Shown: positions 1 through 64,000 of the stretch, piece by piece | How positions within the stretch are numbered: the stretch's first letter is position 1 | How the letters are laid out: each line of letters opens with the position of its first letter | Assembly: GCA_946699065.1 (NCBI GenBank) | Contig: CAMPDV010000211.1 | Span: 428,083-492,082 of the forward strand | DNA: 64,000 bases | Direction of reading: 5' to 3' | From: Loxodes magnus | Taxonomy: Eukaryota; Ciliophora; Karyorelictea; Loxodida; Loxodidae | Translations under genes and position numbers: made by a program | The notes under the pieces: model-generated | The model's input: the letters and a program-made list of their open reading frames with translations, nothing else | Databases searched by the model: none | What the model was told of the DNA's origin: nothing

Positions 1-248
1 TAACTATTAAACTTATTTTTCTTCATTTATTTAATACTACTAATATAACTAATATCTATTCTTTCTATAGAAGATCCATAATCTAAGTATTTAAGTTAAG
101 TTAGTTTAATCATAAAGTTTCATTTTATGTTCTTAATAAATAATAGAGGTTTTGCTTATATGATGATACTATTTTATGTAAGTTATTACTTATGCTTGGT
201 AGCTTATTTAATTATTATCGTTTTAATGCTCTAATTTTTATTAAAAAT

Positions 249-314
249 GACAGCGGTGGGATTTGAACCCACGCCCCGAAAGATTAGCGCCTTAGATCAC
301 TCGACCACACTGTC
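249..314 (-). pseudogene. tRNA-like gene (Leu/Ser type) lacking an anticodon arm
   Basis: On the minus strand the ends pair as a 7-bp acceptor stem (GACAGTG with CGCTGTC, one G-T pair). A T-arm with stem GTGGG/CCCAC and loop TTCAAAT is intact, giving a perfect B-box (GGTTCAAATCC), and a D-arm of the Leu/Ser type (GTCGAGTGATCTAAGGC) is present. Only 16 nt separate the D stem from the T stem, where a class II tRNA needs about 30 for anticodon arm plus variable arm, so no 7-nt anticodon loop can be drawn. The total is 66 nt. A run of five T follows the 3' end on the minus strand, like a Pol III terminator. I read it as a Leu- or Ser-tRNA that lost its anticodon stem-loop; an unusual functional RNA is not excluded. 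Confidence 0.7.
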
Positions 315-3300
315 TGTTATTAATAGGATATTAGTTTCTTTAAATATTCTAACTTAGAAACTAATTAATTAAAGGCTACTTATAAATAATTATTATTATA
401 ATAAGCATTCATTCTTTATCTAAAAACTTATGCCTTTATGCTTATCAAGTTAGTAAATAAATAGTTTAATTAAATAAAACTTTTAATTGATAGCACTTAT
501 ATCTAAAATCTATTTTACTCTAAAAAGTTTGAACATCCTTATATTTAAATTCTTCTTTGAAATTAAATGAATAACCTTAATTAGCTTTTTAAATGCTAAT
601 ATAATAATATTGCTAATTTAATAATTATTAAGTTTCTTATTCTATTAGAGTATATGACATTAAGCTGCTAAACATCTCTGAAATAGATATTTTAATAGTT
701 AAATTATTATATAGAAACTACTTCAACTGCTTACTTCTAACGATTCTTAAGAACTAAATTTCAAATTTATTTAATCTTATTAAAGTATTCTATTCATTAA
801 TTAAAAATCATTTTAATTTAGAAAGAAAGCCTGTTTCTCTAATTTAAGCAGATACTTCACTAAAATGAAGTTCTAAATATAAGTGTATTAATTAATATAA
901 TTAAATTTGTTTAATGTTTAAGTTATATATCTAGATATCTAAAGCTTAAGCTTATTAAATTAGTTACTAGCTTATTAATAATTATTTAGAGTTTAGTCTA
1001 TTTTAATATCGCACTATTTCTTAAAATTATAAAGTAAATAGACTCTTAAATTATTAATTTCCTTTTACTTTTAGTTTTTTCAGTTTGATAGATTAAAGCT
1101 TAGAAAGAATTAAAATATTAGATATAATATAATATTAATCTATTAATTATTGAGTTAGGAGATTTATAGCTTTGTTATTATATTACAATTATGCAATTAT
1201 TATATCTACTAATAAACATCTAACTAACTTTTAAAATTACATTTAACTATTATTTAGCTAAAACTTTAATAGATTATAAAAAGCAAGATTATATAACTTT
1301 TTACTAGAACTAATTATTTTAAAACCTTATAACTATATTATATTCTAATTGTAATAAATAGTTAATATTATATTTAATAAATTTAAATCTAACTAAATGC
1401 TAGTTTAATAAAGGATAGCTAGATTAAATTATATAATCTTAGTTGTATTGTAAATAAAAATAATTATTATATATTTCTATTAGTTAACTTTATGAGACAA
1501 ATATCTCTTTCATTTACAAATTATTAGACAATGCTTGCTAGTTATATTTAAGATTTTATTAATTTAAATTTTATCTATAAGTAAAAATATTTCTTAGTTT
1601 TATCTAATTTTAGTTTCAAAGTCTATCAAAGTTATCAATGTACCTTATAATGATAATTCTATTGATTAAGGCTTAGAAATAAATTTATGTATTAAGCATA
1701 TCATTTATAAATTCTATTTTTTGTAAAAGAGTTATAAATAGATAAAGTGCTTTATCTTATTACAAAAAGTTTATATTAAAAAGAGATAACTACCAAATCA
1801 TTATATTTATACCAGATGTTTATTATAAATTGTTTTTATTTAAAAAATAAAAATTATTTTTACATTTTAAGCTATAGAAAATAAATTAAGCAATTTTATA
1901 GCTTCTTTTTATTAAGAAAAAGTTATTTTTATTCTTAAAGTAAAAATTCAATTATGAAAGATATAATCTCAATGTATCTATAACATTTCATTATTTTTAT
2001 TTAAAATTTTAACTTTAATCTTTTCAATGAAAACTGAGATACCTTACATTAATTTTAAAATACACGAAATGCTTTTATTTAATAATCTTTACAAATTATT
2101 CATAAAATATCTATTATAAGATTCATTAATATTTCAACTAATTTAATCATTTCTTATCTTTTATTTAAGTTAAATCCAAATTATAACATTTAAATTTAAT
2201 TTTTAATAGATTTAATTAAATATTCTGGTTATTGGTATATCATTACTAATATTTTAAATAATTTAAATATTAGTAAAAATCAAGTCTAATTATATATGAT
2301 TCTCATGGAAATAAATTTATAATACATTTCTTTAATCTATAAGTTAATGTTACCTAATGATTTATCATCTAAAATCTTTATAAACCTATTTATTTGTACC
2401 ATCTATTAAATGCTTATTTCTTCTTCTAATATACTATGATTCTCATTAAAATTAAAGTTAAAATAAATATATTGCGAACATAACTATTATATGATTAATA
2501 AATCTTTTTGTTGTCATTTTTTAAATAAATCATTTAACTTTTAGATATAATTTAAAGAAAACTAGGCGTTCTTAAAATTAAAGTGAATAAAGTGATGAGA
2601 ATAAAAAATTATAAGATTAAATAATAATTTAAAAATGTATATTTATAATAAGAATTTAGGGGTGAAATGGCTCTATTCACTTATAAAATACCTCTAAAAA
2701 ATAGTTAACTTTATATATATCTTTTATTTACCAAATATTTGGAAAGATTGCTGTCTTATCTTCATAGTTTTGAATTTGAATAAAATTAAAAAAAAGCACT
2801 AATATCTAGTTTATTTAAATCTAGATTAGATTCTGCTTTAGGTATAAAATATTTGCAAATAGACTATTAATATCTTCTAATTAAAAATGTTTCAAAGTTA
2901 TTTGCAAAGAAATGATGAATCAAAATATTAATTAAAGAGATGTTAAAAGTTTAAAATGATATATGCTTAGAATTAAATATAATTTAGTAAAAGACCTAAT
3001 GAAGTAGACACTAATAAATAATGATTCATAACTCTAGCTTTAGTTGATAGATTATTATATATTTTATAATATAATAATTTCTTAATCTTCTTAGTTAATT
3101 TATAATAAGTCTTAAAGCTTGTTTATTCCTATTGCTATAATTTATTAATTTAAATCTTTTATGTTATTATTTTACTTTATAAATTCTAATATCATGCATA
3201 GTTAAATATGCTTTTTGTCTATTTAAGGCTAAAAGGATAAAATATAAGAGTCATTAAGAATTAAGTTTAGCTATTTTCTAATTTTTATCTATATAGGATG

Positions 3301-4383
3301 ATCCTAATTTTATTATAGCTTTATATTTTTAATTTCCCTCTTTTAAACTTAAAATTCTTAAATAAATGTAAGGAGTAGATTTTCTTAATGAGATACATGC
3401 TTAAAAGAATTGAATTACATTCTAAATAAAAATGAAGTAATTAAGTAAATAAATTCTAAATAGGTAGTAGTTTCTAAAGGTTAGATAATATTAGATAACT
3501 CTATGAATTATAGGTAACTATAGTAGCATTGTATATAATAACTAATAATATCTAAATAGTTTAGCTATCTGCTTTATATAATGATAGAATTAGCTTTAGA
3601 AGTAGATTAGAGTAATTAATAGTAAATTAGATAAATGTATATAATATAACTCTAAGAATTTAATATAAATGCAAGTATATTCAATCAACCATTTCATTAT
3701 TCTCTTTATTAGAATCTTTAAAACTTAACTTATAACTATTTACTATCTTATAAGCACAAGCTCTTAGATTCTAATATCAATGTAAGTACTAATTTAAGAA
3801 ACTAGCTAGACACTATTAAATTAGTAGTTATAATATTAAACTAATATTAAGCTTTATTTTTATTATCTATTTCCAAAGCTAGTTATACTATACTATTTAT
3901 TACTTAAATCTAATGATATTCAACAATAAATTAAATGCTACTATCTTTCTTAGGAATTAAAGATAGTAACTAAAGAAGCTTAGTTAATTATACTAAAATA
4001 CCATACTGGCAATATTAAAACCTATCTAACTTACCTTTGCATAATTTCCTTAATTAAAATATAAAGATATTATATTAAGAATAATTAAGGCTAATACTTT
4101 TATACTATTAGTTTAATCATAAGAGATATAGCTTATTAAAATTAAGGCTACTAGCATAATTATTATTAAGTTAAGGTTATTTTTACTTTAATATATAAAT
4201 TAAATATATCAAATGAATAATTATTTTACAAATAAACCATAGAGTACAAATACTTAAGGTATATAAACATTTAGCAAATCTTTAAATTTAAATTATATTC
4301 CTTAAGCAATATTTAATTATTAACTTGAGCTTTTTATTTAAATTTGTACTTAAAAGATAGGATTTAATTAAAGCAAATTAAGT
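315..4383. other. Long AT-rich spacer without recognisable genes
   Basis: About 4 kb of very AT-rich DNA, rich in short words such as AGCTTA, TTAATTA and CTAAT. I looked in both directions with TAA/TAG as Gln and TGA as Trp or stop and saw no domain, conserved motif or convincing protein-like stretch. Confidence 0.5.
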
Positions 4384-5150
4384 TCATTGCCTAACTTATA
4401 CCTAAAAGAAAATAGAACACGTTAAAGGATCTTTAACTGAAGCCTATGTAATTATCGTCATATTTCTGTCTAAATGAATATAATGTCTGAAAAATCCTTC
4501 CGTACTTACTTTTATCGAACCTGCTTCTGGGTAGCCTATGAACTTATTATTTGAAGATTTTTTATCAAAAGGTTTATACCAACTCTAAGAGTAAACTGAA
4601 GCTTAATCTGCACAGAAACTTATTTCTTAAACTAAGTAAGAATTCGCTTTTCCTGTAGAAAGTTACGCTCTCAAAAATGTAGCTTTTTCGATAAATCCAT
4701 TATCAGTTCTTAATCCAGATAGAACTGAAACTTTGGCCCTCCTCCTGAACCCTAACTATCAAAAATAGATCCTGAAAAAGCACCAGTCATAACTGATTTT
4801 TTGGTGATATATCCTGCATCATATGAGCCTCCATCAATTGAAAACGCTGCATATGGTCTATCATTGCTGTCTAAAGTCAATATTAAACCTCTACAATCAG
4901 CTGGGCTTGAATCTAAGAAAGTTTTGCACAGTTCAACTCCTTAACTATCTACCTTCCTAATTCAGCAATCTTAATTATTAGAACTAATTTATGAATAACC
5001 TACTTCATAAATATTTCCATTTGTATCTCTCATAGATTTGGTACTAAGTCTTTCTTGAGTATAGCTTTACTTTTCCATAAAGAACTTATCTATTCTGTGA
5101 CTTTGAGAAAAGCCTATAATAGCCAATATCAGTAAGAGGGAAATTTTCAT
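4384..5150 (-). CDS. Small secreted protein, unknown function, one frame break
   Basis: The ORF starts at the ATG complementary to 5148-5150 with a clear signal peptide (MKISLLLILAIIGFSQS), so the product is probably secreted. About 250 residues follow, rich in Gly, Ser, Asp and aromatic residues, with segments such as GNIYEVGYS, DGGSYDAGYI and GSGGGP that resemble beta-sheet repeat (propeller-like) proteins; this is an impression of fold, not a recognised family. One in-frame TGA (codon at 4964-4962) falls where Trp fits (CWIRKVD). A single frame break near 4731-4734 is repaired by adding one A to an AAA run; downstream the sequence continues well (KVSVLSGL, ATFLRA, SWYKPF). The end is a TGA at 4386-4384. 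No close neighbours, so no operon-like context. Confidence 0.55.
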
Positions 5151-7133
5151 TTATATATGTTAATTACAAAAGTAAAATTATATGGTTTGGAGTAATTTTA
5201 AATAACTACGTAAGCTATTAAAAGAGCTACTTTAAATAATAAAAGAATAATTGAAATTATTTGAAAATTAACTCTATTATTAAATTAAAATATTAAATTG
5301 CTTGATAGATAATTAAATTGTAATATTAAGGATTCTTTTTTTACTTTATTATCGAAACGTTAATTTAATAGCGAAGCATATATCTATCAGTGCATAATAA
5401 AGAAATAAAATAAATATTACTAAGTATTTTCGTAATATCGAAATGAAACTTTAGAATAATAAATTAAGTTAATAAAATAAAGATTTTGCTTTATTTATTA
5501 TTTGCTGCCAAATAGCTCTAATAAATTTTAGAATATAAATACGACCTAATTTTCTATTTTTATCTTGCTTATAAACATTTTCTTTATATTTTCACTATTT
5601 AATCCTCTTTTCTTACTTTCTTTACTTTCCATTCTTCAAAAAGATCTTGAAATTTCAATTTTAGTTGTTAAATTATTATTAATTTTTCACTATTAATAAC
5701 ATCACTCTCACAGGAATATAAGCCTTTAAAATAATTTAATCAAAGTTTTATCTAAATAGTATTAATAAATTTAGATTCATAAATTTCCCATCTATACTAA
5801 AAATTATTATTATGCTTTTAAAACTTAAAAATAAAATAAATCATTAAGCCAATCACAAGCCTTCCATAAGAAATTACAATCACATTTAAAAGTAGCTAAA
5901 ATATAAAAAATAAAATAAAGAATAAAAATAACTTTATGAATTAAATTAATTTAAGCTACTATTTGTAAGCTTAATATTTATTTATCAATCTGATTATTTA
6001 TAATTTCTATAATTTTAATTATCTCTATTTATTTAAGTCTATGTAGATTTAATTATTTTCTTATGAAAGCTAGTCTTAAAACAGATAGTAAATATCGTCT
6101 GCTTTATATTATCATTATAATCCTCATACACTTTGTTTCGTAGCTTAAATAAGGTATATAAACAAAATATATTGATTGATAATGTTAGTTGTAAATAAAA
6201 CATGCAAGTTAAATTAGATAATTATGAAAATCAAATAAAATGAATCGCATTTTTATATTTTCTTCCAATATATCTTAAAATAAACTTAATAATGAATTAT
6301 TCTAAATTTCTATGCTAATTTTAGGATTTTATTAATTTAAACAAAATAAATCTAAATAAAATGAGAAATTTATATTAATAGATTCAAATAGCATTCTGAT
6401 ATAGAATGAATGTAGAAATTTATATTTCCGATTTAATTGAAAAAAATCTAAATTTATTATAAAATAGCTATGCTTCGTTTTTTTTTAAAAGTAATTAAGC
6501 AATACAATTAAGAAAATTTTATAAAGATAAAATATAAAGCATACTTAGTAGAATTTTATAAACTTCCAAGAAGATATTTAGAATGCTTATAAAGCTAATA
6601 AATATTATTATATTTGTTTTTTTTAAATTAGTTATTATATGGCTTTTATTAGTCTTATATGTTTTCTTATTTTAATTAAAACTTTTTTTTCATTCAGTTA
6701 AAATAAACTTTCTTTTTTTTTGTTTAATTTTTTATCTTTTTTAATCTTATTGAATAATTTTTCTTATTTTTAGAATATCTATATTTTATTATAGTTTTAT
6801 ATTTTTTATTATTTTTTTCTTTTTTTGTTATTTATTAGCATAATATTTTATCTTTTTTTTTTTTCTTTTAATATTTATTGTTTTTTTTAATTTTTTCTTT
6901 TATAATTATTTCATTTTGAGATTACTTCATAAGATGTTTTAATTTTATTAATATTATGAATTTTTTCAAATTGTATCTTAGTTTTTTTCTTTAATTTTTT
7001 TAAATAAACTATATTTTATAGATTTTAATATTTGTTGCATTTTTAAATAAATAAATTTAATGATCTAATTTTAGATAATTTATTTCATTAATGTTTGATA
7101 TTGAATAATTTCCAGATATTTAATCAAATCAAA
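5151..7133. other. AT-rich spacer with T-rich tracts
   Basis: No gene recognised. The 6,600-7,120 part is dominated by T runs on the plus strand (A-rich downstream of the minus-strand ORF1 that ends at 7,134), which may be retroelement 3' sequence, but no clean poly(A) tail or target-site duplication could be drawn by eye. Confidence 0.45.
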
Positions 7134-8171
7134 TCATTAAAATAACTGTTCGCCTTCCGGCTTAATTGAAGTTTTAAATGTATAAAATCTCATTTCTTGC
7201 ATGTTCGTTCCTTGTGCTCTTTTTCCTGGACTTCTCTCTTTTTAATAGATGAGTTAAGAATTTTTTTTCCGGATTTTCTCATTTCCCGATGGGAAGAATT
7301 CCGTTGTTCGCCATTTCAGTTGCTAATAGTTAATATTACTCCAAATATTCATTCTTATTCTTTTCTATTGGGAACATTTTCACCATGAATGTCAAGTGCT
7401 GTTGCAAATGTAACATATTTTCCTTGCTCTAGGAAATATCTTTTCTTGTTTCTCTATTTCCATTGGAATTCCTTAAGAAAGCTTCTACAGATTTTCTTCT
7501 ATTAATTTAAGTCTAGAATCTAATTTTACTCAGTTTTTCTCGTCTTGCTCTTGCATTACTCAAATATCATTCTCTAAATTTTAAATTGACTCATAAACTC
7601 CGACTTTAGCTCTTCGGTCTACCATATGGACTTCGTCATCATCTTCATGGTTTAATAGATCCTGACTTATTGTAAACATCTCTTCCTTTTGGGAGTTTAA
7701 TTCCTCTTCGAATTTTTTTATGTTTCTAATAAGTAGATGAATCAGCTGTTTCATCTATTCAGAGTTCTTTTGTTCTATTTCAATGTTGTCTAAATCAAAG
7801 GTAATAGGATCTATATTAAATTATCGTACTTTACCTTCTTCGTTTAATTTTTATTTCTTCATTATTATTTTTATCGATTCAGTTGAGTGGTCTCTTTTTT
7901 CAGTTTTCAATGGAGGCGTTGAGAGCTGTGTCAACTTTTCTGTTCTTAATTTTTGTCTCAGTTCCTGCTTGTCCTTTAATGGAAGAAGTCCGCTTTATTT
8001 TAATTTGCAGGATTTAGTATTTTTTATTAGTTCTTCTAATTTATTTTGTTGTTCTGGTTATTTTTATTAAGAAGAGCGTTAAGTTGAAGAAGACGTGGTG
8101 AGAATATTTACTTCTAGTTTTCTCTCCTGTTCTGAGGAGGTGGTAAAAAAATCCTTCTTGAAGCCAGCCAT
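7134..8171 (-). CDS. Non-LTR retroelement ORF1-like protein with zinc knuckle, intact
   Basis: A single uninterrupted frame of 345 residues from the ATG at 8171-8169 to a TGA at 7136-7134. The N-terminal half is charged, Gln/Lys-rich and helical (coiled-coil-like KQLIHLLIRNIKKFEEELNS). Near residue 270 is a zinc knuckle C-x2-C-x4-H-x4-C (CYICNSTWHSWWKC), typical of nucleic-acid-binding ORF1/gag proteins of retroelements. In-frame TGA occurs four times and Trp is sensible each time, twice inside the zinc knuckle next to a normal TGG. No ORF2 follows it. Diverged remnants of the same protein lie at 27.9-28.4 kb and 59.2-59.5 kb on the plus strand, so it belongs to a repeat family. The retroelement assignment rests on the zinc knuckle plus repetitiveness. 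Confidence 0.72.
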
Positions 8172-8960
8172 TTTATATTATATCTCCAGATATTAATTAT
8201 TTTTTATGTAATAACTTTTTTTTGTAAATTAGGTTTAAGTTTACAAGTTTTTTTCAGATGAATAAAGATTTTTTATTCTAAATTTTGTAATATTTTACGT
8301 TATATATTAATAAAAAAAAATTTAATTTTTGATTATTAATTTCGAAATAATAAGATTTTTTTAAATAATTTAATTTTATATTATAAACATATTTTATATA
8401 TTTTCATTCTTTTAAAATTACAAAAACTAATTTGTATTTAATTAATATAAGAATTGTTTTTGTATTTATAAAAGAAAAAATTTTAATTATAATTTAAAGA
8501 ATATTTTTATATTATAGTTTTACTAATTTTTATTGTTATAATTAGTAGTTTTATTTTTTATTAGTTTTTTTATATTAAAATAACCTTTTTTTTAATTGTA
8601 CTTATCTCAAAATATACATATTTTTAATTAAAATTTATAAATTATTTAAAAATATTATTTTTTTTAATTTATTTAGCGAATTTTATTTATTTTAATTTTA
8701 TAAAAGAAACAGATTTACATATTTAATTTTATTATTTACGTTAAATTTTAGTGTTCATGTCTAGTATTTTTATCTAATAGTTATAAATTTTTTCAATTTT
8801 AATTATAAATAATTTTCTAATCAAATTAAATATTAATTCTGATAAATTCTTATTTTTAATTATTATTTGTTATTCATTTCTATTTATTTTTTATCAATTT
8901 TATTTTCATTGTAATATATGGCATTTATTGAGAGTCCTTTTTCTAAGTTAATTATAAGTA
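8172..8960. other. A/T-homopolymer-rich spacer
   Basis: Nearly pure A/T between the divergently transcribed ORF1 (-) and the RING-like/WD40 gene (+). It must contain the promoters of both, but no recognisable element was seen. Confidence 0.45.
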
Positions 8961-11357
8961 ATGGATTTAACTATCTGTTAGAGTTGTAGCAAAGTCTTCG
9001 ACTAAAATCAAAGATTACCCAAAGTTTTATAATGTGGTTGTATTTAATGTGCTAAATGTATTAAAAATGTTTCTAAATTAACTGATACAATAAAATGCAA
9101 AATTCACAACTTGTAAGTAAGTATAGAAGAGTAGAATCTTAAGAATTTCGACATAAAAGAATATTTCAAGTAATAGCTAAATAAGTTTGAGCATTAAGCT
9201 AATCTTATCCAACTGATTTAAGACTTATCGGGACAAGCCAAAATGTAAAAGGCAAATATCTTAAGTATCAAGAAAACATGTCTGGATTGCCAAAAGATCT
9301 TTAATAAAATAGTAAAATAAGTTACGTGGATAGTATGTTAAAGAGAAATTGATGAGAGATAGAAGATAGTAAATGAAATAGAGTAAGTATTAAGAAAGAT
9401 AAATGCTCTAAGTGAGAAGTATTAGTAAATAAAGACATTAAAGGTGGTAACCAGTTCAGAATGCAATTGTAATATAAATGCATTGAATGAGGTAGTATCG
9501 GAATTTGAAAACATGTAAAATGAAATGCAAAGAGTAAGGTCTTTGAGTTACTAAGATGTAAGTCAAAATTATAAGAAAATTCAAGAAATTTCTTTTAAGG
9601 TCTTTTAGGAGATTACGAGTATGAATCCTAAACAAAGATCAGATATATAAGATTTTACAGTTGTTATAAGAAAATACATCAATCTATAAAGCCAACCAAA
9701 GTAAAATTAGGCATAATAAGTGAGCCAACCTTAAGAAGAAGCCAAAAAATAAATCTAAGGACAGAAAGTTACATAATCAATTAACCCAAAAGTTCCAGAA
9801 TAAGTATAAGCAGCTTAAATCGTAAAATAGCCACTTTAAAAACTCAAAATCGAAAGCACTCAGCACCTATAAAGTATTCTTAATGAATTTTAAAGTAGAT
9901 AAATAGATATGAGTTCCGTCTTAAATAATCCATAGAATATAATAAACTTATATTAAAAATCAATGATTCTTTACGATTTAGTGCAATCTAAATCTGAGAA
10001 GATTTAGTAATATCTTTTATAGATTTTGAATTCAGCTAAGAATAAATCAAAGATGTAGTTGAGTGCAGTCAATTCATTAATTTTATTGAATTATATGAAC
10101 TTCGAATTCATTAATCAAGATTTATAAAACATTGACCTATCTAACGCTGATCTCTCTGACATAACCTTCACAAACTGTAAATTCTCTAACTCCAACCTAA
10201 CTTCTGCCAACCTCCGCAACACAAAATTTATTAATTGTGACTTCTCAAACGCTAACTTATCATCCGTAATAACTGAACACCCTCAAGTTTTCACTGGACA
10301 TTCGGACTCAGTCACTTCGGTGGCCATCTCACCAAATAGTGACTTCATCGTATCGGGAAGTGTAGATAAGACGGTGAGACTATGGGACGCCAAGACAGGT
10401 GTTTGTAAGGCCATGAGTGGTCACACTAGTTTTGTATATGCTGTGGCTATATCCAGTGATTCAGAGTTCATTGTATCGGGAAGTGGAGATTAGACGGTGA
10501 GACTATGGGACGTCAAGACAGGTATTTGTAAGACCATGAGTGGTCACACTAGTTGTGTATATGCTGTGGCTATATCCAGTGATTTAGATTTCATCGTATC
10601 GGGAAGTGGAGATTAGACGGTGAGACTATGGGACGTCAAGACAGGTACCTGTAAGACCATGAGTGGTCACACTAGTTGTGTATATGCTGTGGCTATATCC
10701 AGTGATTCAGAGTTCATTGTATCGGGAAGTGGAGATTAGACGGTGAGACTATGGGACGTCAAAACAGGTATTTGTAAGACCATGAGGGGTCACACGAGTT
10801 CTGTTATAGCTGTGACTATATCTAGTAATTCTAACTACATTGTATCTGGATCATATGACTAAACTCTTCGTTTATGGAACACAAAAACTCTATCTTGTAT
10901 AAGGGTCTTATCGGGACATACTGATTCTGTCTTTTCGGTAATATTATCAAATAATAACAAATTTATCTTATCTGGATCACGAGATAAGACAATAAGAATC
11001 TGAAATATCAAAAATGGATAGTGTGAATGTGTGCTATTGGGTCATACAGACAGTGTGGGTAGTTTATCATAATCTAAGGACAACAATTGGTTGTTATCAA
11101 GTAACGGAGTTAAGTGATTTGGAAGTTAAAATCTTAACTAATCAAGTGATTACAATTTCCGAAGATGAAATATGGGAAGGATAATGAATGGAGAATAGTC
11201 CAATAACTAATAATAGGTAAGTTCGATTTTAGTATATAATTATCTAGTAGATTGATTGGAATAAAATATATGCTGACTATGGATTGCGATTTTAGAAATG
11301 TACAATGGACAACATCATCCTGAGTGGAGAGGATAAACAAAGATATTCTATAACTGA
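8961..11357 (+). CDS. RING-like / coiled-coil / pentapeptide / WD40 protein
   Basis: One frame of about 798 codons from ATG 8961. Residues 6-49 form a RING-like finger with C6, C9, C25, C27, C30, C33, C46 and H49. Cys (CGC) stands where a classical RING has the CGH histidine. Residues ~50-380 are charged and helical with a second Cys pair (CLDC). Residues ~380-435 are pentapeptide repeats (NADLSDITF, NSNLTSANL, NANLS). From ~437 run WD40 repeats with GH and W-D dipeptides, four of them near-identical at DNA level with a 123-nt period. TAG replaces AAG in the D-x-TVRLWD motif of several repeats, so TAG is sense. Five in-frame TGA codons (11001, 11115, 11166, 11253, 11274) occur only in the last blades; at 11001 it gives the blade Trp (TIRIWNI). 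The next TGA, 11355, is my stop; 11400 is the alternative. Probably a ubiquitin-ligase-like scaffold; catalytic activity is unproven. Confidence 0.75.
10420..10911 (+). repeat. Near-identical 123-nt WD40 repeat units
   Basis: The word GTCACAC recurs at 10420, 10543, 10666 and 10789, exactly 123 nt (41 codons) apart, with only a few substitutions between units. This indicates recent amplification or gene conversion inside the WD40 domain of the gene starting at 8961. Confidence 0.85.
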
Positions 11358-12619
11358 CTGTGTAATTTTTTGAGTTTATCTATTTAATTTTAGTATTTAT
11401 GAATTTAAAATTGTTAAGTCTTTATTTCTAATTAATTGTATTTTTTTCTTATAAATAGGTAGAAGATAAAAAATTCTAGGTATAGATTTTATTCTAAGTT
11501 TTTTTTGAGCTTAGTTAATTTTTAAATAAAAGTTTAAATTTAATTTAAATAAAGCGTTAGAGTAATTAGGAAATTTTTTAGTAAATATTTTTTTAACAAA
11601 GTCCGAGCTAATTTTTTTTTTTTTCAAGTATAGTATTAGAGATTTGAGCTTTGTGATATGAAAATTTATTTATCTTTTTATGAAATTTAGTTACACTTGT
11701 TATAATCTCATTTTATTATTTTTAAGTTGCGCAAAATTTTTTATTTTAAGATGGTAAAATTGAGTGTACTATAATAAATTATTTTCAGATAAAATTTTAT
11801 GAAGTAGAAACATGAAATTTGTGAAAATAAAAAAAGCCTTTTTTGCTAAGATTTTTACATGTAAGACTTTTTTCGGACGGAATAAACTTAAAAAATTTTG
11901 AAGAAGGAGTTTTAAATAAGGATTTTTATTTTTTGAATGTATATGAGATATCAGAAAGTAAAAAATGTCTTAAAATACAAAAAATGTTAAAATTTTTGCA
12001 ATAGAATTGAGCTCTAAAGGAGACTTTGGATCGGAAAAAAGTAGAAAAAATTGGGTTAAAAAAAATTACAAAAAATAGTAAAAAAATAATGGAAAATCTC
12101 AAATTAAACCATAAAAAAAGAAATAAGAGCTATCAAATGTTATATATAGCTTTTGAAAATTAAGGAAAAAACCTTTAAAAAAAGATAATTGAGATTTTTT
12201 GTAAAAAAAAATTGAAAAAGAAAGTTTTAACAAAAGTATGCAGAAAAATAAAGTACATTTGAGGTATAGAAAATCAAATAGAAAAAAAAACTATTGCAAA
12301 AAAACAATTAAAAAAAATTCTCTATAAGAAAATAAAAGGATGATTAAGAACTAAGAAAAAATATTATCTTAAGAATTTAAACAAAAAAAATGTTTGAAAA
12401 AAGTAGAATAAAAATTTAATGTATCAATTTAAAGAGAAAAGCTAAAAGAAAAAAAAATAATTAAGAAAAGAATAAAAGATCAAAATAAATACAAGTTCAA
12501 AAAAGCTCAGTTTTAAGAGAAAAAAAAAAAAAGTTTAAAAGAAGGCTAAAATTGAAATTATGTAAAACACTGTAAAAAAAAAAAATTTAAAAAACGTAAA
12601 GCAAAGCATTTAGTAAAAA
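11358..12619. other. A-rich low-complexity spacer
   Basis: Plus strand dominated by A runs (12,030-12,600 especially), with no supported ORF. It separates the WD40 gene from the 3' end of the decayed reverse transcriptase on the opposite strand. Confidence 0.45.
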
Positions 12620-12771
12620 AGTCTTAACTTCAGTTATAAGGAAGTATCTAAGCTTTGAGATAAGAGATAAAGGAAGTAATGAGTAAGTGATTTGAAAAGA
12701 AAAGTGAAGAAGTCTTAACTTCAGTTATAAGGAAGTATCTAAGCTTTGAAATACGAGATAAAGGAAGTAGT
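12620..12771. repeat. Direct repeat, two ~61-bp copies 91 bp apart
   Basis: The stretch AGTCTTAACTTCAGTTATAA and the following ~40 bases occur at 12,620 and again at 12,711, differing by a few bases. A shorter match (AAGTCTTAACT) lies near 14,259, at the other end of the decayed reverse transcriptase, so the repeats may be related to that element. Confidence 0.75.
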
Positions 12772-12789
12772 TCAAAAATTAAGTTCTCT

Positions 12790-14190
12790 TCTTTACTTTG
12801 GTCGAAAAATAATTCGTTTACAGTTTTTCTTTGTTTCCTATTAATTTGTTTTTTATCTCTACGTTTTTTGTCACATGTAATTTTTAAATTTCATAAATTG
12901 CGATTCGTGTTCTAACAACTCATTTTGCACTTAAAAAGTGGCATCTATGTTTGTTCGAATAGATCTTCTTTATATTATTTCTAGTTTTTTATCACTTATT
13001 TTCCTACGAATTATTCGCAATATGGGATAACTTCTGTCCCATAGCTGAATACTGAGCTTACGAAGGTTTTTATCATTATTCCTGCATTATATGACATTAA
13101 TCCCTTATTCATTATTATTTTTCCCAATATCCATGTTTGCTTTTTTTTTGCTGCTTCTAGTCTGTTCTCCATGTTTTTTTCAAAGCTGATGTTCTCTTCT
13201 ATTATATTCCCTTGGTACTAAAAAGTCGTTACTCTTTCTATCTTTAAATTTCCCACCTCGATAGTATTTCCAATATTTTCCCAGTTACTATTTTCTCTGC
13301 TTTTCATATCATTCATTTTGTTTTGTCTACAATTTCCAATTTGTACTTTTCTGCCATTAGGTTAAATTTTCGATTACTTCCTCTACTTATTCCCATTTAC
13401 TTATTTAGGCTAGGAAATCTGCGTATGCAAAACATCCTGCATTTATTTCTTATGTCCATCCCTCTTCGTTTTTATACTCTATCGTAATTCCTAGCTTTTA
13501 ATCTACCAATCTATGGAGAAGTTTTGCAATTATCAAGTTAAATAATCTTGACGATATTATGTTTAGCCCTTTATTTGTCGCAAATGATTTTGCTATTTAA
13601 TCATTGATTTTCAGTTTAATTTCTTCTTCACAGTTGAAGTTTTTTAGAAGTTGAATTATCTATTCCGGTATTTTTAGATCCTTTAAGATTTATCATATTT
13701 CCTTTCTTTGTATTGAGTCATAAGTTTTCTTAATATCAACTAATATTACAAATACATCTTTTTTGTTCCGTATTGACCATTCCTATAAAGTTCTTAGATT
13801 GAAGATTTATAGTGCGCATGATTTCCTTTTTTGAAACCATATTAGTATTCGTTTTCATCATTATGAAGATATCCTTAAAATTGCTAGAAAAATCATGTTT
13901 CTACAAATTTTAAAGCATGATTCATTAAAGAGATTGGTCGATAGTTCATCGGGTTCATTTATCCTCCTTTTTGTATATTATTATTATGTATTGTTGTTTC
14001 ATCTCCTAAAGTATTATTCCCTCTTAAATCATCTTAGATATCATTTTACATGTTACTTCTGTTAGTTTTTTCCCACCAGATAAAATTGTTTCTACTTAAA
14101 TTTCATCAAGTCCTGCTGATTTTCATTTCGCCAATTAGTTGATGATTTCTCAAATTTCATATTAGTTTACCACTATTTGTCTCTTGTTTA
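12790..14190 (-). pseudogene. Decayed non-LTR retrotransposon reverse transcriptase
   Basis: Minus-strand translation gives ordered RT motifs. First comes a SAGLDEIQ segment (pre-palm KAPGPDGI-like) near 14,100, then NYRPISLMN near 13,940, QYGFKKG near 13,840, the first catalytic Asp block VDIKKTYDSI near 13,730 and LFNLIIAKLL near 13,530. The catalytic YADD box reads YADF near 13,420, followed by thumb-like sequence ending with SYGTEVIP near 13,030. The motifs lie in different frames (at least three shifts) and the second catalytic Asp is lost, so the enzyme should be dead. No endonuclease domain or ORF1 was found beside it. It differs in sequence from the intact RT at 38-41.5 kb. Confidence 0.75.
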
Positions 14191-17010
14191 AGAATTTAGT
14201 TGAACAGTAAAGTGAAGAAGAAAAGTAAGAAAAGAAGTGAGAAAGTTAGTTTAAAGGAAGTCTTAACTGGTTTGAGTATATTATTATCAGCTAGATGGGT
14301 TATCTTAACTAGGGAACTCAAAAATAGAATCTTTGCTTTCTGTAAGCAATTACACAGAAAAGAGTATTTATAATTTATCGTCTTCATTCTAGTTCAGTTA
14401 TTTGACTTTATTGCATTAGCTGCACTATATTTATTTTGTATCCTAAGAAGAACTCTTCAAGGTCTTACAAATTCTCATCATTTCCCTCAGATTATTTTTG
14501 CAGAATTTGTGTTCGCAGTTTAAATCGAACAAATAAACTTACTCTAAGCAAGTGGAATCTAAGCATTGAGGCATTTTTTATTTATGAGCTAGTTTTAAAT
14601 TAATTTTCCATTGTAAATTTTTATTTATATGGTAGCTATTTCAAATAACTAAGATTGAACTAACTGCAAGCTTTCTTTCTAATAATTTACTTTATTTCCC
14701 TTATATACGCAAAGAAATGTAATTCAATGCTTCTATTTATCTGATATGCATACAGGTTCAATTAATATTAGTATAGGCTTTGATTTTATAACTAATGCTG
14801 CTAATTCTTGAAGTTAGAACTCTTTCAATTACCTTTAGAATATTATAATTCCAAATTTGACTAAGTTTAGGTTTTTGTTTCCTTTAAACTCAATTTTGAT
14901 AAAAGTATCCTAACTTGTAATTAGCTTTAGATACGACAAAGGAATCTTTCTCAAAGCCATTTAATGGTAAAAGAGTTCTAACTACTATCTTTTAGCTGAA
15001 GGGTTTCTATTTTACTCTAGATAGGTTTGCTGAGTTATCCTTTTATCATATAATTTATTTCTATTTCTATTTTAATTTTATAGACACTAATCTTCTTTTA
15101 ATATACCTCTAAGCTAATAATTTTGATTTATTGGATTAAAGATGAAAAAAATAAATTAAGCATATCTAAAATTTAATTTAATGAGATTGTATCTTTATTA
15201 AGTAATGCCAATAAGATAAAGCATTCATTAATTGTTAAGCATTCCAGGTTTTTATGAGCCTTAGTTCTCTTTAGATTTAATATATCAGATTACTTCTTAA
15301 GATCTCTAAAACAGTGTTATGTGCATGCCATCACTCTTTAATATTGAAGAGCTATGTATTAATAAAGCTTTAATTAGCAAACGATCTAGGTATTTGCATT
15401 CAATTTAGAAGCTTAACTAGAACTATTATTTAGCTTCGAAACTCTTCTAAATCTAAAGCAGAAGCCTTAGCAGTATGTTAAGTGATTATCCATCTAGGTT
15501 TAGTTAATTTTATTCGTTGCTTCTGTTTTTACTGTTTGAACTAAATAGAAATATCACTATATCCTAGATTTATATAAAGGAAATAAGCTTTTAATTTCTA
15601 ATTAACTACATTCTAAATATTACTAACTAAAGCGTTTTAAGTGACTCTTCTTCTATTTAGCTAAATGAGTTTACTAATAATTAAATTTAAGATTATAATA
15701 TAACTTTAAGCTATAAGATTAAAGGCTATATAAACCAATCATTAGATATACCAATCAATTATATAAGGCAATTTGAGCAAATAAGCCTTTTATAAGGCTT
15801 ATCTCTATAACTGCTTCTTACTTGTTTGTTTAACTATTAAGTGTATTGTCTAACTTGAAAGTTCTTAGTATTGGTTATTCTGATGATTAATAAACGTAAA
15901 TATTTAGTAAATAAAATTTAAATTTTGGAGTTATTTGTCTGTCTTTTTTATTAAGCCTAGAGAATCTTAAGTGCTTTATGTTTGTAGACAGTTGTTGTTT
16001 TCAGAACTTTAGCTTATATAATGAGAACTGATACTTACCTTCATTCTGAACTAATTAAAGTATCTAACATTTGATTTAATGCCTAACTATATAATTTAAT
16101 TGAGATACTTAAAGTCTAACTAGATAGTCACCACTTAGTTGCTATATAGATATTTTATTTATTTTAAATTGATAGCATGTCTTATTAATGCCCTCTATAC
16201 TTTTATAAGTAAATTTAACTAATAACCATCAAATAAAGCAAGCTAAATATAAATTAGATAGTCATCAAATTATTATTATGATACTTTAACTCTAATAATT
16301 GCTCCTTACTTTTAGCACTAAGGATTTATTGTATTGTAAACATTAATTGTCATTCTAAGCTTATCAAAGGGGTAGTAATTTTGAATAAAGTCTTTTTACA
16401 AATATATTTAGTAGTTTAACTTATTAAAATAGTAACTAGAGACTTTAAATTTAAACAACAAAGCTTTCATTTTTAGAAAGATTTAATTAAGCTTTAAAGT
16501 TAGCTAGGATATTTTATACCATTCATTGCTTTCTTCACTAAATATTTTAAATATCCTAGAAGACAAGCTTTGGAAGTGTGCTTATAAACTAGGCAATTAT
16601 ATCTAATCATACCTTTACATCTATTTAGATTCTAAATACAGTCAAATAATTTATTAAAGTTGATAATTTAAACCTTTATAATTTTAAAATGATAGCTATA
16701 TTTAGAGTAATCTATAAAGAAATTTATTAATAGTGATCCAGTTTCTTATTATCTTACTATATCTATTTTAAGATCAACATTTAACTTTAAGTCTTTATTT
16801 ATTTAATATGAGCTAACCTTAGATTTCCTTTTAAACTCTCTAAAGAGCCAGGATTTATCTAATTGCTTTAGAAGGGACAATTAGGATTATTAGACTTAAA
16901 TAGGAATTTAAATATATCAAGAGGATTATTTATTAAACTTAGTGTTTAAGCTTATTAAGTATATTCTTGGTTATCTGGATGATTTATATTTTCATTCAAC
17001 TAGGTTGTGG
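14191..17010. other. AT-rich spacer, no supported gene
   Basis: About 2.8 kb between the decayed RT and the receptor gene, both on the minus strand. Short protein-like runs near 14.2-14.4 kb could be the lost N-terminal part of the RT element, but no motif supports this. Confidence 0.4.
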
Positions 17011-20000
17011 TCATTCAAACCTTCCATCTCTAACTATAAAAACTTACATGGCTTTGTTTTCTAATGGATTTAAATGATTAACAGTTTGTAATCTTCGGCC
17101 GTCGATATCGAAGGTAGTATTCCTAATTTCTGAGATTTTATCTTTTTACCTTATGAATTACTTAGGCTAGAGTTTACTAATCTGCTGGTTTTGTTCTTTT
17201 CTTTTCTCATTTAATTGGCTCTCAATATTAGTGGTATTCTAACTCTGAATATTTGGACTAAAATATGCTAATCTATTGCTTTGTAGAGGAGATAAGGAAA
17301 TTAAATGCTTCTTATAAAGAGAAATATGCTTATTAAGTAATAAAGCACTAGCAAATGGCTTAAAAGCAAATCGAAATAGCATAGTGTTATCTTGTTCTTT
17401 TCTATAAAGAAACTAAGGAGATTTTTTTACTCAGAAGGATCCTGCGAAGAAAATAATAAACCATCCCAATAATAAAAGAATCACTCACACTCCATCCTCC
17501 TAAGTATTAGCATACATGCTAATAATAGAAAGAGTTGAAATTCAAATAATAGCTAGTTAGCTTAATATCTAAAAGTGGAGAATTCGAAGATAGTTATAAG
17601 AATGCATTCTATAAGTAAGATAGGCAAAAATAATGAAGATGCTCAAAAATGTAATTCCTTAGCACTCTTAACTCTTCCTATAAAGTGTTTTCTGCATTAA
17701 AATACAAAGGAATTGAATGAAAGTTTTGAGAATTATGAATTAAACTGATTGCTTAATATGTGTCTCTGCTTGCAATTATTGAATCAAGGGACGTAAAAAT
17801 GTAATAGAAGGTATGTAAAAAGTCAAAAATAGGGATGAAATAGTAACGTATGTTAAGTGCATATCTCTTCAGCAAAAAGTGTAGTAATCTTAGCAAAAAT
17901 AACTCTCTTCTCAACTTAAATTCCCATCTCTATCCAAATCAGTAGCATCTATACATTGAAAAGCATCTGTCGTAATAAATAAAACTGGAACGAAGCTAAT
18001 TTACCCAATGATTGGTAAAAGATAAAAGGAAGAATAATTAAGAAAAGTTGCTAACCAATTTTAAGGATATTTTTCTTCTAGTCTTAAACAGAGGAAGAAA
18101 ATCATTAATATTCAGAATAATATTATAATGATAGAAATAACGAATAAAAGATTAAAGGCAAAATTTCCGTCAACTACAAATCCATAAAAATCTAGCTTGA
18201 ATAAATTAAATATCTAGGACACTTTCGAATGAATATTAGATAAATTTGGTCCTAATGAAATATACTAGCATTACTCTAATATTAAAAGATAAACTCAAAT
18301 CCCATCTTCCGTAGTCATCTCTTCCTCTTATTCAAGATCTTTAATCTCTAATTTTTTCAGCATCTATATGCTCATAGTCCCATTAGAATTATTATTAATA
18401 GCATAAATATTAATATTGCTGCAAATAATTTCTCTCCATTACTGAAATTCTAGATATCTCTACTACGAAAAGGATAATCAATGTCTTAAATGAAATCCTT
18501 AGGAATGTTATAAGTTCCAACTCCTCACATAATATCCTTCTCAAATTATAAAGCTATAGAGCAACTGACACAAAATAAGCCTATTTTATCAGCTTATCAA
18601 TTATCTTTTTCAATAATTCTTATATTTATAATATCATATCTTTTATTAGTGGGATCATTAGACTTAATGTCAATTTCCAATGGTCCACTTATTCCTATAA
18701 TTCTTACTTTTCTAAGAGCTTTATTTACAATTTCTCAGTTACCATAATCTTACCCTTAAGATATGGTATAATTAAGAGCAGCACCTACTAAAAGAACTGC
18801 GTCAAAACTGTATGAAGCGAGTCAGTCTGGATCAACTCCATAAACTTTTTAATGCTCTTCATATATTTACTTTCCATATTCAGAGCTATAAGCTAAAGGA
18901 TTGTATTATAAAGCACCCTTTATGATTTCCAAGGTTTTTAGGCGAATTTCATTTTCAGTTATTAATTATAAGATATTGTTTGAGACTCATTCATTAGCAA
19001 GTCAAATTCAATCTCCACTTCTTGCTCCAAGGTCATACAAATAAGGAAATATAAAATTTAAAGCTTCAAATTGATAGCAAACGCATATTCCAATTCTAGC
19101 TCCACTATTTTAAAAAGCTTCGACTTAAGGTTTCCACTAAGAGTCATTTTTTTCAGCAAGATCAGAAGGGTAAATTCTTTTATCTTAAGGATTAAGAATT
19201 TAAATTCCTCATTTTTTGCTTCTATTTCTATATCTCTACATAATGAAAAGGCTCATAAGTCTTCATCACAAAGAAGAGCTATTTTACTTCACTTATAAAG
19301 ACGAATAATTCTTATCTGCAAAATTGCCATATAAGCATCTGAATTAATTACTCTTACAAAGTTAGGATATAAACTTTTGTCTGAAAATACTTCATTGGTG
19401 CATGTAGCTCCCACTGCAAGCCTGTATTAATTTTATTCATATAGAAGTGCCATCCAATCCTTAGTCAATCCTGATGAATAAGTGGTAAGCATAGCTACAT
19501 TCATTTAATTTTGCATTTCTTATATTACTTCCATCCCTTACTTCTTATTGAAATCATAGCTTTGGTTACATGATATATAGTAGCCATTTGGATGAATACG
19601 ATAGTATTGCAAAATATCATTCCTTTCGTTTATTTAGTTAATAGCTAAATGTATTCCTTGAATAATAGAGTAGAGTTAGGGATCAATACTTCCATCAGGA
19701 TTCCTATCACATGCTGAATAAGAAATTTATATAAAAGCATTGTCATCATTAAGAATTTAGTTAGTGTTACCTAAAAATAAAGGCTATTAAAGTCATTTAA
19801 TGCTCTTATTCTAAACTACCCCTACTTCTAGTAATCTTTAACTTTGAAAGTTGAAAATTCTATATTCTAACTTAATTTTTTATGCATGTTTAAGGAAAGT
19901 TTGGTATACACTTTGGAATTAAAAATGAATCTAAATTACATTTTCCAACTCTTATAAATATTGCGTTAAGAAAAATCATTTCATCTAAGCTTGGGAGCTA

Positions 20001-20760
20001 AAAAGCTAAGGAGCTATTAAAAGCATTCCATCTAGCTAACTTTAAATTTTTGAGTTTCTAAATATCTCAAAAGAAGATTTAGTCCCGAATATCCATTAAT
20101 ATCCCTTCATATTAAGTTACAACTGTATTGCTTTTTATTGAATTTATGTAGTTAAATTGGAGATAGACTGGAACATAAAAATGTTTATGCCTAAGCTTTT
20201 AAACATTCCAGATGAAAATCCAAACTAATCTTTTATTTAGTCTTTTTCTGGAAGTAAAACCCTTATTCTTACATTTAAATTTTGGCTATTCAAGTAATCA
20301 AAGGCAGACTATAGCATTCTATCTTGTAGTAATCCAATATTTGTTCAATTATAATAGCCAAGTAGAGTCATGAGAGCCTCTGCTTCTTCCTATACACTGG
20401 TACTGGTAAATATTGGTTAGCCTAAATGATCTTGATAATATATTCTTTAAGTATCTGATATTAAATGGATGATTTGCTATTTTTAGCAGGCTAATTAGAT
20501 TTATTAAGTAAAAGCTCTTTATTTAGCTATATCAATAGCAACTCATACTTCTTCTTCAATCTTGCTACTAAACTCAAAATGTACCTAATACTGACTGCTT
20601 AGTTTTAACTCCTTAAAGCTAGTAATAAAGGAAAATTAGCTTTATATATCCGTTCTTATAAGTTGAGCCAACTCTTAGTTGGTTCAATCATGATTATAAT
20701 TTGCAAGCTGTTTGTTAGCTTTAGATATAAGGGGAATAAAAAGACTAAAAGTAATCCCAT
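17011..20760 (-). CDS. Large receptor: two Venus-flytrap domains, ~8 TM helices, EF-hand
   Basis: ATG at 20760-20758 starts a signal peptide (MGLLLVFLFPLYL). Two consecutive periplasmic-binding-type (ANF-receptor-like) ligand domains follow: the first ~20-390 (GYYNWTNIGLLQD), the second ~400-760 (ISYSACDRNPDG, VGATCTNEVFSDKSLYPNFVRV, YSFDAVLLVGAAL). The first membrane helix is LFAAILIFMLLIIILMGLW near 18,420, with about seven more after it. Between helices 3 and 4 lies a perfect EF-hand loop, DLDRDGNLSWEE (near 17,930), whose Trp is TGA. A polar tail ends at TGA 17013-17011 or 16998-16996. More than ten internal TGA codons read well as Trp. Three frame breaks (near 20,684, 19,212 and 18,353) each need one extra A. 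Likely a class-C-GPCR-like or channel-like sensor; the ligand is unknown. A paralogue starts at 36614. Confidence 0.72.
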
Positions 20761-23289
20761 AATTATTGTATCTATTTAAATTAGATAATTAAGCAAGCAA
20801 ACTAAGGAATATACTTAATTACCTAATTCTTTAATGGATTCCTTTTTATCTATAACTAAGCAATTTTAATTGTGACGCTCTAAAGTTAAATAATTAAATT
20901 GGTAAACTCCAATAAAGCATAAGCTTCAATCATGCTGATTAATATATAAAAGGTATGTTTTAACTGATATTAGAATACAAAATGAACATCTATATAACTT
21001 TACATTAGACTCCCTTACTCTATAACCTTCTATTTTATAAAAGATTTATGCTGATAACTATAGAAGTATTAACAGGCCTGAAATTAAACTGCTATAGTTA
21101 ATTAAGTATTGCTTACAATCGTAGTACTTTAAATAGAAAGCCTATATATCTATAAGCTAGCAGTGTTGTATTAAAATATGATTATTGGTATATTGAGTGA
21201 TATAGATAGAGAGCATAGTGATTCATTAATAATATAAAAGTGATTAAATAAGAAAGAAGCATTTTTTAAGTTTTTAGTCTATATAGAAATCTAATCCTAC
21301 TATTGTTAAGATATGAATAACTGTAAATAAACTCTTAACTAAAGTAAATAGTCTATGCTTAGCAAGTATTTCTTTTATAATACTAAAGTATTAGTAGGAA
21401 TAAATCATAATATACTAGTAGTTAAGGTATACTAATTAAATGTATACTGCTAATTGCTTATATAACTCTTAATTTTAGATATTACTTATACTTTAAAATT
21501 CTATTTTCTACCTTTATAGATCGACTAATCCTGTAATTTTAATTATTAATATCCCAAGTGAATTAGAATATTACATAGTGCTAGGATAAGAATAAATCAG
21601 TTAAGAATATTAATACTTTAGATAGAGTATGTATATAATATGCTATTTGTTTATAAGCAAAACTAATACAAACCATAATAATTATAAATAAGCAAGGCTT
21701 ATTTATCAAATTGCTAAGCTAAATCATACCTACAAAGTTTTGTCATCCATTATGAGGTCTAAAGATAATCACTCTATTAACTTAAATCAAAAGAGAAATT
21801 AAAAAATAGGAGATATTAAAATCTATCAGACATGCATATAGTTAGGGAAAAATATACTTAATAGGAAGGTTAGGAGATCTTGTAATCCTTTAAGATGTAA
21901 ATTTCTAATTTAATTAAATATAGATATATAATACTCTACACTTTATATTTGAAGCTTAAGCTTTTCTTATTTTATCTTTTTAAGAGAAATTCATTTCAGA
22001 GTAATTAATACTTTAAAGCTTTTAAATTTTGCTAAATTAATAATGAAAACCAAAATGGTATATAAGATAGTAAACGGTATATAGTAAAGAGAGGCAAATA
22101 TAAAATTTTAATACTAAGAAATTTATAATAATTCAGTCAAATAGCCATAAAACTTTAGTTCACAGCTATTTAAATAAACAAAAAATCAGATCATTAGTTT
22201 GTAAATAAGACTGAATATATCTATCAATCTTTTTTTGAGTGTTAATGATATACTAAATAAATAAGGTATATAATTAAGTTACTCTTTGACATAGTAAATA
22301 GAAAAGGAGATTAACCGAATAAAATGACACTTATCTTATTTACAAAATGAAAATTAGTTATTTAGTGATGGATTTAATTATAAGTGATGAAGGTTTATAA
22401 ACAAATATTAAAGGTAAAATAGCTAAATTTAAATACTATTATAAATTAGTATATGCTTTAAAGGATATCATATGCTTTATTTATTACACTTTTTTATTTT
22501 ATACTTCTATCATCTAATAAAGAAGAAGCTATTTCAATCTATTTGATAGATTTAAAATCTTAAAATAGAAAACATTTCAAAATAAAATAATATAATTAGT
22601 CTATAGTTGAAAAGGAGTCAATCAGCAACTATATTAAGGGAATTCTAAAGAGTTAAGCATTTTTATCTTATTTTTAATGTTTTTTCTATAAATTATTTAG
22701 TAAATATTTAAGGCTTATTAAATTAAAGCTATACTCACATTATAAGTTAAATTTTAAGTCCATATGGTATATACATTTCAAATATTTTGCTCTAATTTAG
22801 AATCTTCATTTATTATTGTTCTTAAAGTTTAATAAGCAAGCTTAAAATTAAGGTTATAAGATTGTTGATGAGTATATTAGTTTAAATCTTTATCGTTGAT
22901 TATTGTATAGATACTAGAAACAACTAAAGAGTATATAATAAGATTCTATTTTATATGATCTTAAAGGATTAATTTATTCCTTTTATCTTCATGTAGAAAA
23001 CTTCTATTTTCTAACTCCTAAAAGAACATATGATAGTTGATTTAAGTTATATTGCTAGAATATTAATTTTTATTATGTGGAAAATATAGATTAGATAATC
23101 AAAATTTTGATGAATATAAGTATATGATAGGAGTTGTTGAAACAATGATTTATTTAGGAATCTTAATAATATAAATTTATCTTCAGTTTAGTTTAGTAGA
23201 TCTAAGTCAAACTTACCTTATTTGATAGATAAAAGAATTTCCGTAGTTAGATATTTAATTGAATCATAATAACTTTTTAGATCTGTAAG
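20761..23289. other. AT-rich spacer upstream of receptor gene
   Basis: No gene recognised in either strand. It must include the promoter of the minus-strand receptor gene at its left end and ends at the start of the 100-bp tandem array. Confidence 0.45.
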
Positions 23290-24280
23290 AGAAACTTAAG
23301 TTATGAATCCGTTAATCGTATATAGCTCTAATCAAGTTTTTCAAAAAAAGACAGGTAAGATGTAAAGCTTAAGAACTCTAAACTGTAAGAAGAACTTTAA
23401 GATTGCAAACCGTTAACATTGCGTGCTGAAACACTAAAAGACTGTAAGATGAACTTAAAGTTTGGAATCCGTTAATCCTTGAAAGCTCTGATCAAATTCT
23501 CCAAATTTGAACTGAGAATCGAAAATGCTACGTACTAAAAGACTGTAAGAAGAATTTTAAGTTCGGAATCCGTTTTCCTTAAGAGCTCTAACCAAAATCT
23601 CAAAAAAAGTCTGTGTAGAGTTAAAGTTTATGAACTTTAAGAGTTTAAGAAGAACTTTAAGTATGGAATCCGTATCCTTTAGAGCTCGATTGTTTTCTAA
23701 AGCATAATCTGATTATCGAAAGTGCTGAAATCTAAAAAACTGTAAGATGAACTTTAAGTTTTGAATCCGTTAACATTGCGAGCTCTGATCAAGTTCTAAA
23801 AAAATGTCTGAATAGATGATAAGCTTAAGAACTTCAATACGTTATGAAGAATTTAAGTTTGGAATCCATTTTCTAGATTGCTTTGTTCTTTTTCTCAAAA
23901 TACGTCTGAGTTACGAATTAGCGTAAGTACTTAAAGAATGAAAGTTCAACTTATTTTATAGACTCCGTTTCATTTGAGATCTTTGGTTTAGTTCTAAAAA
24001 TTTTATCGGGATAGAGTTGGAAAACTTAAAAATTGAAAGAAGAATTTTGACTAAAAACTCCATTCGTTTCATATTTATATCCAGTTCTTAAATTATTAGT
24101 AATAAATTTTAAAAGCGGAAGATTTTATGTTTGAACATTGAATTTAAAACTGTTTCTGCTTGATAGCTTTGGTCTAGTTCTCAAAAGGACTCTCATTAGG
24201 GATAAAGCTGAAGAACCTAGAAGATTTTAAGTAGAACTTTGAATAAAAACTTCGTTTTACCCTTTCTAAGGATTTTCACA
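23290..24280. repeat. Tandem array of ~100-bp units, about 10 diverged copies
   Basis: The core GGAATCCGTTA and variants recurs near 23,309, 23,408, 23,468, 23,570, 23,668, 23,767 and on, mostly about 100 bp apart. Each unit also carries words such as CTGTAAGAAGAACTTTAAG, GAGCTCTGATCAA and GAGAATCGAAAGTGCT. The units become more diverged towards 24,280. The period is not a multiple of three and frames are broken, so I treat it as a minisatellite and not coding. A longer array of the same family lies at 53,665-55,420. Confidence 0.8.
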
Positions 24281-24852
24281 CTCTCATTCTTTTTACCATA
24301 TTCTTACTTAAAATTTCTGAGAAATGCAAAATAATTTCATTTTTTTGCATTTCTGCTGGAATGAGTCTTTTTTTGTAGTTCTTTTCTTCTTAAAATTTTT
24401 TAAATCGTTAAATTTTTCTTCTTTAGCAGTTCCGAGCTTCGTATTATCGTCTATTTTTTTCTCATTCTTTTCTTCCTACATTCTAAAGATTTTAAAAGAG
24501 CTTTAGTCTTAGTAAATGTTCTAACTTAGCTAGTTTTTTTGATATTAAGATTAGTTAAAGATTGTGTCCCTTTTTTAGTGCATTGCTCCTAGTAGTTTTT
24601 AAAGATTTTAGGATAGAGATGTTTTTGTTATTTATAGAATAAAAAATGTGATTAAGTTGTAAAGCTGGTTGGTTTTTTAAATTTAGCAAAATGTATTGGT
24701 GCGGATTGTAGATAGGTACTTGATATAAGAGGTTAATATTGTAGTATGTATGTAATGATAGATATTTGAATTTATAATGGTTAATTATAATTTTTGATGG
24801 TAACTGTTATAAATTACCTTTATAAGCTTTTTTAATCTAAATAATAATAAAA

Positions 24853-26298
24853 ATGTAAGCGTTACCAAAATGCTTAATCTGCTAAGAAGATTACAACTTA
24901 ACTAATGCTCTTCCAACTGTCTTACCTTGTGGACATATTTACTGTGGTTTGTGTTTGAATACTCAGTTCTGATTATAAGGCATAATGTAATGTCCTATTT
25001 GTTAAAAAGGATTCCATTTTAGATTTGAAGACTTACCTTAAGAAAGTGATTTAATAAGAATGATATTTTAAAACTAATAATACATATAAAAGATTTAAGA
25101 TGCTAGATAGAAATTAAAAGAGATAAGGAAGTAAATTATGCAAAAATCTAAAACCATTACAACCAAATTATCTAACATTACTAATACTCTCATTATACCA
25201 TATACTAATATCATCCAATACACTACCATTAACTACAACTAATAACACTAAAATATTATACAATCATCCTAATTCCCTATTTACTAATATCTAAAACCAA
25301 CTCAAATCCAAACTATAACAGTCTAACTATATTCCACTATATAACCACCTTTAGTACTAAACCCTAAATTAACTTCAAATTATATCACACAAATAAGAAA
25401 CTAACTATAATACAATACTAAGTAACAACAGTTAAACACTAAACAGGCTAATTAACATAAACTAACCTAGTAGCAACATTTTATTCAATCTAACTATATT
25501 CACTTTTTTAATTGAACAATTTAAAAATTTACTTTATTTAACATTTAAACCGAGTAATTACGATAAGTCTAAGTTTAAATTATAATTCCAGAACTTAGTA
25601 AAAGTATAGAATATTAAAATAAGTTATATTTAATTGGAGGATATAACTAATAATAAAATAAAGGAATAAAAGAAACTTGATAGTTCGATTTCGAAGGTAA
25701 TAATACAAAACTTAGTGATCTAAATGAGGGAAGAAGTGATTTTGGATTAGCAGCAGCTTAAAATTATCTTTATGTGGTTGGAGGAGTTACTAGTATAAAT
25801 CAACCTTTAAAATCAGTAGAAAAGTTAAAGATAGGAAACTAAAGTAAATGATAAAAATGCTCTTAATTTCCATTCTTAATATCAGGCTAAACTTTAGTAG
25901 TAGATAAAGATGAATAAAACATTTATTCAATTGGAGGTGGAGATTAGAAAGGATAAACTTTAAAAGATATATGAAAGTATAACATATAGAATGATAGATG
26001 GAGTAAGTAAAATTTGAATCTTCCTGAAGCTGTTGCTTGTCCTATAGTTTCTTTAGGGCCTTTTGTCGTAATCGGAGGTATAAAAAATCCATTTACGAAA
26101 GAATTTTCAAGAAGAATATATAAAAGAAACAAAGAATAATGGCAATAAAGTTAAATTTTTAAAGATGTTGCAGCTTTAACGGAGATGAAATTAAGAGGTG
26201 TCTATGGATATGTTTTTGCTTATGAATAGGAAAGATTTTCAATAATGAGGATTGATTTAGAAAAGTTGAGTTATAGAAGTATTAAAGGGGATAACTGA
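24853..26298 (+). CDS. RING-kelch protein (putative E3 ubiquitin ligase), copy 1
   Basis: One unbroken frame of 481 codons from ATG 24853. Residues 7-50 form a canonical C3HC4 RING (C7, C10, C26, H28, C31, C34, C47, C50), the E2-binding fold of ubiquitin ligases. A short helical segment follows, then residues ~105-235 are low complexity (Thr, Asn, Gln, Ile, Tyr) encoded by almost G-free DNA. From ~260 on are kelch motifs with glycine pairs (LIGGYN, YVVGGV, YSIGGG, VVIGG) and Trp at the expected places. Five internal TGA codons (24970, 25513, 25678, 25849, 25972) read as Trp; the last gives DIWKYN, a classic kelch blade. The ORF ends at TGA 26296 (GDN-stop); reading on gives unstructured sequence, so I place the stop there. 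Copy 2 at 56191 has the same length and the same TGA codons. Confidence 0.85.
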
Positions 26299-27585
26299 GA
26301 TAATAATAATATTGATATGATTAATATTATTGATAATAAATATAGTTTTATATGTAAGTAGTTTAAATATCTATAGTAAATATGTTACTACTTATTAATA
26401 TGGTTAATCTATACTTATTAATGTTGTATTTTTATAAGTTTTTTTGTATGTTTAAGTGTATATATGATGTTGATATGGTAATGTAGTTATAGCTATATAG
26501 TTGACAATAAAGATTATTTTCCTTACTAGCTCTTTTTAAAGCTGAAATAAATAAAGAATCAAATTTTATCTAAACATCTTTAAAAATCTATTATTCAAAT
26601 ATTATCATTATTCAGATACTAACATACAGCTTATAACATACCAAAACATATTCAACAATGTCAAAAAACTATCTTTAATATATCCTTATATTTAAATTAT
26701 ACAAGTACAGATTACTATTTATCTAATCAAAACTATAATCAAATTATCATTAACCTATATCTAAATACAAGTCATTATTACTATCATACACTCTAAAATA
26801 CATACTTTAATACCAACTACTAAACTTTCCTATACACATATATCAAATCAGGCCATTATAACCCCTATACTTTTGATAAAAGTTCAATCATAATAAATAA
26901 ATTATAATAAATAACAACGTACACTTGTGTGATAAGCCTTACTTATTTGAGGGTTCTCAATCGGTACCAGAATCTAACTAGGCTGAAGTCCAAGTCTCGG
27001 AGTAATCCTGCCTCTATGTCGTTTATCTGGTTAGGAATTGGAAAAACCTGAAGACATGACTGATACAAATTATATCTTTAAGTATAAAATTAAATTCGAT
27101 TGTGAAATTTGGCACAAAAACTGGATTTTATTCTAATCCCTTTTAAATTTAGCCTTCGGAAAAAATACAAGAATTTTGAGTGTAAAGGTAATATATTTTT
27201 ATTTAAAAAACTGAGACAAAAGTGATCAAAGAGATCCGACGAAACAAGAAATATTTCTAGACTATTTTAAAATCCAAATTTTGTATTTTTTATTAATCGT
27301 GGTGAACCTAATAAAGGTAGAATCACGTTAATTTATTTATCTTTAGAAACGTTCTCATCAGATTATTAAATCCTAGCCTCCTTATACTTAGCAGATAAAA
27401 CTTCCCTTTTAAATTTAGTCTTCTAGGTAATATTCAAATTAATACTTACTTCTGTGATATTCGATAATAACTTAGAAAAAGATGCAAGAGAGTAGAATTT
27501 ACATAATTAAAATTTTAAGTTGTCTAAAAGTAGTGTAATATATTACTTAGTAGTACATGAAGGTTAATTGAACCAGCTAAATATT
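26299..27585. other. Spacer with a G-depleted tract and a more GC-rich block
   Basis: 26,540-26,880 is C-bearing but almost G-free on the plus strand, like the linker of the RING-kelch gene. 26,940-27,060 is richer in GC (words GGTTCTCAATCGGTACCAGA, GTCCAAGTCTC) and well conserved in copy 2; it could be a small RNA or retroelement 5' sequence, but it matches no RNA I know. An ~80-bp segment around 26,862-26,940 is absent from copy 2. Confidence 0.45.
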
Positions 27586-28390
27586 ATGAATAATCCTTGA
27601 ATTAAATTAAAAGTTCTGAAGAGCCCTACTAGAGAGTAAAGATCTCCTAATGTCAGTGTATCAGGAAAAATATTGAGACCTTTGACATTACGGAAAGGCT
27701 CTGATGTAGTAAAATATATTCCTGATATTGATATTTTTGTAAGAAGAGGAGTGGTCACTGTAGATAATCCTTTTGAATTCATAAATTATGGAGTAAAAGC
27801 GTTATAGATTTGTCCTTTTGTTTAAAATTAGACTTTTCAACAGTGCTCTATGATCTTAAAACAAGTCTGAAACAGCTAATTTATCAACTTATTAAAAAAA
27901 TAAAAAAACTCGAATAGGAATTAAACTCCCAGGAGAAAGAGATGCTTGTATTAAGTCAGGATTTGATAAGATGATGATGAATTCCATATGGTAGACCGAA
28001 GAGCTAAAGTCGGAGTTTATGAGCAAATGACAAGTTTAGAGAATAATATTTGAATAATGCAAGAGTAAGATAAGAAAAACTGAGCAAAATTAGATTCTAT
28101 GCTTAAATTAATAGAAGAAAACCTGTAGAAGCCTTCATAAGGAACTCCAATCGAAATAGAGAAACAGGAAGGGCATTTCCTAGAGCAAGAAAAAGATGCT
28201 ACATTTGCAACAGCACTTGACATTTATGACGGAAATGTCCTCAATAGAAAAGAAATAAGAATGAATATCTGGAAAAATGTTAACTAATAGCAATTGAAGT
28301 TTCGAGTAAAGGAATTCTTCCCATCGGGAAATGCGAAAATCTAGAAAAAAAGTTCTCAACTCAGATTATATAAAAGAGATCAGCAATTTT
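27586..28390 (+). pseudogene. Retroelement ORF1-like remnant, copy 1
   Basis: An ORF from ATG 27586 reads for about 90 codons (NNPWIKLKVLKS, DIDIFVRRGVVTVDNPFEF). After a frame change it becomes clearly homologous to the intact ORF1 at 7.1-8.2 kb: LEQELNSQEKEM, VHMVDRRAKVGVYE, NNIWIMQEQDKKNWAKLDS. The zinc-knuckle part (RCYICNSTWHL) lies in yet another frame. At least three frame shifts make it a pseudogene. Similarity to the 7-8 kb ORF1 stops near 28,385, where an unrelated ORF begins. Confidence 0.65.
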
Positions 28391-30090
28391 ATCTCATATC
28401 TAGCTTAATAAACGAGTCTGGAAACAAGCTCAATTGAGGATTAAAAACTAACTTTTTGTTTCGAAGTGAGAGAACTTCAATACCTTGAAGAAACTTAATA
28501 TTATATAAGAAATGTTGCAACTCTTTTAGAAGAGTTCTGTAATGCTAATAGATAAGGAATATCGTTAGAGATAAGATAAATATGTCTTGAGTTAAAAGCT
28601 CTTAATTATTAATACTGTAAGGATTGAATGATATTTTAAAGGCTACAATAAATGTATGATTAAAAGTAGAAAAATGTATTAGGAGAATAAAGAGTAGAAG
28701 GTTACTAATGGGGTATTGAATAAATATTAGTTACAACATTTAATACCATATAGAATGATAGGTCTAAAGCATATTTTAGTTAATCTTATAAAGCTATTAT
28801 AGTTATTATAAGTGAAATACCAATAATAACCAATTTTCATTACTTGCTATTTCAATAATTCAATACTATCTAAAATTAAACTAAACTATCTACACTTAAA
28901 CCAAATTAATACCTCCTTTTAACTATATCAAATCTTTATTAATACTTAGTAATCAACTGAAGAATTCTAACAAAATTAAAATTACTTCCAATATTACTAC
29001 CAATATAGCCACTCAAATTGCTAACCAAAAGTAAAACCATATCATCAAAAATATCCCTTAAAATACTGTTTTTTTCGCTTTAAGATTTTTGCTCTTTATT
29101 AGCCATTGCTTTATTTGCATATTAACTCCAAAAATATTAAAATGCATTTCTTTTTAAATAAGATCTTCTATATCAAGATAGGAACTAAAGAAAAGGTAGA
29201 TTCTAAATTGCCAAGTAAATTAAAAAAATAGAAGATGGTAAGTTACCTAAAACCTACAGTTATAATAAAGATTTTAGAAAGAACTATTGAACCTACAAAT
29301 AAGAAGAATGTCTATTTTATTTAGAGTTTTTCAAGCTTTAAAGATATAAAAGAACGAAACTGAGTTTATTCTATATACTATCAAAGTAAGTAGATTCAGA
29401 AGAACGGGATTAAATTCTTCTCATGGAAGATTAAATGATGCTAAACCTTAACAAAATACGCAACTTATTGGGCCATTTTCTCATATTTCTAGGTGTGATT
29501 ATTTGGTTAAAGCTCTTAAATTTAAGAATTTTCTAATTCGATACACTAAGAAGAGTTAGCTATGCTATTGCAATCAAATTATATCCTGCTTCTATTATTT
29601 GCTTATAATTATCATAGAATAAAAGGCTTATAGCAGCTTTTAATTTTATCAGGAGTTTATTATTTGTTCAAATGTACAGGGATTTAAACAGAAGCAAATT
29701 AAGCTGGCGTTTTTATTAATCAGTCTATATAGTTTATAAGCGTAAGTTTTTATAATCCTGCTAAGCTTAATTTCATAATTAAATACTTAACATTTAGAGT
29801 TTCATCCAAAACTTTGTTATCTCAGGCTAAAAAATAAAGTTTTTTCTTACTATTACTTAAAATTCGGTCCTAACAGAATTGCTGCTAAAAAGATCAACGA
29901 TTTTATTATTTCTATACCCAATATAAAAGAGGGAAGAATTTTGCTTTGCATATAAAAAAGTGAGAGATTTACGACAGGAGTTAATAGTCTGATTGAAGAA
30001 GTAATTGAAGTGAAATATGTCTGATGTATAGATGTCAAGAAAATGGCTATTCAGATTTAGGTTAACTCATTCCTAAGCTTTTAAAAATGA
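28331..30090 (+). CDS. Unassigned ORF(s), frame changes, copy 1
   Basis: Not recognised. From ATG 28331 a frame runs with helical, charged sequence (FCFEVRELQYLEETQYYIRN, LEIRQICLELKALNYQYCKDW). It enters a G-poor stretch (28,810-29,050) and then hydrophobic segments. Around 29,140-29,850 a second frame is more protein-like (ILERTIEPTNKKNVYFIQSF, AGVFINQSIQFISVSFYNPA), and from ~29,840 a third (FGPNRIAAKKINDFI, EGRILLCIQKSERFTTGVN) to a TGA at 30088. In that last part the copy 1/copy 2 differences are conservative in this frame (K/E, I/L, I/L) and non-conservative on the opposite strand, which favours plus-strand coding. It could be one broken gene, two genes, or a gene with introns. ATG 28331 is deleted in copy 2, so the start is uncertain. 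Confidence 0.35.
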
Positions 30091-31117
30091 GAAAATTATC
30101 TTTCTAGTTCAAGCACGTTTTGGTCCATGAATTAGGTTTTATTATATTCTATAAATTTGATGAGTAAGTCTATTAGATTATCGTGCTTATTGAAACCACT
30201 TCACCTTTCATTCTAACTGTTAACACTTTTATTCAAAAGCATCTCTGAGTTTAAAATCTTCTTTGGTTCTTTTTTTGCTGAGTGAACTAGTTTAATCTCT
30301 TTTTTCGGACGTTCAAAAATGATTATGGTAATCGTCACTTTGTTTCTTTCTTAAAAAGTTCTAAAATATCTTTACATATTAATTTTAGAGTTAATAATCA
30401 GATTAATATAAACTCTTTTATATGTTACTCTTCGGCCTTGACAGCTCTTTTCCCTTTTATTTCCTTTTTCCTTGGTAGATTATCTCAATTTCCTTTATTT
30501 AAAAAACTGCTTTTTAATTATTTCTTCAATAATTTAAACTTTTCTAGTACTTTCTGTATAAGTACTTACTTTCGTCGTTTAGTCAATATGCTTTAGATAT
30601 TTTTCTAGATACTGAAGTTTCTTTTAAAGCGATTTGTTGATCCTTTATAGCTTTAGTATTTGGAGTTTTATCTGATATAGATAAACTAGGAACTTTGCAT
30701 TTGGGCTTTTCTTGTTTGATTTATATTCTTGAGCCAAATTCTGCTATTAACCTCTTTTTTGTTATCATTTTTTTAATCTAAAACACTTTTCTTCTTTCTA
30801 TCTAACCCTGATTTCTAAGATGCTTAGCTCAAGTTAGTAGGAGGAACTTATTTATTCTCTAAATTCTTATAATCATTTGGCGTCGGCTTGATTCCTTTTT
30901 ATTCTAGTATTATAGTAGATTTTTTAAAACTTGAGGCTTTTCTGCTTACTTACTATCTTTGCAAATTAGAGCTTAAATAGCTTTCTAAATTAGATTGGAT
31001 TTGTAAAATTTTTTAATTAGAAATTTTTTGAGTAACCTGACTTTATTTATCCTTTAGACTAATTTAATTTTACTATTTTTCGCTTTTACTTAGATTACTG
31101 TTCCACCTGTCGCTCAT
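30051..31117 (-). CDS. Polar unknown protein, two frame breaks, copy 1
   Basis: From the ATG at 31117-31115 the translation is polar and disordered (MSDRWNSNLSKSEKQQ, SRKASSFKKS, GIKPTPNDYKNLENKQVPP), typical of real ciliate proteins. Near 30,740 the frame shifts to KCKVPSLSISDKTPNTKAIK and near 30,350 to ERPKKEIKLVHSAKKEPKK, which continues to a helical C-terminus (NLIDLLIKFIEYNK, LELERQFSHFQKLRNEL) and a TGA at 30053-30051. Each shift equals one missing base. The start lies 32 bp downstream of the stop of the LRR-like gene on the same strand, and the end overlaps the plus-strand TGA at 30088 by ~38 bp. No family recognised. Confidence 0.5.
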
Positions 31118-31149
31118 ATCTTGATCATTCTTGCATTTTACTAAATTTA

Positions 31150-32960
31150 TCATTTTACTTTATCTAGTGTCTTTGAGCAAATCTGAAGAAAGAAAGCGGG
31201 GAAAATTGAAGGGAAATAAAAATCTATCCTCAAGATGCTTCTACTTGCTTACAGCATTTTGGTCACCTCCCCATATTACCCTTATAAAATTAATTCCTTT
31301 AATGACTCGTTAATTTCAGACAAACTTTTAAGACTTCAGTTAGTTATTTCTCCAAGGATAGCAACATTTATTTCCCTTATTTTAAGCTGTTTTGCCTTAC
31401 TAACTTTCAGTTATTTTTACTCATTTACTGTATCTTAATTTAGTTTTCATGATTGAAAAAGCTGTTGAGTATATTTAAATTTCTCTGCTCCGAAAATTTA
31501 TCAGAAATATATCTTTCCTTGATTTAAATATCCGCCTAAAGATAAAAAAGGCAGCAGATCTTTTTTAAGTTTTTTAAATATCTTCTGTTAAACATCTGTT
31601 TAGAATTCTACTTCTTGTTGACTATTTTTCATCTTAAATAATCATTAAAAAATTCTTAAGTTTAGACTCCTTGATTAATAAAGTTGCTTCTAGTTTATTG
31701 ATTACTAGTACTTTAAATTATTCCCTGAAATTAAGATTTAGACTAATCTGAATAATTTTAATTCTTTGAAGTATTTTCAGAAATGTCGAATGGATTACCT
31801 TTATTCCATTGAGCTCTTCTTCTTACTTTAGAGCTGCTATTTCTTGCTATTCTTAAGTTTGTTGTTTCTCAGCTATGATAATGATAAAGCTTTTTCATAC
31901 ATGTAGCTATAAAGATTATAATACTTTTTTTATTCTTAATAAATATAAGGTGAGATGCAGATTTTCATGGATGAAATGTATCTTAGCTAATATGTAGGAA
32001 ATTAAGAAGAATTTTGCACTTCTCCAGAATTTACATTGATATTCTACTTTTAGAGGTAATAGCATTTTTTTTAAATACCTATAATCATTTTTAAAGGTAT
32101 TTTAATTTCTTCATACGAGCTTTCTTAATAACTTGTTATTTCACTTTTCCCACCTAGAATACCAGCAGTCTATCCAACCTGGTAGCTTAACTGTAATTTT
32201 TGATATTTTTCATCAACATAAAAACAATCTAAGGTTTCTATTTTTCCATGCTATTTTATAATAATCTCTCTTCCTTATTCCTTTAGCTAGCTGCTTTATA
32301 TTTTTGGTTTTTATTCTGTTACTCATACTTTTCTAATATCAGTAACTCTTAATCCATTCTTAGAGCTTTAGTATCTGCTCTAAGTATGGGCAATATTTAC
32401 GATTAAAGAGGTTCTATTGCAAGTCTATTTTTTAAAGGAAAGTCAAGGTTTATACTAATAAGGGAAATATCAAATTCTAGCAACTTTAAGAGACCAGCAT
32501 TTCAGGAAACTTGCTAAACTTAGTTATGATTAACTATCAGCTTTCTCAGTTACTTTTAGGTGATAAACGAGAAGTCTTGGATGTAATTATAGGTTAATTT
32601 AAGATTCTGTAATGATGATATCTTTCTTTGATATTGTGTAAAGCGTATTAATTTAGTTATGTACTAGGTAATTTAGGTATTTTGCAACTATTCTAATTTA
32701 TTTTTATGTTTACTAGTTTGGTGATATAAAGTTGTAGGTTTATTTGCATAATTAATTTGTTTAATTTGCGTTTTCAGAGATGACTGTAAATATGTAGGAA
32801 GTAGTTTTTGATGAGTTGGTGGTTATATAATATTGTAGATTTTGTATATTAGGTTGAGATGTATAGGGTATTAAAAATAGGATTTAAATAGTAATTGGCT
32901 GAAATATTTGTATATGTTTTAGATAATATATTTGGTTATTAGGTTGATTTAGCATAAATG
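31150..32960 (-). CDS. LRR-like protein with helical C-terminus, copy 1
   Basis: A long minus-strand reading ends at TGA 31152-31150. The N-terminal part resembles leucine-rich repeats (NKLEQLQNTQITQYITKLI, SSLQNLKLTYNYIQDFSFI, QLRKLIVNHNQVQQVSWNA), followed by DISLISINLDFPLKNRL and a helical charged segment. One frame break near 32,250 (a missing A) leads to YVDEKYQKLQLSYQVGQTAG. The rest (SQLRNNKLKNSKKQQ, GQYGEVTKMLQASRSI) stays in one frame to the stop. The 5' end is uncertain: no in-frame ATG was found, and the frame stays open into G-free DNA past 32,960. A leucine-rich repeat interaction protein is likely but the class is unknown. Confidence 0.5.
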
Positions 32961-33254
32961 ATAGTGAGTTATTGAAATAAAATATAGTAATGTAGTGATG
33001 TAAAATTGACTAATATATTAGTATGTTACATGTTTGTAAGATTATATTAAATATTTAGTTGTGGCTTAATATTTATTATTTATAAATTATCTAAAATTTT
33101 AGAGGGAAAATTCTTCCATTTTATATTTTAATTTTAATAGTAATTATTCTTCTATTTATTAAGTTATAAGTAATTAAAAGGATTATTATTTAGTTTCATA
33201 TCTAAATCTCTTAAAACCAAAAATTACTTTCTTTTTAGTCTATTCAAAAATAAA

Positions 33255-34142
33255 ATGCTACCATCTAAATGCGAAGCTTGCGAAAAAGACTTCAACTAAG
33301 AGTTTAGAAAGCCTAGAAAGTTGGATTGTGGATGTATTCTTTGTGAGAGATGTTTGAAAAGCTTCTACAAAATCTAATAGATGTTTAATTGTAAAAAGCA
33401 CAACATCATCACTTATAGACCAATTGAAAAATTAGAAATGGAGGTTTCACATCTTTAAGAGGAGTCAAAATAAAACTTACTGAATATATGTTAAGAGCAT
33501 AATGAGATTCTAGCTTTTTATTGTCTGAGTGACAGTATATTAATATGTGAAAAATGCCAATGGAATTCTCATAAGAAGCATCAATGTGGTAGATAAGAGG
33601 AAATCGTTCCTATTATGTAAGTTCGAATGTAAATGACTTTGAGTGCTATGAAAGAGAGGTTGAATCAATATTCTTCTGTCTTAGGCTAATGATAAATGTA
33701 GTTGGCTTAAGATTATATGATAAATATAAAATATATAGTATAGATCTATGATAATATCAAGAGAAGTTTAGAGTAAGCATGTGAGGAGTTGGTGATAAGA
33801 GTATAGGAGAAAGGCGAATAGAGTAGGTAGGAAATAAGTTAAAATAATATTTTTGAGATGAGTAAGTAAGTAGAGAGTATCGGATAAATGTAATAGACCA
33901 CTATATAGTAATGTGAGATAAAGAAGAATTAATTAGAGAGATTGGAAGTATAGCTTTAAGAAAATCAAATAAATGAAGAATAAAAATATTCTTAATATTA
34001 AGCTATTCTTATACCTTAGAATATGGAAGCTTAAGTTTTTTAAAAGATGATGAAAGGGAGTTAGTTTGGTTTAGAATAGGAATTGCATGCTAGATAGAGA
34101 GTATAGATATAATCCTTTTAAAGAACTATATAACTTTTATGA
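33255..34142 (+). CDS. RING-like / B-box-like / coiled-coil (TRIM-like) protein
   Basis: ATG 33255 opens a 295-codon frame. Residues 6-49 carry the same unusual finger as the gene at 8961, with identical spacing: C6, C9, C25, C27, C30, C33, C46, H49. A second Cys/His cluster (CQEHNEILAFYC, ICEKC, HKKHQC) resembles a B-box, followed by a long Gln/Glu-rich coiled coil, i.e. TRIM-like architecture. One in-frame TGA (33690) in the coiled coil reads as Trp or is a lesion; downstream the heptad-like pattern continues to TGA 34140. The frame stays open for a time past 34142, but that would cross the convergent receptor gene whose stop is 46 bp away, so 34140 is the likely stop. No propeller domain is present, unlike the 8961 gene. 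Confidence 0.68.
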
Positions 34143-34187
34143 AAGGAGAGTTAGTTGTAGGCTTAATATTATGAGACTGTTAATTTC

Positions 34188-36614
34188 TCATAAGGAAAGA
34201 ATAGTAAACAGAAATAATAAAGCAAGTAACACTACAATTTTTACGATAAATCCTTTCTTAAATTTTTATTTATCTCTTTCTTTAAATGGGCAAGGTTAAT
34301 ATCATCTGTCTTCGAAAATTCCAATGTTTCCATCTCCTCACATAAAAGGAGTTTTATAATCAAAAATCACATCACAAAAAATACAGTAAGATCCAATTTA
34401 TTAAAGAGATCAGATTCCTTATTCATCTTTTCTATAATTAAAAATAGCTCAAGGCAAAAATTCTCTATCGTTAGTGGAATCTTTAATACTCACTTTCCCA
34501 GTAGCTCCTATAAATTTAACTCTTCTTATTTCTTTTATGATATTGTCTTGATTAGTGTAATTTTCCCCTAATTCGATCAAATTTTTTAAAGCATGTGCTC
34601 CTAGTAAAACACTATCGAATTCATTAAAGATGTAGTTAGATACTGTAGAAGTTTTAAAATATTCTTGTATTTAATCTTTTATAGACTATCCAAACTCACC
34701 TATTTCTCCAATAAAATCAAATTAAATTGCTCCTTTTAAGACAGTTTAGATTTTCTAGATTCTTCTCCTTTTTCTAAAAAATGCTAATTTAACCAGCCAA
34801 AGGCTAATATTTCAAAGTCTCCTTCCCTTGCTCCTAAGTCATATAAATATCTTAGTAAGCATTTAACATCATCATCATAAATTGGTATTAGTACAACTCT
34901 TGTTTTCTTATAAATCTCTTATACCACTAATTTTCAGGTATCGTTTTGACTTTATGAATTGATGTAGTTAATTTATCTTAGTTAGTTTACTATATTTATA
35001 TTAAAATGATCAGCTTCTTTTTAAAAATAGTTATAAATACCCTTAGATCATGTATTTCTTGATAAATAAATCCTATATTTTTCCATCCTTATATTTGACA
35101 TATTCATGTTATCAAAACTGCTAGGTAAGAATCAGAACAAATTGTACGAACGAAAAATGGAAATTTTTTCATATCAGATAAATCGGGAGCAGTGTCGCCT
35201 CCAGAAATGCAGGTTATTGTAAGATTTTATTGCTCAAAAAAGTGGTAGAGATCAATAGAATTAGCACTTGTTCCAGGCATAAAATGAATTAGACCATATT
35301 AATCCTTTTTTTGACTTCATTCTTTATATGCATAATCATAATCAAATCATTCTGCACCTGTATACATATTAGCTGACTTGAACTTATAATAAGGTAAGAT
35401 ATTACTAATGCTATTTAAATACTAAATGCCATATAGTCTTCCTTAATAATAAGCAGAAATCATTAAACTTCAACTCCGTCAGGATTTTTATCATCCAAAA
35501 CCATGCTAATTGGAATTTAAATAAGGCTATTATCAGGTAGCGTTGAAATTCCATCAGGTTATATTATCATCTCACTATAATTAATTTAAGACATACTAGC
35601 GGTTCCAACTACTTTAATCTAGTTATCTTATATATTCAAAATTTAAAGCTAGATATTTTGACTGGAAAATAACTTCTATACAAGTTGATTTACTTGAGCA
35701 TTATTTATAGAATGAATCTCCTTTAAAATACCAAGAATTTATTGAATAACTAGTTCAGCACAGTAAAGCTAATATTCTATCTTATTTTTATTGAATCTTT
35801 TTCCAAAGTTTAATCCTATAAATCCGTTTAAGTTAAATTTGCCTACTAAATCTCAAGCCAATCATGAGTTTTATAAGTTCATAATAAATGCTTTGATAGT
35901 TATCTTCTTTTATAAGAGTTAATTTAGGAAAGCTTCAAAGTTATAGTTAATAGTACTATAAAACTTAGAAATCCCTTTTAACTAAATTTCTTCGAAGATT
36001 ATTGAGAATTAAAGTCTTTAATTGGAGAAATCTGGAATATATCATAAGTATTCCATATTGTTAAGTCTTTAGTGTATGATAAAAGATTCATTTTAAGAGT
36101 ACTAATCAGTAAAATGTCCTATAGATTTCCACTTAAATTAATCTAGAAAGTGTATAACTACTTTAGCAATTGATTCAGTCGAAGGTAAAATAAAATGAGT
36201 GAATTAGTTTTATTTCATTTTCATGAGCTATTCTTTGGCGACCAGATGAATAATCTTTGATTGATTGCAAAAGATGGAAACTAAATAGGTGATTTGATAA
36301 CTTTAAGTTATTTCAATAATAACATCGAACTATTACTTAGTTCATTCTTAGGTAAAATTTCAGTTCTAATCTTTGAGAAGGATATCTTTTTCTATCTTCA
36401 AAAACTAGATTTAAAAGTGGTAATTATTATTTTAGAATTGATAGCTAATATTCTAAAAATTCTGGCTATAATAGAAGTCTAAAATGTTTGCAAATTGACT
36501 GTTATAGCTTTCCAAATCTTAGTTTGTTTCTTAGTCGTATATAAAAAGTATTTTTAATCCCTTAACTTCGAGAATCAAGCAAATAACACATAAAGCAAAT
36601 ATTTTATCTGACAT
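34188..36614 (-). CDS. Venus-flytrap receptor paralogue, short form
   Basis: ATG at 36614-36612 with a signal peptide (MSDKIFALCVICLILEVKG). Two periplasmic-binding-type domains follow, homologous to the receptor at 17.0-20.8 kb (shared: ISMVLDDKNPDGVEV versus SACDRNPDGSID; ISGGDTAPDL; FPFFVRTICSD; LYDLGAREGDFE; MWGDGNIG). A single membrane helix ends the reading (IVKIVVLLALLFLFTILSL) at TGA 34190-34188. That TGA aligns with a Trp in the longer paralogue, so it could be Trp, but reading through would run antisense across the whole RING-like gene. I take it as stop and the seven further helices and EF-hand as absent. Internal TGA codons read as Trp (QNWNF, SWLAWDLVG). Three frame breaks (~35,466, ~35,062, ~34,736) each need one extra A or T. 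Confidence 0.7.
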
Positions 36615-38079
36615 TTTAATCTAAAGGATTTAGTTAGTTAACTAAATAAAATAATTAAATCTAAACTTTCTAATTTTATATTTACAATAGCTTGAATAAG
36701 CTTTATTCTCTTTAATTATTTAATTAATTGCTTTATTATATTATTTAAATAGAGAGGAGCAATCCTCCAATTGAGATTAACTTAAACTCTAGTGCCAAGA
36801 AGTATTATAGAAGTGACAAATTGAGTAAGAATCTGGTTAGGAACCAAAAAGAAAGAATTAGAGGCATCAATAACACTAAATCAAAGATACCAGATGATTA
36901 GATCTCTTAGACCGTTACTCCGACTATATGCTATTAGAAGACATGATTTTCAAGGGAATTATAGCAGTGAGAAGTCTCCAATGAGAAATGTTTACATCTT
37001 TAAAAGCTTAATTTAAAGAGTTGCGCACCAACAAGGTGTTTCACTCTCTATAATCCGATAAATTAATTTATTATTTATAAGTTTTAAGATATTAAAGTGA
37101 CAATCATAGGATAGTAATTTTAATGCAAGTTTTAGTAAAAAATTCTAAAAAGGATTTAAAAAGAGTTTATTTAAGATGTCTAGGTTATTTTTCTATTATG
37201 TAAAATTTTATAAATTAAGAGATGCAAAGTCTTAAAAAAAGTAAACTTACCTAAATAATAATAAGCGCAGGTTTAAAAATTTTATTTTTAAGTAAATTCT
37301 AACTTTTCGAATGATAATCATTTTTCATGGTTAATTAAGAAAATTTTTTCTAAAATTAATTCTCCTTTCTTGATTAAATTTGAACCAAAAAAGTTTTAAA
37401 AATTTCTTAAAAAATGTCTTTGCAGCATAAGAACAAAAAAATAAAATTTTCCTTGCTAAATTTAAAAATTCAAAGATTTAAATTTTAAAACTAACTAAAA
37501 TAAAAAAATTATAAATTATCTAAAATACATCCTGGTCATGTTTAGCTACTAAAGAGAACAAAAATTTCATATTATAACTAATTTAGAATTAAATAAGTAG
37601 ATAAAGAAAACTATAATTAAAAATTAATAGTTATCCAGATAATATTTAGTATAGATATGTAGATTATCGAAGAAAATAAATGAATAAGTTGAAAGTTAAT
37701 TTTTATTTTAAATTAATTGAGAATGAAGATAGGAACAAAATTAATTTTTATAATTTAACTTTGAAAGTAATAATATAGATATGATATACCACAGAATAAT
37801 TATTTTTATAAATGAAAAAAAGATGAAAATAAAAGATTTAATTAAGCATTAAAAAAGGCAAGCAAAAACGAGATTTTTTAAATTAAATTAAATTAAAAAT
37901 AATATAGTTTGCTTAATAGCTTTGAAGTTTTAAGTCTAAACTCAATACACTTCTACTTTTAAGTACTCTTGAAAATGTTGTAGTATTTCTTCTTGTCTCA
38001 TTAAGATTAGATTTACTTGTCTTATTTTCATTAAGTTTTAGAAAGAATATATTTGTTTTCATGTTTATTTTATTCTGCT
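36615..38079. other. Spacer; one weak coding fragment near 36.75-37.1 kb
   Basis: On the plus strand 36,755-37,080 reads as a polar fragment (SSAKKYYRSDKLSKNLVRN) in one frame and LLEDMIFKGIIAVRSLQ in another. It is less AT-rich than its surroundings and may be a gene remnant; no family recognised. 37,100-38,079 is AT-rich and includes the 3' flank of the retrotransposon. Confidence 0.35.
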
Positions 38080-41000
38080 TCATGTAGATTTTATTATTCT
38101 ATAAATTTGATTCATATAGTCTTTTTTGCAAAATATTTAATTGATTATGTTTTAATTATATTCTAAGAGCTCTTGTTCTATATTTTCATAAATATTTGCT
38201 TAGTTTATATTATTTTACGCTTTATTTTTGCTTTTAATAATTTTATCTATTTAGTTTTTAATATTATCTATACTTGTTTGGTAGTATTTACATTTGAATA
38301 TGTGTTAAAATGTCTCTTTTTCTTGACATAAGCATTAATCATATTCTTAAGGAATATGTCTTTCTTGAAGATCACTTCTAAAAAAAAGTAGTTAGGTTCT
38401 CAGTCTGAATATTAATTTTGATGGTTGCATTTTCTCTTTGTTCAATAAAAAGTAGGTTATAATTGGGAATTTTTCTACATTTTTGAATTACTTTGTTATA
38501 ATTTTTGCTGTGATCATTTCTTTTTTTCTTTTTTTTGTTGTTTTTGTTATTCTCTAAATTGTTTAATTAAAAAATTGTTCTTTAATTTTTACATCAATTT
38601 TTTTATCGAATTACATCATATTTAGATTTTATAAAGCTTTTAAATCTATTTTAAATTTCTTTTACATTTTTTAATTTACTTCTGTTACTAAGTCTTATTT
38701 TTTTAACTTATTTAGAATAATTGGATAAACTTTTCATCTTTATTCTTAGATTATTACTATTGATTATATAAGTCATTTAGTTTTCTATAAAATTTAAAAT
38801 ATCTTTTTGCAGTTATTTATTCAAATCCAAGTCAGTTAAAATCTATGTGTTGTAACTCATTTCAAGATGCTTATGGCATTTTCATATATTATCTTATAAT
38901 TTATCGTTAACTTACATGTATTTAGTTTTTCACCTTTGTTATTCCAGTTTGTATACTATATGGAATTATTTCAGCACCATATTCTAATTTAGGTAGAATA
39001 AATAATCTGAATAAATTTTTGAAATTAATTGGGATCGTCTTATTAAATCTGCTGTAAAATTACTATTAAAATAAGTACTTGGCCTACTAATATTTATTTT
39101 GTACTTTTTGTATATTTGTAATTAATTAATTATTCTGATCAATTGTGAATCTTAAATATTCAACAGTTTTTTTAATTAAATTAGCTTCCCTTATATTTTC
39201 AAATCTAATTTTTTTTAGTTCTCTTATTTCTCTTTACTAATATTAATGCATTCGGTTTTTATTAAGTTTATTTTTAATTTTATTATATTGAATATTCTTT
39301 AAATTTGATCTATTAATTATTACATTTTTTAAGCGTTGTTGTTGGAGATTAGTAATAGATCGTCAGCTCATGCTAATTTTGAGTATTATGTATTTCCTAT
39401 CTTGTATCCTAATTTATTATATTATTCTAAGTATTACATAGCAATATCATAATAAATTATGGCTAGTATAGGTCCTGGTGAGCTTCCTTAAAGTGTACCA
39501 TTTTTGTAGTCTATTTTTCTAGTGATTTAGTCTTCTAGTTAAAAGTGTATTTGTACTTGAGAATATATGTTTTTCAATGTTTTTATTAAATTATCGGCTA
39601 TTTTAAATCTTTCTAGTTATTTAAAAAGTAAATAGTGATTTATAGAATCAAACATTTTCTCAATATCAATCAAGGTAAAAATAAACGATTCATTTTCTTC
39701 CTTTTTTTTCTTACTTTCTTAATAATGATTCATTATCTATTATATTTGTCATATGTTTATTGTAGTTTGTATTTTCTTTATGAATCCTTTTTAGTCTTTA
39801 TTAATTTGGTTTTACTCAATTACATCTTTATATATATGGTTTGATATTATCTTGTCGAATATTTTTTAGATTGTATTTATAATTGCTATTGGTCTATAAT
39901 TTTTTCAATCATATTTGGAATCTTTTTTATGGATCATTATTGTTTTAATTTTATTTAGTCCAGCAGGGATTAATTAATCACATTAGCAGTTTTGATAGAA
40001 TTTTGTTAAAATTTTTCAAAGTTCGTGTCCTGCATATTTAATTAATTCATTTGGTATTTAATCAAAACCTGGAGCTTTATTATTTGGGAGGTATCTTATT
40101 ATATCAGCAACTTCTTAATATAATATTTTACTACATGATTGTGCTATTTTTTATTAAAGAATTTTATTTTGTTTGTAGATTTCATCTATTTTTGCTACCT
40201 CTTTAAGTATTTCTTATTGATTAGTATCTTTATATTAGTTTAATGCACTTTCTCAATTTTTAATAAATTATTCTGTCTAATTTGAATTGAGATTCATATT
40301 TAGAGCTTTTTGAGGATTGAAAATTTTATTTGCTTGCTTAGCCACTTCCTGGTTATTACCGTTCAAATTTATTTATTTTTACCCATTTATATTTTTTCAC
40401 ATGGCATTCTTCATTTTTACGAATTTTTTCTTTTACCTTTTTGCCTCTAATTTCATTTAGATGACTTCATCATTCATACAGTTAAATTAGTTTAATTTAT
40501 TTATATATTATATTCTTGCATTTCTGGCTTTATTCATTTATATCACTACAGATGAAGGCAGTTTTGGCTGATTTTATTATCTTTGATCAAGTATCTCCAA
40601 AGCTGCAATATGGATTAAATTTTTAATAAATCTGTATTATAACGATAAATTCAAATTTTATATATTATTTTCAAAAAAATCATAAGCACCAAGGAATTAG
40701 TTTTTATATAATTATAGTTTTTCTTAGTCTTACAGTTTATTTGATTATATATCATTCTTATTTACTAATTTTCTGCATTTAAATTAACTGTCATTTATTT
40801 TAGCATTATATTCAGTATTAAGAGATAATGGTCAGTATTAACTCCTGTTTCTTTATCTACTTTGAATATGTATTTTGTTGATTACTCTAAGTCCTAGTCT
40901 AAGAAGATATAGTCAATGATTTATTGTCTTTTGTTTTATTTTATTTAATGTGTGGGAATTTATTTTTAATTTGTATCTATGAGTTCATTAGCTTATGTAA

Positions 41001-41508
41001 AATTAAATAATTAGAGATCTGTATCTGTTTAATTATCATAATTATATAGGTGCGCATTAAAGTCTCCAGCAATAATGAAATGTTTATTCTAATTTTATTA
41101 TATTATTTTTCCTATGTTTAAGTAACAATCATTTATGAACTGTTGAGTATAATTACTAGTGGGAAGATAAACATTTATTATTATAGTTTCATCCAAAATA
41201 AATGCTTAGATCCTATTAAAATTTTCCTCAAGTAATATTTCTTGAACGTCTAGGTCCTTTTTAAAGAAAGAAATTAAACCTGCTTTTTAAGTAAGACCTG
41301 GCAAGAAGAATTATTTAAAAGATTTATGTAGGGTTTTTGGTTCTTTTTTAATAAAAGTTTCTTATAATAGAATAATGTTGAGATTATGTTTCTTAATTAA
41401 TTCAAATATTATTTCTTTTTTGTCGAAATATCCTCCACCTATATTAAACGATCCTATTTTTAAAATTTTTTAATTTCTTTAAATCATTTTTAAATTTTCT
41501 CTGAACAT
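38080..41508 (-). CDS. Non-LTR retrotransposon ORF2: AP-like endonuclease + reverse transcriptase
   Basis: From ATG 41508-41506 an endonuclease/exonuclease/phosphatase domain has all core motifs: FNIGGG, LLQET, GDFNAH, IDYIFL, TDHYLL. The RT domain follows: NNKAPGFDQIP near 40,060, WKNYRPIAIIN near 39,890, the catalytic IDIEKMFDSIN near 39,650, GTLQGSSPGP near 39,490, and an intact catalytic box WADDLLLIS near 39,365 whose Trp is TGA (39370-39368). The thumb (LPKLEYGAEIIPYS) comes after one A-run frame break near 39,200. A C-terminal Cys/His finger (CLCQEKETFQHIFKC) near 38,310 is typical of these enzymes. The stop is a TGA at 38082-38080. The stretch between endonuclease and RT (about 40.3-40.8 kb) was not followed in one frame. 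Possibly an active element. Confidence 0.85.
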
Positions 41509-42117
41509 GCTGGAATTATCTAGTTTATAATTAAATTAATTAAATTATTCAGAATTGGGAAAAAGTTAATAATTTTCATCTAGGTAGTTGTATTTATTTT
41601 TTCGAATTTAGTAAGATTGTTTCTTAAGTGAATATATTTTTAGTAATCTTAACTTTAATTCATTATTCATTAAGGATTATTTTGTTAGTTATATTGTGTT
41701 CTTAAATTTTATTGACTAATATATGAATAATTTTATGATTACATACCACCATTTAATTTGCCAGCACAAAGACACAGTGTCATTTTATCATTAATTGTTT
41801 AAATACTTAGAAATTTTTTATTTTGTTTTATTAACTTCATCAAGAAATGAAATTATGCTTGTTTTTATGGAATTATTTTTTCTAACTTATAATCGATATA
41901 TGTTTCTATATATCTCTTTTTCTTTTTTGTATCTTCCACATAGGCTTTTAATTAATCATTTATATGTATCTTTAACCATTATTATTAGTAATTTATTTAA
42001 GGCATGTTTAAGCTTATTCTTTAAAATTTCTTAATTTTTTTTTCCAATTTTTTAGTATTTTTCAATTATCAATTTTTATTATGCTTTTTTTCTTATTGAT
42101 TATTTTCAGTTTTTTCA

Positions 42118-42903
42118 TCAAATTTTTAAGTTTAATTATTGACTTTAAGAGATTTAATGTTTCCAATTTTAATTTTTTTGTAGGTTTAGATCTATTTTTA
42201 TTTTATTTTATTTTATTGTATTTTAGTATTTATCGTATTTCTCTATTTCTATATCATTTTGCTATTTAATATTAAATTTTTGTTAAAGTAATTAAGATCT
42301 ATTTTCTAATTACTATATTTTGGTTTGTTATTGTTCGTTCAAGAGATAACAGAATAAAGTGCTAATTTTTTGTTTTTGTTATTTGGTATTCTTAAAATCA
42401 AATTTTATTTTTTGTTTTTACTAGTGATTTTACCTTAGGTTAATGTTGATATTTTCTAAATAGTTTATCTTCTATTTTTATTATTCTATAAATATTTCTT
42501 TTCTTTTAATTTAATGATCTTTTTCTGCATTTGCTCTTATAGCAAATTAAGTTTCTTCCTCATTCTGATTCATCTTAATTTAATATTTTTTATATAAGTC
42601 TAACTTTTAGATTTTTAAAGCTTGGTTTTCTTATTGTATTGATATTAGTTTATTTTCAACATTTTTTATTACTAAATTTTTGTCATTTAATTCCTATTTT
42701 ATTTAACTTTTTTATTATTTTATTTTTACTATTTTGTTCAAATACTGTTCTATTTCTATTTCATAATTAAGATTTAAATTTTCAATCTCTTATTCTAATT
42801 GTTCATTTAGTCCATTTTAATTATCTAGATCCTCAATTAGATATTCATTATTTAGTTTATAGTTATCTTGGATTTATAATAATTGTTAAATGTTTTCTTC
42901 CAT
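42118..42903 (-). CDS. Coiled-coil protein, probably of the retrotransposon
   Basis: ATG at 42903-42901 opens a clean 261-residue frame with no internal TGA, ending in two adjacent TGA codons (42120-42115). The whole protein is Gln/Glu/Lys/Asn-rich with heptad-like spacing (LNEQLEQEIENLNLNYEIEI, LISIQQENQALKIQKLDLYK), i.e. a long coiled coil. It lies about 200 bp after the ORF1 stop and 600 bp before the ORF2 start on the same strand, so it is most simply a middle ORF of the element, perhaps for multimerisation as in coiled-coil ORF1 proteins. An unrelated host gene is possible. Confidence 0.68.
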
Positions 42904-43099
42904 AGCTAATTTTTTTTTTTTTTGTTTCTATATATTCTAAGTTGTCAATTTGGAATTAATTCTCCACTAATTAATTTTTTAACTATATTAATTTGATTAG
43001 AAATTTATTCATTTAATTTCTCTTGATAACGATATTAATCTTATTTATTGCATAACTAATATAATTATTCTTATAATAATAATTAAAGTTTAGAATAGT

Positions 43100-44381
43100 T
43101 CAGATTTATTCTTAGTGATTTGCTACTCCAAGATCGAATTTTTGTTCTTGGTTATTTGCTTATTTTGTTTCTAAGTCCCAGCTATAAATATTCCTTGCTT
43201 TATTTCTTTCTATATTCTATGGTTCTTAAGAGTTATTGTTCAAAATAATAAACTATTAATCCTCTTTTTACCCAAAATTTTTAGTCTTTTCCTATTATCT
43301 ACTTAGATTTATGGTATTTTAACTTTCTACATAAAAAGATTCTTAGTTGAGCTGCAGTTCCAGATTCTTAAGATTAAGTTAAGATTGAAAATCTTGCTAT
43401 GCTTAACTGGGTTCTAAAATGTCGTCAATTTAAATATTATTTTAGTTATAAGAGGCATATATCTACTTATTTATTTCAGTTTGTTGAGCTTAATTGCTTT
43501 AGATTTTAGTTTCATTTTTTATATTAATCTTTAGTTATTATTCCAAGCCTTAACTTTTTATATTTATATCCAAAATCTAGGTTTTGTTTTTACCTTTCCT
43601 TTATTTTTTTAATGTTAAATTTGTTATCCTATAATTTTGCTACAGTATTTAAAACGATGACCTTCTTCATTACAGAATAAACAACATATTTATTTTTTAT
43701 GTCTTAATTTTAGTTTTATATCTAAGTATTGTATGATGTTTGGAAGTTTATTTATTTATTCTTATGTCAATTTAACAAGTAATGTAAAAGTTCTAATTTT
43801 TGTTATATCTTATTCTTGCTGCTTTTCATTATCTAGTTGTATTTCAACTATTTAGATATTTAGGATTTAATCAAAAATCATAAGAATATCCTGGAGGCTA
43901 ATTGGTTAAGTTGGTAAAATGGTAATTTTATATTTATCTAAGTTAAGGTTTTTCAAATAGACTTTTTCTTAGATTTAAAAGAGGAGTTTAAGTCCAGATT
44001 GGCTATTTAATATTTCTATATTCTTATGATCATTAATAAATTTTTTAAGATCTTTTTCATTTAAGAAATAAATAATAATATTTTTCTTAAAGTTCAATCT
44101 CATTCCACATATAAGTTCTGCTTTGTTATTTTTCTTCGGAAAGTAATTTTTGCTAATTTAGTCAAATATATTCTTGTAGATCTAATACATTTATGACTGC
44201 TATAAATCAAAAGTTTCAAAGTATTATTAAGTTAAAACATTGAGTTGATTTAGGTTATTTTAGTTTTATAGTTATATAAGCTGTTATAAGGAGTGAACTT
44301 TATCCAAACCCTTAACGACAATCTCTTGCTGTCCTGAGACTAACTTGAGCACGTAATAGGATTTAAATTTTTAAGTTCCAT
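43100..44381 (-). CDS. Retrotransposon ORF1 with zinc knuckle
   Basis: Minus-strand ORF from about the ATG at 44,381, with one frame break close to the start, to TGA 43102-43100. The N-terminal half (VSGQQEIVVKGLDKVHSL, PTQPISLQDILMIFDQ) resembles a folded RNA-binding region. Near 43,650 is a zinc knuckle C-x2-C-x4-H-x4-C (CLFCNEEGHRFKYC). The C-terminal part is polar (QSQLNLKNLELQLNQES). Zinc-knuckle ORF1 proteins bind element RNA and accompany the ORF2 enzyme. This ORF1 is a different family from the one at 7.1-8.2 kb. Confidence 0.7.
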
Positions 44382-44729
44382 ATTTTTTTTATTTTATTTC
44401 AAGTACTTAAAATTTTTAAATTAATGTAATTTTTCAATAAATTTTTTTAAGAAAAAAATTTAAAATTCTTATTGTTTTACATTGTAGACTTAGCCATGCT
44501 TAAGTAAAAGTATATTGTCATATATAAATTTTTAATATAAAATACTTAAGGATAAATAAATCTCAAACATAAATATACTCTTAAACCATACGTAAATATC
44601 TTAATTTTTATTTGGTTTATATCTTCTAAAGCTTTTATACGTAATTAAATACATAGTATGCTTTTCCTAACAGTAATAATAAATTTCTTAAATTGTAAAA
44701 TTAAAAGTCTTAATAGTTATTACTTTCTC
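44382..44729. other. AT-rich spacer
   Basis: Between the retrotransposon 5' end and the WD40 fragment; nothing recognised. Confidence 0.45.
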
Positions 44730-45400
44730 TCAACTTATTATTTTCCACTTTTTCACAGTATTATCATATCCTCCTGATACTATTCATTTGTTGTCCTTAC
44801 CCAATGCTACAGAATTTAGATAATTTTTTAGCCTTAAAGAGTTTATATGCATTCACCTATATTAAAGTTCCATATCTACATGATCCAGAAATTGCAACAC
44901 TTGAAGTTACTAAACTGAATACTTGATACAGTATTTGAATGGCCTTGAAGAGTTCGAAGTAGCTGACTAGTTGTTAATTCCCATATATTGATCGATTTAT
45001 CATAACTTCCCAATAAAATTCAATTCCAATCACTTGATATCGCTAAAGAATTTACACCATTCGTGTGTCCTTACAAAGAACTTTTTAATTAACCAGTTGC
45101 TAAGTTCCATATCATTATCGTACCTTCAGAACATCCCGATACGATTCCTTTTCTGGTCTCTTGAAATCGCTACAGATAATAAAGGATTCGTATGTCCCTA
45201 TAAAGTAATCTTACACTAGCCAGTTGTTAAGACCCATATCTTTATCGTATTATCTCTATTTCCCGATACGATTCAATTTTAGTTACTTGATATTACTACA
45301 GATAATAAAGTACCGTATATTCTTGGAATATTTTATCTAAATATTAAAGAATTACCTTTATTTTTGTCGTAGTTGATTATATTTTCCAGTTAAAAAAAAA
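44730..45400 (-). pseudogene. WD40-repeat fragment, 5'-truncated
   Basis: Four to five WD40 repeats on the minus strand: NWIVSGNRDNTIKIW, GTIMIWNLATGQLKSSLQG, SLAISSDWNWILLGSYDK, SINIWELTTSQLLRTLQG, KWIVSGGYDNTVKKWKIIS. The last ends at TGA 44732-44730, directly after a TGG Trp. Internal TGA codons give Trp in KWIVSGG and NWILLGS. There are two or three frame breaks and no N-terminal part: upstream of 45,400 the sequence dissolves into an A/T run. The repeats resemble those of the gene at 8961, so this may be a truncated copy of that family. Confidence 0.65.
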
Positions 45401-45888
45401 AATAGGTAGAATTTCATATTTAAAAAGAAAAAAAGGAATTTTAGCTAGAGAATAATTTGCTTATTTTAAAATATTTCTTAAAAAGATACTCTTAATAAAT
45501 TATATTTCTTTGTTTTCCGTTTTTTATTTTATAACTTACTTTATAATAGTTTAATTATATTATCTCATATAACGAAAATAATTAGATTTTAAACTTTTGC
45601 TATAAGCAAAACTGCTTTAGCATTTATTTAAAGAGATCAACGAACTATCCATTAGAAAATATATTTAAGTTAAAATTAAATTAAATAATGAAATATTCTA
45701 TACAATAATCAATGTAAAATTTAGGATTTAGCTTATAAACTAAATTTATAATTAACATATTTTTATGCTTTAATTCCTTTTTTTATTTTACTATATAAAA
45801 AAGAAAAATTTCTTGCAAAAATCTCTTCTGAATAGGATCTATACCAATCAAGATACGACTAGCAAAATTTAGTTTAAGAACTCAAATT
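45401..45888. other. AT-rich spacer between divergent genes
   Basis: Holds a long A/T run at ~45,388-45,450 and presumably the promoter of the large plus-strand gene starting at 45889. Nothing else recognised. Confidence 0.45.
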
Positions 45889-48800
45889 ATGTAATAGGAG
45901 AATCTTGAACTTTTAAGAAATGTATAGGAGCTTGAAGGGGAAAATCGCATACTGATGTCTAGCATTTAAGAATAAAAAATTTAAAATAAGTACTCAGCAA
46001 ATATTAGAATCGAATAATAGAAACAAAATTCAGCCAATTCGCAGTGCTAACCGAAAGTATATTCCTTTAAAATTAGTCAATGGATGTAGACCTAAAGATA
46101 AACAAGAACAAATTTACTTATAGAAGTGAAAAAAATAATACTGATCATATTAAACATAAACACTACGTTTAAAAGAATAGCTAAGAGGAGTGTAGTATAC
46201 ATTATATCCAAATCATCTCTATCAAAAACTTCTGAATCTCCTACTGTTAAAACAAAAGAAGAATTTAATATGTTTTTAAATAAAACTTCTTCACTCTTAG
46301 CTGTAACATATAAAAGGCCAATTAAAATTGAAGTATAAGTCATTATAGAATGGAAATATCTTATTTTGTAAAGGGAATCTTTAATCAGTCTCATGTAATA
46401 CTTTGCTTCAGTAAAGGCTCTAAAGTCTGCAGACCCACCTATACGTTCAAAAGAAGAGCAATCAATTAAATGCTTCTATTTAAATGTAACTAATGTAAAA
46501 GAATAAATATCTTAATATTAGTTTCCTATATAGAATAATGATGCTTGCACCTAAGCAATGATAGGATACTCAAAGTTCTAATTTCAACGGTTTTATTACT
46601 AAAATCATTTCCATTTTCAGACTGTTGCTTTACTCTTAGTAATTGCATATCTTATCTTATATATAACGTCTTATGTAACTAAGAGTATTTAAATCCAATG
46701 TGCATTTCCTTAAAATGCTACAATTATTAAGAAACTTGCTTATTAGTTTTAAGTGGATAATGTAGCGCTGAAAAAAAGGTAACAAAATATGTAATTAAGA
46801 ATGCTTAGTTCATTAATGTGGTTGAGATGCAATGGACTACTTAACTTCATAACTTTCAAATAAGAATTATAACTTTAGATCTTTACTATAAAACTCATCT
46901 TTCTGTTCTCCAGGCTGCTTGGATTAAAACTTTAATAATATAAAAAGGTAAGTAGGCAACGAAAATTGTGATTTAGCTTGAATGACTGAAAGTTGTTAGT
47001 GAGATTAAGGAGATTGTTGTGGAAAAGAAGCTTCATTTTATGATTATAATACACTAAAAAATTATAACTTCCCAGTGATAACCTGCTTCACAACCCTTAT
47101 GAATAGATCGATTATTGAAGATGATAAAGACTCGACCTTTAATGTTATACTCCTATGTGCTCAAGTACTTCAAGTTCCAACCAAACTTGATTAGATTGAA
47201 GTGATAAGGAATGACTTTATTCTAACTGAGAATAACCTTAGTAGTAAGATGAAAATAATCAATAGAACAGTGGAAATAATCCATAGAATATGAGTTGAAA
47301 TTATGCAAATGTATTAGATTAAAAATGCAACGAAGATTATTGCCACCATTAAAATGACTGCTTACTATCTTCTCAACTTAAATCCACAATATAATTGTAA
47401 CTAGAATTTAATAGGTAGCAATGTATGCGATATAGTTTGCTACGAAAATTCTAAAAGAGATTAGAATATTCTGTGCAAATTCGATGGTAATAGCTGCTAA
47501 GCTTGCATAGATATCTATAATACATGTCTTCAATCTTAAGGGAATAGCATATGCAACTTAAGTTGCTATAATAAATAATGTAACTGAGATGGCGGAGATT
47601 GTAAAGAGTATTTAGAGAAAGGCTACAAAATCAAATAAATTGGAGATGGAACTTATCAATAATTATGCTATTACGAAGTATGCTTTTTTGATAATAATAA
47701 ACAAGGATAAGATGATTATTTGTTATGCTCTCAAACGAAAGGTACTTTAGATAAGCTATGTAATAATTAATATGATAGAGAATGTGGTTTTTTAGAATGC
47801 AATTATGACTCAATCGTTGTTTAGTGTAGAAACATCATTAATCAAAATGATTTATATAAGTTTTGTATAATTCAGGATAATAATTGTACTAGTGACAAAT
47901 GTCTGGGTTTTTACGATTCTTTTTTATATGTAATTAAAAATAATGTAGAGGAAATTATTTTAGTTATCATAATATCTGTTAAATAGGAAATGGAATATGT
48001 AATGAAGAACTGCTAAGTTCTGATTGTAACTATGATGGTTTGAATTGTTGTACAACAGATTTAGTCAAAGAATGTTGCAATATAAGTCTGGCAATGGATG
48101 AATTTTGCCATGATAGATAATTAAGCGTTTAAAATTGCAGCTCTTTTTACTGTGGCTATGATAATGCTTAATGTTAATTTAAAGTAACGAATAAATCAGA
48201 TTCTTATGAAGGATTTCCTTGATATCCAGAGTTATTTAATAATGGATTTTGCGATCTTTAATGTTTTGTTAAGTAATGTTTAGAAGATAGAAGAGATTGC
48301 ATAAAATGTTTAGATACATTATGCTTTACAGTTAAAAGAGTAATAGATTATAAGAATGATAGTGACTATTGAAATAGTTATTGTAGCTTTGATACTCACC
48401 CTAGAGTAAGGAAACTATTCAATTATAACATTTCTTAATACATCTTTTTCAGCGACCTGTGCTTGATTAAATATACCTCTGATGTTAATGATCTTCAGTC
48501 TTGCATTTACAAGATGAATATTACTGTGAAGACTGGTGCAACGTTTTAGAGTGCAATTATTGCAATAAGCATTGTAAATGCTCTAATTCAAGGCAGCAAG
48601 AAATTGAGTATATGAAAAGTTAATTCCTGGATTCTGATCAATGAATCTAAGTGAAATGCTAAGCTCTCAAATCTTTTAGTCTTATTTATTAGGGAATGGT
48701 TAATACGATGAGCAATGCTATTTTAAAGACTGTGCTTGATATTAGAAAGATTGCATTTATTATGAAAGTGATGGAGAATAATGTGTTGATTATATGAAAT

Positions 48801-51748
48801 CGAATATGGAATTAAATATGCAACAACAAGTTCTGCTATTTTGATTATAAGAAATGCTGTAAAATAGGATGAAAAGATTAAACTACATAAAATAATTTAG
48901 GTGATAGTATTTGCTAAGTCAGTTGCATTCAATATGACTGAGATAGTTAAGTAGATCTAAAGACGATAAACTTCCTTAGCAAAACCTGATTGCATGCTAT
49001 ATATTAAACTTCCACATAAGCCTGAAATTTAGTATAGCCTCACATTTTAATAAGCTTTTCAAAGAATTTAAAATTATGATAAAAGCGTGTATTTAGAAGA
49101 TCACCCGTTAGAATGTATGAATTAAATGGAATAACAACAGCGAGAAGGAAATTTTTTAAGAAATATTGGAACTTAGTATAACTATGATTAAATTTTATAG
49201 AATTATCAAAATTATAAGAGCTCTTAAGCATAATTTTCATTACACTAGAAAGATTAAAGCTATCAAGAAAAATATATGATTGCAGGGTGTCTTTATGATG
49301 GAGCGGATTTATCTTATATATTCAATGATACTTAAGACTAAGATTAAACATTACTTTTCGATCTTTAGGGAAAATCAGTATTTAATGTTCATCCTTTTTA
49401 CTCTGTATGCTACTAAAATAAAAGTGCGTAAAATAAAATTTCAAAATATTGGCATTACTGATATTGCAATTAAGGATTTTATGGAATCTGCTCTTTTTGT
49501 CTAGATTAATTCCCTACTGGGTTTATTAAGAACTTAATAGACCCAAATGATCCTAGATGTGAGGTAGATCCTGATTAATCCTCTTTGGAGAATCCTTAGG
49601 TTATTTATGTTACGAATATAAACTATCCTCTAGCAGAATTTACTAAAAATGGGGTTATCTTTAAATTTTACGATGAAGTATCTAGTAAATAGCCAAATGA
49701 AAACTCAAAATTTAAACTAGGGGAATATCAACCTAGCTGCATTGTATACAAAGGATTAGGAATTTTTGATCGGTCTTATCTTTCATTAGCTGAAGCTTTG
49801 GCAGAAGGAGCTTAGAAGAGTTATGTTAAGGTTCTTTTGACAAATGGAACTCATTTTTAGATAAGCTATAGTAGGAAAAATTTTAATGACTCCATGACAG
49901 TTTTACTAACTACTTTTTACTCCTAAAGTAAACTAACAACTATAAAAGCTTATACAAGTAATTTAAGCAATTAACTATTTAAACCCTTTATTGCTTTTAG
50001 TATCCAAAAGACTAAATTTCAGACCTAGATAAGTGTACTTCCGATTCTAAGGAAAGAGCTAACATTATTTTCATGTGAACAGATATTCAATTGACTATCT
50101 TTTATAACCATTTAAAATTTGAGAACGTAATATTAGAAATGCACACACTTGCATTAAATATGAATCTTCTAAATGTATATTGCTATATAAATGATAAGTA
50201 ATCCTGTAATATATGTGCAGGAGATTTCTTTTTGAGAGATGATTTTTTTTCTTTACTTGATGAATATGGTTATTCATGAAGTTTAGCAAAAGATGTTTTA
50301 GAATAGTTTTAATTTTTTGGAACTGAATATCTAAAAATACATAATCTCTGATAAAAATTATTCAAGAAAAACTGAGTTTAAATAATGTTTGGTTTCATCA
50401 ATTTTCTAAGCATTACCGTAATTACATTGAATGTTAATCTTGTAATTTAGAATTTAATGACACAGACTTTTATTTTTTTGATTCAGAAAAGTATTTAGTT
50501 AGCATGTATTGAGTATTAGAGCACAAAGAATTTGATTTTGGAAGTTTAAAATTTAATAGAGGGAGTGAAATAAATAATTTCCATAATTTAGATTAAAAAA
50601 GTGGAGATTAAAATTATGCAGGAATTGTGTTTCCTGGGTTTTAAAATCTAACCAGACTCAATTAATCTAAATAAACGAAGTTACCTTCACTAAAAGCTTA
50701 ATTTGATCATACTTATACTATTTATACAGGTAAATTGAAGCTCTCCTTTTGATTCAAAACTGTAAGTTATTTAACAAGAGATTTAAATGACTGTTATTAA
50801 GATATTTTAAACTAAGATACTTGGTATGAGAGCGATTTGAATGGCACCTAATAAAGAGCAGCAATAGAAGGCTAAAATGGTTAGTAAAATGGTTAGTTTA
50901 GCTATAACTTAGTTACATCAATAATTTGAGTAGTTAAATATAAGTGATACTGAGCAGCAATATATTGAGCCATAATTAGAGGTATTCAGAAGAAAGGTTC
51001 CAAAAATATTGTCCCATAAGCAAAGTAATGTTAAACTACACATAATTGCTTTTTTAAAGTCTTAAGGGTTTTAACTTTAGATGCTTAATAAGAAATGATA
51101 TAGAAGTTAAGAGGTAAAAGAAGCAGGTTTTTCTGTAGCTTGTGTCTATAAGATGACAATTTTGGAATAGTTGAAGATGTAATATTTGAGTAAATAAGAA
51201 TGGTAGAAGATATTAAGATGACTAATTGTAGCATTTGCTATAACTAAATCTGAATGAATAACTGATTGACTTAAAATTGAGTTGAAACAGATTTTGGCTA
51301 TATTAGTTGTTGAATTATAGTTAACTCTGCATATCCATTTAATATATTTTCTGATAACTATAATGAAAGAGGTGGAGGAATGATAGTTAACTGAGTATAG
51401 GACTGCATAAGGAATGATAAGGCGCAAGAATTGTAATTTATAGCCTTGGATGCAAATTAAGTTCTGGTAATAAGTGATGATAACTAATTGCACATATTCC
51501 TAAACTAGCAACTTAAATAATAAAGATTAGCTATCTAATAATTAGATAAACTAGAATGCTTAATGCAAATGAAAAAACATAAACTGCCTCCTTTAAAATT
51601 GAGAACATTTTTTTAATGGAAAATATAGGTTGAATGGTAGCTACAGATTTTAAACTAGCCAGGATGCATAATATAGTAAATTTTAGGGAAGCAGCAGAAA
51701 AAAAATTTCTAGTCTCTAAATTTTGGATAAAATGTTATTAAGAATTGA
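45889..51748 (+). CDS. Large LNR (Notch-repeat) membrane protein with probable beta-helix
   Basis: From ATG 45889 one frame runs about 370 codons: a coiled coil (NLELLRNVQELEGENRILMS), a polar linker, then a membrane helix (TVALLLVIAYLILYITSYV, near 46,640). The Cys-rich part contains several Lin-12/Notch repeats: ENCDLAWMTESCQWDQGDCC (Trp = TGA at 47000), CYNKQCNWDGGDC (Trp = TGA at 47585), IGNGICNEELLSSDCNYDG, CSSFYCGYDNAQC, LGDSICQVSC. From ~49,280 the sequence becomes beta-rich (LSLAEALAEGAQKSYVKVLL, GDFFLRDDFF, ISCWIIVNSAYPFNIFSDN), resembling parallel beta-helix proteins. At least five single-base frame breaks occur. The end near TGA 51746 is approximate. Probably a type II cell-surface protein; adhesion or sensing is an inference. 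ATG 46558 is an alternative start just before the membrane helix. Confidence 0.65.
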
Positions 51749-52869
51749 TAGTAAAATTAGAAATTCTGAATTTTATAACTAAACCTATACAAAATATTTG
51801 ATTGCTTTGTAAAATTGGAATTATATATAGTTCATATTAGTAAAGTTTAAGTAAATACTCTAATAAACGAAATATAATTTAAAAATGTTTATATTATAAT
51901 TAATTATTTAATTTTCTCAATTTATAAGACTAGCATTTTCTAAGCAAGATATATATTAATAACCGAAATGAGACATATAAAACCAAAAAGAAATAATTGT
52001 ATATTTAAAACTATCTCTTAAAGATATAAAGTTTAATATTTACAAGAAAAAGAAAATAAAAGCAGAAGATTGATGTATAAAGAAGTAAATATTGGGAGAA
52101 TATAAAATTAAATAAAATGTAAATAAATTAATAAAATTAAAAAACTAAAATTTTAATATTCAAAGAAGATCTGACTTAAAAAATCAAAGTTCATTCTTCA
52201 TAAATAGATTGAGCCCAATCAATCACTTAAATGATGCATTACTAGGTTTAGAATAATGTAAATATAAAAGTGAAATTAGAACTTTAGTAAAAAATTATCT
52301 TTTATAAGCGATGGAAATTGTTTCTATCTTACTATTGAATCCCCATTCTTAGAACATCTATCTAGTTAGGCAAAAGTAGTTCAATACGAAAAGATATAAA
52401 TTAGGAAAATAAGAAATTTATTAAGGATAGAAAAAATATCAATCAGAAATAAAATAAAAGTAATTAACTACTTAAAAAATCACCAAGTAAAAAATTTCAA
52501 ATGAATGAATCCAAAAAAAGAATAAAATTTGTTTAAATACAATAGTCAGCAAATAAAAAATGACTGAATCTTTGTTTTTTTTATTAAAAAATAATAAGTT
52601 TTAGTTTCTTGAAAGAAGTAGAAATGTATTCACACAAAAAATTCTAGAAAAGTAAAAAAATAAAAAAAATAATTGAGAAAAGCAATAAATAAGATAAAAA
52701 TTTATAAAAAGCTGATTAAGGATGACGTCAGATTGTATACAATTATCTTTAGATAAAATATTTAATTTAAAAATCTAAATAAAAAGGTTTAGAAAAAGAA
52801 TTAAAAAATAATCCAAAAGGTGATAAAAAGTGCTAAATAAAGAGAAAAGTATTGAAACATATTAAAAAG
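51749..52869. other. A-rich spacer
   Basis: AT-rich, with A runs on the plus strand. No ORF with protein-like character seen; it should contain the promoter of the ARF-like gene. Confidence 0.45.
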
Positions 52870-53633
<764 letters not shown>

Positions 53634-53664
53634 AAAGAATGCTGCTTATAAGTTTAAAGATGAA

Positions 53665-55420
53665 GATGATAAAAAGCTTAAGAACTAAAAGACTGTAAGA
53701 AGAGCTTTAAGATTGCAAACCGGTAGCATTGCGAGCTTGGATCTCTTTCTAAAGTTATATCTGAATATCGAAAGCGCGGAAATCACAAAATGACAGTAAG
53801 ATGAACTTTAAGTTAGGAATCCACTTTCCTTTAGAGCTCTGTTCAAATTCTGCCATTGAACTGAGAATCGAAAGTGCTTAAATATTAAAATTCTGTAAGA
53901 ATAACTTTAAGTTAAGAATCCGTTAATCGTTAAATGTTCTAATCAAGTTTTCCAAAAAGAGACAGGTAAGATGTAAAGCTTAAGAACTTTATACTGTCAG
54001 AAGATCTTTAAGATTGCAAACAGTTAACATTGTGAGCTCGGATCTCTTTCTATAGTTATATCTGAATATCGTAAGCTAGGAAATACAAAAAGATTTTAAG
54101 ATGAAATTAAGTTAGGAATCCGTTGTCCTTTAGATTTGTTTAAATCATGCAATTGAGCTGAGAATCGAAGGTGCTAAAATCTTAAAGACCGTAAGAGAAA
54201 CTTAAGTTTTGAATCCGTTAATAGTTAAAAGCTCTTTTCAATTTCACCAAAAAAGTTTGCTGATAAAAAGCTTAACTACTATAAAATTGTAAGAAGAACT
54301 TTAAGTGGCAATCCGTTATCGTTGCGTGCTCGGATCTCTCTCTATAGCTATATCTGAATATCGAAAGTGCTGAAACACTAAAGACTGTAAGATGAACTTA
54401 AAGTTTGGAATCCGTTTTTCTTAAGAGCTCTGTTCGAATCCTTCCATTGAACTGAGAATCGAGAGGGCTTAAATGATAAAAATCTGTAAGAGAAATTTTA
54501 AGGTTGGAATCCGTTAATCGTATATAGCTCTAATCAAGTTCTCAAAATTTGAACTTAGAATCGAATGTGCTGAAATATTAAAAATCTGTTAGAGAAACTT
54601 AATTTTGGAATTCGTTATCTTTGCGAGCTCGGTTGTTTTCTAAAGCATAATCAAATTATCGAAAGTGCAGAAATCTAAAAATCTATAAGATGAACTTTAA
54701 GTTTGGAATCCGTTAATCCTTGTAAACTCTGATCAATTTATCCAAAAAAATTTGCTGATATAAAGCTTAAGAACTAAAAAACTGTAAGAGAAACTTTAAG
54801 TTTGGAGGCCGTTAATCCTTGAAAGCTCTGATCAAATTCTCCAAATTTGAACTGAGAATCGAAAATGCTAAGTACTAAAAGACTGTAAGAAGAACTTTAA
54901 GTTCGGAATCCGTTATCATTGAGAGCTCTAATCAAAATCTCAAAAAAAGTCTGTTTAGAGTTAATTTTTATGAACTGTAAGACATAAAGAAGAACTTCAA
55001 ATTTGGAATTCGTATCCTTTAGAGCTCGATTGTTTTCTAAAGCATAATCTTATTATCGAAAGTGTTGAAATCTAAAAAACTGTAAGATGAAATTTAAGTT
55101 TTGAATCCGTTAACATTGCGAGCTCTGATCAAGTTTTCAAAAAATTCTGGATAGATGATAAGCTTAAGAACTTCAAAACTTTAAGAAGAATTTAAGTTTG
55201 GAATCCATTTTCTAGATTGTTTAGTTCTTTTTCTCAAAATACGTCTGAGTTACGAATAAGCCTAAGTACTTAAAGAATGAAAGTTCAACTTATTTTATAG
55301 ACTCCGTTTCATTTGAGATCTTTGGTTTAGTTCTAAAAATTTTCGTCGGGATAAAATTGAAACACTTAAAAATTGAAAGAAGAACTTTTACTAAAAACTC
55401 CATTCTATTTCATATTTATA
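53665..55420. repeat. Tandem array of ~100-bp units, about 18 copies
   Basis: The AATCCGTTA core or a variant occurs near 53,717, 53,818, 53,917, 54,016, 54,117, 54,203, 54,309, 54,408, 54,508, 54,609, 54,706, 54,806, 54,908, 55,008, 55,106, 55,200, 55,300 and 55,400, a very regular ~100-bp period. It is the same family as the array at 23.3-24.3 kb but nearly twice as long. It starts immediately after the ARF-like gene and leads into the second copy of the duplicated unit. Confidence 0.85.
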
Positions 55421-56190
55421 TCCAGTTCTTAAATTATTAGTAATAAATTTTAAAAGCGGAAGATTTTAAGGTTGAACATTGAGTCAAAAATAGTTTCTGC
55501 TTAAGAGCTTTGGTCTAGTTCTCAAAAAAAATCTCATTATGATATAGCTGAAGAACCTAGAAGATTGTGAGTAGGACTTTGAATAAAAACTCCATTCTGT
55601 CTTTCTAAGGATTTCCTCACTCTCATTCCTTTTACCATATTCTTACTTAAGATTTCTGAGAAATGCAAAATAATTTCATTTGTTTGTATTTCTTCTTGAA
55701 AGAATCTTTGATTGTAGTTCTTTTCTTCTAAAAATTTTTTAAATTTATAACTTTTTCTCTTTTAGCAGTTCCGAGCTTCGTATTCTCTTCTATTTTTTCT
55801 CATTCTTTTCTTCCTACATTCTAAAGATTTTCAAAGAGCTTTAGTCTTAGTAAATGTTCTAACTTAGCTACTTTTTTTGATATTAAGATTAGTTAAAGAT
55901 TGTGTCCCTTTTTTAGTGCATTGCTCCTAGTAGTTTTTAAAGATTTTAGGATAGAGATGTTTTTGTTATTTATAGAATAAAAAATGTGATTAAGTTGTAA
56001 AGCTGGTTGGTTTTTTAAATTTAGCAAAATGTATTGGTGCGGATTGTAGATAGGTACTTGATATAAGAGGTTAATATTGTAGTATGTATGTAATGATAGA
56101 TATTTGAATTTATAATGGTTAATTATAATTTTTGATGGTAACTGTTATAAATTACCTTTATAAGCTTTTTTAATCTAAATAATAATAAAA

Positions 56191-57636
56191 ATGTAAGCGT
56201 TACCAAAATGCTTAATCTGCTAAGAAGATTACAACTTAACTAATGCTCTTCCAACTGTCTTACCTTGTGGACATATTTACTGTGGTTTGTGTTTGAATAC
56301 TCAGTTCTGATTATAAGGCATAATGTAATGTCCTATTTGTTAAAAAGGATTCCATTTTAGATTTGAAGACTTACCTTAAGAAAGTGATTTAATAAGAATG
56401 ATATTTTAAAACTAATAATACATATAAAAGATTTAAGATGCTAGATAGAAATTAAAAGAGATAAGGAAGTAAATTATGCAAAAATCTAAAACCATTACAA
56501 CCAAATTATCTAACATTACTAATACTCTCATTATACCATATACTAATATCATCCAATACACTACCATTAACTACAACTAATAACACTAAAATATTATACA
56601 ATCATCCTAATTCCCTATTTACTAATATCTAAAACCAACTCAAATCCAAACTATAACAGTCTAACTATATTCCACTATATAACCACCTTTAGTACTAAAC
56701 CCTAAATTAACTTCAAATTATATCACACAAATAAGAAACAAACTATAATACAATACAAAGTAACAACAGTTAAACACTAAACAGACTAATTAACATAAAC
56801 TAACCTAGTAGCAACATTTTATTCAATCTAACTATATTCACTTTTTTAATTGAGGAATTTAAAAATTAAGTTTATTTAATATTTAAACTGAGTAATTACG
56901 ATAAGTCTAAGTTTAAATTATAATTCCATACAATAGTTAAAGTATAGAATATTAAAATAAGTTATATTTAATTGGAGGATAAAACTAAAATTAAAAGAAA
57001 GGAATAAAAGAAACTTGATAGTTCGATTTCGAAGGTAATAAGACAAAACTTAGTGATCTAAATGAGGGAAGAAGTGATTTTGGAATAGCAGCAGCTTAAA
57101 ATTATCTTTATGTGGTTGGAGGAGTTACTAGTATAAATCAAGCTTTAAAATCAGTAGAAAAGTTAAAGATAGGAAACTAAAGTAAATGATAAAAATGCTC
57201 TTAATTTCCATTTTAAATAGCAGGCTAAACTTTAGTAGTAGATAAAGATGAATAAAACATTTATTCAATTGGAGGTGGAGATTAGAAAGTATAAACTTTA
57301 AAAGATATATGAAAGTATAACATATAGAATGATAGATGGAGTAAGTAAAATTTGAATCTTCCTGAAGCTATTGCTTGTCCTATAGTTTCTTTAGAACCTT
57401 TTGTCATATTTGGAGGTATAAAAAATCCATTTACGAAAGAACATTCAAGAAGAATATATAAAAGAAACAAATAATAATGGCAATAAAGTTAAATTTTTAA
57501 AGATGTTGCAGCTTTAACAGAGATGAAAATAAGAGGTGTCTATGGATATGCTTTTGCTTCTGAATAGGGAAGAGCTTCAATAATGAGGATTGATTTAGAA
57601 AAGTTGAGTTATAGAAGCATTAAAGGGGATAACTGA
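56191..57636 (+). CDS. RING-kelch protein, copy 2
   Basis: Same 481-codon architecture as the copy at 24853: C3HC4 RING at residues 7-50, a G-free-DNA low-complexity linker, then kelch repeats. All five internal TGA codons are retained and the reading frame is unbroken to TGA 57634. Differences are few substitutions (for example GLAAAQ versus GIAAAQ). Retention of an open 1.4-kb frame with TGA at conserved Trp positions in both copies argues that both are functional and that TGA is translated. Predicted role: substrate-binding E3 ubiquitin ligase. Confidence 0.85.
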
Positions 57637-58841
57637 GATAATAATAATATTGATATGATTAATATTATTGATAATAAATATAGTTTTATATGTAAGTAGT
57701 TTAAATATCTATAGTAAATATGTTACTACTTATTAATATGGTTAATCTATACTTATTAATGTTGTATTTTTATAAGTTTTTTTGTATGTTTAAGTGTATA
57801 TATGATGTTGATATGGTAATGTAGTTATAGCTATATAGTTGACAATAAAGATTATTTTCCTTACTAGCTCTTTTTAAAGCTGAAATAAATAAAGAATCAA
57901 ATTTTATCTAAACATCTTTAAAAATCTATTATTCAAATATTATCATTATTCAGATACTAACATACAGCTTATAACATACCAAAACATATTCAACAATGTC
58001 AAAAAACTATCTTTAATATATCCTTATATTTAAATTATACAAGTACAGATTACTATTTATCTAATCAAAACTATAATCAAATTATCATTAACCTATATCT
58101 AAATACAAGTCATTATTACTATCATACACTCTAAAATACATACTACCAACTACTAAACTTTCCTATACACATATATCAAATCAGGCCATTATATTCGAGG
58201 GTTCTCAATCGGTACCAGAATCTAACTAGGGTGCTGAAGTCCAAGTCTCAGAGTAATCCTGCCTCTTTTTCATTTATCTAGTTAGGAATTGGAAAAACCT
58301 GAAGACATGACTGAGACAAATTATATCTTTAAGTAGAAAAATAAAATTCAATTGTGAAATTTGGCACAAGAATTGGATTTTATTTTATTTTATTCCTTTT
58401 TAACTTTAGCCTTCGGAAAGAAATACAAGAATTTTGAGAGTAAAATTAATAAATTTTTATTTAAAAAACTAAGAAAAAAGTGACCAAAGAGATCAGACGA
58501 AGCCAGAAATATTTTTAGACTATTTTAACAACAAAATTTGGTTTTTTATTAATCGTGGTGAACCTAATAAAGGTAGAATCATGTTAATTTATTTATCTTT
58601 AGAAACGTTCTCATCAGATTATTAAATCCTAGCCTCCTTATACTTAGCAAATAAAACTTCCCTTTTAAATTTAGTCTTCTAGGTAGCATTCAAATTAATA
58701 CTTACTTCTGTGATATTCGATTTTAGCTTAGAAAAAAATACAAGAGAGTAGAATTTACATAATTAAAATTTTAAGTTGTCTAAAAGTAGTGTAATATATT
58801 ACTTAGTAGCACATAAAGGTTAATTGAACCAGCTAAATATT
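57637..58841. other. Spacer, copy 2 counterpart of 26,299-27,585
   Basis: Contains the same G-depleted tract (57,880-58,190) and the same conserved GC-richer block (58,196-58,310), now directly joined because the ~80-bp segment of copy 1 is missing. No gene recognised. Confidence 0.45.
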
Positions 58842-59545
58842 ATGAATAATCCTTGAATTAAGTTAAAAGTTCTTAAGAGTCTAACTAGAGAGTAAAGATC
58901 TCCTAATGAGTGTATCAGGAAAAATATTGAGACCTTTGGCATTACGAAAAGACTCTGATGTGTTAAAATGTATTCCTGATATTGATATTTTTGTAAGAAG
59001 AGGAGTGGTCACTGTAGATAATCCTTTTGAATTCATAAAATATGGAGTAAAAGCGTTATAGATTTGTCCTTTTGTTTAAAATTAGACTTTTCAACAGTGC
59101 TCTATGATCTTAAAACAAGTTTGAAACAGCTAATTTATCAACTTATTAAAAACATAAAAAAACTCGAATAGGAATTAAACTCCCAGGAGAAAGAGATGCT
59201 TGTATTAAGTCAGGATTTGATAAGATGATGATGAAGTCCATATGGTAGACCGAAGAGCTAAAGTCGGAGTTTATGAGCAAATGACAAGTTTAGAGAATAA
59301 TATTTGAATAATGCAAGAGTAAGATAAGAAAAACTGAGCAAAATTAGATTCTATGCTTAAATTAATAGAAAAAACCTGTAGAAGCCTTCATAAGGAACTC
59401 CAATCGAAATAGAGAAACGGGAAGGCCATTTCCTAGAGCAAGAAAAAGATGCTGCATTTGCAACAGCACTTGACATTTATGATGGAAATGTCCTCAATAG
59501 AAAGAAATAAGAATAAATATCTGGAAAAAAATTCTCAAATCAGAT
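58842..59545 (+). pseudogene. Retroelement ORF1-like remnant, copy 2
   Basis: Counterpart of 27,586-28,390. Starts NNPWIKLKVLKS, carries VHMVDRRAKVGVYE and a zinc-knuckle remnant in shifted frames. It has its own extra lesions: a 2-bp loss early, and a ~75-bp deletion near 59,525 between short similar words (TCTGGAAAAA / TCTAGAAAAA). Confidence 0.6.
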
Positions 59546-61269
59546 TATATAAAAGAGATCAGCAATTTTATCTCATATCTAGCTTAATTAACGAGTCTGA
59601 AAACAAGCTCAATTGAGGATTAAAAGCTAACTTTTTGCTTCAAAGTGAGAGAACTTCAATACCTTGAAGAAACTTAGTATTATATAAGAAATGTTGCAAC
59701 TCTTTTAGGAGAGTTCTGTAATGCTAATAGATAAGGAATATCGTTAGAGATAAGATAAATATGTCTTGAGTTAAAAGCTCTTAATTATTAATACTGTAAG
59801 GATTGGATGATATTTTAAAGGCTACAATAAATATATGATTAAAAGTAGAAAAATGTATTAGGAGAATAAAGAGTAGAAGGTTAATAATGGGGTATTGAAT
59901 AGATATTAGTTACAACATTTAATACCATATAGAATGATAGGTCTAAAGCATATTTTAGTTAATCTTATAAAGCTATTATAGTTATTATAAGTGAAATACC
60001 AATAATAACCAATTTTCATTACTTCCTATTCCAATAATTCAATACTATCTAAATCTAAACTAAACTATCTACACTTAAACCAAACTAATACCTCCTTTTA
60101 GCTATATAAAACCTACACTAATACTTAGTAATCAACTGAAGAATTCTAACAAAATTCAAATTACTTCCAATATTACTACCAATATAGTCACTCAAATTGC
60201 TAACCAAAAGTAAAACCATATCATCAAAAATATCCCTTAAAATACTGTTTTTTAGCTTTAAGATTTTTGCTCTTTATTAGCCATTGCTTTATTTGCATAT
60301 TAACTCCAAAAATATTAAAATGCATTTCTTTTTAAATAAGATCTTCTATATCAAGATAGGAACTAAAGAAAAGGTAGATTCTAAATTGCTAAGTAAATTA
60401 AAAAAATAGAAGATGGTAAGTTACCTAAAACCTACAGTTAAAATAAAGATTTTAGAAAGAACTATTGAACCTACAAATAAGAAGAATGTCTATTTTATTT
60501 AGAGTTTGTCAAGCTTTAAAGATATAAAAGAACGAAACTGAGTTTATTCTACATACTATCAAAGTAAGTAGATTCAGAAGTACGGGATTAAATTCTTCTC
60601 ATGGAAGATTAATCGATGCTAAACCTTAGCAAAATACGCAACATATTGGGCCATTTTCTCATATTTCTAGGTGTGATTATTTGGTTAAAGCTATTAAATT
60701 GAAGAGTTTTCTAATTCGATACACTAAGAAATGTTAGCTATGCCTATTGCAGTCAAGTTATATCCTGCTTCTATTATTTTCTTATAATTATCATAGAATA
60801 AAAGGCCTATAGCAGCTTTTAATTTTATCAGGAGTTTATTATTTGTTCAAATGTACAGGGATTTAAACAGAAGCAAATTAAGCTGGCGTTTTTATTAATC
60901 AGTCTATATAGTTTATAAGCGTAAGTTTTTATAATCCTGCTAAGCTTAATTTCATAGTTAAATACTTAACATTTAGAGTTTCATTCAAAACTTTGTTATC
61001 TCAGGTTAAAAAATAAAGTTTTTTCTTACTATTACTTAAAATTCGGTCCTAACAGAATTGCTGCTAAAGAGATCAACGATTTTATTATTTCTTTGCCCAA
61101 TTTAAAAGAGGGAAGAATTTTGCTTTGCATATAAAAAAGTGAGAGATTTACGACAGGAGTTAATAGTCTGATTGAAGAAGTAATTGAAGTGAAATATGTC
61201 TGATGTATTGATGTCAAGAAAATGGCTATTCAGATTTAGGTTAACTCATTCCTAAGCTTTTAAAAATGA
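59546..61269 (+). CDS. Unassigned ORF(s), copy 2
   Basis: Counterpart of 28,331-30,090 with the same frame changes, ending at TGA 61267. The copy 1 start codon is deleted here. One extra base near 60,740 (ATGCCTATTGC versus ATGCTATTGC) changes the frame relative to copy 1, so at least one copy is broken at that point. The final segment (FGPNRIAAKEINDFI, ILLCIQKSERFTTGVN) is the best conserved. Function unknown. Confidence 0.33.
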
Positions 61270-62297
61270 GAAAATTATCTTTCTAGTTCAAGCACGTTTT
61301 GGTCCATGAATTAGGTTTTATTATATTCTATAAATTTGATGAGTAAGTCTATTAGATTATCGTGCTTATTGAAACCACTTCACCTTTCATTCTAACTGTT
61401 AACACTTTTATTCAAAAGCATCTCTGAGTTTAAAATCTTCTTTGGTTCTTTTTTTGCTGAGTGAACTAGTTTAATCTCTTTTTTCGGACGTTCAAAAATG
61501 ATTATGGTAATCGTCACTTTGTTTCTTTCTTAAAAAGTTCTAAAATATCTTTACATACTAATTTTAGAGTTAATAATCAGATTAATATAAACTCTTTTAT
61601 ATGTTACTCTTCGGCCTTGACAGCTCTTTTCCCTTTTATTTCCTTTTTCCTTGGTAGATTATCTCAATTTCCTTTATTTAAAAAACTGCTTTTTAATTTT
61701 TTCTTCAATAATTTAATCTTTTCTAGTACTTTCTGTATAAATACTTACTTTCGTCGTTTAGTCAATATGCTTTAGATATTTTTCTAGATACTGAAGTTTC
61801 TTTTAAAGTGATTTGTTGATCCTTTATAGCTTTAGTTTTTTGGAGTTTTATCTGATATAGATAAACTAGGAACTTTGCATTTGGGCTTTTCTTATTTGAT
61901 TTTATATTCTTGAGCCAAGTTCTACTATTAACCTCTTTTTTGTTATCATTTTTTTAATCTAAAACACTTTTCTTCTTTCTATCTAACCCTGATTTCTAAG
62001 ATGCTTAGCTCAAGTTAGTAGGAGGAACTGATTTATTCTCTAAATTCTTATAATTATTTGGCGTCGCTTGATTCCTTTTTATTCTAGTATTATAGTAGAC
62101 TTTTTAAAACTTGAGGCTTTTCTGCTTACTTATTATCATTGCAAATTAGAGCTTAAATAGCTTTCTAAATTAGATTGGATTTGTAAATTTTTTTAATTAG
62201 AAATTTTTTGAGTAACCTGGCATTTTTTATCCTTTAAATTAATTTAATTTTACTATTTTTCACTTTTACTTAGATTACTGTTCCACCTGTCGCTCAT
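61230..62297 (-). CDS. Polar unknown protein, copy 2
   Basis: Counterpart of 30,051-31,117. ATG at 62297-62295 (MSDRWNSNLSKSEKQQ) to TGA 61232-61230, with frame breaks comparable to copy 1. It overlaps the plus-strand TGA at 61267 by ~40 bp. No family recognised. Confidence 0.48.
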
Positions 62298-62329
62298 ATC
62301 TTGATCATTCTTGCATTTTACTAAATTTA

Positions 62330-64000
62330 TCATTTTACTTTATCTAATGTCTTTGAGCAGATCTGAAGATAGAAAGCGGGGAAAATTGAAGGGAGATAAA
62401 AATTTACCCTGAAAATACTTCTACTTACTTACAGCATTTTGGTCAACTCTCCATATTACCCTTATAAAATTAATTCCTTTAATGACTCGTTAATTTCAGA
62501 CAAACTTTAAAGACTTCAGTTAGTTATTTCTCCAAGGACAACATTTATTTCCCTTATTTTTAGCTGTTTTGCCTTACTAATTTTCAGTTATTTTTACTCA
62601 TTTACTGTATCTTAATTTAGTTTTCATGATTGAAAAAGCTGTTGAGCACATTTAAATTTCTCTGCTCCGAAAGTTTATCAGAAATATATCTTTCCTTGAT
62701 TTAAATATCCACCTGAAGATAAAAAAGGCAGCGGATCTTTTTAATTTTTTTAAATATCTTCTATTAAACATCTATTTAGAATTCTACTTCTTGATAACTA
62801 TTTTCCATCTTAAATAACCATTAAAAAATTCTTAAGTTTAGACTCCTTGATTAATAAAGTTGCTTCTATTTTATTGATTACTAGTACTTTAAATTATTCC
62901 CTGAAATTAAGATTTAGACTAATCTGAATAACTTTAATTCTTTGAAGTATTTTCAGAAATGTCGAATGGATTACCTTTATTCCATTAAGCTCTTCTTCTT
63001 ACTTTAGAGCTGCTATTTCGTGTTATTCTTAAGTTTGTTTATTTCTGCTTCTCAGCTATGATAATGATAAAGCTTTTTCATACATGTAGCTATAAAGATT
63101 ATAATAATTTTTTATTCTAAATAAATATAAGGTGAGATGCAGATTTTCACGGATGAAATGTATCTTAGCTAATATGTAGGAAATTAAGAAGAATTTTGCA
63201 CTTCTCCAGAATTTACTTTGATATTCTACTTTTAGAGGTAATAGCATTTTTTTAAAATACCTATAATCATTTTTAAAGGTATTTTAATTTCTTCATACGA
63301 GTTTTCTTAATAACTTGTTATTTCACTTTCCCCACCTAAAAGACCAGCAATCTGTCCAACCTACTAGCTTAACTGTAATTTTTGGTATTTTTCATCAACA
63401 TAAAAACATTCTAAGGTTTCTATTTTTCCATGCTATTTTATAATAATCTCTCTTCCTTATTCCTTTAGCTAGCTGCTTTATATTTTTGCTTTTTATTCTG
63501 TTACTCATACTTTTCTAATATCAGTAACTCTTAACCTATTCTTAGAGCTTTAGTATCTACTCTAAGTATGGGTAATATTTACGATTAAAGAGGTTCTATT
63601 GCAAGTCTATTTTTTAAAGGAAAGTCAAGGTTTATACTAATTTCAGGAAATATCAATTTCTAGCAACTCCAAGAGATCAGCTTTTCAGGAAACTTGCTAA
63701 ACTTAGTTATGATTAACTATCAACTTACTCAGTTACTTTTAGGTGATAAACGAGAAGTCTTGGATGTAATTATAGGTTAATTTAAGATTCTGTAATGATG
63801 ATATCTTTCTTTGATATTGTGTAAAGCGTATTAATTTAGTTATGTACTAGGTAATTTAGGTATTTTGCAACTATTCTAATTTATTTTTATGTTTACTAGT
63901 TTGGTGATATAAAGTTGTAGGTTTATTTGCATAATTAATTTGTTTAATTTGCGTTTTCAGAGATGACTGTAAATATGTAGGAAGTAGTTTTTGATGAGTT
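62330..64000 (-). CDS. LRR-like protein, copy 2 (5' end beyond window)
   Basis: Counterpart of the gene ending at 31,150. Stop TGA at 62332-62330, 32 bp before the next gene's ATG. The helical C-terminal region and the LRR-like N-terminal part are conserved. The 5' part is cut by the window end. Small indels relative to copy 1 occur near 63,040 and 63,645. Confidence 0.48.

Follow-up and report, generated by a model that had tools for sequence, protein, structure and literature searches.

What do the three canonical stop codons mean in this locus? A sequence-only reading of the window (the whole 64,000-nt stretch of DNA analyzed here) had proposed that all three are reassigned, with TAA and TAG encoding Gln and internal TGA encoding Trp. 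These codon meanings held up, although the headline was overstated, since UGA is dual and ends genes as well; the match to a karyorelict-type code (UGA as Trp or stop) was borne out, and the closing sentence of that reading already allowed for a dual UGA. With a probability of roughly 0.92, the window would be nuclear DNA from Loxodes magnus, a karyorelict ciliate that translates it by NCBI code 27 (UAA and UAG as Gln, UGA as Trp or stop) with the tRNA and eRF1 mechanism discussed below. This reading of the code is supported by code inference in two protein families, by histone H3 columns, and by the statement of table 27 for L. magnus in the available part of its description (PMC11441545). 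The code is genuine in the window, yet it has already been published for this species. For the field, the outcome is a confirmation, and it shows that raw sequence alone allowed one of the strangest nuclear codes to be recognized correctly.

Codon meaning from protein-family columns

The residue opposite each TGA, TAA, and TAG, which the sequence-only reading had suggested tabulating, was determined in family alignments. These drew on 30 of the 136 kinase matches, 19 of the 148 places of the receptor family, and 10 of the 31 histone matches. TGA was scored as Trp in both families used for code inference, with 307.6 against −37.9 for the next residue in 20 receptor-like rows and 59.2 against −13.2 in 30 kinase domains. 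As a control, 51 of 61 sense codons were correctly inferred in the receptor family and 53 of 61 in the kinases. Columns with fewer than 10 (kinases) or four (receptor family) other residues were left unscored; in the receptor family this cut-off dropped 37 of 140 TGAs, all of them in two Trp columns, and 103 were scored. TGG was uninferable in both families because TGA, the only other codon for Trp, was masked, and only two TGG cells were scored in the receptor family. TGAs outside clear Trp columns numbered 8 of 21 in kinases and 29 of 140 in the receptor family. Selenocysteine, Cys, and Arg were dropped as meanings of UGA, since Trp far outscored every other residue in both families.

In the receptor-like family, which has a member in the window at 18417-19184 (reverse strand), the 140 cells of seven alignment columns hold 111 TGA, 28 TGG, and one Phe codon. 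Although its members are only 43-85% identical, with masked positions scored as matching, these columns retain almost nothing but TGA and TGG. Every place listed among the 148, including those of the window itself, carries 3 to 11 in-frame TGAs.

For TAA and TAG, Gln is clear in the receptor family (scores of 167.2 and 45.3, respectively) and in histone H3, and weak in kinases. In five H3 genes, 9 of the 12 columns with TAA or TAG contain TAA, TAG, CAA, or CAG only, and therefore TAA and TAG are Gln. In kinases, TAA came out as Gln by a narrow margin (4.6 vs. −7.2), with Lys and Glu as the commonest column residues. CAA was mis-inferred as Glu in kinases, and both CAA and CAG were mis-inferred in the receptor family, partly because TAA and TAG were masked.

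Sites within the window

All six motif strings quoted in the sequence-only reading were found with TGA as described (DIwKYN at 25972 and 57310, TIRIwNI at 11001, CqwDqGDC at 47000, and CNwDGGDC at 47585, all on the forward strand; wADDLL at 39370 on the reverse strand). The EF-hand string had been quoted with no coordinate, and its TGA lies at 17913 on the reverse strand. The claim that the family demands Trp at such sites stood for WD40 position 11001, from the TGG of neighboring blades, and for LNR position 47585, with weak E-values, and was not borne out for kelch position 25972 and the zinc knuckle; for several of these single Trp sites, the case is less strong than had been stated. The window has its strongest site in the first ANF-receptor-like gene (Table 1), which had not been singled out. 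Its TGAs at 19010, 19004, 18989, 18824, 18599, and 18527 (reverse strand) lie in TGA/TGG family columns, and that at 18737 does not.

Table 1. Features of the window that carry in-frame TGA (w, TGA; q, TAA or TAG).
Feature	Position	Strand	Evidence and TGA content
Zinc-knuckle-like frame (the window has three related copies)	7134..8171	-	Motif CYICNSTwHSWwKC
WD40 gene	8961..11373	+	WD40 E=6.4e-71; internal TGA 11001, 11115, 11166
TGA in EF-hand-like motif DLDRDGNLSwEE	17911..17913	-	Motif read
ANF-receptor-like gene stretch	18417..19184	-	7 TGA, 1 TGG; ANF_receptor E=2e-12 on 17850-19184
Kelch gene, copy 1	25687..26334	+	Kelch_1 E=5.9e-18; TGA 25849, 25972, 26296
Second ANF-receptor-like stretch	34221..34733	-	4 TGA, no TGG; E=2.3e-06 on 33921-34733
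Reverse-transcriptase frame of retrotransposon	38601..40399	-	RVT_1 E=4.2e-24; 8 TGA including 39370 (wADDLL), no TGG
WD40 fragment	44966..45160	-	TGA 45022, which we do not read as a Trp position
LNR (Notch-type) repeat gene stretch	46952..47953	+	Notch E=6.5e-11; TGA 46979, 47000, 47291, 47585, no TGG
Next LNR-type stretch, other frame	47986..48582	+	TGA 48220, 48370; Notch 20.2 bits, just below the cut-off of 21.2
Kelch gene, copy 2, inside duplication	57025..57672	+	TGA 57187, 57310, 57634

In the WD40 gene, upstream blades carry TGG at 10383, 10506, 10629, 10752, and 10875, spaced 123 nt apart, and TGA 11001 follows 126 nt beyond the last of these in the same R-I-W-N motif; the solved-structure alignments examined for this gene do not include 11001. 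The gene probably contains a 16-nt GT-AG intron (11217-11232) and would stop at TGA 11371-11373. An AAG-to-TAG exchange between WD40 units, noted in the sequence-only reading, is visible as DKT and DqT. In the LNR gene, the masked residue at 47585 lies opposite the Trp of a solved Notch1 LNR (weak E-values, best 0.0028), and 47000 has a similar motif located outside the coverage of the solved-structure alignments.

At kelch position 25972, the masked residue lies opposite Glu in the solved kelch proteins that were compared. The second kelch copy had been offered as further evidence, and it is not independent because it lies within a direct duplication of 94-96% identity. The two copies were compared over a 416-codon frame, in which 6 codons show synonymous and 28 non-synonymous differences, with no sign of constraint. 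The zinc-knuckle frame had no zinc-knuckle Pfam match; one of its TGAs is common to all three related copies and stands where such knuckles usually carry Gly. In two of these three copies, a frameshift lies upstream of the knuckle. The reverse-transcriptase frame was read as it stands, and we take the position of TGA 39370, like that of TGA 17913 in the EF-hand-like motif, to accept several residues.

Decoding of UGA, UAA, and UAG

In the mechanism we favor, dedicated tRNAs with the anticodons UUA and CUA would insert Gln at UAA and UAG. The ordinary tRNA-Trp(CCA) is the most likely reader of internal UGA as Trp; its anticodon stem is shortened to 4 bp, which may favor near-cognate pairing with UGA. 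Close to mRNA ends, an eRF1 whose NIKS region is altered would recognize UGA as a stop. The demonstrated part of this explanation comprises what the codons mean, the use of UGA at the ends of genes, and the presence of genes for these tRNAs and for eRF1. That the 4-bp stem itself permits UGA decoding, and that nearness to the poly(A) tail may decide for stop over sense, we adopt from the literature; coding UGA is described as depleted shortly before the true stop in L. magnus (PMC11441545, available part).

Candidates for the tRNA genes proposed in the sequence-only reading as a check were present in the genome. A pattern for the UUA and CUA anticodon arm had 287 matches vs. 12 in a reversed control, and 9 of 10 matches that were fetched were called as tRNAs (six UUA, three CUA). 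The pattern for tRNA-Trp(CCA) with a 4-bp stem had 128 genome matches vs. none in the reversed control, although two listed matches among the 128 were not called as tRNAs; the ARAGORN drawing leaves the top pair of the anticodon stem open, with 27A and 43C unpaired. An Rfam tRNA search of the genome gave 63 matches, and the 30 loci cut from these were tRNA-Lys, with no suppressor tRNA. In the window, ARAGORN found no tRNA at default settings, and the 109 calls of its loose mode were set aside as noise.

The same code could be served by another UGA reader, namely a tRNA-Trp with UCA as its anticodon, an anticodon altered by C-to-U editing, or import of a mitochondrial tRNA. Editing and import would be traceless in DNA, and the genome search for a UCA anticodon, with no matches, covered one exact 24-base variant only. 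Nevertheless, the tRNA-Trp copies observed have a CCA anticodon with the 4-bp stem, a form reported as a UGA reader elsewhere and cited for Loxodes in the available part of PMC13092985, which makes these other routes rather unlikely.

Of three eRF1-domain matches, the best-scoring (L046) lacks the NIKS motif; it presumably resembles Pelota and was excluded from the eRF1 counts. The other two genes (L047 and L048) carry RAQNIKS and FLCENTF, and the same two motifs are given for Loxodes striatus in a table of PMC4695839.

Gene ends and comparison with known codes

All 12 gene ends that were read (five H3, five H2A, and two eRF1) are TGA, and none in this small sample is TAA or TAG. Under the Condylostoma code (table 28), UAA and UAG would act as stops in addition to Gln, and a sample of 12 leaves some room for this; however, their absence from these ends, together with the naming of UGA as the sole stop in the available text on L. 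magnus (PMC11441545), makes table 28 very improbable. Condylostoma magnum likewise reads the three stops as Gln, Gln, and Trp, although all three also end its genes (PMC4967479, in part), and it too has the 4-bp-stem tRNA-Trp(CCA) (PMC13092985, in part). With table 27 as given for L. magnus, our data share Gln at UAA and UAG, UGA as internal Trp and terminal stop, and very short introns, and no difference was found in the available part of that source (PMC11441545).

That TGA is a plain stop, with pseudogenes or relics of transposons accounting for the frames that contain it internally, might seem suggested by the unconstrained kelch copies, the shifted zinc-knuckle frames, and the retrotransposon origin of one TGA-bearing frame, but we consider it refuted by the receptor-family columns, and the in-frame TGAs of every listed receptor-family place and the kinase TGAs in Trp columns make it more improbable still. 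Stop-to-stop stretches of at least 150 codons in six frames number none under the standard code vs. 212 if only TGA stops; taken alone this contrast is weak, most of the 212 being overlapping or non-coding.

Use of UGA across gene families

The share of TGA among Trp codons is 0 of 8 in eRF1, 21 of 82 in kinases, and 133 of 162 in the receptor family; the 30 best tubulin matches contain no TGA. The present work contributes a catalog of tRNA genes for the assembly (UUA, CUA, and 4-bp-stem CCA). It also shows that gene families differ tenfold in their use of UGA, and this difference offers a way to measure what an ambiguous stop codon costs.

Sense UGA may bear a gene-dependent cost, being purged from core genes, kept at a quarter in kinases, and standing at the level of base composition in the receptor family; we regard the chances of this as about even. 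If true, internal UGA would be subject to residual competition by eRF1, and genes would be sorted according to their tolerance of truncated product. Avoidance of reassigned codons in highly expressed genes would be a likeness to Blastocrithidia, which also has a 4-bp-stem tRNA-Trp(CCA) for UGA; in Blastocrithidia, UAR is Glu and UAA is the stop, whereas in L. magnus UAR is Gln and UGA is the stop (PMC12153298, available part).

Meaning of the reassigned codons

In the current study, we found that stop-codon reassignment in Loxodes magnus DNA is real and that the sequence-only reading named the code correctly. The code is not new, since it has already been published for L. magnus: karyorelicts, including Loxodes, are described as using NCBI table 27, a code whose sole stop, UGA, may also encode Trp (PMC11441545). 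The reading had proposed tabulating the residues opposite each stop codon. We did so free of chosen motifs, by masking the three stop codons and scoring every codon by the residues found in the alignment columns where it occurs, and TGA was Trp in both sets scored. Among kinases (30 aligned of 136 matches), where 53 of 61 sense codons were inferred correctly as a control, TGA was assigned to Trp with log-odds of 59.2 (next residue -13.2), and three Trp columns contained 13 of the 21 TGAs. TAG was assigned to Gln (20.1) and TAA also, by a narrow margin (4.6; next -7.2); CAA itself was misassigned to Glu, and Gln is therefore poorly determined in this set.

A genome search with ANF-receptor-like gene 1 (see table) gave 148 scored places, the window's own counted, and every place listed carries 3 to 11 in-frame TGAs. 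The alignment comprised 20 rows, namely 19 places and the window, with pairwise identities of 43-85% when masked positions are counted as matches. With 51/61 sense codons inferred correctly, TGA was assigned to Trp (307.6; 103 of 140 TGAs scored), and both TAA (167.2) and TAG (45.3) to Gln. Seven columns, or 140 cells, hold 111 TGA, 28 TGG and one Phe, the remaining 29 TGAs being spread over ten mixed columns. Within gene 1, the TGAs at 19010, 19004, 18989, 18824, 18599 and 18527 fall in the seven TGA/TGG columns and that at 18737 in a mixed one. Histone H3 columns likewise bear out the code: TAA or TAG occurs in 12 columns across five genes, and nine of these contain solely TAA, TAG, CAA or CAG.

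TGA also stood at all 12 gene ends read, as GERT-TGA in 5/5 H3 genes, at the matching place in 5/5 fetched H2A genes and as DEDFL-TGA in both eRF1 genes. UGA is thus a sense codon as well as a stop, because Trp columns hold TGA while gene ends use it. The window's WD40 gene is readable across an inferred intron to a TGA, before which its last exon, as that intron delimits it, has no in-frame TGA.

Individual sites and coding stretches

All six motifs quoted in the sequence-only reading are present with TGA as described, that of the EF-hand, for which the reading named no coordinate, lying at 17913 (minus strand). The claim that Trp is demanded at each held in part. At LNR 47585, the masked TGA aligns with Trp of a solved Notch1 LNR, with weak E-values; WD40 11001, which lies outside the solved-structure alignments shown, is next in series after five TGG Trp codons at 123-base spacing. 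At kelch 25972, the solved kelch proteins shown have Glu where the masked TGA aligns. The second kelch copy, offered as further evidence, is not independent, being located in a direct duplication; a comparison of the two copies over one frame showed 6 synonymous and 28 non-synonymous codon differences. For the supposed zinc-knuckle protein, a Pfam search of the frame gave no zinc-knuckle match, and two of three related copies are frameshifted upstream of the knuckle. One of its TGAs occupies a position at which Gly is usual in zinc knuckles, and the RT and EF-hand positions presumably tolerate several residues. By our reading, the TGA at 45022 (WD40 fragment) marks no Trp position.

To find coding stretches, we used a codon model whose training set combined the WD40 gene with kinase domains from this genome. 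Translated with TGA as Trp, the submitted stretches gave Pfam matches to WD40, ANF_receptor, Kelch, Notch/LNR and Arf, and the RT frame matched RVT_1. The Arf-like stretch may be a degenerate copy, since what we take to be the usual motif residues look altered (VDLDAAGKT, WDANKqQMKV; q, TAA or TAG).

Features of the window and their coordinates
Feature	Position	Strand	Remark
tRNA-like element	248-314	-	67 nt; Rfam tRNA 38.6 bits; anticodon region too short
Inferred WD40 gene intron	11217-11232		16 nt, GT-AG
Putative terminal TGA of WD40 gene	11371-11373
ANF-receptor-like gene 1	18417-19184	-	Member of large family
ANF-receptor-like gene 2	34221-34733	-	Member of large family
Direct duplication (~9.2 kb), first copy	23433-32817		Copies 94-96% identical, ~31.2-31.3 kb apart; one kelch copy in each
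Direct duplication, second copy	54773-64000		Runs off the window's end
Arf-like GTPase stretch	52786-53226	+	Pfam Arf E=2.9e-37

Probable decoding by tRNAs and eRF1

The sequence-only reading had also suggested looking for tRNA genes that would read these codons, and candidates of both kinds were found. A gapped tRNA-Trp(CCA) pattern had 128 genome matches, and its reversed control had none; ARAGORN did not call a tRNA at the two listed matches whose letters differ. In this tRNA 27A and 43C are unpaired, leaving a 4-bp anticodon stem. Such a tRNA-Trp(CCA) is reported to read UGA in Blastocrithidia and Condylostoma (PMC13092985), and the same source credits its presence in Loxodes to Swart et al. 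2024. One exact variant of a tRNA-Trp with a UCA anticodon had no genome match. According to the literature, proximity to the poly(A) tail would select stop over Trp at UGA.

An anticodon-arm pattern for UUA/CUA tRNAs gave 287 matches vs. 12 for its reverse, and ARAGORN called nine tRNAs (6 UUA, 3 CUA) at 10 fetched places. These tRNAs probably carry Gln, given the meaning of the codons and the resemblance of the tRNA bodies to tRNA-Gln. We found no listing of them for L. magnus in the Loxodes tRNA literature searched, which left most subscription journals outside, and the L. magnus paper (PMC11441545) does not use the word tRNA in its main text; this gap is no demonstration that the genes are new. 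The two eRF1 genes read RAqNIKS and FLCENTF, the Gln of the former being encoded by a reassigned stop codon, and both motifs are the same as in the Loxodes striatus table row of PMC4695839.

The tRNA-Trp(CCA) genes occur in two long tandem arrays (contigs C67 and C148 of the assembly; units of ~187 and ~241 bases), the first including fetched loci L033-L045. CUA and UUA tRNA genes are also tandemly arrayed, on contigs C130 and C214 (loci L108 and L109; units of 588 and ~275 bases). The window's tRNA-like element has at least 40 scored genome copies (its own, one at 97% and others at 96%), some of them arrayed in tandem on contig C22 (unit of ~376 bases).

Uneven use of TGA

The TGA share of Trp codons was 0/8 in eRF1, 21/82 in kinases, 3/10 in the window's WD40 gene and 133/162 in 19 receptor-like paralogues, which carry ~28 TGAs per 1000 codons. 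In the same gene sets, A-ending codons make up 0.63-0.83 of Lys, Glu, TTR-Leu and AGR-Arg codons. The kinase share is far under this level (p ~1e-19) and the receptor-like share is not below it (p = 0.76), both values treating codons as independent, which they are not. Highly expressed genes avoid reassigned codons in Blastocrithidia (PMC12153298), and their avoidance of UAA/UAG has been published for another ciliate (PMC10553269); our comparison is one of codon counts between gene sets. In tubulin, TGA was absent from the best 30 of 150 matches, many of the matches being near-identical copies, and nearly all of the other listed ones had 1 to 3. Many tubulin matches cluster on contig C64, which also carries several tRNA-Lys matches.
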